51,746 nt of DNA, from positions 1 through 51,746 of the IMG/VR virus record IMGVR_UViG_3300032087_004198. One strand, given 5' to 3'. Position 1 is the stretch's first letter; every line of letters starts with the position of its first letter. The notes beneath the pieces were generated by a model that had not been told where the DNA came from, ran no database searches, and was given only the letters and a program-made list of their open reading frames with translations. Source of the stretch: a virus. Of the stretch, positions 1 through 51,746 are shown piece after piece. A program made the translations under genes and the position numbers.

Positions 1-1727
1 TTGTGACCCATGTATATTCCACCGATAGACGTACACTCTTCAGGGGAAACTTCGTCTGTGCATAAACCATCAGACAAACAACATGCGCCATACTTCGTTA
101 GTGAATCACAGCAGTTGATTGATGAACAATATGTATTCACACCCTGAAAAATAGTGTAGAACAAGTCAGACTGTTCACCTAACTCAAAGCACTCGTTTGC
201 TGATAGGTTGTTTGTGCATGTATAGTAATTTCCAGAGATTAATTCAAACTGACAGCACGCTCCCACCAAACCAAAATCATCATCACAAACATCGGGATCA
301 CATGGATATTTTTCAGAGTCACACGGAACCAATGCTCTAAAGTTTCCTCCGAATCGATCACAGAATTCTCTGGTTACGGGGATTCCGCTGGAGTTAGTGC
401 TATCGATACAAAGCGTTTGTTCGTTATCATGATTTTTATTTAAACAACATGAACCTTCTACATCACTTAAGTTGCAAGGTGTTTCAGAGCATGGTGTATC
501 AGGATAGAACTCGAAACTGCCTCCTCTATCCTCACACTCTGTCTCACTAATAAAGTCATCGCAAGTAAATGATACACTATAATCGCAACAAGCACCGTAA
601 CTGATGAGATTTGATTTATCAGTATTATAGTTTTTACCTGCAATCGAACACAACCAACTCGCACCCTCGTCGTAGGATAAACAGTTTACGATGTTCACCC
701 CAGTAGAGAATGTGTTATTGTTAGGATCAAAATAGAATTTATTACTAAATGATATTCCTGCTGGTCCATTTTTGATAATGAGTGTTGCTAAGTTAGCCTC
801 ACCATAATCAGCAGTTGATCCAAACCGTTTTGTTCTTTGTGTCTCCCAGTGCGGAGCGATACTAATTGGATCTTTAGCATGTTTTGTAAACACTATGTCA
901 TTCAAAGTAAACGGAGCATATACCAGATGAACAGACCCTTGCTCAGTATTAATATTAAATGGGTCTTTTTGCACACCGTCAATTTCATTTCCATGCACAT
1001 GGTAGAAGTTACTACTGTTATAAAGTTTTGGTGATATTGTACCCCAAGTAAGTCCACCGTCACCTGCATCAGGCGGGACAATACTACCTTGATCTGTAAA
1101 CGTTAGTCCATAAGCATCTTTAACACTTTTCTGATCGATAAGGTATGCGAGTTCACCGACTGACTGACCCAATACCGTTCCATAAAGTTTTGAAGCCTGT
1201 GGACCAGATATACCAATGACTGAGTAAGTAGGACCAGTTCCTATTTTTACTAAATCGCTATAGAATACTAAATCACCACTTACACCAAGTCTTCTAAACG
1301 TAAGTGTTGATCCGCATACTCCAAAGTAAGGAGCATTAGCGTGACCAATGATTGTTCCTGTTGTAATACCATTGAAGATACCTGTTGTTCCCACAGAGGT
1401 ATTTAAAATATTTGGAAATGCTCCAACGACTGGTCCTGCTTGACCAGTAAGACCTCTAGGTGCTGCGGTAACTTCGTTTCCTGCTCCATCAGAGAAACGT
1501 AAAACATAGTAACCAAAGGCAGGTTTACTCGGATCGTTTTGAAAGTATGTTCCGATTAATTCTGAACCTGTCACACCAATCGGTCCTATAGGACCAGTCG
1601 CACCCGTAGAACTTGATGCACCAGCAACACCGCCTGTTCCTGTAACTACAGAGTTATTTGGTCCCGTTGGACCAGTGTACGGACGTATGTGACTTGTGCT
1701 AAATGATGCGGTGTAACCTAGTGCCAT
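1..1727 (-). CDS. Partial giant collagen-like and Cys-rich virion protein (C-terminus outside window)
   Basis: The frame is open from an ATG at 1727 to the left edge (575 codons, no stop). The N-terminus starts MALGYTASFS and has short collagen-like Gly-X-Y runs (GPTGP, GATGPIGPIGVTG). A beta-rich region follows, ending near a GVNIVNCLSYDEGASWLC segment. At least four disulfide-rich repeats then begin at GACC or GSCC (for example GACCDYSVSFTC and GACCLSDGLC). The layout is the same as in the 3771-residue neighbour upstream, so this is a paralogue and most likely a fibre or adhesin of the virion. It lies 24 bases after that gene in the same late operon. The family has no function I can name from sequence. 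The product is certainly longer than seen here. Confidence 0.8.
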   Translation of the reverse strand, partial: MALGYTASFSTSHIRPYTGPTGPNNSVVTGTGGVAGASSSTGATGPIGPIGVTGSELIGTYFQNDPSKPAFGYYVLRFSDGAGNEVTAAPRGLTGQAGPVVGAFPNILNTSVGTTGIFNGITTGTIIGHANAPYFGVCGSTLTFRRLGVSGDLVFYSDLVKIGTGPTYSVIGISGPQASKLYGTVLGQSVGELAYLIDQKSVKDAYGLTFTDQGSIVPPDAGDGGLTWGTISPKLYNSSNFYHVHGNEIDGVQKDPFNINTEQGSVHLVYAPFTLNDIVFTKHAKDPISIAPHWETQRTKRFGSTADYGEANLATLIIKNGPAGISFSNKFYFDPNNNTFSTGVNIVNCLSYDEGASWLCSIAGKNYNTDKSNLISYGACCDYSVSFTCDDFISETECEDRGGSFEFYPDTPCSETPCNLSDVEGSCCLNKNHDNEQTLCIDSTNSSGIPVTREFCDRFGGNFRALVPCDSEKYPCDPDVCDDDFGLVGACCQFELISGNYYTCTNNLSANECFELGEQSDLFYTIFQGVNTYCSSINCCDSLTKYGACCLSDGLCTDEVSPEECTSIGGIYMGH

Positions 1728-1751
1728 ATAGTATCCTCTACTCTATGTAGG

Positions 1752-4700
1752 TTAATAACCGTATCCTCCACCGCTAGGTGGTGACGATGGTGGTGGTGTC
1801 GGTGGTGGAGTAGGAGCAGGAGTATCGACTGGAGCGGTCGTGGAATCTGTTTCTACAACGGTGGATTGACTCATTCTACTTGCGATTCTTTGTGAAAGTT
1901 CTTGCGCACTTTGTATAGAGTATCGTTTCAGATTTAGATTACAGATCCCCGATTGAATGCAGTATTGATCTGATCTATCACATGCAGTGCAATCAGTAGG
2001 CTTATCAGTAATCCATTTACGAGAGGTGTCCCCCCACTGGTCACTATTACAAACACCTCTTGAAACACCGTACACACAATCTAAAACATAATAACGTGAT
2101 GGATCTTGACCCTCTGGGACTTCATAATCGAACGCTTGTCTCTCGAAACAACACGATCCAATCTGACGATCTCTTTCACTACTTTGATAACCCAAAGACT
2201 TTCTCACTTCTGCGATCTTATCTGTCACCTCGCTTGAAACTTCAGTTATAACAATTTGTTGGTCACAAAGTCTGCACTCATCAGGCTTGTTCAGATTCTT
2301 ACAATCCTCAAAACAGTTATCGGGACACTTACTCCAGCGAGTTTCATATTCAGTGATTCGTGAGCATTCAATACGAGAGTTGTAAGAGCATTGACTTAAC
2401 GATCCTGCTGCATAACTTCTATTGTTTCGATCAGTTCTTTCCTTAAAGTATTGACAGCAACAACCTTTTTCTTTTTCTCTACTCGTGATTTCATCTTCAT
2501 CTCTATCTCTCAAAAGTTCTAAACAAGACGACTCAATATTTTTGTATCTATTCGTCATCGCATTAATCGATTGAGAAAGTGGAGTTGTATCAATCGTTGT
2601 TGCTGAACTTTCAACACACGCATTGTTATTAAATTCTCTAATTAAATTATCCACGATTTCTGTGTAATTGTTACACTTACATGTATAGTATCTTCTGAGA
2701 TCAACTTCGGCTGTGTTCATCTTATTTTCACATGCGATTTCTTTGTCGGTTGCATATGTCATGATAAGTTCAATCGCTCTATCGCAAGCGGTCTTAAACA
2801 CTGGATTACTTAGCGGACAATCATCGCATTTTTCTCTGAGAGTTTCACGAAGTTCGTCAACCACAGTTTTTGATGTGAGAGAAAGTTTTGTCGTGATAAT
2901 GCTATCGTCAATTCGAGATCTAAACCTTGTTTCACCCGCACGAACAGTTGATGCTCTTACACCCTGAGGAACATATGTGTATTCATCTTTCTGTGAGTTA
3001 GGTAAGTCTGGTGCGTAGATCCATTCATATCTATCCTTAAACGCAGGTGATGAAGTCTCGTTTTCTAATGAATCATTTTCATATAGTCTAACCACAAGTC
3101 GATGGGTATAGCCATGTTTTGAAGTGCAAATTCCAGGCAGTCTAGGATCACTTAAGAATGAATCTGATAAGTGTAAGCCTGGTGGGGCGCCTGGACAGTT
3201 TCTTCCCCCCGTAGGCTCACCCAAATCAGGATGACAAAGATGACGTTTACCAACTCCGCAGGGATAGTATTCTCTCCACTTAAATCCGCCTGATTTTGCG
3301 TTACAATCAGCGATTGTTGTTACGCTATAATCACATTCACCAATAAGTCCTCCACTCGGAGGTCTGCAACATGCGTAAGCAGTTGGAGTAGAGCAACCAC
3401 CAGCGTCAACGTCATAACCAGCAGCGACAGCGTTATCATAGTGAGGCACGCCAGGTCTAAACTTCTTAGGAACCCCACGCAAGTTTCTACCAGTAATAGA
3501 ACCGTAGGTTCCTTGATAGAAGTTGGTGTTTGTTACATAAGTAGATCCGCAATCTTTACGATCAGGTGATGTATTATCACATGGAGATTCAAGTCTACTC
3601 TTACCCTGAGCGCCTGATCCTGCACCAAACGAGCCAGGTCGAATCAATCCACCCCAATCCTCAGCATCCGCACCACCATTAATGATGGAGTTATTCACAT
3701 AACCTAACTGACACATTTCACATGTCAATGGTGCTTGAATACCAGACCACGGTATACCAAAGTTACTAATACCAAATTTATCATTCTGTCTCACAGTATC
3801 GTATTGAACAAAACCACCACTACAGAATCCTGGCAGGTTTGGTATTTTTGTATCAGGTGTTAACTCCACGTTACCTGACTCTAAAGCATACTCAGAACTT
3901 ACATCTATAAAACCTCTAGACGCAGTTGCATTACCACCACCTAATGTCGGTTCGAGACATCCAAGTGACTCTTGATAACGTGGGTCTTCTCCTGCATTCC
4001 AAACATAATTTTCATCCATCATGCCTGGACATGTTACTTTGTCGAGACAGAACTTAACAGTGCTAGTCCACACTTGATTTATAGGATCATAAATATCTAA
4101 GGCTTTTTTATACGCTGGACTGTCAAAACCACAAGACCATCCGACCAACATGGGTCCGAGTGGAACTGGAGGAGTTTCACTCTCCGACAAACCTCTAGAA
4201 AGTGGGTGAACATCTGCTCCATACTGATTGAAGCCTTGACCCGCTGGACATCTAGTAGCGACCTCTTCGAAGTATTCATTTAATTCTGTCGGAAGATCAA
4301 ACGGGACATAAGGCGCACATCTGCAATCTATGGACTCAAACGGAATACCGCCTGGTCCAGCAAACGATCTTCTCGTTTTAATATATGAATGATAATCACA
4401 ATACGGATACTGCTCTGGTAATCTCCAACTACCGTAGTCAGCGTCAACATTCGGTCCTGCAAAGGATTCAGTATCGTTAGATCCATCTCCAATCGGTATG
4501 TAATTCAATTCAGTGCCAGGAATCGTTCCGCCTGGTCCTGCTGGTCCATCGGTTTCCATGTTATCTAGACCATCTTTATACCCGTGTCTGGTCGTAATCC
4601 AAGCAGGATGTTTTCTATCACCACCACCGTCAAAACCAAGTATGTTCGACTTACCAAGATAAGGTAAATTGTCATCATATATTCCATCAAGATTACCTGC

Positions 4701-7700
4701 GATGTAATTATAATTACCCTGATAGATCTTATATCTTGAGTAACCACCATTTTCAAGATCTATAAATGTAGGTTCAAGACCATGCTGCGGTGGTCCAGGC
4801 CATCCTGAGTATCCGAGGTTGATACAGCACATATCGGTTTTATAAATTTCACCAGAGATATGATCCATCTCTGAATCAATGTCATCTCTGTCGATAATAT
4901 CAGCATCGCTCACAGATGGATATAAACAATCGCTACAGTCTGCGTTATTTGCATATGCGTTTTGAACATCCGTAGCACCGACATTTTCAAGTGGTCGCAA
5001 CCATGCAGAATTGAATTCATAGTAAGCGAAGAACTTACCTTCACGCTGACTTGCATAATCGTTTAAACGAATTTGACATTCTTGAACACCTAGATAAGTG
5101 TCAGGATCTGTTAAGTCACAAGTATAGGTTTCAACCAATTGACTTACAATATCTGCTCCATCGGGAGAGATAATTTGTTTGATGTAGCAATTACCACACA
5201 TATCAGCGTTTGTGTAATCTATTTCGCATGGATCAATAGATCCCAAAACACCCGTTGATGAAGATGCGGCGAATCCTTGTGATCCAGCGAATCCTTGCGA
5301 TCCAGGCCCACCAGTTATCACTTGACATGGGGGACGAGGTGGGACTGCTCCTCCACCACACTCTTGTTGATCGGATTCTTCACCTTCACTATCTGATCCT
5401 GACGGTGCGCATGTTCCTTGACCTCCACCACCTGCTGCTGGCTGATTACCTACCTCTGTAGTCTCTGAGGAAACATCAGAGAATCCACCGCCTGGATTTG
5501 AACCACCATTACATTGTCCTGAGCCACCTCCTGCTTGTCCACCAGCACCACCACCACCAAGAATACCGTTACCACCACCTCCTGATACACGGCAGTGTCT
5601 ACCGCTACACTCTCCCAGACTAACCTTCCACGCTGTTCCAGCCGCCTGTTCGCAACCGCCCCATCCGATGAACATTGGTGGAAGTGGTCCCTGACCGCCT
5701 GGACCATAACCTTGCTCAAGTCGAATTGCAATCTCTTGATTTACATCAGTGGGCGGAGGCTGGATGAGGTGAGAGTTTACCTGCTTTGCGTCTAGTCTTA
5801 ATGGACACGATGGATAAAGATATGGAACACAAACTTTATGCTCACCTCCTTCTTCAATCGCACCATTCCGAGGTTCATCATCTGGGGAGTTAATGGGATC
5901 CCTCGACGTACCAACGCATCCACTATCCCACAAAATCCATTCATCACGAACAGGATATCCTAATATTCTCTCCGCTGCATCAGATATTAAGTAGAATGTA
6001 TCTTCATTCTCAGAATTCGGCGGTAATGATGCTGCATTCGCACGTTCGTTAGATATTTGTGATCGATGAATACCGTTTAACCAACTGCTAAATCGATCAA
6101 CTCCAATGGTTGATTTATCCCATGCGACCTCCTGTGGGTAATATAATACGTCGTCATAGGAACGACCACCACAAAGATTTTGATTTATAAGATCCATGTA
6201 ATCATTAATTCTACTCATAGCCTCATCATATGTTCTTGCACCTTTAGGCCATGGGAATTGAACAACCATCAAATGATCCCTAACATAGTAGGATTCATAA
6301 TGAATTTTAAACCGTCTTGCATAAGATGGATTCAACGCTTTTCTAATCTCTGCTGATGCTTGGTTTGGTATCTCCCACGAGTTAGTTCCATTGAACCATT
6401 CTCCCTCGTACAGTCCTTTGTATGGAGTGCATCGATAAGCAAATTGATTTAAACTAATGCTCTCTTTACCAAAGAATGCAGAGTGATAAACAGGATTGGT
6501 TTCACCTTCTATATCTGAACTTGGATTGTTTGATCTGTCATATGCATCACCTTTCCAATGACCATAAATTGGAGATATGGCAGATGTAGGACTATCCCAC
6601 CATGAGTTACCCTCTGTATCAAGTCCAGAGAACTCATTCGTAAACTGATGTAATGGACCAATGGTATACTCAGGTCGAGTGCTATTTAGATATTGTCTGT
6701 CAATCGGATTTTCTGGAATACTCGACTGAGGATTAACAGGAATCATAAATTTACTTGGGTAATTTATCTCCGCATATTCTTTATCGTTGCTTGGAATTGC
6801 TCCGACGTAACCCTCTGAATCTTCCAACACACCATTATCAAAAGATACGCTACCCTTCAAACCGATATCATAACCACCCCATTCACAACAATGAGGACTA
6901 CAAAGTTCTGGTTTCTCCATGCAATCATTAAATGATGTGACGTACGGTTTACCCTTGTAGTCATTACTCTCTTGAGCAGCGAGTCCACCACCCCCAACCA
7001 CTTGATCAAACTCTGCCCAAGAACATGGACAACCTTGACCTGCACTTGGTAATGGACTTGAAACACCTGCCCCATTAGTCCAATCTATAAGTTCAAACCA
7101 AGCATCTTGATCCCACATCGAAGTATTATCGTCATACAAAACACCTCTAATGATATCACTTTGATTCGTAATTGTTTGCCTATAGTCTGTGTAGTTAACA
7201 AGTAAAGCACCTGCGTTTGCTGAGTTTGAACCAAAGCAACCACTGATGTTTGGGTCGCCTGGACAACCACATGAGGTCAGTGGATTTTCTTCAATACCCT
7301 GAAATCCACCTATGTAACACCTATCCATTGTTACAGGATTAAATTCGTCAGGGAAGCCAGGTAAATCTAAAATATATCCAGTCGCCTCTACAACTTTCGG
7401 ACAAAATACGTTTGAACATGCGTTTATTTCAACGTATCGGAGCGGTGGTGATATGCTGGCTGGATCATATGTATGAATATAATCTCTACAACCAGTTGTA
7501 TCAACGGGTTGGGCTCCAGAGTTCGCACTACCGATAGGAACTCTGATTGTTTTACATCCTGCACCAGCATCATATACTCCTGTTAGTAAATGATTTGTGA
7601 CATTAGAAGAAGAATCATCCTCAGGAACAGGCTCGCCTGGATCAAGTTTTCTGATGAGGCAACCACCTATTGGTCGTTGACCAGTATTGGATTCTTCGAA

Positions 7701-10700
7701 GCATGTAATAATCCATTGATCATCATTTGCTCTACAAACACCAAGAATTGTATTATCGTTATATTGATCTGTGGTCGCTTTTTCACCACCACCTCTACAT
7801 CTTCCTTGAGGATTTTGTAAAGCGGTTTGACAGAATAAATCTTTATCTGGATCTTCAGGATCACAAGATATGTTAACTTCATCTCCACTAAACACAGCAT
7901 CTTTCACACAGTCAAGACACCAATAGTCGTTGATACCATCGTCATTGTCATCACAACAGTTCAATCCGTCTTCAACTTGACCACCGCAACAATTAGCAGA
8001 GGGACCGTGTTCACCCGCTGGTAAACCATGACCACAAGGATCTTGTGATGAATCCTCGGACCAACTTTGGAACGCTGCGTTTATATCAATAGCACGTTGA
8101 ATACAATCATTCTCTGTAATTCCATTCGTGCATTCACTAAAATTACATGAATCAACTACATTTCCGAGACAACACCTACCAACAGGATCGCCAGGAATAT
8201 TACATGGATTACCAGCACATGTCGCAGGATATGGTGTAAACACATCATTTACACCTGTGCAGTCACTCTGTGGAACAACATCACAAGATTCACATGCACC
8301 ACCGTTGTTGCAGTTTCTACAGCATCTACCCACATCAGGTATACATGGGTTTTCATTACAAAGAGTATTTGGTTTAAAGTCACCACCAACAGAAATACAC
8401 TCAGTCTGTGTTCTGTTTTGACAATCAAAGAATCCATTTCCAAGATCGACACAGCAAGCATAAGTAGGTGCATAACAACCAGCCTGTTCACAATCTTGAA
8501 TACCAACCGCTCCACCCTGACCACCTTCGGATGCAGGACCGTACCATGTTCCTCCAGTAGAGATACCATTAGTCAGTGCTTCACATTCAGATTTTGTTCT
8601 TTGGGTACACTCTCCAAAATCAATTTCTCCATTACCGTTCGCATCAAAACAACACGCATATCTGTCTAAATCAAAGTTACAAATTCCTTCGAGTAGTTCT
8701 CCGTTTGTGTCATTCCAAGATCCACCAATATTATCACATTCACATTTAGGTATGAGTGAAGATGTTCGTGTTGAGTTTTGACAACATGTTCCTCTTTCGA
8801 GTGATCGATCAAAGTAATTAAAGTTTGAATCATAGTTCTCAAGAAGTGATGAGCAACTGTAGAAGAAAGGATTGATTCCGTAAGGTGTGCTTGTTCTCAA
8901 TTGACATGTTGCACCAGTAATAAGATATTGGAAATTACCAATTGAACTTAACCAACCATCAAATCCGATAACACCAAAATTATCACCCTTCCATCTTTTT
9001 GGAGTTATAGGTGTGTCATCTGCAACAGGGGGAGAAAAAGGCCATCTACTATTTCGATGAAGACAAGAATACTGGTTTTGCGTTTCGTTGCATGAACCAC
9101 AAGAGCAACACGGTCCCGTAGGTAATGCTGTTGAACAAACAACATTACCTTCTTGAATTCCATCAATCGCATCTCCACCGTCAGGCTCAGTCACGATTGG
9201 ATCACTAGCAGTTCCTAGTATTGGAGAGCAGCCTGGTGTAAACTTACCAACGTACATAATTCGGAAACCACCGATATTATAATAATTACCCTCAACGAAT
9301 GATTGATTTGCTTCGTTTTGTATATCGAACAGTCTAAGTGTAAATAACGCACTCGCGTTCACATCTTTTTGCTCATTCAATCCATCCTGTAATATGTGAC
9401 CTTTATATGATCTAACACTACCCACATCACCTGTCTCGATGTCTTGATAGAATATTTCATTAGTTGACATATTACCCTTCGACACAGAAGAGGACCAAAT
9501 ATTACCTTGTAAGAATGAAGTATTATTAGCGATCAATCCAAATCGTTTTCTTTGCAGTGCAAAGAAGTGAAGTTCTTCTTTCGATGGAACATAAAAATTA
9601 TTTCCAGATCCAATGGGTTTCACTAGTCCTGAGGGATCTACAGCATGACCAGGCGGAGTGTTGTGTTGTAATACAACATCATATACTTCATTAACTTGTT
9701 GTAGTTTCTTCCACAAATTATTTTGTTCATTCGTTGGATCATAACGATCTGTGATTGATACGATTGATGGGTAAAGACCTCCAGACGCTAAATAACCGTT
9801 TGCAATTCGTCCTTCACTTTGCACGTTGTCCCAGTAACCTTCTAAAACACCACCAAAATATTCAGTTGCTGGTGTTTCTGGACTATTACTTCCTGATGAA
9901 ATTAATCCAACGTAATTTAGCGGACCTGCTTTTGTTTGAACTGTAGAACCATATCCCCAGTCCCACTCTGCTTCTGCACCATCTGGATCAACATTATAAT
10001 CAAACGACCAATACCAACCATGAGTATTATAGTAACCATCATTTTGTCGTGTCACTGCATGAATGACTTGTTCTGGTGCTTCCGTTGCAAAATCTAAACC
10101 ACCCCAATAGTAAGGACCATCATCGAAAACTTGCTCTGCAACAGGATCACCTTCGACGTTAAACATAAACATATGCCAAGAGGTTCTATTTTCAATCTCA
10201 GGACAGTTGCTTTGGGTGCAATCAGGATCACAACCACCAATAAGTGTATGACATGTATCGCCTGGATAGAACTGACAATTAGAACAAAGAATACTTTCTT
10301 GATCTGGTGGTCCGAAAGTATCGTTTCTTAACGAACATTCAAGTTGAGTGATTCCGTGTACGCAACCACATCCATCGCAACAACATGCTCCAGTTGGTAA
10401 ATCACCATCATGCTCGCAGCAGTCAATATCAAAGTCAGTGCAATTTTTACCAACACCTTGGAATACACCACCTTCTTCATAACATTGTGTAGGACCATAA
10501 TCATCACGACACACTTGACCGAAACAACACGGACCCCTCAGTTGATCGCAGCAGTCTCCTGACCAATCAAAATCAGGATCGGGAACTCCGCACAATGTAC
10601 CGTCTCCTTGATACTCACCGTTGAGAGCATCGCACTCTGCACTATCTGTGTAAACACAAACACCAGACAAACAACAAGCACCTTTACCTGTGCAGTCAAT

Positions 10701-13067
10701 ACAACCAGCGATATCATCGGGAGGATTGATGTTACAACCAACACCTTCAGCACAGTTGAATCCTAATTCCTGCGGTGTACCTTGTTGCCAGTTATCTTCA
10801 CTTCCTGTGATTTCCACACAACTCTTTTTATCATAAGGCCACAAGTAGTCACATCCAAGACCCGCTTCATCTTGAATACGATATGGGAAGCAGCAAGTTC
10901 CCATGATCTCTGCTTCAATCTGTTGTGCTTGTGCTTGACAGTCGCAACTACAGGTTGGATTACTACAGATCGCCTCAGAGACTGAATCATAATTTTCACC
11001 AGTCACGGGATCAGTTGCAAATCCAGTGATCCACGCTTGAGGATATGGATCAACTTCTCTGTTCCAACGAATCAAGTTTGCACAAAGATCAGAGTCTTTG
11101 TTAGCGTTATCGATCAGTTGTTGAATCTCATCTTGATCACCGATTTCCCACTGAATGATACCAGAGTCTTTGTCACACCATGCACCGATCCAAATCTCTC
11201 CCTGCGGGTATGCATTACCACAACAAGTTGTATCATCTCCAAAGTATCTACCATCAATTAAGACATTATCACAAATGTAGTCACTTGTTTCACTACAGAT
11301 GGTAACGAATGAATCATTAGGGTCTTTCGAGCAACACGATCCAGTCGGACAGTATGGTTCTGGACATGGATTTTGCAGACATGAGGAATCTAAACCATTA
11401 AAGTTTCCGCCTAAGTCAGCACACTGTTGTTCAGACAACTCGATACAACTGTTACACAAGTTCACGGGATCGTAGAAACAACATGCTCCCTTCGGTAAGA
11501 TTGGTTCATCACACGGATAACCATTACAATCAAGTCCCTCTGTGTCGCAGTTTACGCCTGGTATAAAGTAACCACCAACGAGATCGCATTCTGTAGCGTT
11601 ACTTCGAACACAAGTTCCCATCGTGCAGCAAGCGCCCTCAAAAGTTTCACACTCTGCATCTTTACATAGAGTTTCCTCAGAGAACGCTGTTCGAATCGCA
11701 TCGGTATTTTTATCTTGACACTCCGCACGAGTTGTATATTCTTCGCATCTTATAAAACTACCATCACTAATTAAGAATTCACAACACGATCCTAATTGAT
11801 TTTCATCCAGACCTAATCTTGAGTCTCCTGTGTAACCAAGACTTGGATTGAGTGGTCGCCACTTAAACAGTCCATTTTCTTTCACACGATTAAACGTAAA
11901 GATGTCAACACCATCAGAGAACTCAAACTCCTCCCACGGTGTTGGGGTTAAACTGTCTGGATCGCTTGCATATCCTTCACCCCAACTAAATTTCTCAGAT
12001 GTTCTTGCCTCAAAAATATCAATACTATTTGAAAGTGGATTCAGATCTAAGTTTGGATTACCAGCAACAAGTCCAGCGTTTTTACCACCCTGAACAATCA
12101 CCGTTAAGTTATCGATAATGTCATGAGTTGCACCACTAGGTGTTTCTGCACTAGGCAATCTAATATAGCCTGTTGTTGCACCACAGTGAACTTTATGAAT
12201 ATTTCCTTCATTGATGTCTATGTTTACATCAGTTAAGGTATCTTCAGCGTGTCCGACTGCATAAACAGTAAAACCTCTAACATTACCATGACGACGAATA
12301 ATCTCTCTTTGTTCACCAATTCGTAAAGATAAACTTTCGTGATAGGCAGAAGCACCCTCGACAGGTGTATATGATAAAGAACTCGAATGGAAGAATGTTC
12401 CACTCGCACCATCAGCGTATGAACCACCCAGTGTTGACATGAATAATAACTCACCAGTGAGTCCCATGTCAATTCCATCAGGAGCGTTTGCTGCAATACC
12501 TTGTAAGAAAATCGTATCATTAACGATTTGAATCTCTACGTCACCACCTTCAGATATGGTTTTAAAGAAAGCAGTTGCACCAGTCACACCAGCAACGATA
12601 GATACACCATCACCTACGGTGATAATTTTTAGTCCACCTGTTGTTCCTGTTGTGCCTGTAGGACCACGAATGTCAGCAGCGACACCGTTATAAATGCCAC
12701 GGTTGTATAAACCTGGCACAGTAAATGTGAAACCACCACCTGTCGTTCCTGTCTCACCAAAGAAAACTAAAGAGTGTTGTTGAGGACTACCACATATTCC
12801 AACAAATCTATAGGTTTTAAAATCATAAGTGCGAGATCCCTCTGGTGCAGTGGGACCACAGTATCCTAGACCAAAACCTCTTGGTCCTTGTGGTCCAGTC
12901 GCACCAGTTGGACCAGACGCACCTGTAGATCCCTTTGGACCTGTACCAGCAGATAAAGTAATACCACCAACAGAACTACCACCAGTACCACCAGTTGGTC
13001 CAAAGACTGGAACCGCACTACTGCTTAAACTTGAAGAGACATTTTGTGGATTACCTATGTAGTTCAC
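1752..13067 (-). CDS. Giant (3771 aa) collagen-like, disulfide-repeat virion adhesin
   Basis: The start is a GTG at 13067 with GAGAGGA four bases upstream. Residues about 20-65 are collagen-like Gly-X-Y. Residues about 70-415 form a beta-rich head shared with the 378-aa neighbour. From about residue 425 come clusters of Cys repeats of the form GxCC...C...C...GG.F.G...C (roughly 425-945, 1320-1700 and again near the C-terminus), around 18 in all. Between them sit other domains. One at about 970-1280 resembles the DUF1566/Lcl fold (VPSKEEL, then NIWSSS). A Gly/Ser-rich stretch lies at about 2490-2560. The C-terminus is Pro-rich and ends GGGYGY. The many paired cysteines imply an extracellular, disulfide-stabilised rod. 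Its position after fibre genes suggests host attachment. That role is inferred; the protein is not assigned to a known family as a whole. Confidence 0.85.
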   Translation of the reverse strand: MNYIGNPQNVSSSLSSSAVPVFGPTGGTGGSSVGGITLSAGTGPKGSTGASGPTGATGPQGPRGFGLGYCGPTAPEGSRTYDFKTYRFVGICGSPQQHSLVFFGETGTTGGGFTFTVPGLYNRGIYNGVAADIRGPTGTTGTTGGLKIITVGDGVSIVAGVTGATAFFKTISEGGDVEIQIVNDTIFLQGIAANAPDGIDMGLTGELLFMSTLGGSYADGASGTFFHSSSLSYTPVEGASAYHESLSLRIGEQREIIRRHGNVRGFTVYAVGHAEDTLTDVNIDINEGNIHKVHCGATTGYIRLPSAETPSGATHDIIDNLTVIVQGGKNAGLVAGNPNLDLNPLSNSIDIFEARTSEKFSWGEGYASDPDSLTPTPWEEFEFSDGVDIFTFNRVKENGLFKWRPLNPSLGYTGDSRLGLDENQLGSCCEFLISDGSFIRCEEYTTRAECQDKNTDAIRTAFSEETLCKDAECETFEGACCTMGTCVRSNATECDLVGGYFIPGVNCDTEGLDCNGYPCDEPILPKGACCFYDPVNLCNSCIELSEQQCADLGGNFNGLDSSCLQNPCPEPYCPTGSCCSKDPNDSFVTICSETSDYICDNVLIDGRYFGDDTTCCGNAYPQGEIWIGAWCDKDSGIIQWEIGDQDEIQQLIDNANKDSDLCANLIRWNREVDPYPQAWITGFATDPVTGENYDSVSEAICSNPTCSCDCQAQAQQIEAEIMGTCCFPYRIQDEAGLGCDYLWPYDKKSCVEITGSEDNWQQGTPQELGFNCAEGVGCNINPPDDIAGCIDCTGKGACCLSGVCVYTDSAECDALNGEYQGDGTLCGVPDPDFDWSGDCCDQLRGPCCFGQVCRDDYGPTQCYEEGGVFQGVGKNCTDFDIDCCEHDGDLPTGACCCDGCGCVHGITQLECSLRNDTFGPPDQESILCSNCQFYPGDTCHTLIGGCDPDCTQSNCPEIENRTSWHMFMFNVEGDPVAEQVFDDGPYYWGGLDFATEAPEQVIHAVTRQNDGYYNTHGWYWSFDYNVDPDGAEAEWDWGYGSTVQTKAGPLNYVGLISSGSNSPETPATEYFGGVLEGYWDNVQSEGRIANGYLASGGLYPSIVSITDRYDPTNEQNNLWKKLQQVNEVYDVVLQHNTPPGHAVDPSGLVKPIGSGNNFYVPSKEELHFFALQRKRFGLIANNTSFLQGNIWSSSVSKGNMSTNEIFYQDIETGDVGSVRSYKGHILQDGLNEQKDVNASALFTLRLFDIQNEANQSFVEGNYYNIGGFRIMYVGKFTPGCSPILGTASDPIVTEPDGGDAIDGIQEGNVVCSTALPTGPCCSCGSCNETQNQYSCLHRNSRWPFSPPVADDTPITPKRWKGDNFGVIGFDGWLSSIGNFQYLITGATCQLRTSTPYGINPFFYSCSSLLENYDSNFNYFDRSLERGTCCQNSTRTSSLIPKCECDNIGGSWNDTNGELLEGICNFDLDRYACCFDANGNGEIDFGECTQRTKSECEALTNGISTGGTWYGPASEGGQGGAVGIQDCEQAGCYAPTYACCVDLGNGFFDCQNRTQTECISVGGDFKPNTLCNENPCIPDVGRCCRNCNNGGACESCDVVPQSDCTGVNDVFTPYPATCAGNPCNIPGDPVGRCCLGNVVDSCNFSECTNGITENDCIQRAIDINAAFQSWSEDSSQDPCGHGLPAGEHGPSANCCGGQVEDGLNCCDDNDDGINDYWCLDCVKDAVFSGDEVNISCDPEDPDKDLFCQTALQNPQGRCRGGGEKATTDQYNDNTILGVCRANDDQWIITCFEESNTGQRPIGGCLIRKLDPGEPVPEDDSSSNVTNHLLTGVYDAGAGCKTIRVPIGSANSGAQPVDTTGCRDYIHTYDPASISPPLRYVEINACSNVFCPKVVEATGYILDLPGFPDEFNPVTMDRCYIGGFQGIEENPLTSCGCPGDPNISGCFGSNSANAGALLVNYTDYRQTITNQSDIIRGVLYDDNTSMWDQDAWFELIDWTNGAGVSSPLPSAGQGCPCSWAEFDQVVGGGGLAAQESNDYKGKPYVTSFNDCMEKPELCSPHCCEWGGYDIGLKGSVSFDNGVLEDSEGYVGAIPSNDKEYAEINYPSKFMIPVNPQSSIPENPIDRQYLNSTRPEYTIGPLHQFTNEFSGLDTEGNSWWDSPTSAISPIYGHWKGDAYDRSNNPSSDIEGETNPVYHSAFFGKESISLNQFAYRCTPYKGLYEGEWFNGTNSWEIPNQASAEIRKALNPSYARRFKIHYESYYVRDHLMVVQFPWPKGARTYDEAMSRINDYMDLINQNLCGGRSYDDVLYYPQEVAWDKSTIGVDRFSSWLNGIHRSQISNERANAASLPPNSENEDTFYLISDAAERILGYPVRDEWILWDSGCVGTSRDPINSPDDEPRNGAIEEGGEHKVCVPYLYPSCPLRLDAKQVNSHLIQPPPTDVNQEIAIRLEQGYGPGGQGPLPPMFIGWGGCEQAAGTAWKVSLGECSGRHCRVSGGGGNGILGGGGAGGQAGGGSGQCNGGSNPGGGFSDVSSETTEVGNQPAAGGGGQGTCAPSGSDSEGEESDQQECGGGAVPPRPPCQVITGGPGSQGFAGSQGFAASSSTGVLGSIDPCEIDYTNADMCGNCYIKQIISPDGADIVSQLVETYTCDLTDPDTYLGVQECQIRLNDYASQREGKFFAYYEFNSAWLRPLENVGATDVQNAYANNADCSDCLYPSVSDADIIDRDDIDSEMDHISGEIYKTDMCCINLGYSGWPGPPQHGLEPTFIDLENGGYSRYKIYQGNYNYIAGNLDGIYDDNLPYLGKSNILGFDGGGDRKHPAWITTRHGYKDGLDNMETDGPAGPGGTIPGTELNYIPIGDGSNDTESFAGPNVDADYGSWRLPEQYPYCDYHSYIKTRRSFAGPGGIPFESIDCRCAPYVPFDLPTELNEYFEEVATRCPAGQGFNQYGADVHPLSRGLSESETPPVPLGPMLVGWSCGFDSPAYKKALDIYDPINQVWTSTVKFCLDKVTCPGMMDENYVWNAGEDPRYQESLGCLEPTLGGGNATASRGFIDVSSEYALESGNVELTPDTKIPNLPGFCSGGFVQYDTVRQNDKFGISNFGIPWSGIQAPLTCEMCQLGYVNNSIINGGADAEDWGGLIRPGSFGAGSGAQGKSRLESPCDNTSPDRKDCGSTYVTNTNFYQGTYGSITGRNLRGVPKKFRPGVPHYDNAVAAGYDVDAGGCSTPTAYACCRPPSGGLIGECDYSVTTIADCNAKSGGFKWREYYPCGVGKRHLCHPDLGEPTGGRNCPGAPPGLHLSDSFLSDPRLPGICTSKHGYTHRLVVRLYENDSLENETSSPAFKDRYEWIYAPDLPNSQKDEYTYVPQGVRASTVRAGETRFRSRIDDSIITTKLSLTSKTVVDELRETLREKCDDCPLSNPVFKTACDRAIELIMTYATDKEIACENKMNTAEVDLRRYYTCKCNNYTEIVDNLIREFNNNACVESSATTIDTTPLSQSINAMTNRYKNIESSCLELLRDRDEDEITSREKEKGCCCQYFKERTDRNNRSYAAGSLSQCSYNSRIECSRITEYETRWSKCPDNCFEDCKNLNKPDECRLCDQQIVITEVSSEVTDKIAEVRKSLGYQSSERDRQIGSCCFERQAFDYEVPEGQDPSRYYVLDCVYGVSRGVCNSDQWGDTSRKWITDKPTDCTACDRSDQYCIQSGICNLNLKRYSIQSAQELSQRIASRMSQSTVVETDSTTAPVDTPAPTPPPTPPPSSPPSGGGYGY

Positions 13068-13079
13068 TGTGTCCTCTCG

Positions 13080-14216
13080 TTAGTTGGTTTCTCTAAATGG
13101 ATTGTTAATCGCTGACGCATAAATACCGTACCACTCTGTTTTTTCTGTTAGATCATCTTTTGTTCCAATAGTTAAGAACTGTATAATATCTATGCCGTCA
13201 TGAGGAACAGGATTACCATTCCTTGGAAATTTCCAGTTACTTGGGAACGTTGTTTGTGAAAATGTAATTCTCTCTCCAGCAGATTGATTACAATAATCTG
13301 GAACTGTTCTCTCGCCTCTATTACCTTTTAATAATACGACGGTGAATGCGTACGATGTTGAATCTCCAAAAAAGAACTTCCAATCATCGTCGTAGGGTTG
13401 CGACGTATCAACGATTCTCACGAAAGGTATATTATCTGTATCATCCGATCCAGTTAAATCAAAGAAGTCTTTTTCTGGGTCGATCTCAATCGTATGACCA
13501 AAACTCTTACTATCTCTCGCCGCGTTCAACGTGAATAAATCATTTGGATTTATTTTATAAATTAAAGTATGAGAAGAACAGTCATATTCAGACGGTCTAA
13601 TTCTACCCATGACTTCTTTCGTTTTAAATCCTGTATAATCTAGAGCAAATGTTGGACCTGCATGATAATGAGTCAATGTCGCACCAGACAAACCAGTTGA
13701 TCCGACAGAGTTTTGATTAAAGAAAACTAATTGTCCGAACTCACCACCTGCATTGACAGCGTTGAAAGTTTTAAATGCAACTCGAATCGTATCGCCTTCA
13801 TCGATAACCTTAACGCCACCACCACCAGTGATACTCTTCAGAATCAACTCACCGTTAGTAGAGTCTTGGAAGAAAGCACCTCCCGTTGCGTATCCTACGT
13901 TCTCACCTTTCAACCAGTAATTGGTTGCACCCGTTGGACCACGATAGTAACCACCATCCGTAGTAACACCATTTGAATAAATTAAAGTTAAATGATATGG
14001 TTTACCACCAAAAGGCGCTGCACCAAAAGTGCTAGAGTATGTGATACCAATTAAACGCACACCCTGTGGACCTGTTGGACCACTTGCACCTTGATTACCT
14101 GTTGCACCAGTGATTCCCTTCGCACCAATAATAACCTCAGGTGTTCCAGTTACACCTGTGGGTCCACGAACACCGATGTTCAGAGGATGGGCGCTTGTGC
14201 TATAAAAATAACTCAT
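13080..14216 (-). CDS. Collagen-like fibre protein (378 aa), minimal paralogue of the giants
   Basis: The N-terminus MSYFYSTSAH leads into Gly-X-Y repeats (RGPTGVTG, GASGPTGPQG). The rest is a beta-rich domain that aligns by eye with the head of the 3771-aa protein: GQLVFFNQN...HAGPTFALDYT here against GELLFMSTL...HSSSLSYTP there, and a closing HDGIDIIQF against SDGVDIFTF. It has no GACC repeats. It therefore looks like the bare head-and-stalk unit to which the giants add disulfide-rich extensions. The gene is 13 bases upstream of the giant and 9 bases after the collar-domain gene, so it is co-transcribed with both. A tail fibre or fibre-tip role is inferred from context. Confidence 0.8.
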   Translation of the reverse strand: MSYFYSTSAHPLNIGVRGPTGVTGTPEVIIGAKGITGATGNQGASGPTGPQGVRLIGITYSSTFGAAPFGGKPYHLTLIYSNGVTTDGGYYRGPTGATNYWLKGENVGYATGGAFFQDSTNGELILKSITGGGGVKVIDEGDTIRVAFKTFNAVNAGGEFGQLVFFNQNSVGSTGLSGATLTHYHAGPTFALDYTGFKTKEVMGRIRPSEYDCSSHTLIYKINPNDLFTLNAARDSKSFGHTIEIDPEKDFFDLTGSDDTDNIPFVRIVDTSQPYDDDWKFFFGDSTSYAFTVVLLKGNRGERTVPDYCNQSAGERITFSQTTFPSNWKFPRNGNPVPHDGIDIIQFLTIGTKDDLTEKTEWYGIYASAINNPFRETN

Positions 14217-14225
14217 AGCCTATCC

Positions 14226-15593
14226 TTATGTTACGATTTTCAATGTTCCGCTGTCTTGGAATACAGTATTGGTAACTGAACCACTACCTGTGGTTGGTAA
14301 GTTAGTCAAACGTAAGTTCTTAATCTCTAGCGTATCAATAATTGCAGCACTAGCAGATGGATCAACTCTAATAATATAATTCATAGACACATAAGGTTGA
14401 AGATTCGATAAGTGTGTAAATCCGCTTTGACCTGATAATAGTCCTTGGGATTCACCCTGTGAAACAATAACATTTCTACCATCACCACCAACACGACCTC
14501 TTAGATCACTGCTTGAATCGCCCAGAGGAACACGCTCTCGCATATCGGGGGTGAGTGCAGTAAACACACCAGTTTTACTACTTGTATCACTCAGAATTTG
14601 AATCGCTGGTCCACCGACAATAGTTGCGTTACCCTGTTCGAACTCACTCAATACACCAACTGGTCTTACGAATTGAGCAACACTATTTTCTCCCTGTGTG
14701 TTTGAGTCAAACTCTTCGACAGTTTCGAAGTTTTGATTGGTGTTATCAGTATTGGTTCTGATCGACTGCTCTACAAAGATATACTTACCACCATTCTCTA
14801 CACCACCAGAGATACCAACAACGAGTCCATCAATCGATTTTGTATTGTTTTCAACATCTTGTTGGATTCTTTGACCCACAACGATACCTGCACTGTCTAC
14901 CTTAAGACATTCGACCCATCCGTAACGCTTTCCTACAGTCTCATAGTAAAATGGATATGTTGTTACGTTAATACCAGGCACACCAAACTGATCGACATAA
15001 CCATCTCCGTTACAGTAAGCCCATCCAGTGGGAACTTTGTCTGCTGAACCAGCAAAAGCGTGAACCACTCCAGCAGGAACAATTTCACCTAAAGAAACAG
15101 CAACACTACCACCTAGTAAACTACCAACGTAATTAGTAACAGAACCAAAAATGTCACCATCAGAATTTTCTGCGATGCGAGTGATCACAGGTTTTGCAAC
15201 CCAGCCTGGTGTTGTGGGTCTACGGTTATCTAACCATCCAGCAGTGTATCCACCTAAGAAGTAAACGTCGTCCGCTGTAGCACCTTCATTTATAGATCCT
15301 GTTGTATTACTAAAGAAGTCATTCATCTTCACAACACCGCTTGTGCAAAGTTCAAACGAGTTAGCATCTAACTTTTGCGAGACGATACCAACAACCTCAG
15401 CATTATAGGCGTTGTTCGCTTGTGCTGCTCTATACTCTGCTGTCGTACCATCTATACCACTATTCCATCTGACTGCGGTTCCCGCTGAGAATCCGTGGTT
15501 ATTCTGAACAACAGTTATAGCAATCTTAGAGCCTATACCTCCAACGCCTTGAACACAAATATTAGGATTTAGTGCGGAATTGTTACAAGTCAT
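14226..15593 (-). CDS. Tail-collar-domain fibre protein (455 aa)
   Basis: The centre contains a clear phage tail-collar signature: GEIVPAGVVHAFAGSADKVP followed by TGWAYCNGDGY. The C-terminal part has DMRERVPLGDSSSDLRGRVGG and ends its core with YVSMNYIIRV, as in short tail fibre and collar proteins (gp12-like). The first 150 residues contain a beta module (NNHGFSAGTAVRW, AEVVGIVSQ, SFELCTSGVV, VAKPVITRI) that recurs in the next fibre gene upstream. It probably forms part of the fibre array attached to the baseplate. Which fibre it is cannot be decided from the sequence alone. It follows the 1107-aa fibre gene after 3 bases. Confidence 0.85.
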   Translation of the reverse strand: MTCNNSALNPNICVQGVGGIGSKIAITVVQNNHGFSAGTAVRWNSGIDGTTAEYRAAQANNAYNAEVVGIVSQKLDANSFELCTSGVVKMNDFFSNTTGSINEGATADDVYFLGGYTAGWLDNRRPTTPGWVAKPVITRIAENSDGDIFGSVTNYVGSLLGGSVAVSLGEIVPAGVVHAFAGSADKVPTGWAYCNGDGYVDQFGVPGINVTTYPFYYETVGKRYGWVECLKVDSAGIVVGQRIQQDVENNTKSIDGLVVGISGGVENGGKYIFVEQSIRTNTDNTNQNFETVEEFDSNTQGENSVAQFVRPVGVLSEFEQGNATIVGGPAIQILSDTSSKTGVFTALTPDMRERVPLGDSSSDLRGRVGGDGRNVIVSQGESQGLLSGQSGFTHLSNLQPYVSMNYIIRVDPSASAAIIDTLEIKNLRLTNLPTTGSGSVTNTVFQDSGTLKIVT

Positions 15594-15596
15594 TTA

Positions 15597-18500
15597 TTAC
15601 CTTTCTACTGGACCATCGGGTAGGTCTTTATTCAACTCTGCCTCTGCGAAGTAGTGTACCGTAATCGAGTCAAGTTTCGACGCACCTCTAATCACTCGGA
15701 TTTCTAAACCAGATTCTCTGTCCGTGAACACTGACAGATTTTCTGAGTTACCTTGAGTCGTTCTCATTTCACCAAGTGAACTGATTGTACCCGATGTAAA
15801 TCTCATGTCCTTACCAGCGTCTCTATTGAAACCTTCGTTAACAATACCAGTGGGAGATATGATTCCAACCGTAGGGACTGCACGCATACTTACGGGGAAC
15901 TTCACAACGTGTAAGAAATTACCTGTAACTACAAACGTCTCACCACGAATATCAGGTTGCAATTCTGTTCTCATCGTATTCTGACCAGTGTTATCACCTA
16001 AGTCATAACTGTGCTGATAGAATCTTTGAACCTTTCTAAACTCCGAGTCGAGATCTTTTGTTTCTATAAACGTTGATACGTTACCTTGTTCCAGTTTCAC
16101 CTGAGCGAGACTGACTTCTCCACCATAATTAATATTCTTATGAGTTCCATCAGGCAAACTAGTCAACTGCGTAAAGAATGAGATTGCTGCGTAGTGTTCA
16201 GCGGTCGGTCCTCTAGACAGATTGGTAAACACTTCACCAGATGCTCCATCAGCGTCCGAAACTTCTGGTACGAAGAATGAGTAGGCGTATCGTGACCAAT
16301 CAGTTCCGAGTCTAAAGTCTGTGATCGGAGTGAGTTTCTGACTCGCTGTAGGACCGACACCAGCAGATGGACCAAAGATGCCACCACCAGTTGTTGCGCC
16401 TGGGGTTGGTCCAGTAGAACCACCTGCATAGTTTTGTAACCATGCTAGGTGCATATCACCAGTCACACTACCTTTCGCATAGAACGATGCAGTCATGACT
16501 TGTCCTGCGAACGAAGTCACATCAGGAATTCGTTGCTCAACTTTATAATATTCATTGTTATTGGTTCCACCAGCATAAGTAATAGCACCCTTAATGACTG
16601 AGTAGAAGTTTGGATGACCCTCTACTTTTACTTGCTTCTTATCAAACTTTTCTCTCTTGAGTTTGTAATCTAAGACTCTGTGCGTTCCACTTGACTTACC
16701 TGTGTATGGATTGTTTCCGAAGAAACCTCCTGTTCCCGTTTGTGATACGCGAATCCATCGGTCAGCAAAGAATGTATGTGATGTTCCAGTATAACCATTT
16801 ACCGCTGTAACACCGACACCTCTTTGCCAGAAGTCAAAACTACCATTGATAAGTTGATTTTCATTTACTCTAAGAACATTATCATAAGTGTATCCTGTAG
16901 AACCAGTCGCACTTCGTATGTTTAGGGTTTGACCAGGCGCTGCTTCGTCTGATCCACACACCTCATAACTACCTGCACCAGTATCAGCCTGACTATTTAC
17001 AGATGCGTTTTGTATATTGACAACAAACGTATTGGGTGCAATTGCATCTAAAATTTTAATTGCTTTCGGTGGTGGAACGAAACTAAGTGATCCGTCCTCA
17101 CCAAGATAATAAGTTCCTGTGCTAGATACAATGTTCTCACGAAGAGATAAATAACCACCAGTCATAATATCTACAAGACCTGTGGTAGTGTTGACTTCTA
17201 CGACCACACCCAAAGGCTGTGATAAGTTTCCTGACTTAGTATAATCTGCGAGTCTCAGACCACTTGGCCTAGAAGGATCGAATGCGACGACCTGACCAAC
17301 CGAGAATGACTCACTCGACGTATCAAAACCTTTCGAGAAGATTGTAGCATCATTACCACTCGCTCCACCATAGTTTGCATCAGTTGAACCACCGCTACTG
17401 CTACTACAACCAGTTTGACCAAGAACTTGTCCTGTCATTGGTAAGAACACACCCGTGGTAACACCAGTTGCGATCATCACTGGTTTCGATACAAGTCCAA
17501 CAACACCAGGCTGTTCTTTCTGAATCTTACCTCTTTGTGATCCTCCATACACGGAGCAGTAGTAAACACAGCCTGGTGAAAGACTGTTACCACCGATTAT
17601 AACTTTCTTCCAATTTGTGTCGGTGGTTGATACCTCACCTAAGAATGTTAAATCAAAACTATCTTTATTCGGAACATTCGAAACCATACCAACAACTTCA
17701 GATGCGTTGATACTGTCACCGTGTGTCTCAGAGTAACCCATCGCAGAGGCGAATGTAAACCCAACATCGGTTCCTTCATTTCTGTAGCGAAGAACATTAC
17801 CAACTTTGAAGTTGTGGTTGGTTTTATTAATTCGTTTACTATTCGCACCACGAAGAATGCGGGTGAACCCAACTCCGAAGTCACTTGTTGCATAATTTGT
17901 ATCAAACTCTACAAGCGGACCATCAGAGTTACTGATGACAAGAGCGCCTTCTTTACCACCAGTTGCTCTTGTTCCAAATGGAGTGTACCATGCATCACCA
18001 GTTCCACCATACACACCATTACGACCATCAAAGTCAAGATAGATGTTTGATGAGAGTGTAGGTCCAAAGAACACTCGTGATACACCACCCTCTGCACTAG
18101 TGCTATATGTTAAACCACAACCAGTGTAACCGTATGGTGCAAACGGATAGTCTTCACCAGTGGAACCAGCAAGCGTACGTCCTGAGTAAATTGAACTATG
18201 ATTAAGTTTACCCTCTAACCATAGACCCTCTTTCGTTCTCCACATGTTATCTTTGTGTAACATGTAGGGTCGATCAAACACAAAGTGATCTGCGCCTGGA
18301 CCACCGTTTGGACTCTTGAACACTGAGTCTGGGTTTGGTCCTGTTACTCCACCACCTACAATAAATCCAGCGAAATCACAACCAACGTGATCATCTTGAT
18401 TATTCAACACCAAGATATTTTGGTCAAAGTTATAACCTATTGTAAATCCTTGTGTGCTGTTACCGTCTTCTCCGAGGTCTGCTCCACCGATCAGTTTACC

Positions 18501-18920
18501 GTTCACTCGAAGAGACTTGCCAACACTAACATTATTACAGAACGTAGTATGTGTTCTTAAAACATTACCGCTAAACGCAAATGCAAGCGTACCACCAGTG
18601 GAACTGGCGTGCATCATGCCGTCACCAGCAGTCGCACCGTAAACTTTCAGCCTATTTAATTTACCGATGATGTCAGTATTTGTTCGAACTCTCCAAGTTT
18701 CAAAGGTATCGTTTAGTGATACGTCTGGAATCTTATAGTTTCGGAAAGCAGTTGATAGCGTGTAACCTTGAGCGCCACTATTTGTAAAATCAAATTCGTG
18801 TTTACCATACTCACTTGGGAAAATGCTCCCCGTACCACCAGGCAGCGCCCACGGTGCAGTGTATCCTGCGATACCGTAAGCGTAAGTGTAACCTGTGCAA
18901 CCTCCGAAGTAACCTGACAT
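15597..18920 (-). CDS. Large tail fibre / virion structural protein (1107 aa)
   Basis: The N-terminus is Gly/Tyr/Thr-rich (GYFGGCTGYTYAYG). Residues about 370-500 and 530-660 hold copies of a small beta module (NHNFKVGNVLRY, SEVVGMVSN, VVGLVSKPV). The C-terminal third begins NQLINGSFDFWQRG and continues ADRWIRVSQ, a carbohydrate-binding-like jelly-roll signature common at the ends of phage tail fibres. It includes YKVEQRIPDV and ends with KLEQGNVST-type strands. Together these features indicate a long fibre with a possible glycan-binding tip. The gene lies between the DUF4815 protein and the collar fibre, all minus-strand with gaps of about 10 bases. The exact receptor role is inferred. Confidence 0.85.
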   Translation of the reverse strand: MSGYFGGCTGYTYAYGIAGYTAPWALPGGTGSIFPSEYGKHEFDFTNSGAQGYTLSTAFRNYKIPDVSLNDTFETWRVRTNTDIIGKLNRLKVYGATAGDGMMHASSTGGTLAFAFSGNVLRTHTTFCNNVSVGKSLRVNGKLIGGADLGEDGNSTQGFTIGYNFDQNILVLNNQDDHVGCDFAGFIVGGGVTGPNPDSVFKSPNGGPGADHFVFDRPYMLHKDNMWRTKEGLWLEGKLNHSSIYSGRTLAGSTGEDYPFAPYGYTGCGLTYSTSAEGGVSRVFFGPTLSSNIYLDFDGRNGVYGGTGDAWYTPFGTRATGGKEGALVISNSDGPLVEFDTNYATSDFGVGFTRILRGANSKRINKTNHNFKVGNVLRYRNEGTDVGFTFASAMGYSETHGDSINASEVVGMVSNVPNKDSFDLTFLGEVSTTDTNWKKVIIGGNSLSPGCVYYCSVYGGSQRGKIQKEQPGVVGLVSKPVMIATGVTTGVFLPMTGQVLGQTGCSSSSGGSTDANYGGASGNDATIFSKGFDTSSESFSVGQVVAFDPSRPSGLRLADYTKSGNLSQPLGVVVEVNTTTGLVDIMTGGYLSLRENIVSSTGTYYLGEDGSLSFVPPPKAIKILDAIAPNTFVVNIQNASVNSQADTGAGSYEVCGSDEAAPGQTLNIRSATGSTGYTYDNVLRVNENQLINGSFDFWQRGVGVTAVNGYTGTSHTFFADRWIRVSQTGTGGFFGNNPYTGKSSGTHRVLDYKLKREKFDKKQVKVEGHPNFYSVIKGAITYAGGTNNNEYYKVEQRIPDVTSFAGQVMTASFYAKGSVTGDMHLAWLQNYAGGSTGPTPGATTGGGIFGPSAGVGPTASQKLTPITDFRLGTDWSRYAYSFFVPEVSDADGASGEVFTNLSRGPTAEHYAAISFFTQLTSLPDGTHKNINYGGEVSLAQVKLEQGNVSTFIETKDLDSEFRKVQRFYQHSYDLGDNTGQNTMRTELQPDIRGETFVVTGNFLHVVKFPVSMRAVPTVGIISPTGIVNEGFNRDAGKDMRFTSGTISSLGEMRTTQGNSENLSVFTDRESGLEIRVIRGASKLDSITVHYFAEAELNKDLPDGPVER

Positions 18921-18931
18921 CTATTTCTCCG

Positions 18932-19576
18932 TTATCCTAGTGATACTGGTGTGCCATTCATAAAGTAAGGCACATGATTAGCAAAATAAATTATGTTTAC
19001 GATACCTGTGGGAATAGATCCCTCTGATGCTGTGTAAGCACCCATATTCAACACCTCCATTTTATAGCGAGATGCGCCTGGTGCTGACGAGTTGTAGTAT
19101 CCTTGAGCGTTATCTAACAGTGTGGGATCAACCTCAACATTCGCAAAACCATCTTGTGCTTCAAACTCTCCACCATCTGGATTCACCTGTGTTTCTCTAT
19201 ACTGAAGATAAACAAAAGGCTGACCCTCTGAAGTTGAAACTGTAAATGTTTTTTGTGAGTCCACATAAACAGCATAACCCAACTCTTTGTCTTGGGGTCG
19301 AATCAAAACATAGCCTGGATTCAAGGTAACATCAAAAGTGCTGGGAGAACCCGCTGAGCCCGTAAGTCTACGAACACTTAATGGTGCATCTAAAATACCA
19401 CTGTCTCCAACGACTTTTCTTGCTAGTGCATAGAACTGAGCCTGAAGTAATGTTTGCATTTGGGTCAGTTCTCTTGCTTGAATAGCAAAGCCTGGACGGA
19501 ATCCCATCTGCAAAAAGTTTTTTGTTTTATTGTAATCATCAAGACCTGAATCTTGAAATTCAAAAAATACTGCCAT
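18932..19576 (-). CDS. DUF4815-like virion structural protein
   Basis: At 214 residues it carries FRPGFAIQARELTQMQTLLQ near residue 28, a pattern I recognise from DUF4815 proteins of marine T4-like phages (pattern: pG.a.qaREL.q.Q). It continues VVGDSGILDAPLSVRRL and GYVLIRPQDKELGYAV, typical beta-rich baseplate or fibre-adaptor sequence. DUF4815 proteins are usually longer, so this copy may be only the N-terminal adaptor domain. Its place between the gp8-like wedge protein and the first fibre suits a fibre-to-baseplate connector. That role is inferred. Confidence 0.7.
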   Translation of the reverse strand: MAVFFEFQDSGLDDYNKTKNFLQMGFRPGFAIQARELTQMQTLLQAQFYALARKVVGDSGILDAPLSVRRLTGSAGSPSTFDVTLNPGYVLIRPQDKELGYAVYVDSQKTFTVSTSEGQPFVYLQYRETQVNPDGGEFEAQDGFANVEVDPTLLDNAQGYYNSSAPGASRYKMEVLNMGAYTASEGSIPTGIVNIIYFANHVPYFMNGTPVSLG

Positions 19577-19603
19577 GGTTGCTTCCTTACTCTTATATGT
19601 ATA

Positions 19604-21235
19604 TCAGATTTGTGTCACACCGTCACCACCGATGATCGCTCTAAACACAATTCCTTGAGATTGTGTTATAGCATCTGACGCTCCTAATTTATTTGTGTAG
19701 AGAGGTATCGTGTCCGTTCCAAATCTACCCTCTCCCTCATCAAGACTCGATGTAGCATTCGCTTGAATGATACTTGCATCTGCACCAATTTCCGTACTGA
19801 TCGTGTCTGTTGTTCCAACAGCGAATCCCAAAGTTGGAACTTCTGAACTAGAGAATACTGAAAGATCTGATCTTGCTGCTTTGACACTTGTATTAAGTTT
19901 TTTCTGAGTTCCCGAATCAGTAGTATAATTAATTTTATAAAGTCTATCCAGATTATTAATTTTATGATCACCCCTAGTTAACTCAACTTTTTTTTCTGTT
20001 ACATCGATGGCTGCTATTTTATTTCCTGTGCTTCTCGTCCCACCCGATAGGTTTGAAGCATTCAGGGTATCACCCACCGCTAAACCCGTAGTCGTCGATA
20101 ACGTAACTTGATCTGACATTCTGAAGGCGGTGTTTTTACCCAAAACCGTTTCAATGTTTTCTCCACTTGAGTGCTTTAAGTTTTGAACAAGAGATACAGA
20201 ATCAAAATTAGTTACATTTGACACCTTTTGTATTTCGGAGGAATCAATATGTGCGACGAACATACCTTTGTCAGAATTTAAGATACTTGGAAAATCTAAA
20301 TTACCTAAAGTAATAATTGGTTTGATAAGAGGACCAAACTTACCTAAACCAGTGATAAATTTAGACCCCACTATTTGGTCAACGTCAAGATTATAAGTTC
20401 CATTTTTATCAGGATCACTGCTTAACTTGAGATTGTTTACTGATGTGGTATAACCCGAACCACCATCTAAAATTATAATGTCTCGTAATGAATAGCCTCT
20501 ACGAGTGGTCACAGCATTGTCGCTGTCGAAATCAAAAGCAAAGTTAACATTTGCTTCATCTCCTGTAATTTGTTTAAAGTTAAATGATGGTTTTTCGTCC
20601 CATCTAAGTTCTTTGATCGCTGGATCTATATCAAACCGAATAATTCTACCTTTTAAATCATTCCAGTAAGATAAAGTAGAGTTACTCAACTTAAGAGAAC
20701 TTGTCGATGGTGCATTGTCAATATCATCTTTTGATGGAACAGGTATGTGTGATGATGTCAAAAACTTAAAAAACTTACCAGTAATATTGTATAACCGAAG
20801 CCATCTATATCCATCATCTGATGATATGATTGTTCCAAAGTTACCATCAGGTCTAACCGTACTGATTGATCCTTTTTGATAAGCATCACCATTTTCAATA
20901 CAAAGATAGACTGATAAAGTATTATCAGGGGATGTAACAAGAGCGTAGTGGTTTGAGTTTTCTCTATTTGGATCATAAGCGTTAAATACTTTACCACTTC
21001 TCCAGTCATTTCTTTCAGCGACTAAAGCAAAACTATCTTCACCGTCTATAGTTTTTCCTACTACAGCACCACCTAGTGTTTGTTTTGCCTCATCAGAGTT
21101 TACTGACTCATCTCCCTCAGCAGAAAACCTACCAACCACAAAAGTGATAGGATTAACCTTAGACTCATCTACGAAAGTCTTCGCAAAAGTTTTGTTTATT
21201 AACTGAACTATACCAGCGTTTGCTTTCGAAGCCAT
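19604..21235 (-). CDS. 8: gp8-like baseplate wedge protein (543 aa)
   Basis: The first 220 residues follow the order of conserved blocks of T4 gp8: PITFVVGRF, ERNDWRSG, a YDPNRENSNHYALV segment, VYLCIENG, then SSDDGYRWLRLYNI and a SSHIPVP segment. T4 gp8 is about 334 residues, so this protein is longer, with a beta-rich C-terminal extension. In T4, gp8 is a wedge subunit that joins gp10/gp7 in the baseplate. The neighbours gp6 and gp25 upstream support the call. A TATAAATA late promoter lies at 21302-21309, 66 bases upstream inside the preceding gene. The call rests on motif order seen by eye, not on an alignment. Confidence 0.6.
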   Translation of the reverse strand: MASKANAGIVQLINKTFAKTFVDESKVNPITFVVGRFSAEGDESVNSDEAKQTLGGAVVGKTIDGEDSFALVAERNDWRSGKVFNAYDPNRENSNHYALVTSPDNTLSVYLCIENGDAYQKGSISTVRPDGNFGTIISSDDGYRWLRLYNITGKFFKFLTSSHIPVPSKDDIDNAPSTSSLKLSNSTLSYWNDLKGRIIRFDIDPAIKELRWDEKPSFNFKQITGDEANVNFAFDFDSDNAVTTRRGYSLRDIIILDGGSGYTTSVNNLKLSSDPDKNGTYNLDVDQIVGSKFITGLGKFGPLIKPIITLGNLDFPSILNSDKGMFVAHIDSSEIQKVSNVTNFDSVSLVQNLKHSSGENIETVLGKNTAFRMSDQVTLSTTTGLAVGDTLNASNLSGGTRSTGNKIAAIDVTEKKVELTRGDHKINNLDRLYKINYTTDSGTQKKLNTSVKAARSDLSVFSSSEVPTLGFAVGTTDTISTEIGADASIIQANATSSLDEGEGRFGTDTIPLYTNKLGASDAITQSQGIVFRAIIGGDGVTQI

Positions 21236-21236
21236 T

Positions 21237-22652
21237 TTATCCTCCTATTGACCCACAACCCGCAGTCGATTCTGTCGCATTGTTCGGTGAACCTACGTTA
21301 GTATTTATAGCAGACAGAAACAAGAAAGCGCCTAGAGATATGTTTTTCATTTCTGTTGCTGACTGCACCGTGACTGACCACGAATTCGGATGATGGAATA
21401 TTCTGAACCCATTGATACCAATTTGTGCTGCCTCTTCACCCCCAGTAAATCCTGTTCCACCGATACCAGCCCAAGGGTGATCTGCACCGCATATGCCTAA
21501 CGGGAATCCCATAGAGAATCCCTTATTCAATGCACCAAACCCACCTACTTGATGTGCGGTTGTACCAGCCTCGTCTTTATACCACAGTCCACCCGTATCT
21601 TGAAAGTGCTGACTCGTATATGAAATACCTGACGCTGCGACATACGGATTATATCCACATGGGTACAAGTCCGCTCCACTTGCATTATCTCTCAAGTTTG
21701 TAGACGTTGAAAAACGATATGGTGTGTAGTTACCGATGACGGGAATCTCAATCGGGACTGTTGTACCAGTTGTGCCTGGTTGATCAAAGATGTCTGTAAG
21801 AACGTAATTACCCGCGATAAACATACCAGCAGGGTGTAATACTTCTTTTACATAATCCTTATATGAGTCCCAATTAATATCTGTATCGATTAGATAAGAA
21901 TAGTTTTGGTAATACTTGTTGTCATGGATTCTAGAAAATCCACTGATCAATCCCTGTTCATTTCCATAGTAGACACCGCATACTGAGCCTGGTGCAGCAG
22001 GTTTACCAGCAGCATTGAACTCAGAACATGCTTCATAAGTTGCTCCTGCTGGACCAGTGTATCCTGCGGACGCTCCCAGAAACGATCCCTCCGAGCATAC
22101 ATGTAATAATTTTTTAGGATAATCAATCTTTACATCGGTTGCATAAAAAGTCTTGAAGAAAAAGTCATATGCCTCTTCTGTGCTTTTTAATTGGTAAAAG
22201 TTTTTTACATATCTCAAAAAGTTACGAACATTAACCGAGGAGTTTGCAGGGTCGTCAAAGTTTACGACGTTTACGGACTCGCCCTGCTCATCTTGTTTAA
22301 ATGTTTTATTGGGAAGTCCTGTAGCGTAGATGTTTTTAAATATCTTAAGCATCTCATTCGGACACTCATCGATGTCTTTCAGTAATGCTACTCCACCGAT
22401 GCCCTGTTGTAGTTCTAACCATTTATAGAAGAGTGCTACAAACTGAGTAAACTTATCGTATAATTCTGTAACGTGACTAGGTAATCTATCGATAGCATAA
22501 AAATTAAAATCACTTGATGGTTTTGTCTCTTGTAATTCTTCAGAAAACGCAATCTGAGCATCTACAGCCTTCGCCCATGAGTCTAAGAACTCACTAGGTG
22601 ATCGAGCGGTATCTCCGTCCCCAGATGCGCCTCCTTCAAGAAAAAATGTCAT
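21237..22652 (-). CDS. Conserved baseplate-wedge-associated structural protein (471 aa)
   Basis: The N-terminal half is helical: ELYDKFTQFVALFYKWLELQQG, then FLRYVKNFYQLKSTEEAYDFFFKTFY followed by a DVKIDYPKK segment. This block is characteristic of a structural protein that follows gp6 in marine T4-like phages. The C-terminal half is Gly-rich and beta-like with collagen-like scraps (GASAGYTGPAGATYE). The start codon overlaps the gp6 stop (ATGA), implying translational coupling. By gene order it could correspond to gp7 of T4, but T4 gp7 is about twice as long and I see no decisive motif, so no symbol is given. Confidence 0.7.
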   Translation of the reverse strand: MTFFLEGGASGDGDTARSPSEFLDSWAKAVDAQIAFSEELQETKPSSDFNFYAIDRLPSHVTELYDKFTQFVALFYKWLELQQGIGGVALLKDIDECPNEMLKIFKNIYATGLPNKTFKQDEQGESVNVVNFDDPANSSVNVRNFLRYVKNFYQLKSTEEAYDFFFKTFYATDVKIDYPKKLLHVCSEGSFLGASAGYTGPAGATYEACSEFNAAGKPAAPGSVCGVYYGNEQGLISGFSRIHDNKYYQNYSYLIDTDINWDSYKDYVKEVLHPAGMFIAGNYVLTDIFDQPGTTGTTVPIEIPVIGNYTPYRFSTSTNLRDNASGADLYPCGYNPYVAASGISYTSQHFQDTGGLWYKDEAGTTAHQVGGFGALNKGFSMGFPLGICGADHPWAGIGGTGFTGGEEAAQIGINGFRIFHHPNSWSVTVQSATEMKNISLGAFLFLSAINTNVGSPNNATESTAGCGSIGG

Positions 22653-24328
22653 GACGAAAGAACTTCCAAGTCACCGACTTTAGTTGAGAACAAAACCGCT
22701 CCCTGTGCTAAAACAGTATTTGATCTAGGTCTTGCTCTAATCTTAAACTCATCAGTATTTTGAATATCGTTAAGTTGAATCAAACCAGTTTCATAATTTA
22801 CTGATCCTACATTTTTTATAAAAGTTGCATCCTGAGCGGAGAACATTTTTATAATTCCTCTACCATCATCGAAGACGTAAACTAGAGGGAATGACCCGTT
22901 TATATTCGCTAGGAAGTTAGTCGATCTAACTACGCCTGGTAGATTTGTTCTCTGTAACTGGTTACGGAGAGGGATGGTATCAGATATAGAGCCTTCTTCA
23001 ACTGTTCTCTCCATATAAACCTCTAGTGTGTCTCCAATGATCCCATCATCTAAACTTGTTAAACCTACAGAGAATATTGGATAGTTGAATGCAACATCAA
23101 ATGCTCCTCTCTGGTAACCGTTTATGTAATCTACAATATTTGACGTAACAACATCTAGACTTGTACCAGAACGAGTTGCATCCCAGAAAACGTTACCCTC
23201 TATAACTAAGTCTACAGGAATTGGTTCAACGAAAGTAGGAAGTATTGTTACCACTCCCTTATCTTTCATAAGACTCAACACGTTACTTTTTTGTCCAGAG
23301 GTCAATGGACCACCATCTACACCAACAGCACTCACATAAACTCGTCCGTAATTAGGAGGTTGATTTTCCTCACCACCCCACACATTAGCACGAATTCCAG
23401 ATTGACTGATTCCTGCTAAGTGATCGGATGCTGTCACATATCTACCCTGTGTTTGAAAGAACAGTGGGGCGTTCGTACGCACACTTTCAATATCTTCTAC
23501 TTCTGATCCACCCACACCTGCTACAGTGGTTGTGATTACTGATACACCAGATGTATTGCTCACAAACTGAGCGATGTTATTACCATTTGAACCAGCGGTT
23601 TCAAAGTATTCGAATCGAACCAATGCTTGATTGTTAGGTTTTTTACCTACAAAGTTATCACCGAAGTAAACTGCGTACTTGCCTCGTGTGCTTGTTGTTA
23701 AGTAATAAATTTTAGATTCAGCGGTGACACCAGCGATACTGCCTGGTAAGTCCGTAATATTCGTATATTCACTCTCTTGTCCGTTACCATTATCAACATA
23801 AACTCTTAAAGTATTTGTATCAACATTCTGTGACGGAATTTCAAATTTTTGATGATTTATAGATGAATCGTACTGATAGAATCTATCATTTATCTGTTGA
23901 CCTTGATATAACTCAATCTCTGTATCACCCGATACGCCGTATGATCTAACTGGGGTCCACTTTAGTCCACCACCAATGAAGAGATCGCCTGGTTTGAGAT
24001 TTGTTGTTCCTCGCACAATAACTTGCGCCCTTGCACCTTTTGTCGATGCAGGAAGATATGACAAAGGTTTTGCATGGGAAAAAACGGATTCTGCTCTTTG
24101 TGCTGTATCGAGGAACCCTTCGTTCGCAATCATGTTTGCGTAATAACCATAGAGTGTAGAGTTATATGCTAACAAGTCCAGCAGTGCGGACATCGCAGAT
24201 CCCTCGAAGTCATAATCATTGAATATTCCAGAACCTTGTAAATAATTTCCAAGGTCGGTTCTCAATTGACCAAACTCAAGATCTCCTAGTTTAATGAAAG
24301 GGCGATCCCCTTCGTATATCTCAACCAT
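22649..24328 (-). CDS. 6: Baseplate wedge protein gp6
   Basis: Strong resemblance to T4 gp6 (gpJ-like fold): LGDLEFGQLRTDLGNYLQG, then NDYDFEGSAMSALLDLLAYN, and SYLPASTKGARAQVIV. Downstream are YLTTSTRGKYAVYFGDNFVGK and a domain with GYQRGAFDVAFNYPIFSVG. At 559 residues it is a little shorter than T4 gp6 (about 660). gp6 forms the inner ring that ties baseplate wedges together and opens during sheath contraction. The start ATG overlaps the gp25 stop and the end overlaps the next gene by four bases, so all three are coupled. Confidence 0.9.
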   Translation of the reverse strand: MVEIYEGDRPFIKLGDLEFGQLRTDLGNYLQGSGIFNDYDFEGSAMSALLDLLAYNSTLYGYYANMIANEGFLDTAQRAESVFSHAKPLSYLPASTKGARAQVIVRGTTNLKPGDLFIGGGLKWTPVRSYGVSGDTEIELYQGQQINDRFYQYDSSINHQKFEIPSQNVDTNTLRVYVDNGNGQESEYTNITDLPGSIAGVTAESKIYYLTTSTRGKYAVYFGDNFVGKKPNNQALVRFEYFETAGSNGNNIAQFVSNTSGVSVITTTVAGVGGSEVEDIESVRTNAPLFFQTQGRYVTASDHLAGISQSGIRANVWGGEENQPPNYGRVYVSAVGVDGGPLTSGQKSNVLSLMKDKGVVTILPTFVEPIPVDLVIEGNVFWDATRSGTSLDVVTSNIVDYINGYQRGAFDVAFNYPIFSVGLTSLDDGIIGDTLEVYMERTVEEGSISDTIPLRNQLQRTNLPGVVRSTNFLANINGSFPLVYVFDDGRGIIKMFSAQDATFIKNVGSVNYETGLIQLNDIQNTDEFKIRARPRSNTVLAQGAVLFSTKVGDLEVLSS

Positions 24329-24816
24329 TACCCTACCCTCTCTGTGACTATTTTAATATCAACAGTTTCTACTGCTGATGAAGTTACTGATTTTAGACGA
24401 TATAAAATTCTAACGTTTAGTGTATTTTCATCTCTAGTATCTAGAACTGAAACCTCATCAACAATAATTCGTGGTTCAAATAAATCGAGTTGTTCTTTTA
24501 TCTCTTCCTCTAGTTGAAACATACCCACACCAGGCAAGTTAGATTCAAATGGATCAAAAAGAAAATTTCTTACACCTACACCGAAGTTAGTGTTAAATGG
24601 TTTTTCAAATTTGTTTGTAAGCACGATAGTCCTAACAGATTGTCTAATAGAGTCTGAGTCGAACACCCTAAGAACATCACCACTCAAACCCTGACTGACG
24701 TAAAACGGAGACGGTTTGAAAAAGAAGTTTAAGTCAGAATATAGTTTATCCTCAGTTGAACTTTTCGTTGCAACTTCACTACCCGTAAACCCTGAGTTTC
24801 TGACGTATACTGACAT
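24328..24816 (-). CDS. 25: Baseplate wedge protein gp25 (lysozyme-like fold)
   Basis: At 162 residues it matches the gp25 family: DLNFFFKPSP near the start, SIRQSVRTIVLTNKFEKPFN, NFGVGVRNFLFDPFES, then an IKEQLDLFEPRIIVDEVSV segment. The EPR motif conserved in gp25 is present. gp25 joins gp6 and gp53 in the wedge core next to the sheath. A perfect TATAAATA late promoter sits at 24833-24840, with a GAGGAAT ribosome site between it and the start. Confidence 0.92.
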   Translation of the reverse strand: MSVYVRNSGFTGSEVATKSSTEDKLYSDLNFFFKPSPFYVSQGLSGDVLRVFDSDSIRQSVRTIVLTNKFEKPFNTNFGVGVRNFLFDPFESNLPGVGMFQLEEEIKEQLDLFEPRIIVDEVSVLDTRDENTLNVRILYRLKSVTSSAVETVDIKIVTERVG

Positions 24817-24832
24817 GGCTGATTCCTCTACT

Positions 24833-24840
24833 TATTTATA
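24833..24840 (-). promoter_or_regulatory. T4-type late promoter before gp25
   Basis: The minus strand reads TATAAATA exactly, the T4 late (gp55-dependent) -10 element, 16 bases upstream of the gp25 ATG, with AGAGGAAT between. It has no recognisable -35 box, as expected for late promoters. Confidence 0.7.
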
Positions 24841-24843
24841 TTC

Positions 24844-26262
24844 TTAAGATTGAACATATAAACCATCTCTTACACAAGTCATAATATTCGTGTGTCTTCC
24901 TCCCTTTTGGAAAGTATGCTTGATACCAACAATTAACCACTTACCATCTAAAATTGAGTATGCATCCGCACCAGGCTCTCGTCCAGTGATTCCCTCAATA
25001 TTTACTGATGGTGCGTTTTTTAATTCAATAATCATACCAACCTCTAATCCAAAATCGCCTGGAACAGTAATCATTATCTCAGATGATCTTAATTGTGTTT
25101 CCTGTGCTTTTCGCAGCAGTGGAGTATTCAGGGGGGTGTTCCAAAAACGAACGTCTTTACTTGCAACATACTCCAGATACTCTGGATACTTTTCACCATA
25201 GTTTGGGAAGTTGCACTCAGTAACGTATTTAGGAAGAGTTTTTAATATTATATCAGGATCTACACAACCACAAACATCAGATGTAAACCCACCATCTGGC
25301 GGAATGACCAATCCAGTTTCTTCATCTACATCAGCCTCAGCACCGCAGACATATGATCCTGCAACATCTTGGTAGGGAGGTCTAGCATAATGATCCTTCA
25401 CCGTAAAATCAGCAGGAGAGAATGTTACTCCCTGTTGTCCATGATCGATATCCATGAATTCTCTTTTATCGAATAGATCATCGTCTAACCAACCTTCCCA
25501 CCACCATGTGTCTAGATCAGTTCCAACATACTCTTCTCCGAGTCTTTCACGAATTAATTCACATTCAAGTTTTAGATTTTCATTTATCTCAGTTCTTAAA
25601 AATTCACATATTGCTTTTGTATCGTCGCAACCATCCTCACTAATTTCTGTAATAGAACGAGTCTCACCCTCAAGATCTATAAATGTAGGAGGGGGACCAA
25701 AATCTGGTGGTGTAAAGTCCTCTTCATTATTCTCTGCTATTTTTTGTAAAGTATCAGTGATGTAATTTCTATACCTACACTCTCGATAGGCATCTTGAAT
25801 TGATTTTATAAATTTTATTTGCTCTATAAGTTCATTTCTTAGTTCTTCGATTATGCGAAACTGATCTATATCTAAGTCTGTGTATGAATACCACGCATGT
25901 TTTGAATTACCTAAACCAAGATTAGCGGTGTATCGAAAACCATAACTGTCAAAATCATCTGTCAATACAGATGGTTCAGGTATCATAGGGTCGTCAAAAT
26001 CCTCTTCTATAGAAACTGGAGGGTAATCTTCAACATGCTTAGTCTTACCCCAATCTTCTCGAATATCATAAGTTGCTCCTTGGGTTACAAACTTATCTTC
26101 GAGATCGTATCGATTGGTGCTATATTTTACATGCGGGACTCTATAAGATACGGGTTCGAGATCGTAATGACACTCCGCACGAACGGTTTCAAACGGTCGC
26201 TGTCTTTCGAGTGTAACATCATCGAGTCTGGTTTTTGATTCTTCTAATTCTTCGTATCCCAT
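24844..26262 (-). CDS. Baseplate hub-like structural protein (472 aa)
   Basis: The N-terminal two thirds are highly acidic and helical, with no domain I recognise. The C-terminal 110 residues are a compact domain: SSEIMITVPGDFGLEVGMII, then LDGKWLIVGIKHTFQKGGRH and TNIMTCVRDGL. This resembles the C-terminal beta-domain of gpD/gp27-type tail hub proteins (pGd..l.vG..i ... G.w.I..i.H.f). It lies between the 1177-aa Cys-rich protein and gp25. A hub or hub-extension role is inferred. A CATAAATA late-promoter-like sequence overlaps the stop codon of the preceding gene, and AGGAG precedes the start. Confidence 0.6.
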   Translation of the reverse strand: MGYEELEESKTRLDDVTLERQRPFETVRAECHYDLEPVSYRVPHVKYSTNRYDLEDKFVTQGATYDIREDWGKTKHVEDYPPVSIEEDFDDPMIPEPSVLTDDFDSYGFRYTANLGLGNSKHAWYSYTDLDIDQFRIIEELRNELIEQIKFIKSIQDAYRECRYRNYITDTLQKIAENNEEDFTPPDFGPPPTFIDLEGETRSITEISEDGCDDTKAICEFLRTEINENLKLECELIRERLGEEYVGTDLDTWWWEGWLDDDLFDKREFMDIDHGQQGVTFSPADFTVKDHYARPPYQDVAGSYVCGAEADVDEETGLVIPPDGGFTSDVCGCVDPDIILKTLPKYVTECNFPNYGEKYPEYLEYVASKDVRFWNTPLNTPLLRKAQETQLRSSEIMITVPGDFGLEVGMIIELKNAPSVNIEGITGREPGADAYSILDGKWLIVGIKHTFQKGGRHTNIMTCVRDGLYVQS

Positions 26263-26274
26263 AGTTGCTCCTAT

Positions 26275-26282
26275 TTATTTAT
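26275..26282 (-). promoter_or_regulatory. Late-promoter-like element (CATAAATA)
   Basis: The minus strand shows CATAAATA followed by AATAGGAGCAACTATG, so the element overlaps the stop codon of the 1177-aa gene and lies about 12 bases before the next start. It differs from the T4 late consensus only in the first base, which is variable in T4-like phages. Part of it is coding sequence, so the call is moderate. Confidence 0.45.
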
Positions 26283-29200
26283 GGTTCTCTTGGTCGTCCG
26301 CCATTATAGGGATTGCAAATTGATTCTTGACAATCTTCTGGTGGAGCATTCTCGTTTGCTTCGGGATAGTCTCTCCCTCGAACACAATGCGTTCCCCGAT
26401 AGTGTCTCTCTGACAGGTCGATCTGACTTGTCATGTAATCAAATAATCCAAGACCTTCGGGTGATTGGATATCAGTGAATGCTGCAAGTCGTTCTTGATT
26501 TTGACCTCTACACGATGGATATTCATTATCCCAACCATCGGATTGCTGTATGGGCCACCCATCTTCTTCTGATGGTCCTGTGATACCATAGCGATTTAAG
26601 AATACTCTGTTACAACTGTTGGCTAACCACTCTCCCTCATCAAGAGGATAATATTCATTACTTGCCAGAGGTAGATCCTTTGATGGTAATGATGACACAT
26701 AAAATTTTGTAAAGGCAACTTGCTCGTCTAAGTCATAATATAAAGGTTGACCAGTTTCCTCGTCAATAATAGGTTCTCCTTCTTCGTCTGTTATTGAATC
26801 GTATTCGTCTCGTATTTTTTCATACAAATTTCTCAAGACATATTCCCACGGAGGATATACACCTATATCATCACTGTAGTTACCGTGTGTGGGATCAAAG
26901 GAGAAATATATTTGTGCTGGATATGGATTGATCTTACCCGATGGTAATCTTTGTGGACCAAATCTTTCAACTATTTTATCAAACAAGTATTGAGTGATAC
27001 CATCGTTTCTCTCTTCGAAATGATTCCAGTAAAAAGCAGGAGCATCTGGACTTTCTAGTTCTTCTTTGCTTAATTTTTTCCATCCTACAAAAGGCTCACT
27101 GTAACAATTTCTATCCTCTGTGCATAAAGGCTCTAGTTCTACAATCTGACACTCATCTTCGTCAGGACTTACTCCGTTTACGCACTCGATGTCATTCGCT
27201 GTGTAAACATGTTCAAACGGTAAATCAAAACATTGAGGAGGTTTTGGTGGACACGCTCTTGGTAAATCATCTAATCCACTTCCTAATCGACCATCCAAAT
27301 CATTACAGTGTGAAAATCCTACTGGACCATCTGGTGCAGGGGTAACGTCGTTAGGTTCTCCATCGTCACCGATAAATTCATACTCAACACACTTTGCGAT
27401 ACATCTGTGACAATCACATTGACAAGTATCGGGTTCATATTCGTCATCTACACATGGCTTATCCACATCCACTTCGAAACCACAAGTATGATATTCACTA
27501 CACCTCCATCCTGAGATTGGTCCAAAACCGAAACTGTTGTAAAAGGGACTCTGTATAAGATCTATATCTTCTGGTACTACATCACCTCCTACAGAATAAG
27601 GTTGACACGGGCCCTCACCTGCTTCACCATCACAAACTCTATATCGTTCAAACTCATCTCCAACACTCACCTTTCCCTCGTCAAGATACTCCTCTAAATT
27701 ATAGAATCCCTCAGTTGGAAACTTCACAACGTAACTTGGTCTGCATAAACTTCTTGCTAAAAATTTTGCTGGATCTTCCCGTGGATCAACAATCGGAGGT
27801 GGATCAAAAGGATTGAAGACACTTGGATATAAGTCTTCATAGTCGTAAGCACAACAAAATTCTTTTTTCTTTTCTAAGAATGATTTAATATATTCTAAGA
27901 CATACTCATTGACTTGTGTTTGATCTTCGAATACATCCTCTTCGTCTACATCGGAACCTCCTATGTCAATAGGAAAATCAATTCCTAATGACTCAAACAA
28001 TTGTTGCCGATAACTAAAGATTAATTCATTAGTAACAGGATCTAGTATTACAGAAGCGAATATCCCCCCGAAGGAATATGATATAAAATCATCACAAAGG
28101 GGATAGTCTGTTGATGGACAATAAGGTGTCGGATAGAATGCTCTGCTTTTTCTGCAAGCACAACTATCACTACTCCACATTCCTCCTTCGGGGGAATCTA
28201 CCTCATAACTATCGAGACTTATAATCCCACTGCTTAAATCACATAAATCTCCATATGTGTCACTATTTTCGCCTGGAGTTAAATTATCACAATCAATACA
28301 GTCACACATTCTTACGTTATCATTACACTCTCCATTTTTGCAGCATGAACCATAAGGATTGTATGGCTCAGGATCTCCACATACTGACTCCCCGTTTTGA
28401 TGTCGCTCACCACACGGAAGATTTTTATAAACACCTCCAAATCTCCCACAACATGATTCTGGTATTGAATGGGCGCAACGTCCATTTATACAACATGTCC
28501 CACCTAACGATGGATCACCACCCTCTTCTGGGTCGGGTGGATTACAAATACTACTTATGTCGAAACAGTCATAATTTACGCAATCTGAATTGAAATAATC
28601 AAAAATACTTGAAGGCCCCTCAGGTCCAGTATAACAACAATCCCAGTTGTCAGGTTTTAAACAAGGGAGACTCCCTGGCGTTCCACAACCATCCCCGTAA
28701 TCTCCTGGCCATGGGATTGTGTTGCAGTAAGTACCTACCCCTCCATATATCGTTCCACCTTGGTAGTTTTCGGCGGCTAATTGCAATCCTAACGATTCAC
28801 ATCCACTCTGTGACATAACTGAACAATATGTGACATTTTCCGATTCATACTCTGGTTTATAAAACGCACAACACCCGCCTGGACAAACCGTACAATGATC
28901 TCCACCAACTGTCAGACATGGCGCTAGTACGTTGCTTACGTCACAACCTTCTTGTATGGCTGCTGCATATTTCTCCGCATAAGATCTGCTGCATGCCGAT
29001 CCTGAAGCACTAAAATCACAAACATCTTCTTCTTCTTCATCACATCTACAATCTACGTCCTCACATACAGTGTTATCTCCCTGCCATCTACCACCTATAT
29101 CATCACAACTTAATGTTGCTGGGTTTGAGTCAGATTTTGTACGCTCACTACATCCACCCACTGTGCAGCATGCACCATAGATAGGATCTTCGCATCTTTC

Positions 29201-29812
29201 TTGACAAGGATCATCTTCGCACGATAGATCAACATCACAGAAAACATTACAAATCGACTCTGTTTGAGGCTCGTATTCTGGTGGATCTGAGCCTGGGATT
29301 ATCTGCTCAATAAGTTCACCGTCTGGAGTTCTTCTATTTGTTCTTCTTTGATCTCCACAATTAGTGTCTTCTCCCTGAAACTCACCACCTAATTCATTAC
29401 ACTCTAATTCTGACGTATCATCTACGCAAAAGTCAGGAACATTCACTGGACTGTTACAGAAACAACAAGCACCCTCTTCATCGTTTGAAGATTCATCAAT
29501 ACATTCTGAATTACAAACCTCTAAATTCTGTGTGCAAACGTAATCCGTAACTGGTTGAACAAAAACCTCAAGTCCTACACGCACCAAACCCGTTTCTTCA
29601 TCAACAAAATCATTATCGATAAAATATTTTTCAGCGTTAACTTTAGGATGTATTTCATCCTCGTCCTGAAGACAAAACGGTGAACAGGGTGTAGCGTAAT
29701 TTTCTATAATAGGAACATCTGCGACAAGACTGGGAGGAATACCAGTCGGACCATAATGTATAAATGCTGCGACACCAATATCGTCACAACAGCACATGCG
29801 ATGCATACTCAT
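26279..29812 (-). CDS. Cys-rich disulfide-repeat baseplate-region protein (1177 aa)
   Basis: It begins MSMHRMCCCDDIG and contains at least five repeats of the same type as the giant adhesins: GACCFCNSPVN...C...ECNELGGEFQG, GACCTVGGC...SCDDIGGRWQG, GGCCAFYKP, GTCCINGRC and GSCCKNGEC. The rest is acidic and rich in Cys, Pro and Gly. There is no collagen-like head. It sits between the gp27-like hub protein and the hub-like/gp25/gp6 wedge genes, where T4-like cyanophages usually carry gp5 and other hub genes. I see neither lysozyme nor needle motifs. It may decorate the baseplate or hub. Function unknown. Confidence 0.8.
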   Translation of the reverse strand: MSMHRMCCCDDIGVAAFIHYGPTGIPPSLVADVPIIENYATPCSPFCLQDEDEIHPKVNAEKYFIDNDFVDEETGLVRVGLEVFVQPVTDYVCTQNLEVCNSECIDESSNDEEGACCFCNSPVNVPDFCVDDTSELECNELGGEFQGEDTNCGDQRRTNRRTPDGELIEQIIPGSDPPEYEPQTESICNVFCDVDLSCEDDPCQERCEDPIYGACCTVGGCSERTKSDSNPATLSCDDIGGRWQGDNTVCEDVDCRCDEEEEDVCDFSASGSACSRSYAEKYAAAIQEGCDVSNVLAPCLTVGGDHCTVCPGGCCAFYKPEYESENVTYCSVMSQSGCESLGLQLAAENYQGGTIYGGVGTYCNTIPWPGDYGDGCGTPGSLPCLKPDNWDCCYTGPEGPSSIFDYFNSDCVNYDCFDISSICNPPDPEEGGDPSLGGTCCINGRCAHSIPESCCGRFGGVYKNLPCGERHQNGESVCGDPEPYNPYGSCCKNGECNDNVRMCDCIDCDNLTPGENSDTYGDLCDLSSGIISLDSYEVDSPEGGMWSSDSCACRKSRAFYPTPYCPSTDYPLCDDFISYSFGGIFASVILDPVTNELIFSYRQQLFESLGIDFPIDIGGSDVDEEDVFEDQTQVNEYVLEYIKSFLEKKKEFCCAYDYEDLYPSVFNPFDPPPIVDPREDPAKFLARSLCRPSYVVKFPTEGFYNLEEYLDEGKVSVGDEFERYRVCDGEAGEGPCQPYSVGGDVVPEDIDLIQSPFYNSFGFGPISGWRCSEYHTCGFEVDVDKPCVDDEYEPDTCQCDCHRCIAKCVEYEFIGDDGEPNDVTPAPDGPVGFSHCNDLDGRLGSGLDDLPRACPPKPPQCFDLPFEHVYTANDIECVNGVSPDEDECQIVELEPLCTEDRNCYSEPFVGWKKLSKEELESPDAPAFYWNHFEERNDGITQYLFDKIVERFGPQRLPSGKINPYPAQIYFSFDPTHGNYSDDIGVYPPWEYVLRNLYEKIRDEYDSITDEEGEPIIDEETGQPLYYDLDEQVAFTKFYVSSLPSKDLPLASNEYYPLDEGEWLANSCNRVFLNRYGITGPSEEDGWPIQQSDGWDNEYPSCRGQNQERLAAFTDIQSPEGLGLFDYMTSQIDLSERHYRGTHCVRGRDYPEANENAPPEDCQESICNPYNGGRPREP

Positions 29813-29815
29813 ATA

Positions 29816-31522
29816 TTATTCCTCTTCAGCGCCTTCTCGCGTTGTCTCATCCTTACAATCCTCGGTAGACTCACCATCACCACCTTCAACATCCTCTTCA
29901 TCACACTCTCCATCCACTGCGTTCTCAGCAGTAAAGAAGTAATGAGGTTGATTATCTTCTGCGAAGTATACTTTCATATCAACGATAGGGAAAGACCCCA
30001 ACACAGGAAAATCATCTAAATCTGTGGTTACACTTTCGAAAGTATCAAAACACTTCGCCCATTGTTCGATGACATTGTTTTTCATCGCAGGTTCATCACC
30101 ACTTGGAGTGATTGGTTCACTTACTTCCAGTCCATCCTCATCTTGTTGCTCACGATTCACAACACGACAGAAAGAGCCTCGGATTGGTTGTATCTTCATA
30201 CAACTATCTTCCCAAATTTCAGTGTCCAGTCGATAGCCTGGTGCTTCCCATCCTCTACGTTCCTCGTAATCATAGTAAGCATCATTACCTTGTTCCATAG
30301 TATTAAAGGCTGGTCGAGCAAAAATATTAACGTCACTGTACGGACCATTTAAAACAAAAGGATAAACACGAGTATCGTCCTCGTCATCAGGATCTTTTTC
30401 GTGAACGACCCATGATCGCAACCCACCACGTTCAATCGGTTTTACCAACCAGTTAGGTCTGTTTTTCTCATAATCAAAAGCAAGATAGACTTCGACCCAT
30501 GCGTATCTCCACTCAGCAAATCCTTTTTCTATTTGTTGAAATCCGAAGATTGCAGCAGGAAAGTGATCTTTTTGTCTACAATTGATTCTAAAATAAACTG
30601 TTCCAATAGAATCACGATACCACCTTTTATACTTCTCAGCATCGGGTCGGGGTCTGTAAAACTTCATGGTATTTACTAAAGCACCAGAATTTTTTAATCT
30701 TAATGTATCTGTGTGTCGGATGACACTAAGATTTATAATTCTTCTTTTTTGATTTTCAGCAGTTGAGGTAACTCCACCTTTAAAAGTTGCAACAGGTTCT
30801 CCATCACCAATAAGTGACTCGATTGACTTAAAGTTATATGCACCATACTTATCTTGATAAAAGTAAAAGTTTACTGCGTTTGGATTCTCGCTGTGAATAG
30901 AATTTTCTGCAAGTTGAAACAACAACTCAAACGGTTTCTGTTCATCGTCTTTTCTAATGACAGGATATGCACCCTGAGCAGGTTTATAATAAACGCTATT
31001 ACCTGTCTCTTCAATATTAGGTGTCTCGAAACCTAGTTGTGCCGCCTCGGTGACCTTCTCAACAAGTTCGCTAATTTTACCCTTAAAGTATGGATCTCCT
31101 TCTTCACCTGTAATTTCAAGATGTTGTGTAGTCTCATTATTCTCTAAGTAAGCGACATCAGCGAAAGACAAAGCATACGCTCTACCTTGAACTACACCGC
31201 CCTCATCACCGCTTAAATCAATCGGAAGTATGGAGTATATGCGAAAGTTACAGCAAAGATTTTTAACCCCATCGCCTACTGACTCAGGTGTTTCAAAAGT
31301 AAGTGAAATATACACTGGACCTTTATCAAGTTGCAGTTCTTCCGCCCATCCAGTGACATCAATAACTGATGCTGCACCACTTAAACAAGGATCGAACATA
31401 TTTTCAAACAGTGATAAAGCATCTAAGGCTCCGTGTTTCAATAGGTCGTATTGACCTACATCGGTGAGTATGGACGCATCTGTTATATTTACATCAAATT
31501 GAGATACAATTTCTTCTGCCAT
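29816..31522 (-). CDS. gp27-like baseplate hub protein (568 aa)
   Basis: The N-terminus (MAEEIVSQFDVNITDASILT) leads to a first beta domain with VYISLTFETPE. The central block KPFELLFQLAENSIHSENPN, then VNFYFYQDKYGAYNFKSIES, is a hallmark of the structural hub protein of marine T4-like phages and agrees with the gp27 fold (phage tail hub, late control gene D type). The C-terminus is very acidic. gp27 forms the trimeric hub on which the tail tube starts. Its place next to gp53 and gp48 supports this. The family match is by eye. Confidence 0.65.
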   Translation of the reverse strand: MAEEIVSQFDVNITDASILTDVGQYDLLKHGALDALSLFENMFDPCLSGAASVIDVTGWAEELQLDKGPVYISLTFETPESVGDGVKNLCCNFRIYSILPIDLSGDEGGVVQGRAYALSFADVAYLENNETTQHLEITGEEGDPYFKGKISELVEKVTEAAQLGFETPNIEETGNSVYYKPAQGAYPVIRKDDEQKPFELLFQLAENSIHSENPNAVNFYFYQDKYGAYNFKSIESLIGDGEPVATFKGGVTSTAENQKRRIINLSVIRHTDTLRLKNSGALVNTMKFYRPRPDAEKYKRWYRDSIGTVYFRINCRQKDHFPAAIFGFQQIEKGFAEWRYAWVEVYLAFDYEKNRPNWLVKPIERGGLRSWVVHEKDPDDEDDTRVYPFVLNGPYSDVNIFARPAFNTMEQGNDAYYDYEERRGWEAPGYRLDTEIWEDSCMKIQPIRGSFCRVVNREQQDEDGLEVSEPITPSGDEPAMKNNVIEQWAKCFDTFESVTTDLDDFPVLGSFPIVDMKVYFAEDNQPHYFFTAENAVDGECDEEDVEGGDGESTEDCKDETTREGAEEE

Positions 31523-31523
31523 A

Positions 31524-32651
31524 TTAAAGAACTATTCTATTATCTACGGGGTTGATTGGAACTGCAAAACGACGATCCCTCACATCTTGGAATCTAGTGC
31601 TAAACTCTTTGATTGAATACTTATCTGAATTCAAGGCATCTCTAAACAATTTAAAAGCCTCAGACTTGAACTGAGGATCTAATAATCTTAACTTACCTCT
31701 GCTAATTGGAGATTCGAATCCTGTTTGAATATACACATCATCATTTACATCATCATTAGTAGTTGGATTATTTGTAGACGGAGGTGTGTAATAAACTGCT
31801 GCGTAGTCTTGGTCATAGGTGCTACCTACATCCGAACCTAAAAATCCATTTATGATTGTATTTGTATAATTGATTGGGTTCACGATGGGATCTCCGTTTG
31901 ATCTTTTCACTGCACCTTCATTCGCTGACGCTCCAGCGATTTTAGTAGTTTTAATATTATACAAAGGAGATATCGGAAAACCAGTCTTTTTTGATTGGAA
32001 TCCAACGAGTTTTTGATCTTCGGGTTGTTCGACTCTTTTTATTACACCGATGACTTGGTTTGATCCTTGATTATCAAATGTCAAAACATGTTGATTTCCA
32101 CGCAGTAAACTCTTAGCATTTGCATTGTTTGGAATTACTGTTGCTTTACGAAGTGTCTGATCCCACCGAGTAATTTTGTATACTGAATATTCACCATTAT
32201 TTAATACGGGTTTGGGTAATTTTCTTACTTCACCAGATCGCACATAATCTTCAAAGGGTACACCTGCTGATGATGCAAGAATTAAAAAATCACCCTCTTT
32301 AAAATCCTGTGTTTCAGTTCCGCCAGTTTTTTCGAGATACACAGTCAGTTGTGATCCATAAAGATCTTCTATACCTCTGTCAAATCCAGTTCTTGGAAAT
32401 TCACTAAAAGGATTGATTGTATTGGTAAACAAACAAACTAACCACCAATAGTCTTCAGTACCATAAACTTTTTTTGCGATAATATCTGGTGTGTCTCCAA
32501 ACTCTATAAAATAATCGAAAGTTGGTCTATTCGTTTCCGCATAAGGTTGGAACAAAAAAGATACTCTACGAAATACGTCCAACATTTCGACACCATAGAT
32601 ATCCTCAAAAGGAAAGTCGTAATTAAGTTTTGGGAATTGTTCAAAAAACAT
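31524..32651 (-). CDS. 53: Baseplate wedge protein gp53
   Basis: The N-terminal domain shows MLDVFRRVSFLFQPYAETNR, then TFDYFIEFGDTPDIIAKKVY and GTEDYWWLVCLFTNTINPFSEFP. This is the gp53/LysM-like pattern (low-complexity linker, then D.a...YG...yww...l.N.i.dP). At 375 residues it is longer than T4 gp53 (196), as in other marine T4-like phages. gp53 clamps adjacent wedges together. It is directly followed by the gp27-like gene after one base. Confidence 0.85.
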   Translation of the reverse strand: MFFEQFPKLNYDFPFEDIYGVEMLDVFRRVSFLFQPYAETNRPTFDYFIEFGDTPDIIAKKVYGTEDYWWLVCLFTNTINPFSEFPRTGFDRGIEDLYGSQLTVYLEKTGGTETQDFKEGDFLILASSAGVPFEDYVRSGEVRKLPKPVLNNGEYSVYKITRWDQTLRKATVIPNNANAKSLLRGNQHVLTFDNQGSNQVIGVIKRVEQPEDQKLVGFQSKKTGFPISPLYNIKTTKIAGASANEGAVKRSNGDPIVNPINYTNTIINGFLGSDVGSTYDQDYAAVYYTPPSTNNPTTNDDVNDDVYIQTGFESPISRGKLRLLDPQFKSEAFKLFRDALNSDKYSIKEFSTRFQDVRDRRFAVPINPVDNRIVL

Positions 32652-32659
32652 ATGTTTCC

Positions 32660-33400
32660 TTAATTTAAAGCCTCATGTCTTTGGTGTAAGAGATTTGTTT
32701 CGGTAAATGTCAAGTCTAAGTTTACAAAAGCAGGTTTTCCGTTTTTATACATGACAGGTTTTCCTGCACCACTAAAATTAACATTGAATCCAGTTAAAAC
32801 ACATTTTGCGGGAACACCCACACCCACAACCCTACCTTCTTTACCCTTTTGAAGAAAAGTTATTTTAAACTGATTCGGAACCGTAAATCGTGTGGACAAT
32901 TCAGCACCCTCAAATATTTCCGAAGGATATGAATTCTTTCGAAAGGTGTTTACAATATTGTCTAATGCAACTGCATCAGAATTACTTGTTGCTGCTAACT
33001 CATATGAAAAACTATGAGTTCTAAAATTAGGAGCCTGGTACAGTTGCTCCTCCTGTGGATTTTGTACGGTTTGTGATATGATACCCATAGCGTTTTCAAC
33101 CGCACTAGGTAATACATTTTCAGCGATTTGTGCAAGTCCACCAAAAATATCCGCAATTGATGTCGTGTCGCTCACATTTGAAATTGCGGCGATAATGCGA
33201 CCATTTACAACTTTATACCTATGGGAGTTTCCCTCTTGAATTTGATTTGGTGCGTGAAGAAATATTTCATCAATTAGATCACCAAATCTATCTTTTGATT
33301 GAGTTTCATTTAATAGGTTACTAACAGGTCTAAAAATTTGAAACCTGACATACAATTCATTAGTGCTAAACTCTTCAATTGGAAAGTGGTATCTAGACAT
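32660..33400 (-). CDS. 48: Baseplate tail tube cap protein gp48-like
   Basis: At 246 residues its C-terminal 60 residues read FLQKGKEGRVVGVGVPAKCV, then LTGFNVNFSGAGKPVMYKNG and KPAFVNLDLTFTETNLLHQR. This is a tube-like beta domain typical of gp48 (cap on the hub that starts the tail tube). The central segment HSFSYELAATSNSDAVALDN matches the tail-tube-initiator type. It is the first gene of the minus-strand baseplate block, with GGAGAA upstream. gp54 is the alternative; both have related folds. Confidence 0.7.
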   Translation of the reverse strand: MSRYHFPIEEFSTNELYVRFQIFRPVSNLLNETQSKDRFGDLIDEIFLHAPNQIQEGNSHRYKVVNGRIIAAISNVSDTTSIADIFGGLAQIAENVLPSAVENAMGIISQTVQNPQEEQLYQAPNFRTHSFSYELAATSNSDAVALDNIVNTFRKNSYPSEIFEGAELSTRFTVPNQFKITFLQKGKEGRVVGVGVPAKCVLTGFNVNFSGAGKPVMYKNGKPAFVNLDLTFTETNLLHQRHEALN

Positions 33401-33428
33401 ATTCGTTCTCCATACTATATATTACGTC

Positions 33429-33869
33429 ATGGCTTACAAATCTAGATACAGACCTCAGAACGTTAACAAATACATGGGTGATCCACATAAAATTATCTGT
33501 AGATCCATGTGGGAGAGAAAGGTTTGTAAATACCTCGACTCAAATAAGAACATACTTCGCTGGTCGAGTGAAGAAATATCAATACCTTACTATTCAACTG
33601 TAGATCGAAAAATGAGAAGATACTACCCCGACTTTCTCATAGAAAAGAAGGGTAAGGAGAACGAAATCGATACGATTCTTATAGAAGTTAAACCGCTCAA
33701 GCAAACCATAAGACCAAAACGAGGAAAGAAAACAAAAAAGTCATATCTAAACGAATGCATGACTTATGAAACTAACCTAGCAAAGTGGAAATATGCGAGA
33801 GAGTATTGTAAACAACGAGGCTGGAAATTCTTAATTCTTACAGAAAAGGATATCTTTAGTAATAAATAA
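33429..33869 (+). CDS. 4: Head completion protein gp4
   Basis: I chose the ATG at 33429 because the product then begins MAYKSRYRPQNVNKYMGDPHK, matching the start of T4 gp4; an in-frame ATG 22 codons earlier would overlap the divergent gene. The protein (146 aa) continues ICRSMWERKVCKYLDSNKNI, LRWSSEEISIPYYS and RRYYPDFLIE, then IDTILIEVKPLKQT. That is the TnsA/gp4-type nuclease-like fold with conserved D and EVK residues. gp4 acts in late head assembly before tail joining. It is divergent from the gp48 gene, which lies 28 bases away. Confidence 0.85.
   Translation: MAYKSRYRPQNVNKYMGDPHKIICRSMWERKVCKYLDSNKNILRWSSEEISIPYYSTVDRKMRRYYPDFLIEKKGKENEIDTILIEVKPLKQTIRPKRGKKTKKSYLNECMTYETNLAKWKYAREYCKQRGWKFLILTEKDIFSNK
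33861..33868 (+). promoter_or_regulatory. Late-promoter-like element before tail tube gene
   Basis: AATAAATA on the plus strand overlaps the end of the gp4 gene and precedes GGGAG and the ATG at 33884. It fits the T4 late -10 consensus (first base variable). Part of it encodes the last codons of gp4, so chance is possible. Confidence 0.45.
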
Positions 33870-33883
33870 AGTAGGGAGATGAT

Positions 33884-34444
33884 ATGACCACCGATCTGAG
33901 AACCATCACGGATAGAATCAATCAGTTTCAACTTGCAAGTCCTAGCAAGTTTAAGGTGCAGTTTTTTGGTGGACCCTCTGGGGTTAACCTTGGTTTTGAC
34001 GGAGGAGATGCGAGCATCATCGTCGAAGACGTAACGATGCCTGGTAGAACTTTGTCAACGGTCGAGAGAAGAACCTTTGGACCTGTTCAGGAATTACCTT
34101 ACGAAAGAACATTTGGTGGAGATATTGAGGTCGTGTTCAAATTGATGGGATCAAGTAATGATTCTTTTAATATAAGAGTCGCTATGGAAAAATGGATGGA
34201 TGAGATTATCGGTGGAGGTCTTAGAGATACAAATACGGGTATGATCATGCAAGACAGAAAACAATATGTCTGCGATATGAGGATTCAAGTATTTTCACAG
34301 GACTTTAAAACTCCGTCATTATCCCTGAGATGTTTTGAAGTTTTTCCAAAAACAATAAACTCCATATCATTGAGTGATAATACAACAGACTCATATGTAC
34401 GACAGTCGGTCAACTTCTCTTATAGAGATTATGAAATAGAATGA
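33884..34444 (+). CDS. Tail tube-like protein (gp19/gp54 family)
   Basis: At 186 residues it has the tail-tube fold pattern: SPSKFKVQFFGG, EDVTMPGRTLSTVERRTFGP, YERTFGGDIEVVFKLMG, AMEKWMDEI, DMRIQVFSQDFKTPSLSLRC, then FEVFPKTINSISL and VNFSYRDYE. Tube proteins (gp19) and the tube initiator (gp54) share this fold. It is a single-domain protein of gp19 size. Position just before the gp26-like gene leaves gp54 or a second tube paralogue possible, so no symbol is given. GGGAG lies upstream. Confidence 0.75.
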   Translation: MTTDLRTITDRINQFQLASPSKFKVQFFGGPSGVNLGFDGGDASIIVEDVTMPGRTLSTVERRTFGPVQELPYERTFGGDIEVVFKLMGSSNDSFNIRVAMEKWMDEIIGGGLRDTNTGMIMQDRKQYVCDMRIQVFSQDFKTPSLSLRCFEVFPKTINSISLSDNTTDSYVRQSVNFSYRDYEIE

Positions 34445-34457
34445 AAGGCAAATCATT

Positions 34458-35186
34458 ATGAAATTATCAGGTTTATTAAAATCAGAAACACCCACCTATA
34501 GTTTAACGTTACCCATAACTCAACAAAAAGTAACCTACAGACCGTTTAGGGTGAAAGAGGAAAAGATATTACTTCTTGCCTTAGAGGAGGGGTCAGAGGA
34601 ATCTTTACTTCGTGCAGGTATAAACTTGTTAGAATCCGTATGTGATAATATAGAGTCAGTCGGAGATTTACCCATTTGTGACTTCGAATATTTGTTTTTG
34701 AATATTCGTGCAAAATCGGTCGGAGAAGTTTGTGAACCAGCGATCAACTGTCCGCACACGGGTAAAAAATCGAAAGCAAAAGTTAATCTTCTTGAAATTA
34801 AGCCTCCAGACACTTCTAAAATTAAAGACCGTAAACTTAAGTTATCTGATAATGTTGGAATTACCATGAAATATCCGTGTATAAACTCGCTCCTAAATTC
34901 TGATAAGGTTGATACGCAAACTGATAAGTTAATTCAAACAATAGCACAGACCATTGAAGAAGTATGGACACCAGATGCATCATACAAAAGTGATGAGCAT
35001 TCTCTTGAGGACATTGTTGAATTTGTAGAAGAGATGTCCACCGAAGACTTAACACAAATTATGGAATTTTGTGAATCAGTACCGTCCCTAACTCACACCG
35101 TAAAATACTTCATCATAGATGAGGAAAAACATACAAAGGAGGAATACGAGATTACGCTACGCGGACTGAAAGATTTTTTCAGTTAA
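34458..35186 (+). CDS. 26: gp26-like baseplate/tail assembly protein (242 aa, zero-frame product)
   Basis: It has the T4_baseplate (gp26/gp51) family pattern: VTYRPFRVKEEKILLLALEE near residue 26, LLRAGINLLESVCDN, IESVGDLPICDFEYLFLNIR, then AKSVGEVCEPAINCPHTGKK with paired Cys. The C-terminus is acidic and helical. The frame ends LKDFFS at a TAA (35184). At the last codons the sequence T TTT TTC (35174-35180) is a canonical -1 slippery heptamer, and the -1 frame stays open to 35377. This is the arrangement of lambda-type tail assembly chaperones (G/GT) just upstream of a tape measure gene. Confidence 0.75.
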   Translation: MKLSGLLKSETPTYSLTLPITQQKVTYRPFRVKEEKILLLALEEGSEESLLRAGINLLESVCDNIESVGDLPICDFEYLFLNIRAKSVGEVCEPAINCPHTGKKSKAKVNLLEIKPPDTSKIKDRKLKLSDNVGITMKYPCINSLLNSDKVDTQTDKLIQTIAQTIEEVWTPDASYKSDEHSLEDIVEFVEEMSTEDLTQIMEFCESVPSLTHTVKYFIIDEEKHTKEEYEITLRGLKDFFS

Positions 35187-35377
35187 CCCTTTCTCACGCA
35201 TCTCTGAGAACTCATTACGTTCTCAACTTTCAACTGATGCAGCATCATAACTGGTCACTTGAAGAAATAGAATCTATGATGCCATGGGAAAGGGAAGTTT
35301 ATATTCTTCAATTGCAAAAATGGTTAGAAGATGAAAAGAAAAGAATTGAAGCAAGAAACTCTCGTATGAAACGATAA
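35174..35377 (+). CDS. -1 frame C-terminal extension of gp26-like protein (gp51-like)
   Basis: After the slippery heptamer, a -1 shift continues at CAG (35180) and reads QLTLSHASLRTHYVLNFQLM, then QHHNWSLEEIESMMPWEREV and an acidic/basic helix ending RNSRMKR, stop at 35375-35377. This adds 65 residues, for a fusion of about 306. The only ATG inside the frame (35237) has no ribosome site, and it falls in the middle of the conserved-looking segment, so independent initiation is unlikely. The stop overlaps the start of the next gene (TAATG), supporting real translation. The MPWER segment recalls small T4-like hub assembly proteins; that is from memory. Confidence 0.7.
   Translation, partial: FFQLTLSHASLRTHYVLNFQLMQHHNWSLEEIESMMPWEREVYILQLQKWLEDEKKRIEARNSRMKR
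35191..35225 (+). promoter_or_regulatory. Alternative RNA hairpins downstream of the slippery site
   Basis: TTCTCA (35191-35196) pairs with TGAGAA (35205-35210), forming a 6-bp stem that starts 10 bases after the heptamer. TGAGAAC (35205-35211) can instead pair with GTTCTCA (35219-35225), a perfect 7-bp stem with a 7-base loop. The two are mutually exclusive. The first is in a plausible position to stimulate -1 frameshifting. Confidence 0.45.
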
Positions 35378-37434
35378 TGGCAAAAAAGGTAAAAAAGTCT
35401 ACATTTAAAATACACGCCTTTGTAGAACTAGGTGAGGGACGTATCAGTGCTGAAAACGCTGGTTTGTTTGATGACTTACTTGTTGTTGATAGCGTAAGAC
35501 GTTTTGATGAGGAAAAAAGTAAGGTTATTTTTAAAACAACCAAACCAATGTCAAGAAAACAAGTTGACGAAATCGCTCAACGTTTTCTTGATGCGGGTGA
35601 TGTCATAGAGATTGAAAAAATCGTTGACACAAAAGATTCTGTATTAAAAAGAACAAGAGATATTATTAGAAAAGGTGTGAAAGAAAGTATTGTTGGTCAG
35701 TTTAGAGCAATACCAGGCGTATCTTCTTTTCTTGAGGCAAAAAAACAAAGAGCAGAAGAAGAAAAATTCAAGCCCCGTACACCCGATGATGAGGGTGAAG
35801 CAGACGCTGATGGTGTTGGAGGTGGAGCCGTAGGGAATATAGGTGAAATTTCTAATATTCTACAAGATGGATTTTCAACTACACTTGATGCGATGATAGA
35901 TGAGATACTTCCTCCAATTGTTCACATTGATGAACTATTAACTGACTACTTTGCGGGATTACCCACATCAGCAGAGGAAGCAGAAGAGAGAAGAGAGGCT
36001 AAAAGATTATCGAAAAAAGAAAGTGACGATAGAGAGGATGAATTAACGGCAGCGATGGGACTTGCAGGCGCAGGCGATGGTGATAGTAACACACTCGTTG
36101 AGGCATTAGGAGACGCAGCAGGAAGTATACTGGAGGGAACTCTTGTTGATGACGCGATTGCTGCTAGAATCGCTACCCGTGGACTTGGTAGGGGTGCTGC
36201 TGGTGCTGCTGCTAGGGGTGCTGCTGCTAGAGGTGCTGGTGCTGTCGCTGCTGGTGCTGCTGGAAGTGCTGCTGGAAGTGCGGCTGGTACTGCGGCATCT
36301 GCGGCTGGTGGTGCTGCTGCTGGATCAAGAGCCAGAGCAGCAGGCGCGGCAGTCAGAGCAGGTTTAACGTCATTCATGACTTTGATGGGAACCTCTGTTG
36401 GTGCTGCATCAATCGCTACTGTTGCTGGAACCGTTCTCGCTGGAGCAGGAATAGGTTATATTTTAGGTACAGCAATATTTGATAATGTAATCAGTCCTGC
36501 GATGGATAAAAAATTTGAAAGGGATCTTGCTCGGATGAACAGATCATCAGCAAGAAGCATGGGTGTTGCACAAACAGAGACAGGCGAAGATGCATTTATA
36601 ATAACTGATGAAACTGGTAAAGAAAGAATAGTGGGTCGTAGCGAAGTCACTGATGAAATGATTGAGTCTGGTGAGGCGCGAGCCGCTACGTTCTTTACTG
36701 ATCCTAATACGGGTCAAAGAATAGGCGGTGCATTCGGTGAAACTGTTCAAACTGGTGATGTAGGACCATCCGTAGCAGAACAGGTTCAAGCAGAAGATCC
36801 AGCAGCAAGAGCATTATCAGCGAGATACATTACTCCTCTTCGTATTTTAGAGGGAAGAATGGCAGCGATTGCAGATCAAATTGTAAATGAGTCGGACGAG
36901 GGAAAGAAAACACAACTCAAAGAAACTTTTAGGGATCTTGCAAAAGAGTATTATACTAAGGTCGAACAATTAGAAGATGATTCTCTAATTAAGAGAGACT
37001 TAGGACCAGATAGATTCAATCAAGAACTTGAAAATTTAAAATCAACCATGTTTTATAAAATGGGTGATAAGATGACAGGTGGGTTTCTTGGTCTTGGAGC
37101 ATCATTAACTCCTCGTATGGGTTTCGGTAGTTTTCATGAGGCGCTTCAAGAAATCGCTTCGGGTAATGTCGTTGGTGTTGATGATACAACCACTAGTTTA
37201 GGCGCAAATACTGGGGGGTCATTAACAACCACTGTTATAAATGCGAATAATGATGTTGAAAATGCTAGAGGATCTGAAACGACACAAAATAATAGTGTAG
37301 GTATGGTAAATAATACTCAGTCTAGTATAAACTCAGTTCAAAATACGACTGTTTCTGGAGCGTCCACTCAGACACAAAACGGATCATTTAGAGCATCTGC
37401 ATCTGAGTCGATGCGAGGACAACTGCTTGCGTAA
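35377..37434 (+). CDS. Candidate tape measure / hub structural protein (685 aa)
   Basis: The N-terminus is basic (MAKKVKKSTFKIHAFVELGE), followed by charged helices, an acidic linker, then a long Ala/Gly-rich stretch (about residues 268-335). Hydrophobic segments follow (ASIATVAGTVLAGAGIGYIL). The C-terminal third is helical and ends in a Ser/Thr/Asn-rich tail. This profile of helices with an Ala-rich hydrophobic core, directly after a frameshifting chaperone pair, is what a tape measure gene (T4 gp29 equivalent) would show. I see no residue-level signature, so the assignment is inferred from position and composition. The start overlaps the preceding stop by one base. Confidence 0.55.
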   Translation: MAKKVKKSTFKIHAFVELGEGRISAENAGLFDDLLVVDSVRRFDEEKSKVIFKTTKPMSRKQVDEIAQRFLDAGDVIEIEKIVDTKDSVLKRTRDIIRKGVKESIVGQFRAIPGVSSFLEAKKQRAEEEKFKPRTPDDEGEADADGVGGGAVGNIGEISNILQDGFSTTLDAMIDEILPPIVHIDELLTDYFAGLPTSAEEAEERREAKRLSKKESDDREDELTAAMGLAGAGDGDSNTLVEALGDAAGSILEGTLVDDAIAARIATRGLGRGAAGAAARGAAARGAGAVAAGAAGSAAGSAAGTAASAAGGAAAGSRARAAGAAVRAGLTSFMTLMGTSVGAASIATVAGTVLAGAGIGYILGTAIFDNVISPAMDKKFERDLARMNRSSARSMGVAQTETGEDAFIITDETGKERIVGRSEVTDEMIESGEARAATFFTDPNTGQRIGGAFGETVQTGDVGPSVAEQVQAEDPAARALSARYITPLRILEGRMAAIADQIVNESDEGKKTQLKETFRDLAKEYYTKVEQLEDDSLIKRDLGPDRFNQELENLKSTMFYKMGDKMTGGFLGLGASLTPRMGFGSFHEALQEIASGNVVGVDDTTTSLGANTGGSLTTTVINANNDVENARGSETTQNNSVGMVNNTQSSINSVQNTTVSGASTQTQNGSFRASASESMRGQLLA

Positions 37435-37462
37435 TAAAAAAGAGGGCCCCGAAGGGCCCTCT
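37434..37462 (-). terminator. Strong intrinsic terminator with UUCG loop (gp32 end)
   Basis: AGAGGGCCC (37441-37449) and GGGCCCTCT (37454-37462) form a perfect 9-bp stem. On the minus strand the loop is TTCG closed by C-G, the very stable UUCG tetraloop, and it is followed by a TTTTTT run. It ends transcripts of the minus-strand gp32 gene and would also slow plus-strand transcripts from the tail block. Confidence 0.9.
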
Positions 37463-37484
37463 GAGAGAGAAGAATAGCGTAGTA

Positions 37485-38372
37485 TCAACTATTCTCGTTC
37501 ATCAAATCCTCAAAATAATCCATAGTGGATTGCTTATCACTTGAACCGCTCTCTGTTGAATCACTCACACTCTCGGAAGGTGTGGGTTGAACATCCTCAA
37601 TCGTTTTCTCCTTTACAGGAGCAGAGGCGCGGATATCAGTACCAACGACTGCATCAAGTTTTTCTTTCAATTCATCATATGACTTGAAAGTTTCAGGATT
37701 AACAAACTCTCCGAGTTTGTGTTGTTGATTCCAGACACGCTCCAAAGCGGAGTCATCACCCTCAAACAATTCTGTCGATGGAGCAAACTCAGACTTGTCG
37801 TAGTTTACATAACCACCAACTTTACGAATCTTCAATTTGAAGTCCGCACCACCCCAGAAGTCGAATGGGTTGAGCGGTTCTTCATCTTGAAACTCAGGTT
37901 GCATCGCTTCTTGGATCTTATTGAAGATCTTTGGACCAAAACGATAGAGGAAAACTTTACCCTCGTTATCAGGGTTTGCAGGATCAGAGACAACCATGAT
38001 GTTAGACACATACCGTGTTTGACGCTTACGGGCGCGAGCGATATCTTTGTCAGACTCAACACCGCTGTTCCAAAGACGACTGTTCATTTCAGAAACAGGA
38101 TCTTTTTCATTCAGTGTCGTGCGAGACTTTTCGATGTACCAACCGCCTGGACCTTGGAAAGTATGCTCGTAATACTTAGCCCACGGAAGTTCCTCTCCCT
38201 CACAAGCAGGAAGAAAACGAATCACTGCGTATCCGTTACCAGATTGATCTCGTTGAGGCATCCAGAAGCGATCATCCTTGTAGGACTCCTTCTTATTCAT
38301 TTGTTCTAACTTCGCAGTTAGATCCCCGATGCTACTCTTTGAACGCTTTTTAAAATCAGAAAATGAACCCAT
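37485..38372 (-). CDS. 32: Single-stranded DNA-binding protein gp32
   Basis: It binds ssDNA cooperatively during phage replication, recombination and repair. The N-terminus has the LAST-like basic motif (KKRSKSS, residues 8-14). The OB-fold core is recognisable: YAVIRFLPACEGEELPWAKY, GGWYIEKSRTT, TRYVSNIMVVSDPANPDNEG, then VFLYRFGPKIFNKIQ and GYVNYDKSEF. The C-terminal tail is acidic and Ser-rich, as expected for the protein-interaction tail. The T4 zinc-binding Cys cluster is missing; the corresponding stretch is KDPVSEMNSRLW. The leader carries two hairpins and two promoter elements, and a strong terminator follows. Confidence 0.92.
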   Translation of the reverse strand: MGSFSDFKKRSKSSIGDLTAKLEQMNKKESYKDDRFWMPQRDQSGNGYAVIRFLPACEGEELPWAKYYEHTFQGPGGWYIEKSRTTLNEKDPVSEMNSRLWNSGVESDKDIARARKRQTRYVSNIMVVSDPANPDNEGKVFLYRFGPKIFNKIQEAMQPEFQDEEPLNPFDFWGGADFKLKIRKVGGYVNYDKSEFAPSTELFEGDDSALERVWNQQHKLGEFVNPETFKSYDELKEKLDAVVGTDIRASAPVKEKTIEDVQPTPSESVSDSTESGSSDKQSTMDYFEDLMNENS

Positions 38373-38387
38373 ATTTTTATCCTTTCC

Positions 38388-38429
38388 GCGAGGAACTCCC
38401 CCGCACTAAACTTCGCGGGAACTCCCCGC
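38388..38429 (-). promoter_or_regulatory. Twin hairpins in the gp32 leader (candidate autoregulatory site)
   Basis: On the minus strand GCGGG-GAGTT-CCCGC (38415-38429) and GCGGGG-GAGTT-CCTCGC (38388-38404) form two GC-rich stems of 5 and 6 bp with identical GAGTT loops. They lie just upstream of the ribosome site AAAGGA. T4 gp32 represses its own translation through a structured leader, so this is a likely counterpart; that is inference. Confidence 0.5.
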
Positions 38430-38436
38430 TTCGATG

Positions 38437-38467
38437 TATTTATACCATAAACGAAAAACGATGTCAA
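38437..38467 (-). promoter_or_regulatory. Overlapping sigma70-type and T4 late promoters for gp32
   Basis: The minus strand reads TTGACA (38467-38462), 17 bases, then TATAAATA (38444-38437). The last element serves as a sigma70 -10 (TATAAA) and is also a perfect T4 late box. This would allow early and late expression of gp32. Confidence 0.7.
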
Positions 38468-38468
38468 C

Positions 38469-38690
38469 TTAAAAAGGTAGTTTTGGTTTCTTTGAACGGA
38501 TTAAGTTTAAGTCTCTGCCTTCTATTTCAAGTTTTTCTTTAATAGGCTTTGTAAGAAACTTACCTATTACCTCGATGTCAATCTCGTTCTCTTCCGCCAC
38601 TTTAACAACAGCGTCTATATAAGATGTCTTGAAGTTTCTTGCATGACTCTCGACTTTTTCCGATACGTCTTTTAATTCTGGTATACCCAT
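38469..38690 (-). CDS. 33: gp33-like late transcription coactivator
   Basis: At 73 residues it reads SYIDAVVKVAEENEIDIEVI, GKFLTKPIKEKLEIEGRDLN. The pattern YIDAV..yceen.iE.e...k.i..plK.Kle.Ea..LN is that of gp33 in T4-like phages, the adaptor that links host RNA polymerase to the sliding clamp for late transcription. It is immediately upstream of gp32, as gene 33 is near gene 32 in T4. The promoter is sigma70-like (TTGACC-N16-TATAAT) with AAAGGAG before the ATG. T4 gp33 is longer (112 aa). Confidence 0.65.
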   Translation of the reverse strand: MGIPELKDVSEKVESHARNFKTSYIDAVVKVAEENEIDIEVIGKFLTKPIKEKLEIEGRDLNLIRSKKPKLPF

Positions 38691-38708
38691 ATCAACTCCT
38701 TTTGTTGA

Positions 38709-38736
38709 ATTATAAGGTGTGTCAGATTCAGGTCAA
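38709..38736 (-). promoter_or_regulatory. Sigma70-type promoter for the gp33-like gene
   Basis: The minus strand reads TTGACC (38736-38731), a 16-base spacer and a perfect TATAAT (38714-38709), 18 bases before the ATG. A CATAAATA late-like element is further upstream on the same strand at 38758-38751. Confidence 0.75.
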
Positions 38737-38778
38737 CTATTTTTCCTATATATTTATGTTACTTACAGGAGATATCAA

Positions 38779-40485
38779 ATGGGATTCGAACCATACCTAG
38801 CGTCAGGTCAAACAGGTGATAATGTTATTATTGGTGGTGCTACTTATACAATCGCAACTGACTTTGGTGCAGGTGGTGGAACAGGTTTTACAGGCGCACA
38901 CGTTCAAATCGTGAAACCTGCTTGGGGTGATACTGATACAGTTAATCGTGTATCTAGGATCAAACCACTCCCCGTTCAAATCATGGGATCTTCAAACTCC
39001 CACACAGGATATACGGGTGCGATTATCGATGCAGCATCCGAGGCTCTAAAAGTAACTGGTGGTGTTCGTCTTGAGAACGAAAGAATCAAGATCGGTGATA
39101 TGGGTAATCATAACGCCAGAACAAACGTTACGGTTACATCTATAATTCAAGTTGTTGGTCCTACGTTTGGTAAGAGCGGTCCTACCGCTTACGGTCCTGG
39201 CAGAATCAGTGAAACGCACTTTGCTCCAGTGAAAGTTACTGGTAGCGTTCAAAGTGTGGGAGCAGACATGGTTCCGTTTAGCATCACCTTTGGTTCGAAG
39301 TCTGCAAAACCAGAGATTCGTAGTCTGTACGCTGGTCCTCTGGGTTACACGGGAGCAACTGGTTATAAATTAACAACCGAAAACAGACGAACACTCGAAA
39401 AAGATATTGATACCGTTGCAGTTCAAGGTATGCGACACGGCACTCCTGTTGGAATTACAGGGACAACGGGTGGTTTACAAATTCGTAAATTACAATATCC
39501 ATCAAACGGTGTTCCGTCATCGTTAGAAACTGCTTTCCAAGGTAACACAGATGGTGACCGTGTTGGTATCATCGGTATCAAGGGTGCTACCGCAGTTGAA
39601 GTCACTGGTGGTGTACGCTTATCTCATATGCCTGCTGGTGGTAGTTTTGAAGTAAGAAGTCTTGAATATGGAAGAGACAACGTTGCAGTTGGTGGTTTCG
39701 ACGGATCTACCGCTGCTCATGTTAAGATCTTTGACTCAAGCGGTAATCCTCTTGGTGTATCTGGTAACGGAGCGTTGAAAGTTGCGATTGATAACGGAAC
39801 ATTCACAGGTAACGTTACCCTCAGCACAAATGTGCATGTGAAGAATGCTACAGGAGATGGTCTTAAGATTAGAGGTATCACAGGTAGCGAAGTTGTGGTC
39901 AAGGGACCGCTTGGTGGAGGTGCTATAGAAGTTGCAAGTCCATCTGGTTTAAACACGAGAGCGTTAACATCAGCGACCGACACAGTTAGTGTTGGTGGTG
40001 CGATATCAGAAAATGTTCAAGAACTCAAAACATCTTTGAATAATCTTTTCACAAACTTCTTCTCTGAACTTGGTATGAGAGCCGATACGTTCAATATTAG
40101 AAGTGATGTTAGAGATGTTAAAAATGATATTGATACGTTCTTGCGTACAGCATCCACAGGTTTCACTGCTGGTCAGCAAACTGCATTTAATGTTGTAGTT
40201 ACAGAAAACAAACAACCACCAGCACTCGTCTCTGGATCTGTTGTAGTTTCGAACAATCCTCGTAACTTGGGTAATAATGTGATTACATCGGGTGTTCATA
40301 TTCAGGCTGATCCATCTAATACAGGTTCGATTGTAATCGGTGGTAGAAGCACAGTCACCAATGCAAACACTGGTTTTACAATTGAGCCTGGAGAGAGTAT
40401 CTTCTTAGAGATTAGTAATACGAATCAAATTTTTGCATCGAGTAAAAATAGATTACAGCAAACTATAAACTTCATCGGGTCGTAA
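38779..40485 (+). CDS. Virion structural protein with collagen-like and repeated beta segments (568 aa)
   Basis: I chose the ATG at 38779 because AGGAGAT lies six bases upstream; an earlier in-frame ATG has no ribosome site and overlaps the gp33 promoter. The product starts MGFEPYLASGQTGDNVIIGG, has Gly-X-Y scraps (TGFTGAH, TGYTGA) and repeated units containing VTGGVRL. Middle residues (about 420-480) look like a coiled coil (ENVQELKTSLNNLFTNFFSE). The C-terminal domain contains SGVHIQADPSNTGSIVIGG and FTIEPGESIFLEISN, a beta domain common in phage fibre and decoration proteins. A trimeric fibre or neck whisker role is plausible but unproven. Confidence 0.75.
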   Translation: MGFEPYLASGQTGDNVIIGGATYTIATDFGAGGGTGFTGAHVQIVKPAWGDTDTVNRVSRIKPLPVQIMGSSNSHTGYTGAIIDAASEALKVTGGVRLENERIKIGDMGNHNARTNVTVTSIIQVVGPTFGKSGPTAYGPGRISETHFAPVKVTGSVQSVGADMVPFSITFGSKSAKPEIRSLYAGPLGYTGATGYKLTTENRRTLEKDIDTVAVQGMRHGTPVGITGTTGGLQIRKLQYPSNGVPSSLETAFQGNTDGDRVGIIGIKGATAVEVTGGVRLSHMPAGGSFEVRSLEYGRDNVAVGGFDGSTAAHVKIFDSSGNPLGVSGNGALKVAIDNGTFTGNVTLSTNVHVKNATGDGLKIRGITGSEVVVKGPLGGGAIEVASPSGLNTRALTSATDTVSVGGAISENVQELKTSLNNLFTNFFSELGMRADTFNIRSDVRDVKNDIDTFLRTASTGFTAGQQTAFNVVVTENKQPPALVSGSVVVSNNPRNLGNNVITSGVHIQADPSNTGSIVIGGRSTVTNANTGFTIEPGESIFLEISNTNQIFASSKNRLQQTINFIGS

Positions 40486-40487
40486 AT

Positions 40488-41429
40488 ATGAAACCTTCTT
40501 CTCAACGAAAGAGAAAAGCGAAGAAGCAATCTGTTGAACAATCATATGTCGTACAAAAAACATTTGTATCGTTGGGTATGGTATTTCAGAGATCTGTTAA
40601 TTTAAGAAAAATAACTCAAACCGATCTCAAAGGATTCCCGAATCGAGTGATCGTAGGATTTTCTAATCAAAGAAACTTAGTCATGTTTGAGTATGACAGT
40701 CTGAGTGATCATGACTCCGATAGCATATCAGGTTTTTTCTCTAATTTAAAAAGTGGTGACTCTTTTGAGATTCCAAAAGGACTTGGTGAGTGGACAGACG
40801 GAACACAAAAGAAGTCAGACATACTCGCTGGGACATATAAATTTAGAAAATATAAAAACAGTAGTTTTATAATTGCAGAGAAAGATAAACCATTCTCTGG
40901 TGAGATGTATCAAAAAGTTTTGTTGGGTAGACATTTTTTACGACCATTACAATTTTCAAAGGATCGTAATTTAAATAGTAATAAAACGTTGAGCAAAATA
41001 CTAAATTATGTCAACGCACCGAGTTTTACAACTATGGGACTGGATGTTGGATCGGTTATAAAAATTGAAGGGTCACAGGGAAACAACTCACAGTTTACTA
41101 TATTACAAATGAATAGTGTAGATGGTTTAGAGGAGATGGTAGTTACTCCGCAGATCAGCATCGATGAAGATCGTATTGGTATGGAGACTAAAATAAATCT
41201 CTTAACGGTGAATAAAAAATCTCCACAAGGTGTTACAGCAAATGCAAATATTTCACAACCCCTACGGGAAAATAACGTGATCAACCGTAGAACACCAGCA
41301 AGTGTGACGGAACCAGCGGAGATAGGTAGAAATATACGAAGACAAACTACAAACAGAAATGAAAGACCACCGACTCGATCACGATCTACTCGCGGGAGCG
41401 GTGGTGGAGGTGGTGGTTCTTCTTATTAG
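40488..41429 (+). CDS. Basic structural protein of unknown role (313 aa)
   Basis: It begins MKPSSQRKRKAKKQ, has a folded centre (RVIVGFSNQRNLVMFEYDSL, GSVIKIEGSQGNNSQFTILQ) and ends in a disordered Arg/Thr-rich tail closing with GGGGGGSSY. I do not recognise the family. It starts two bases after the preceding structural gene ends and is likely co-transcribed with it. The Gly tail recalls the ends of the giant adhesins. Its stop codon abuts a convergent tRNA gene. Confidence 0.7.
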   Translation: MKPSSQRKRKAKKQSVEQSYVVQKTFVSLGMVFQRSVNLRKITQTDLKGFPNRVIVGFSNQRNLVMFEYDSLSDHDSDSISGFFSNLKSGDSFEIPKGLGEWTDGTQKKSDILAGTYKFRKYKNSSFIIAEKDKPFSGEMYQKVLLGRHFLRPLQFSKDRNLNSNKTLSKILNYVNAPSFTTMGLDVGSVIKIEGSQGNNSQFTILQMNSVDGLEEMVVTPQISIDEDRIGMETKINLLTVNKKSPQGVTANANISQPLRENNVINRRTPASVTEPAEIGRNIRRQTTNRNERPPTRSRSTRGSGGGGGGSSY

Positions 41430-41502
41430 TAGCGACAGCGGGATTCGAACCCGCACTGGATGGATTTTAAGTCCACTGCCTCTGCCGTTGGGCTATGTCG
41501 CC
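41430..41502 (-). tRNA. tRNA-Leu (UAA) with short variable loop
   Basis: A 73-base cloverleaf: acceptor GGCGACA/TGTCGCT (one G-U), discriminator A, anticodon stem GTGGA/TCCAT with loop CTTAAAA (anticodon TAA), T arm GCGGG-TTCGAAT-CCCGC. The variable loop is only five bases, although bacterial tRNA-Leu normally has a long variable arm. CCA is not encoded. Confidence 0.85.
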
Positions 41503-41506
41503 TGAA

Positions 41507-41578
41507 AGCCAACGACTGGATTCGAACCAGCAACCTGTTCATTACAAGTGAACTGCACTACCGTTGTGCTACGTTGGC
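41507..41578 (-). tRNA. tRNA-Thr (UGU)
   Basis: A 72-base cloverleaf: acceptor GCCAACG/CGTTGGC, anticodon stem GTTCA/TGAAC with loop CTTGTAA (anticodon TGT), T arm GCTGG-TTCGAAT-CCAGT. It is four bases from tRNA-Leu. CCA is not encoded. Confidence 0.92.
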
Positions 41579-41640
41579 TAAAAGCGTATGAAATCCTTGG
41601 TGTATCGGTTGCTACATCCAATCGATTCCATATCAGCAGA

Positions 41641-41859
41641 CTAAAACTTATCAATATCCCATAATTCACTGAGGTGATCCATTGACTTTGGTTCAGGTTC
41701 AGTTTCTAACAGCATACGAAAAACACCTTCTGATGAAACCCACTGCTTTAATCCATCCTCAGTTTGCACTAAGATCTGATCATCTTTTTTTTCGATGATC
41801 AAACCATGCGAAAGGCTGCTTTTCATAATAACTTTTTCACCAACTAAAAATTCACTCAT
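41641..41859 (-). CDS. Small hypothetical protein (72 aa)
   Basis: It reads MSEFLVGEKVIMKSSLSHGL then IIEKKDDQILVQTEDGLKQW, an SH3/KOW-like string of short strands (G..V......G.I......V....G....V), then an acidic tail. No family recognised. The start overlaps the stop of the zinc-finger gene (TAATG), so it is translated as part of the same operon. Confidence 0.65.
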   Translation of the reverse strand: MSEFLVGEKVIMKSSLSHGLIIEKKDDQILVQTEDGLKQWVSSEGVFRMLLETEPEPKSMDHLSELWDIDKF

Positions 41860-42068
41860 TACCGACTCCTAAAATACTCACGCTCAAGACGACGAATGTT
41901 CTCACTTCCCTCCGCCATGACAATTTCACCAGCAGTCTTATGACCATAGATCATATAACCCTTACGTTCAGGAATATGTTTATCGACACACTTTACACAG
42001 TGATGTGTGCCTGGTGCTGCTTCAAGACGCATAGCAGGAATATCATTTCCACATTCGATACACTTCAT
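41859..42068 (-). CDS. DksA/TraR-like C4 zinc finger protein (69 aa)
   Basis: The order C3-x2-C6...C24-x2-C27 with CIECGNDIPAMRLEAAPG and THHCVKC is the DksA/TraR zinc-finger signature (CieCG..Ip..Rl.a.p....C..C). Proteins of this type bind RNA polymerase through the secondary channel, but this copy lacks the long coiled coil of DksA, so the role is open. It is coupled to both neighbours by overlapping start and stop codons. Confidence 0.75.
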   Translation of the reverse strand: MKCIECGNDIPAMRLEAAPGTHHCVKCVDKHIPERKGYMIYGHKTAGEIVMAEGSENIRRLEREYFRSR

Positions 42069-42253
42069 TAGACACTCCTCGAATAGTGACCTTTGACTGT
42101 CCGACGCTCGATTGCTGCTTCTGCATCTTTACGTCCGCGACGAGACTTTATTGTACCTTTACCCCAAGCAGAGCGGACCACGGTGTGACGCTTCACCGCT
42201 GATCCTTCACGCTCTGCTTCAAGGTCAAATTGATCAATCACTCTTTTCGCCAT
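42068..42253 (-). CDS. Small basic hypothetical protein (61 aa)
   Basis: I chose the ATG at 42253 (MAKRVIDQFD) with GGAG seven bases upstream; a TTG one codon earlier is unlikely. The protein is rich in Arg and Lys (KGTIKSRRGRKD), so it may bind nucleic acid. It overlaps the next upstream gene by 20 bases. No family recognised. Confidence 0.6.
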   Translation of the reverse strand: MAKRVIDQFDLEAEREGSAVKRHTVVRSAWGKGTIKSRRGRKDAEAAIERRTVKGHYSRSV

Positions 42254-42461
42254 CAAATAACTCCGCTGTGGTTTCTGCGTTCATACGGGACTCAATGATA
42301 TCACGCTGCTCTCGTAACAGTTTAATAAATTCATCGAGTGTGTCAAGATCAAAACCACCACCTTGATCAGTTGCGTCTACGTTGTATAGGTAGAGTGCAG
42401 GGTTAGCATCACAGTCATTTGTAATGGTATACTTAACATTGATTGATTCGTTGAATTCCAT
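42234..42461 (-). CDS. Small acidic hypothetical protein (75 aa)
   Basis: It reads MEFNESINVKYTITNDCDAN, then a helical half DLDTLDEFIKLLREQRDIIE. No family recognised. The start overlaps the stop of the basic 53-aa gene upstream by one base, placing it in the same translationally coupled run. Confidence 0.6.
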   Translation of the reverse strand: MEFNESINVKYTITNDCDANPALYLYNVDATDQGGGFDLDTLDEFIKLLREQRDIIESRMNAETTAELFDGEKSD

Positions 42462-42622
42462 TAGATACGATCCTTATAGATGTTGGGAAGAGAACCGATT
42501 GCTTTTAATTCACGCATTGTCTTTTTCTTTGCGTTACCTAATTGTTCGATGCTCTTTTGTTTACGTCGATTCTTACGCTTACGATGTTTTGCTTTTACAT
42601 CAATCTGCTTACTATTAGGCAT
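42461..42622 (-). CDS. Small very basic protein (53 aa)
   Basis: The start I infer is ATG 42622 (MPNSKQIDVKAKHRKRKNRR), which overlaps the end of the upstream membrane-protein gene by eight bases; longer in-frame extensions upstream would run fully inside that gene. The protein is Lys/Arg-rich with a helical centre (SIEQLGNAKKKTMRELKAIG). A nucleic-acid-binding role is possible. No family recognised. Confidence 0.6.
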   Translation of the reverse strand: MPNSKQIDVKAKHRKRKNRRKQKSIEQLGNAKKKTMRELKAIGSLPNIYKDRI

Positions 42623-42779
42623 CAGAACGCTCAAAGAAAAAACCAACAAGGAAGAATGAAGGAACCCACAGACCAACGTAAGTGGCTTCATCAATACCCC
42701 ATGCGGAATAGGCGAAAACTGAGAAGGCGATAGATCCAAAACCAAGACCGTAACAAATTTTTGCGAGTGTATCTTTCAT
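42615..42779 (-). CDS. Small membrane protein (54 aa)
   Basis: It reads MKDTLAKICYGLGFGSIAFS, then VFAYSAWGIDEATYVGLWVP and SFFLVGFFFE. Two hydrophobic segments (about 8-25 and 34-50) predict a two-pass membrane protein. AAGGAG lies seven bases before the ATG, and a TTGACA-N17-TACACT promoter is just upstream. It is the first gene of the operon that runs to 41641. No family recognised. Confidence 0.7.
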   Translation of the reverse strand: MKDTLAKICYGLGFGSIAFSVFAYSAWGIDEATYVGLWVPSFFLVGFFFERSDA

Positions 42780-42797
42780 AATAATCTCCTTTTCAAA

Positions 42798-42826
42798 AGT
42801 GTAACGAGTTGAACGTTACATGTCAA
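42798..42826 (-). promoter_or_regulatory. Sigma70-type promoter of the 41641-42779 operon
   Basis: The minus strand reads TTGACA (42826-42821), 17 bases, TACACT (42803-42798), then a short leader with AAGGAG before the ATG at 42779. It lies just after tRNA-Asn. Confidence 0.65.
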
Positions 42827-42839
42827 GTCATTTTTTAAA

Positions 42840-42912
42840 CTCCCCAAGCAGGACTCGAACCTGCGACATATCGGTTAACAGCCGATTGTTCTACCAACTG
42901 AACTATTGGGGA
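42840..42912 (-). tRNA. tRNA-Asn (GUU)
   Basis: A 73-base cloverleaf: acceptor TCCCCAA/TTGGGGA, discriminator G, anticodon stem ATCGG/CCGAT with loop CTGTTAA (anticodon GTT), T arm GCAGG-TTCGAGT-CCTGC. CCA is not encoded. Confidence 0.93.
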
Positions 42913-42929
42913 TCTGCCCTCCGAAGGAA

Positions 42930-43002
42930 CGCTCTCGGCAGGATTCGAACCTGCAATCTACTGATTAGAAGTCAGTTGCATTATCCGTTATGCTACGAGA
43001 GC
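42930..43002 (-). tRNA. tRNA-Arg (UCU)
   Basis: A 73-base cloverleaf: acceptor GCTCTCG/CGAGAGC, discriminator G, anticodon stem ACTGA/TCAGT with loop CTTCTAA (anticodon TCT, reads AGA), T arm GCAGG-TTCGAAT-CCTGC. CCA is not encoded. Confidence 0.93.
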
Positions 43003-43008
43003 CGAAGA

Positions 43009-43149
43009 TTAATACTTCAGTCTCGAACCATTACCAGAACGTGATGTTCTTGAACGAGATGCTTTTGCTTTGACTTTACTCTTGCGTGTCTTTCCACCTT
43101 TAAGAAGACGTTGGACATGCGCCTGTTGTGAATTAGTTAACCTAGCCAT
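43009..43149 (-). CDS. Small very basic protein (46 aa)
   Basis: It reads MARLTNSQQAHVQRLLKGGK, then a Lys/Arg/Ser-rich tail (TRKSKVKAKASRSRTSRSGN) ending GSRLKY. The ATG overlaps the stop of the LSm-like gene (TAATG), and tRNA-Arg begins six bases after its stop. It has a protamine-like composition; DNA or RNA binding is inferred only from charge. Confidence 0.6.
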   Translation of the reverse strand: MARLTNSQQAHVQRLLKGGKTRKSKVKAKASRSRTSRSGNGSRLKY

Positions 43150-43478
43150 TAGTCAGTCGTCAACTTCAAACCGTCAGCAGCGTTGATAGCGGCAGACTCA
43201 GCAGCAGTTGGAATCGTCAAACCATTTACGAATGATTGTGTGTATTGATTACGAAACTCTTCGACAGGATTCATCATGAACACGACATGAATATCCTTGA
43301 AGTCTACACCATTCTCTTCTGCATCACCATAAGGAAGGTATGGAGCAAGACCAATACGACCTTCACCAGCAGGTAAAATAATTGCAGGCTTATCAATATG
43401 AATACCTGTATCGGTTTCTGTAACTTGACCGATCAACTCTTCACCACTGTGAACACGAACAATTTTTACTTCACTCAT
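43149..43478 (-). CDS. LSm-like small phage protein (109 aa)
   Basis: The start at 43478 has AAGGA six bases upstream; an earlier in-frame start lacks a ribosome site. The product begins MSEVKIVRVHSGEELIGQVT, then IHIDKPAIILPAGEGRIGLA and DFKDIHVVFMMNPVEEFRNQ. The pattern (sGEelIG ... I...P....) resembles Sm/Hfq-like proteins seen in marine phages. The match is from memory and by eye. Neighbours are small basic genes, consistent with RNA metabolism, but no function is shown. Confidence 0.6.
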   Translation of the reverse strand: MSEVKIVRVHSGEELIGQVTETDTGIHIDKPAIILPAGEGRIGLAPYLPYGDAEENGVDFKDIHVVFMMNPVEEFRNQYTQSFVNGLTIPTAAESAAINAADGLKLTTD

Positions 43479-43520
43479 TTTGAATCCTTTTTCTTCAACT
43501 CTTGAATCCACTTCTTAGTA

Positions 43521-43685
43521 TCAACGCTTACCACGGGAAGTGGATTTCTTTTTCCCTTGAGGTACGCTTTTTGCATTTGATTGTGTGTGTCTTTTCCTGT
43601 GCTTATCACCGAAAACCTTCTCCCAATTTTCATCCCATTTACTCTGGTTTACTTTTCGATATGTATCACCTTTACCTGCGCTCAT
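43521..43685 (-). CDS. Conserved small phage protein (54 aa)
   Basis: It reads MSAGKGDTYRKVNQSKWDEN, then WEKVFGDKHRKRHTQSNAKS and a basic tail. The K-G-D-T-x-R-x-V...NW..vFG pattern is one I recognise as a widespread small phage protein of unknown function. GAAGG lies upstream. A TTGACA-N16-TACAAT sequence overlaps the start codon, so a promoter there would begin inside the gene. Confidence 0.65.
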   Translation of the reverse strand: MSAGKGDTYRKVNQSKWDENWEKVFGDKHRKRHTQSNAKSVPQGKKKSTSRGKR

Positions 43686-43711
43686 TGTACCTTCTTTCAG
43701 AGTGTTGTCAA
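43684..43711 (-). promoter_or_regulatory. Sigma70-like promoter overlapping a start codon
   Basis: The minus strand reads TTGACA (43711-43706), 16 bases, TACAAT (43689-43684). The ATG of the 54-aa gene overlaps the last two bases of the -10. If active it would serve the LSm-like gene downstream, with the 54-aa gene expressed from further upstream. Confidence 0.4.
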
Positions 43712-43750
43712 TAAAAGAACTGATAAGATTTCTCTCATCAGTCCCAAGTG

Positions 43751-44173
43751 TTATTTGATTGAAATTTTAACTGGTTTCTTTTCTTCTGGAACATTTCTAT
43801 GAAGATTCACAGACAAGATTCCATTACTCATTTTTGCATCAGAAACTTCCCAGTATTGTGAGAGTGGGATTCTTGCAGTAAACTTTCTGCGTGCGATTCC
43901 TCGATGCTCATATGATTCCTCAGCGTTCTCATCATCACTTGCTCCTCCACAAACTTCGAGAATGCGAACATTCGTTTCAGTAGGCTTAACAGTAATATCA
44001 ATTGTTTCTTTATCATATCCAGCAAGAGCAAACTCCAAGACTGCGTTATCTTCATCAATTCGTAAAAGGTCATACGGCGGAAATGTTTGTGTGCTTCGTG
44101 ACAGGGATTCAAACCAATTGATGTCTTCCCAAAATTTTTCCGACAGACCGACAAAATGTTGTGTATTAATCAT
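43751..44173 (-). CDS. hsp20: Hsp20 family small heat shock protein
   Basis: At 140 residues it has an alpha-crystallin domain: FPPYDLLRIDEDNAVLEFAL, AGYDKETIDITVK, RGIARRKFTARIPLSQYWEV, then the signature AKMSNGILSVNLHR and a C-terminal VKISIK. Hsp20 chaperones hold unfolded proteins, and T4-like cyanophages often encode one. AAAGGAGA lies upstream and a perfect TATAAATA late promoter is at 44231-44238, so it is likely expressed late, during particle assembly. Confidence 0.9.
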   Translation of the reverse strand: MINTQHFVGLSEKFWEDINWFESLSRSTQTFPPYDLLRIDEDNAVLEFALAGYDKETIDITVKPTETNVRILEVCGGASDDENAEESYEHRGIARRKFTARIPLSQYWEVSDAKMSNGILSVNLHRNVPEEKKPVKISIK

Positions 44174-44230
44174 TCTTTTCTCCTTTTCTAAGCGAGTAAT
44201 ACTTGAGTCCTGAACATCAGCAACTCACAT

Positions 44231-44238
44231 TATTTATA
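44231..44238 (-). promoter_or_regulatory. T4-type late promoter for hsp20
   Basis: The minus strand reads TATAAATA, 57 bases before the Hsp20 start, in a non-coding stretch, which makes this one of the cleanest late promoters in the window. Confidence 0.75.
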
Positions 44239-44241
44239 TGA

Positions 44242-44279
44242 GAATAGGGCCGAAGGCATCCCCTACTTCGACCCTATTC
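44242..44279. terminator. Bidirectional hairpin (probable terminator)
   Basis: GAATAGGG (44242-44249) pairs with CCCTATTC (44272-44279). After one mismatch CGAAG (44251-44255) pairs with CTTCG (44266-44270), giving a stem of about 13 bp and a 10-base loop. There is no clear T-run. It borders the unassigned stretch on the left. Confidence 0.5.
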
Positions 44280-44502
44280 AGTGATTCGTGCCTGGGGTGG
44301 AGTTCAGTTTACCACCATCGTTCGGGATCACACTGCTGCTATATCCCTACTAGAACCTCGTCTATCCTATCTCAGTCACTTGACCGTTGACGCGGGAACG
44401 AGTACCTTTGTCCGCATGACGAAAACATTTTCAGTCACCAGGCTGGAGCGAAGTGATCAAACTCACTCCATGATTCATATTCGATTGTCGCCCGAGGGCT
44501 AG
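44280..44502. other. Unassigned stretch between two hairpins
   Basis: There is no convincing gene here. The longest plus-strand frame (GTG 44281 to TAG 44502) has an atypical composition and no ribosome site. On the minus strand, short protein-like runs occur in different frames separated by stops. Small inverted repeats are present (AGTGA-TCAAAC-TCACT; GCCCGAGGGC). It could be a structured RNA or gene remnant. Confidence 0.35.
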
Positions 44503-44533
44503 AACAGAGGTGGGTCTTTCAACCCACTTCTGT
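44503..44533 (-). terminator. Hairpin after the winged-helix gene
   Basis: ACAGAGGTGGGT pairs with ACCCACTTCTGT with one G-U and a six-base loop. It lies about 17 bases after the stop of the 44550 gene. There is no T-run on the minus side, so termination is plausible but unproven. Confidence 0.5.
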
Positions 44534-44549
44534 GATATCGATGACTAAC

Positions 44550-44903
44550 TCAAGCCATCATAAAACGGGAACCGTCTTGGGCGTAACCGTAGGTACGGTT
44601 GCCTGGGTGGGTGTCCACCATGAAGTAACGAGTCTTACCCGTTGAAGTTTCTTCGGAAACGATTTCCCAGTTTCCGAACGCTTCGACCATCGACTTCACA
44701 TCGCTAATGGTAGCACGAAGGTTTGCAATACCAAACTTGGCACGTGCTTCGTTAGTAGTGATACCCTTGTTCTTACCACCACCGCTGTAGAGGTAGTTGA
44801 TCAAACGACGCTTCTTAGAGAGATTGTTGGACATAATCAAAATCCTTTTCGGTGTTTTCAACATTGAGCGACTCGACCCACCGTTAGTCTTTGTCGCTGA
44901 CAT
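44550..44903 (-). CDS. Winged-helix/HTH-like small protein, probably leaderless (117 aa)
   Basis: The core reads LSKKRRLINYLYSGGGKNKG, ITTNEARAKFGIANLRATIS, DVKSMVEAFGNWEIV, the pattern of a small winged-helix protein (it.neArarFGI.n.ratIsdlr) found in marine phages. A promoter places its start point on the A of ATG 44903. An internal ATG at codon 24 (44834), with AAAGGA upstream, is an alternative that would give 94 residues. It probably binds DNA; the target is unknown. Confidence 0.65.
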   Translation of the reverse strand: MSATKTNGGSSRSMLKTPKRILIMSNNLSKKRRLINYLYSGGGKNKGITTNEARAKFGIANLRATISDVKSMVEAFGNWEIVSEETSTGKTRYFMVDTHPGNRTYGYAQDGSRFMMA

Positions 44904-44909
44904 GTGTTT

Positions 44910-44937
44910 AGTTTAACAAGTTTAAAAAAAGTGTCAA
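44910..44937 (-). promoter_or_regulatory. Early promoter giving a leaderless mRNA (copy 1)
   Basis: The minus strand reads TTGACA, 16 bases, TAAACT, then AAACAC and the ATG at 44903. With the usual six bases after the -10, transcription would start on the A of ATG. No ribosome site is present. Confidence 0.75.
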
Positions 44938-45179
44938 CCATTAAGTTGAGAAACTTTTGAATTTTCTTCTTTTGCGATTTGAATGCGAAGGCTGTGAATT
45001 TCTTCATCAATACGGCGATTGATTTCATCATCAGTGCCATAAAGATTATCATACGCCGTAGTAACCTGATCATCAACATAACTTTTGATTCGGCGTTCAC
45101 ATCTACGAATGAGATATGAAACCAAACCGATACTTCCGCATACAACGACAACAGTTTCCAGAGGGATAGTAATTTCCAT
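44934..45179 (-). CDS. Membrane-anchored coiled-coil protein (81 aa)
   Basis: The N-terminus MEITIPLETVVVVCGSIGLV is a single membrane segment (about 5-24), followed by RRCERRIKSYVDDQ and a helical, charged tail (DDEINRRIDEEIHSLRIQIA). AAGGAG precedes the ATG. Its end overlaps the -35 box of the next gene's promoter. tRNA-Lys is 25 bases upstream. No family recognised. Confidence 0.65.
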   Translation of the reverse strand: MEITIPLETVVVVCGSIGLVSYLIRRCERRIKSYVDDQVTTAYDNLYGTDDEINRRIDEEIHSLRIQIAKEENSKVSQLNG

Positions 45180-45203
45180 TATAGTTCTCCTTATGAACGA
45201 CTA

Positions 45204-45276
45204 TGATCTCGGTGGGGCTCGAACCCACGACTCACGGATTAAAAGTCCGTTACTCTACCAACTGAGTTACGAGATC
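45204..45276 (-). tRNA. tRNA-Lys (UUU)
   Basis: A 73-base cloverleaf: acceptor GATCTCG/CGAGATC, discriminator A, anticodon stem ACGGA/TCCGT with loop CTTTTAA (anticodon TTT), T arm GTGGG-TTCGAGC-CCCAC. CCA is not encoded. Confidence 0.93.
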
Positions 45277-45312
45277 CAGAATTGGTAGTCAGGAAGTGTC
45301 CTCCCTGCTACC

Positions 45313-45340
45313 TTAACAACATTTATTGAAACGTTGTCAA
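45313..45340 (-). promoter_or_regulatory. Weak sigma70-like promoter before tRNA-Lys
   Basis: TTGACA (45340-45335), 16 bases, then TGTTAA, a poor -10. It points toward tRNA-Lys. The stretch 45277-45425 holds no gene other than this and the next promoter. Confidence 0.35.
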
Positions 45341-45394
45341 ATCAGCATGTTTTTTGTCGTGCCCGAACCATACCTTTAATCATTAGTTCCATGT

Positions 45395-45422
45395 ATTGTA
45401 GTCTTGCGAGATTGTATGTCAA
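45395..45422 (-). promoter_or_regulatory. Strong sigma70-type promoter upstream of tRNA-Lys
   Basis: The minus strand reads TTGACA, 16 bases, TACAAT, followed by ACATGG. It lies just after the DUF4406 stop and would drive tRNA-Lys and the 81-aa membrane gene. A 16-codon frame begins at the ATG two bases after the -10 but is probably not a gene. Confidence 0.65.
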
Positions 45423-45425
45423 GAC

Positions 45426-45797
45426 TTATTTTGGAAGTGGCGCTTCGTAGAAGACTTCCAGTGCAAGTGCCTTTGCAAGTGCGTGTTCGGCTTTTGCACC
45501 CTTTGAGGATTCCCATCCTGCCATCATATAAATGGCAGTGCATTTATCACAAATCGCCACCATGTCTCGTTTCAATGCATCTCGCATAAACTCCTGATCC
45601 TCATAATTAATATCTGGATTGAAGTCATTCGGATCGCTGTCTGGTTGAAACTGCGTTCGATCCATATCTGCGGGATTTACTACATCCCAACCTTGGGCGC
45701 GAAGCACCCGCGTCTGTCGGTCAAATGCAGGATAGTTATAATCGTGGTGACCACGCATTGGTCCTGCAACATAAATTGTTGGTTTTCTATTCATCAT
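45426..45797 (-). CDS. DUF4406 protein (nucleoside deoxyribosyltransferase-like fold)
   Basis: It begins KPTIYVAGPMRGHHDYNYPA, then an FDRQTRVLRAQGWDVVNPAD segment, DALKRDMVAICDKCTAIYMM and AGWESSKGAKAEHALAKAL. This is the DUF4406 pattern (YvaGPM.g...yN.p.F......l...G..V.nPa ... D...l..cd.iymL.gW..S.GA..E...A). The fold is related to nucleoside 2-deoxyribosyltransferases, suggesting nucleotide metabolism, but the substrate is unknown. AGGAG lies before a double ATG. Confidence 0.85.
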   Translation of the reverse strand: MMNRKPTIYVAGPMRGHHDYNYPAFDRQTRVLRAQGWDVVNPADMDRTQFQPDSDPNDFNPDINYEDQEFMRDALKRDMVAICDKCTAIYMMAGWESSKGAKAEHALAKALALEVFYEAPLPK

Positions 45798-45808
45798 AAA
45801 ACTCCTAG

Positions 45809-45883
45809 TACGCCGTCTTGGAATCGAACCAAGTTTACACGATTATAAGTCGTACTGAGAAATGCCAGTTCCTCCCACGGCGC
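45809..45883 (-). tRNA. tRNA-Ile (UAU), overlapping the end of the DUF4385 gene
   Basis: A 75-base cloverleaf: acceptor GCGCCGT/ACGGCGT (one G-U), discriminator A, anticodon stem TACGA/TCGTG with loop CTTATAA (anticodon TAT, reads AUA), T arm CTTGG-TTCGATT-CCAAG. Its 5' 41 bases are also the last 13 codons and stop of the gene ending at 45843. CCA is not encoded. Confidence 0.85.
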
Positions 45884-46343
45884 GTTGTTCTTCTAACTGT
45901 CTCCATTCACGAACCATCGTTCTATATCTTTTATCTGTTCGTGCAGCATCGTAAGCACGTTTGAAGATTCGTGCAGACTCCGCTTTTTCACAAGTCATGT
46001 GATCTAACTCTTGGGGTTTGATTCTACCCTGATTGTCATACTTCTTTCCGCTTCGATGATTTGCATAGCGCCTTGCTCGCGTCCATCCCATCATAAGAAA
46101 CTTGCGAGACATGTCAGCCCCAACAAAATCACCCACATCCAAATACCCATTGAACATAGCAGTAATAGTATTCGCTGATTTATATGCAATTTCTGGTGTA
46201 CGGAATCTCCAGTGTTTACAGATTTTTGATTTGTATGGTTCAACTAAAAGTACCCCCTGTTCTCCTCTACCGATTCTATATAGTTCAGGTTGATTCGAAA
46301 AATCGATTTTGTCATAATCAAGTGTATAATCAAACTCAAGCAT
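45843..46343 (-). CDS. DUF4385 protein (166 aa)
   Basis: The sequence matches DUF4385 closely: IDFSNQPELYRIGRGEQGVL, LVEPYKSKICKHWRFRTPEI, AYKSANTITAMFNGYLDVGD, FVGADMSRKFLMMGWTRARR, then YANHRSGKKYDNQG and a charged helical tail. The family is widespread in bacteria and phages and its biochemical role is not known to me. The last residues (GTGISQYDL) are encoded by DNA that also forms the 5' half of tRNA-Ile, so that the C-terminus is probably not conserved. Confidence 0.9.
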   Translation of the reverse strand: MLEFDYTLDYDKIDFSNQPELYRIGRGEQGVLLVEPYKSKICKHWRFRTPEIAYKSANTITAMFNGYLDVGDFVGADMSRKFLMMGWTRARRYANHRSGKKYDNQGRIKPQELDHMTCEKAESARIFKRAYDAARTDKRYRTMVREWRQLEEQRAVGGTGISQYDL

Positions 46344-46356
46344 TTAAATAATCTCT

Positions 46357-46818
46357 TTACTTACCTACCATATGTTCTGTGCAAAAAACGGGACTATGTT
46401 CTTGAATAAGAATACATTCCATCTTCTTCATGACAGCATCAGCAACAAAGCGGTCAATCTCACGGTCAATGGTCATGAAATTGATATTCCAATTATTGAT
46501 ATCTTCGTCACATTCGTACATCTTTCTAGCAACGGGAGAATCTGATGACCTTTTATTCTCTGACATCAATGCTTCTCCCTTATTTTGAAATACAGAAACA
46601 TGTCTTGCTCTTCTAGCATTGAGATTACCCATACCGATATACATTACTTGGTCATGATGAAAAATCTTATACATCCCAACATATTGCTTTCCGATAGAAT
46701 TCACTATCGGTTGTGATTCGTGCCATTTTTTTTCCAATTGAATCTCTGCAAGTCTTTGTAGTGAATCAACCACCGTAGAGTTCAACTGACTAACTTCTGT
46801 GTCAACTAAAACGGTCAC
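46357..46818 (-). CDS. GIY-YIG-like endonuclease domain protein (153 aa)
   Basis: Residues 48-72 read GMYKIFHHDQVMYIGMGNLN followed by ARRARH. This fits a GIY-YIG motif (GmY ... YIG) and the conserved Arg. A Glu at about 134 (MECILIQEH) is in the position of the metal-binding Glu. The start is a GTG directly after the upstream stop (TAAGTG). It may be a free-standing nuclease that cuts host or competing DNA, or a homing-type remnant; neither is shown. Confidence 0.65.
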   Translation of the reverse strand: MTVLVDTEVSQLNSTVVDSLQRLAEIQLEKKWHESQPIVNSIGKQYVGMYKIFHHDQVMYIGMGNLNARRARHVSVFQNKGEALMSENKRSSDSPVARKMYECDEDINNWNINFMTIDREIDRFVADAVMKKMECILIQEHSPVFCTEHMVGK

Positions 46819-47088
46819 TTAAACACTCTCATTATGAAAGGTCATACGAGACTTTTTGGTGCTACAATGTCCTTCCTCATTGATGTCGAGATAATTTGTT
46901 TTCGCACGATCATCATCAAAACCCAATCGATAGTTCACTTGGTCTACACTCATGTCCTGATCGACAGGTCTTGAACGTGGATGTGTCCAACGGACTTCAA
47001 TATCACGAATAACTTTTTTAGCCTCTTGGATCGCTTCGTTTTCGTTTGCTCCAAGTGGAATGTCAATGTGTAGTCTGTATTGTGTCAT
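46819..47088 (-). CDS. Hypothetical protein (89 aa)
   Basis: It reads MTQYRLHIDIPLGANENEAI, QEAKKVIRDIEVRWTHPRSR, then VDQVNYRLGFDDDRAKTNYL. One beta strand, a helix and a second strand suggest a small ferredoxin-like domain. No family recognised. It ends against the GTG start of the nuclease gene and begins two bases after the stop of the upstream gene. Confidence 0.65.
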   Translation of the reverse strand: MTQYRLHIDIPLGANENEAIQEAKKVIRDIEVRWTHPRSRPVDQDMSVDQVNYRLGFDDDRAKTNYLDINEEGHCSTKKSRMTFHNESV

Positions 47089-47089
47089 G

Positions 47090-47446
47090 TTAAACCTTTG
47101 GAATATCTGATATGAATTTGTGTTCGATTATATCCTTGCGAGATATTTTAACCCATCCAGATTTATTGTCAAGATTATTGTCATAGTTTTTGTTCAACGC
47201 CCACAAGATGATGTCATCAGATTTTTGTGTGACTCCAACTCTAGAGTATTGTCGTGACTCAGACGATGGTAAGGCGTTTTTCGAAAGTGTTCCTACAAAC
47301 TTTACAAACTTTTCTTTATAAGGACACTTCGATCTTACGGTAAATGATACGAGTCCCTTTTCGAGTTCATCTATAATCCTACGACGATCCTCGACAATTT
47401 TATTTTGCCTAGGCGTATGATTTGTTTGACCACAACCGCATCCCAT
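47090..47446 (-). CDS. Hypothetical protein with N-terminal GCGCG motif (118 aa)
   Basis: It starts MGCGCGQTNHTPRQNKIVED, then a helix (RRRIIDELEKGLVSFTVRSK) and a mixed C-terminal domain. The two close Cys could bind metal. No family recognised. The ATG overlaps the stop of the upstream gene (TAATG). Confidence 0.65.
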   Translation of the reverse strand: MGCGCGQTNHTPRQNKIVEDRRRIIDELEKGLVSFTVRSKCPYKEKFVKFVGTLSKNALPSSESRQYSRVGVTQKSDDIILWALNKNYDNNLDNKSGWVKISRKDIIEHKFISDIPKV

Positions 47447-47844
47447 TAGACTTCTTGCTCTTTCTCCGTTTTGTTTACTTTGACAGTCTTCATCGTAAAC
47501 TTAACTGTTTTATTTCTTTTTTCAACTTCTTCATTCCAATATGCAATTACATCTCTTGGATTTTCGAGTTGTGTAAGTTGGTATGCAAAAACCGCTTCGC
47601 GGGATCTTTGATTATAATTTTTGTCAACACACCTTGCAGGACCGTTCGCCTCAACACCACGAAGATCTCCGTAATCAAACATTTCAGAATCTACAAGCAC
47701 AAGTAAGAATCTCTCGTCCGACAATTTTTGTTGGGGTGGTGGTGGAGGGGGATTACCGCGAGCGACCTCTTTGACCGCTTCTGGTTTTTTCGGCTCTTCC
47801 CGCTTGGGTTCTTCGCGTTTGATTTCTCTTTTTCTGAATTCCAT
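47446..47844 (-). CDS. Hypothetical protein with charged N-terminus and polyproline linker (132 aa)
   Basis: The first 35 residues are Lys/Glu/Pro-rich (KREIKREEPKREEPKKPEAV), followed by a run of six prolines. A folded C-terminal domain follows: ERFLLVLVDSEMFDYGDLRG, SREAVFAYQLTQLENPRDVI. No family recognised. The long polar arm and linker suggest a tethered binding domain. Confidence 0.65.
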   Translation of the reverse strand: MEFRKREIKREEPKREEPKKPEAVKEVARGNPPPPPPQQKLSDERFLLVLVDSEMFDYGDLRGVEANGPARCVDKNYNQRSREAVFAYQLTQLENPRDVIAYWNEEVEKRNKTVKFTMKTVKVNKTEKEQEV

Positions 47845-47846
47845 GA

Positions 47847-47948
47847 TTAAGATCCCTCATTATCTTTTTTGTCAGTGACGTAGATGTATATTGCTCCGAT
47901 TGCAACATATACCAAAACACCAATTTCAAATGCATCTGCTAAAATCAT
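47847..47948 (-). CDS. Membrane micropeptide (33 aa)
   Basis: It reads MILADAFEIGVLVYVAIGAI, then YIYVTDKKDNEGS. One membrane segment is followed by a short charged tail. The ATG is five bases after the stop of the lysozyme-like gene and the stop is two bases before the next start, so the spacing is that of an operon gene. Position next to a lysozyme-like gene would allow a holin-like or spanin-like role, but the size is very small and nothing specific supports it. Confidence 0.5.
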   Translation of the reverse strand: MILADAFEIGVLVYVAIGAIYIYVTDKKDNEGS

Positions 47949-47953
47949 CAGTA

Positions 47954-48508
47954 TTATTTATACAGAATATTTGCAACCTTCGTCCAATACTTTTTCGTTG
48001 ACTCTTTACGATATCCATTAGGACCGCCATTATGAATGCGTGCGATATCTTCAAAAGTTACAGGTCGCTTCAATCGATTCTCTGTAGCATATCGATTCAT
48101 ATAAGCGATAACGATTTCGTGAGCATAATCGCAGTTGAAACAATCATTATAACTCCCACCAATATTGCTAAATTCTGTAGCATCCTGCCAGTAATCTCTC
48201 CAGATCTGGTAGCATCCAATCGCCTGCCCGTGATCGCCAACAGCATCAGGATTACCATTAGACTCAACAATCCGTATAGCAGCATACAAGTCCTCCAGCG
48301 TCACTTCATCCACTTTTTCTATGTATGAATCTAACGTGTCGTTTCTTGTAAAAACTACACCCGCAAGCGGTTTAGGTGGAGTCGTAGTCTCCGCAACGGG
48401 TTGTGATCCCAAGTTTCTGGAAACATTGTCAACCACATCCATCACCATATAGGTTCCACACATTGTGAGGGAACCAATCAAAAATAAATTCGACCAATCA
48501 ACTTTCAT
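47954..48508 (-). CDS. Membrane-anchored lysozyme-like transglycosylase (184 aa)
   Basis: An N-terminal membrane segment (about residues 8-25, LFLIGSLTMCGTYMVMDV) is followed by a linker. The lysozyme-like domain then reads EDLYAAIRIVESNGNPDAVG, DHGQAIGCYQIWRDYW and IARIHNGGPNG. The Glu at 82 (VESNGN), with the later GCYQI and HNGG elements, is the expected catalytic pattern of the lysozyme superfamily. The anchor would place it in the periplasm. It could act in host lysis or in cell-wall remodelling. Four Cys (in GCYQ and DCFNCD segments) may form disulfides. Confidence 0.8.
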   Translation of the reverse strand: MKVDWSNLFLIGSLTMCGTYMVMDVVDNVSRNLGSQPVAETTTPPKPLAGVVFTRNDTLDSYIEKVDEVTLEDLYAAIRIVESNGNPDAVGDHGQAIGCYQIWRDYWQDATEFSNIGGSYNDCFNCDYAHEIVIAYMNRYATENRLKRPVTFEDIARIHNGGPNGYRKESTKKYWTKVANILYK

Positions 48509-48854
48509 TTTTCAACCTTTCACGTTGTTTCCATCTGAGGTAATCCAGAGCGATTGCGCCTTGTGCGCCTTCTGCTTCTTGCTCCCCATCCCCACGCCAT
48601 TTGTTTCGCACCCACTGACGAACATGTACGAGTTCGTGAGCGAGAGTTTCTGCAAACGATTGCAAACTCTGTTCGGGGTGAACCCGAATATGAAATCTGT
48701 TCTTACCGAGATTTGTGCAGTCACCCCAACAATCCATACGATTGTCGTATTCACAAATGATCTTGACCTTACCGAGTTTATTCTCACGAATAAACCACTT
48801 CGTCATATCATTCATAAAATCTTTTCGTGTTTTACAACCCTTATAAAAGTCCAC
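48498..48854 (-). CDS. SprT-like zinc metallopeptidase (118 aa)
   Basis: The HExxH motif is clear: FAETLAHELVHVRQWVRNKW, with H73, E74 and H77 in this numbering, and GEQEAEGAQ downstream may supply the third ligand. A Cys-rich stretch (CEYDNRMDCWGDC) lies before it. I placed the start at GTG 48854 with GGAG seven bases upstream; the frame is open further but would overlap the next gene deeply. SprT-like proteins in other systems act on DNA-protein crosslinks. Here the substrate is unknown. It overlaps the lysozyme-like gene by 11 bases. Confidence 0.75.
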   Translation of the reverse strand: MDFYKGCKTRKDFMNDMTKWFIRENKLGKVKIICEYDNRMDCWGDCTNLGKNRFHIRVHPEQSLQSFAETLAHELVHVRQWVRNKWRGDGEQEAEGAQGAIALDYLRWKQRERLKNES

Positions 48855-48874
48855 TGCATTTCTCCGCGATTTTT

Positions 48875-49168
48875 TTATGAACGAGAACCCATACTCGTAA
48901 CCTGATCTTGGTACTTCTCTTCCATTTTCAGAACGTAGTCCATTCCCACTTTCGTGTCTCCAGTCGATCTCGCTTCGTAATGCATCGCATTGTGCTTCCA
49001 CAATGAAACCGCATCGCTCTTCGTCATATAGTTCGTGACTCCCGTAGGGGAAACAACGAAGAAATCGACATCGAGTTGATGTTCTTTTGATTCTGAAAGA
49101 TCAATGAAATTCCAAGTTTCATAGATGCCATTTTTCTTGTAGGTTTGTGTGTGCTTCTTGAGATTCAT
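48875..49168 (-). CDS. Hypothetical protein (97 aa)
   Basis: The start is ATG 49168 with GGAG eight bases upstream (MNLKKHTQTYKKNGIYETWN). It continues FIDLSESKEHQLDVDFFVVS, PTGVTNYMTKSDAVSLWKHN. The segment SDAVSLWK resembles KESAVQLWK in the gene at 49488, so the two may share a small domain. No family recognised. The ATGA overlap couples it to the upstream gene. Confidence 0.65.
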   Translation of the reverse strand: MNLKKHTQTYKKNGIYETWNFIDLSESKEHQLDVDFFVVSPTGVTNYMTKSDAVSLWKHNAMHYEARSTGDTKVGMDYVLKMEEKYQDQVTSMGSRS

Positions 49169-49488
49169 CGTGCAGTCTCCTTCACCATTACTGCTTCTTC
49201 GATCCAATGTCGATGATTTGAATGACTCGCACTGAACCATTCATATTCTGCGAGAGGAATACCAGCGGAAGTGATATCGCCATTTCTATCTGATTCGTAA
49301 ATGAAAGTTTCATTCACACTGATTCCTCCCCACTGCGGATCTTGTGCGAAGTACGCTGCACTTGCGATGAAGTATTGATCCTGAAATCGCCACAGTGTTT
49401 TATAGTGACGCTCATCAATACGATCACCCATCGCATTCAGTTCAATCGTGTCAGTGACAACACCAACGAAAGTTACTTCTGGTTCCAT
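49165..49488 (-). CDS. Hypothetical protein (107 aa)
   Basis: It reads MEPEVTFVGVVTDTIELNAM, then HYKTLWRFQDQYFIASAAYF and TFIYESDRNGDITSAGIPLA, an alternating beta pattern. No family recognised. It overlaps its upstream neighbour by one base (start/stop) and the downstream one by four. Confidence 0.65.
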   Translation of the reverse strand: MEPEVTFVGVVTDTIELNAMGDRIDERHYKTLWRFQDQYFIASAAYFAQDPQWGGISVNETFIYESDRNGDITSAGIPLAEYEWFSASHSNHRHWIEEAVMVKETAR

Positions 49489-49901
49489 TATTTCTTCTCC
49501 ACAAACCCATACTTATCGACGAGAACCTTCCAGAGTTGCACTGCACTCTCTTTGGAGAATGCTACGCTCTCCACGGCAGTCACGGATGGAAGATCATTGT
49601 AATCAACGTGTTCGTGAACATTCGTAGGAGTCACATCATCGTGCCACTCATGGTTGTGTCCATTGTCATACAATCGAACGAATGCGTGTGCAGGGTAGTG
49701 TTCAGTTGCCTCCACGATACGAAAGTTATAGTATCGGTTTGGATTACTGACCAGTTCCAGAGTGTAACTCTTTGGTTCTGGTTCGATTTGTCTGTATGGT
49801 GGTTGTGTAAAGTTCTCTGTCATATCGTCCAAGATTTTCTCCATTTCTGAAATCGTGTTGATAGCGGAGTCGAGCAAAGTCACATTGTTTTCTTCGTTCA
49901 T
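49488..49901 (-). CDS. Hypothetical acidic protein, probably leaderless mRNA (137 aa)
   Basis: It starts MNEENNVTLLDSAINTISEM at the ATG that directly follows an early promoter. The central part is beta-like with many His (EATEHYPAHAFVRLYDNGHN, HEWHDDVTPTNVHEHVDY), which could bind metal. The end KESAVQLWKVLVDKYGF resembles the 97-aa protein downstream. No family recognised. It is the first gene of the run to 47446. Confidence 0.7.
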   Translation of the reverse strand: MNEENNVTLLDSAINTISEMEKILDDMTENFTQPPYRQIEPEPKSYTLELVSNPNRYYNFRIVEATEHYPAHAFVRLYDNGHNHEWHDDVTPTNVHEHVDYNDLPSVTAVESVAFSKESAVQLWKVLVDKYGFVEKK

Positions 49902-49907
49902 GCGTTT

Positions 49908-49935
49908 AGTTTACTCAATTCTTCGATCTTGTCAA
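49908..49935 (-). promoter_or_regulatory. Early promoter giving a leaderless mRNA (copy 2)
   Basis: The minus strand reads TTGACA, 16 bases, TAAACT, then AAACGC and the ATG at 49901. The geometry is identical to copies 1 and 3, and again there is no ribosome site. Confidence 0.75.
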
Positions 49936-50097
49936 TGGTGCAAGTAAGAGAATTTGCAGCCATACGATTGCGAACCATTGTGGTACGCCATATGAAATGT
50001 TCGTGGCGAACAGTGTATTCAAACTGGCGATGGTGAGAAGAGGAGTCCCAACTAGGAGTCCCAGCATAATGGCGATAAGTAGTATATTACTTTTCAT
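49915..50097 (-). CDS. Small membrane protein (60 aa)
   Basis: It reads MKSNILLIAIMLGLLVGTPL, LTIASLNTLF, then QWFAIVWLQILLLAPLTRSK. Two membrane segments are predicted. AAGGAATCC lies upstream. It is third of three tiny genes here, and its end overlaps the next promoter. No family recognised. Confidence 0.65.
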   Translation of the reverse strand: MKSNILLIAIMLGLLVGTPLLTIASLNTLFATNISYGVPQWFAIVWLQILLLAPLTRSKN

Positions 50098-50107
50098 AAT
50101 GGATTCC

Positions 50108-50215
50108 TTACCCCCAACTACTAAGAAGTTTCAGAAGCATCATAAATCCAGCAGGATGCCAGTACCAACGAAGAACGTCCACCAGTTCAATAAAGTCGTA
50201 TTCGTTTCCAGTCAT
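50108..50215 (-). CDS. Micropeptide (35 aa)
   Basis: It reads MTGNEYDFIELVDVLRWYWH, PAGFMMLLKLLSSWG. The ATG overlaps the stop of the upstream gene (ATGA), with GGAG eight bases before it. The C-terminal half is hydrophobic and amphipathic. No family recognised; kept because of the coupling and ribosome site. Confidence 0.5.
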   Translation of the reverse strand: MTGNEYDFIELVDVLRWYWHPAGFMMLLKLLSSWG

Positions 50216-50382
50216 TTCATTTCTCCTTTTTCGATTTTGCTCTGGATCTTGTTTTGATAACGATTTTCAATATCTCTCGCTTGATTCTTAATGTGTTGCG
50301 AAATTGTATAGATCGAGAGAGCGGTATAACCAAGCATGATTCCGCTGATGATATACATGAGTGTTGGGAGATAATTTTCCAT
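50212..50382 (-). CDS. Small membrane protein (56 aa)
   Basis: It reads MENYLPTLMYIISGIMLGYT, ALSIYTISQHIKNQARDIEN, then a charged helical tail. One membrane segment (about 6-26) is predicted. AAGGAATCCC lies before the ATG, the same ribosome site style as the 60-aa gene downstream. No family recognised. Confidence 0.65.
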   Translation of the reverse strand: MENYLPTLMYIISGIMLGYTALSIYTISQHIKNQARDIENRYQNKIQSKIEKGEMK

Positions 50383-50463
50383 AAGGGATTCCTTATAAAG
50401 TTTTTGGTTCCAATTTGCTAGGCCCAGGCTCGGCTAGGAGTCCCAGACCCGTGGCACTGTTTG

Positions 50464-50757
50464 TCACGCCGTAACAGGTACGTCCGTGTGTGCTTCGGTT
50501 ACAGGTGTGTCGTCTGCACTCCGACTCATAAACTCTGCATGGGCAGTTACGACTTCGGGAATGTTGAACACACCTCGACCTGCTCTACGGGATTGGTCGT
50601 GGGTAATCCAGTTCGGAATCCACTTCTTACCCTTATGAATCATTGACACAGCACGAAGTTGCTCCCGCGTAAACACAGGGGTTGTGCAGTCAAGTCCGAC
50701 AGTAGGTGCAGCAGCGATGATCGCATCGACGTAACGTTGTTGTTGCTTACTCAGCAT
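50464..50757 (-). CDS. Hypothetical protein (97 aa)
   Basis: It reads MLSKQQQRYVDAIIAAAPTV, then FTREQLRAVSMIHKGKKWIP and NWITHDQSRRAGRGVFNIPE. The pattern of a helix followed by 'tr.qLr.v...kgk.wiPnWit' suggests a small DNA-binding or host-takeover protein, but I do not recognise it. It overlaps the upstream gene by 11 bases. The 81 bases after it (50383-50463) hold an imperfect GC-rich hairpin, possibly a terminator. Confidence 0.65.
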   Translation of the reverse strand: MLSKQQQRYVDAIIAAAPTVGLDCTTPVFTREQLRAVSMIHKGKKWIPNWITHDQSRRAGRGVFNIPEVVTAHAEFMSRSADDTPVTEAHTDVPVTA

Positions 50758-51037
50758 GGTTTTCTCCTGGCATAAGTGCCTTGATAAATTCTTGATGGGT
50801 TTCGGATACTACTCGCATCCAGTCTTGTTCTTCGTCTGTGAGCATGTCTTGATCTGCTCCGACCAGACGAAGTTTTGCCGTAAATCCGTGGATTTGCATG
50901 GCATACTTTTTAATCAGTTCCAGCGGGACATCTTCGCTCGTGAGCATCTCGTTGAAAATCTGATTGATGGTCGATTGAATACCTTCCTCTTCGATCACCA
51001 GTTCGTTGATGGCGTCGGATGTATAGGTGGTACTCAT
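50747..51037 (-). CDS. Hypothetical helical acidic protein (96 aa)
   Basis: It is mostly helical: TSDAINELVIEEEGIQSTIN, QIFNEMLTSEDVPLELIKKY, then EEQDWMRVVSETHQEFIKAL. No family recognised. The ATG overlaps the stop of the upstream acidic gene (ATGA). Confidence 0.65.
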   Translation of the reverse strand: MSTTYTSDAINELVIEEEGIQSTINQIFNEMLTSEDVPLELIKKYAMQIHGFTAKLRLVGADQDMLTDEEQDWMRVVSETHQEFIKALMPGENHAE

Positions 51038-51315
51038 ACGAAGTTCCCCGCTCGGTCTTCGTCCGCAAGATAAGCGAATCCTTCTGCGGTCACTCCGTGT
51101 TCGTCCATGAGGCGATCTTCCAGATCGTACGGATCCCAGTGTTCGTCGTGAACATCGGCTTCGAGATCGAAGTATTCGTCATCGTCCAGTTCGATGGCAT
51201 CGAGATCCTCATCGTCGGGATCGTCGTTGATAGCGATTTCGGAGAGGGTTTCGAGGATGGTGGGATCGTCTTGGTGAATCCCGTCCTCCCAGTCACAGCG
51301 TTCTGCGTAAGTCAT
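51034..51315 (-). CDS. Very acidic protein, probably leaderless mRNA (93 aa)
   Basis: It starts MTYAERCDWEDGIHQDDPTI directly at the end of an early promoter. The middle is strongly acidic (NDDPDDEDLDAIELDDDEYF), which could mimic DNA or bind a basic partner. No family recognised. It is the first gene of the run to 50464. Confidence 0.7.
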   Translation of the reverse strand: MTYAERCDWEDGIHQDDPTILETLSEIAINDDPDDEDLDAIELDDDEYFDLEADVHDEHWDPYDLEDRLMDEHGVTAEGFAYLADEDRAGNFV

Positions 51316-51321
51316 GTGTTT

Positions 51322-51349
51322 ATTTTACCTTTCGGGCTAGGGCTGTCAA
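51322..51349 (-). promoter_or_regulatory. Early promoter giving a leaderless mRNA (copy 3)
   Basis: The minus strand reads TTGACA, 16 bases, TAAAAT, then AAACAC and the ATG at 51315. It overlaps the end of the upstream gene by a few bases. Confidence 0.75.
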
Positions 51350-51588
51350 CATGCAATCTTGGAAATTTGTGGGGGTTTGATCCAAGCGTAGTTCAAACCG
51401 TTTACAAGATGGCTGAAATCTTCGAGCGATTGTGGGTCGGTGAACATCCACGATCGGCGTTGGGAATTCCATCGGGCGAAAGTGGCGATTCGTTTTCCAC
51501 AATGCTGCTCAACGGCATTCTTATCCTTATAGCCAATGACGACTTCGAACGCTGGGTTCTCTCCTGGCTGGAGAGAATCCAGCATCAT
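51346..51588 (-). CDS. Hypothetical protein (80 aa)
   Basis: It reads MMLDSLQPGENPAFEVVIGY, KDKNAVEQHCGKRIATFARW, then SWMFTDPQSLEDFSHLVNGL. A single small alpha/beta domain. No family recognised. The start overlaps the stop of the gene at the right edge (ATGA), so they are coupled. Confidence 0.6.
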   Translation of the reverse strand: MMLDSLQPGENPAFEVVIGYKDKNAVEQHCGKRIATFARWNSQRRSWMFTDPQSLEDFSHLVNGLNYAWIKPPQISKIAC

Positions 51589-51746
51589 TCGAAAGGGCAG
51601 TCCGAAGACTCACCACCCTCCGCTGGGGTTTCACTCTCGTCTGCCATGACTACTTCGGCATCGATCTTCGTGTAGAGTGAGATGAAACCCTCTTTGGTTT
51701 CGTCATCGAAGCGGGAAACCGCCATGTTGATCGCGGTCATCTTGTC
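51585..51746 (-). CDS. Partial hypothetical protein (C-terminal 53 residues)
   Basis: The frame is open from the right edge to a TGA at 51585: DKMTAINMAVSRFDDETKEG, FISLYTKIDAEVVMADESET, then an acidic end ESSDCPFE. The acidic Phe-containing tail is reminiscent of the C-terminal tails of ssDNA-binding proteins, but the body is outside the window. No family recognised. Confidence 0.5.
   Translation of the reverse strand, partial: DKMTAINMAVSRFDDETKEGFISLYTKIDAEVVMADESETPAEGGESSDCPFE

Follow-up and report, generated by a model that had tools for sequence, protein, structure and literature searches.

A six-cysteine module in tail-region proteins of an uncultured T4-like virus, with sequence relatives in secreted bacterial proteins and animal iRhoms

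What is the Cys-rich repeat that recurs in the tail region of an uncultured virus, which other proteins carry it and how might it serve a virion that is assembled in the cytoplasm? These questions are raised by the 51,746-base stretch analysed here (IMG/VR virus record IMGVR_UViG_3300032087_004198; referred to as the window), for which a preliminary description had claimed a shared Cys-rich repeat in three large ORFs. The three ORFs were confirmed at positions 3-1727, 1752-13067 and 26279-29812, all on the minus strand. They encode a tail-fibre-like protein of which 575 aa are present before the frame runs open at the window edge (the partial protein), a protein of 3771 aa with 205 Cys residues (the giant) and a protein of 1177 aa with 87 Cys residues. 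Their Cys contents are 4.7, 5.4 and 7.4 %, respectively, compared with 0-2.1 % in 12 neighbouring structural proteins.

A tail operon of T4 type fills the left two-thirds of the window on the minus strand, with genes for a tail tube, a gp26-like hub protein and a gp32-like SSB to its right. On the same strand, the operon includes genes for a gp53-like baseplate wedge (375 aa) and a tail-tube cap (246 aa) at 31524-33400, the gp6-like (559 aa) and gp25-like (162 aa) baseplate wedge genes at 22649-24816 and, upstream of the giant at 13080-18920, three low-Cys tail-fibre genes (378 aa, collagen-like; 455 aa; and 1107 aa, phrog_4492 tail fibre protein), as well as further wedge genes. The gp25-like assignment follows from its position beside gp6, as in S-SSM7 and Melnitz. 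With gp6, gp25, gp53, tube and cap in the window, and the gp23 major capsid gene in a near-identical contig (L007, record G323), the virus is placed among the T4-like myoviruses. The closest relative of this gp23 is that of Pelagibacter phage HTVC008M (59.6 %), followed by those of Methylophilales phage Melnitz and Synechococcus phages, and a T4-type gp23 was found in 7 of 13 module-bearing records checked (G323 and six others). The window shares the gene order gp53-hub...gp25-gp6-...-fibres, as well as collagen-like fibres, with the tail-fibre module of Kyanoviridae and marine T4-like phages (S-SSM7, Melnitz and HTVC008M). However, no Cys-rich module protein was found in the cultured members of this group: tblastn searches of INPHARED phages with the 1177-aa protein, the partial protein, the module consensus, two further viral module proteins and one from Myxococcales returned no relative. 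The four best matches of one of these searches were to a Streptomyces phage portal protein and were attributed to chance.

The repeat was defined as a six-Cys module of about 40 residues with the consensus G-A-CC-x4-5-C-x7-8-C-x3-GG-x-aromatic-x-G-...-C-x4-C. The consensus of the family is TGACCLPDGGTCVELTESECEAAGGTFQGDGTTCDDVPC, with the Cys spacing CC-x4/5-C-x7/8-C-x13-C-x4-C. A strict regular expression for the module matched at 10 places in the three proteins (one being an overlapping double start), compared with about 0.04 expected from residue shuffles, and an iterated profile detected 15 modules above 8 bits, compared with none in 50 shuffles of the same proteins, so that the shared module is real. 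The copy number first proposed for the partial protein (at least 4) was reproduced; those for the giant (about 18) and the 1177-aa protein (at least 5) were too high, as the profile supports 8 copies above 8 bits in the former (11 when weak matches are included) and 3 in the latter. These overcounts arose because most CC pairs, of which the giant has 26, fall outside the module. No Pfam, NCBIfam or PHROG model covers the module or the proteins bearing it, and the concern that the repeats might belong to an already described phage tail domain was thus not borne out by searches of these three collections. NCBIfam/Pfam HMD matches and a match to a filovirus glycoprotein lay far below the cut-off and were dismissed.

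In the partial protein, profile matches are located at 474-599, 285-458, 111-266 and 3-92 (minus strand). This protein has a collagen-like GPTG start and is a paralogue of the giant across about 600 residues, the collagen-like start included. In L007, where it is complete at 957 aa, the next two proteins (990 and 879 aa) are also rich in Cys, showing that the Cys-rich cluster extends past the window edge; another locus, L009, encodes seven Cys-rich proteins ahead of its neck-side genes. The 990-aa protein (L007:5052-8021) contains several copies of a different second Cys repeat, roughly DCxxC-x8-12-C-xDAI-x-K-x-RCYxK...PxC...C.

The giant, for which relatives were found in L008 (40 %) and L009 (32 %), likewise has a collagen-like N-terminus. 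Its modules form three profile-supported clusters on the minus strand, namely three modules at residues 477-619 (11211-11639, with one of them at residues 526-568 and a weak fourth at 11649-11795), two at residues 795-883 (10419-10685) and three at residues 1425-1575 (8343-8795). Canonical modules hold 44 of its 205 Cys residues, the majority thus lying elsewhere in the protein. Between the clusters, residues 985-1300 (9168-10115, minus strand) represent a domain with homologues in L008, L073 and L009 that is tentatively described as Lcl_C/DUF1566-like: no score reached the family cut-off, with a Pfam E-value of 0.024 in only one of four homologues, and an AlphaFold model based on four sequences had a pLDDT of 35. 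Lcl_C/DUF1566 domains occur in receptor-binding and surface proteins. The C-terminus of the giant (window 1752-1850) and a segment of L007 (7930-8021) encode near-identical Pro-rich ends, TPPPSSPPSGGGYGY and TPPPSSPPPSGGGGGGYGGY, on proteins that are otherwise different; these ends perhaps act as a common anchoring or sticky tail.

The Cys-rich proteins other than the 1177-aa protein are encoded after the tail-fibre genes and have collagen-like beginnings as found in phage fibres. The 1177-aa protein, with modules at 29345-29476, 29048-29179 and 28403-28504 (minus strand), is encoded in a different setting. On one side it is flanked by a gene for a 568-aa protein (29816-31522, minus strand) matching positions 34-277 of phrog_350, and on the other by a gene for a 472-aa protein (24844-26262, minus strand), the C-terminus of which matches phrog_350 positions 349-427. 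The N and C parts of phrog_350 (here hubN and hubC) are therefore both present and collinear around the Cys-rich gene, whereas Melnitz encodes phrog_350 as one low-Cys gene (gene 116, 483 aa). The designation of phrog_350 as a hub protein follows its PHROG label and its position, and no relative of it was found in the PDB.

To our reading, the arrangement of this region is best understood from loci retrieved with the hubC part alone, i.e. without use of the module, of which there were 80. Among the 58 loci in which an upstream ORF was present, 29 have a Cys-rich ORF (4 % Cys or more) immediately upstream of hubC, with modules recognized in 20, and in 17 hubN is found next upstream, beyond the Cys-rich ORF. 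Some loci (L292, L294 and L306) encode hubN and a Cys-rich stretch in one ORF, followed by a separate hubC, and in 20 loci hubN and hubC are part of one long low-Cys ORF of 1460-2179 aa. This series, from one ORF through a fusion of hubN with a Cys-rich stretch to three genes, suggests that the Cys-rich protein corresponds to the middle section of a tail-hub protein, encoded separately, and it is from this series that a tail-tip location of the 1177-aa protein is inferred. The split of a hub gene around a Cys-rich gene is reported here as new. The single-ORF hubs of L269, L271, L273, L282, L285, L323 and other loci (1460-2179 aa) have very large low-Cys inserts between their N and C parts, some of which are rich in Tyr, Trp and Arg (e.g. 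L269).

To establish how widely the module is distributed, a family profile built by iteration from the window and its relatives was applied with a cut-off of 12 bits. At least 1062 aligned modules above this cut-off were detected in viral and bacterial loci from two DNA pattern scans, which retrieve loci fitting one strict form of the module; all six Cys residues are present in 614 copies, and the viral loci with a module number at least about 90 (all among the matches listed). Ten genome loci from the pattern scan, nearly all from non-Planctomycetes, had no module by profile and were set aside as chance pattern matches. Phycisphaerae supplied most genome matches (among the matches listed); one genome of this class (3.5 Mb) contains 134 module copies and another (2.0 Mb) contains 58. 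In moderately sized genome samples based on GTDB, the module was found at the same cut-off in 14 of 81 Phycisphaerae genomes and 6 of 119 Planctomycetota genomes, indicative of a strong trait of some Phycisphaerae and not of the phylum at large. None of 120 Pseudomonadota genomes carried it, in a run that included no positive genome, although the same profile does match elsewhere. The module was also observed in a few Myxococcota, Bacteroidota and other genomes. In a Myxococcales contig (L166, 1515-3233), a run of thirteen tandem modules is split across two ORFs by an in-frame TAG.

The bacterial proteins share the module and its spacing with the viral ones and often carry it in tandem. They differ in having signal peptides, tighter tandem spacing and, in Phycisphaerae, dockerin, Cu-oxidase, DNRLRE or GBD_T9SS neighbours. 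Signal-peptide-like N-termini were predicted for 69 of 102 bacterial module ORFs, compared with 1 of 130 viral ones (among the matches listed). The similarity to secreted Planctomycete proteins put forward in the preliminary description is thus substantiated: certain Phycisphaerae encode many copies of the module, and the proteins that bear them have signal peptides. In literature searches on Cys-rich Planctomycete repeats and on Cys-rich T4-like virions, nothing relevant was found.

A relationship extending beyond prokaryotes was revealed by profile searches of the PDB. A profile of 21 viral modules ranked iRhom1 first (E=0.004), and a second profile, built from 73 modules of phages and bacteria with no iRhom included, matched iRhom1 with E=3.7e-7 and iRhom2 with E=2e-4 among all PDB chains, the next matches having E-values of 4 or worse. 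The iRhoms are regulators of TNF and EGFR-ligand shedding. In both iRhom1 (RHBDF1) and iRhom2 (RHBDF2) (PDB 8snl, 9q7y, 9xy4 and 9o58), two CC-C-C...(C-x4-C) copies align with the profile, the second over all six Cys residues and the first over four, i.e. over its first half only, and the matched segments lie inside the iRhom homology domain, with the module at residues 571-606 of chain 8snl_B and 201-236 of chain 9xy4_A. Cryo-EM structures have shown that this extracellular domain is held by eight disulfides, and no similar structure was reported in the PDB or among human AlphaFold models (PMC11248996, PMC12184519, PMC13277793). The phage and bacterial module is thus, at the level of sequence profiles, a relative of the iRhom module, a kinship that is new here; no literature linking the iRhom homology domain to bacteria or phages was found. 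In iRhoms, which are pseudoproteases with seven membrane passes, the modules are part of a 240-aa domain, whereas no Pfam match to a rhomboid-like transmembrane core was obtained in the three window proteins, which are therefore not iRhoms and share only a module with them. Nor is a rhomboid core known from the phage and bacterial module proteins.

Two alternative accounts of this distribution were considered. The similarity to iRhoms might represent convergence of short Cys-spaced motifs, with neither common descent nor a common fold, as the module is short, diverges rapidly and occurs in very different proteins and organisms. Moreover, a Foldseek search of a two-module model against the PDB and BFVD gave chance matches only, with iRhom not among them and with units of ~40 residues being hard for this method. 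Yet iRhoms alone score among the PDB sequences, which are rich in Cys-rich domains, and both copies do so; furthermore, when the non-Cys residues were shuffled with the Cys residues fixed, none of 500 shuffles reached the real score for either iRhom copy, meaning that the match exceeds mere Cys spacing. Convergence is accordingly judged unlikely. The other account, in which the viruses acquired the module by recent gene exchange with a Planctomycete host, for mimicry of or adhesion to its cell surface, draws on the high frequency of the module in some Phycisphaerae and on the 149 of 487 viral modules whose nearest neighbour is bacterial (among the matches listed). The relatives nearest to the window modules, however, are only 42-57 % identical outside the Cys residues and are viral for five of eight modules and bacterial for three (among the matches listed), and the T4-type marker genes have their nearest relatives in Pelagibacter, Methylophilales and cyanobacterial (Synechococcus) phages. 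The exchange with Planctomycete hosts that had been proposed from the window alone is therefore improbable as a recent event, and an old shared pool of modules is more likely.

Structure prediction of two window modules using AlphaFold yielded a mean pLDDT of 83.8 (about 85-95 inside the modules), with each module modelled as a β-hairpin bearing the CC pair, a short helix and a strand. Across the family, Cys residues tend to be lost in pairs: C1 with C4 in three of three cases and C2 with C6 in five of six, while two clean cases pair C3 with C5. We hypothesize that three disulfides within each module (C1-C4, C2-C6 and C3-C5) hold it closed, a scheme kept at this strength because the pair losses are few and the cases partly related and not independent. 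The Cys density had been taken to imply folding outside a reducing cytoplasm; the scarcity of signal peptides among the viral module proteins speaks against this and indicates synthesis in the cytoplasm and oxidation at a later stage, if at all. No sulfhydryl oxidase was detected in 13 related records, in a search run without a positive control, and oxidation after lysis would be the simplest assumption. Weak, sub-threshold thioredoxin-like stretches occur in two viruses that carry the module (G322:46399-46662 and G329:33934-34197), within ORFs of about 480-500 aa, and represent a possible redox helper.

A cytoplasmic origin and the lack of a detected oxidase gene would equally suit Cys clusters that bind zinc or iron in the reducing cytoplasm, in a metallothionein- or knuckle-like manner, in which case the modules would be stabilized by metal and not by disulfides. 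Such a role is hard to reconcile with the presence of the same module in secreted bacterial proteins, its kinship to the disulfide-stapled iRhom domain, the paired Cys losses, which fit disulfides, and alignments without a conserved pattern of His or Asp ligands, and we consider it improbable. Even less credence is given to the suggestion that head-to-tail modules build a modular, extendable adhesive rod. Tandem runs of two to four modules do occur in the window, and long tandem arrays in bacteria, but viral modules are irregularly spaced, with 211 of 400 gaps being 10 aa or shorter compared with 305 of 382 in bacteria (among the matches listed), and other Cys-rich domains lie between them, rendering a regular rod unlikely; the low pTM of the two-module model (0.53) also suggests no fixed packing.

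The explanation favoured here, with a probability of about 0.6 for the whole, is that the six-Cys module defines an undescribed domain family whose members are found in tail proteins of T4-like viruses, in proteins secreted by Phycisphaerae and by a small number of other bacteria and, as two copies, in the animal iRhom homology domain, and that in the viruses it forms three-disulfide knots in host-contacting parts of the tail which become oxidized after release. The module would be placed in two tail parts that meet the host, namely the protein between the hub halves and the large tail-fibre-like proteins encoded after the fibre genes. The module proteins would be made with reduced Cys residues in the cytoplasm and attach to the tail via their non-Cys parts (collagen-like N-termini and hub contacts), after which the Cys residues would oxidize upon release into oxygenated water. 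The product would be knobs of small size, covalently closed and resistant to proteases, that would harden the tail tip and the fibres, display binding surfaces there, or both. The disulfides, the timing of oxidation, the location in the virion and the adhesive or armouring role are inferred; host contact and exposure to the outside would be common to both module sites, and a closed knot that tolerates variable loops suits protection and ligand binding alike.

A bolder proposal, for which we would offer somewhat less than even odds, is that phage tails, Planctomycete secretomes and animal iRhoms share one homologous family, that the 'unprecedented' iRhom domain arose by duplication of a disulfide knot of prokaryotic or phage type, and that in a T4-like clade the tail hub was remodelled into three genes, the central one encoding the Cys-knot protein. 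The module provides a named, testable domain family for thousands of unannotated bacterial and viral repeats, and it offers the iRhom homology domain a prokaryotic relative together with simple single-module models. The gene split around a Cys-rich protein represents an unusual tail-hub arrangement in abundant uncultured T4-like viruses and raises the question of how a virion assembled in the cytoplasm gains what would be hundreds of (putative) disulfides.

Elsewhere in the window, genes for a small heat-shock protein (HSP20; 43751-44173) and a Destabilase-type lysozyme (47954-48508) were observed on the minus strand, and six tRNA genes (Leu, Thr, Asn, Arg, Lys and Ile) are scattered among small ORFs at 41429-45883.
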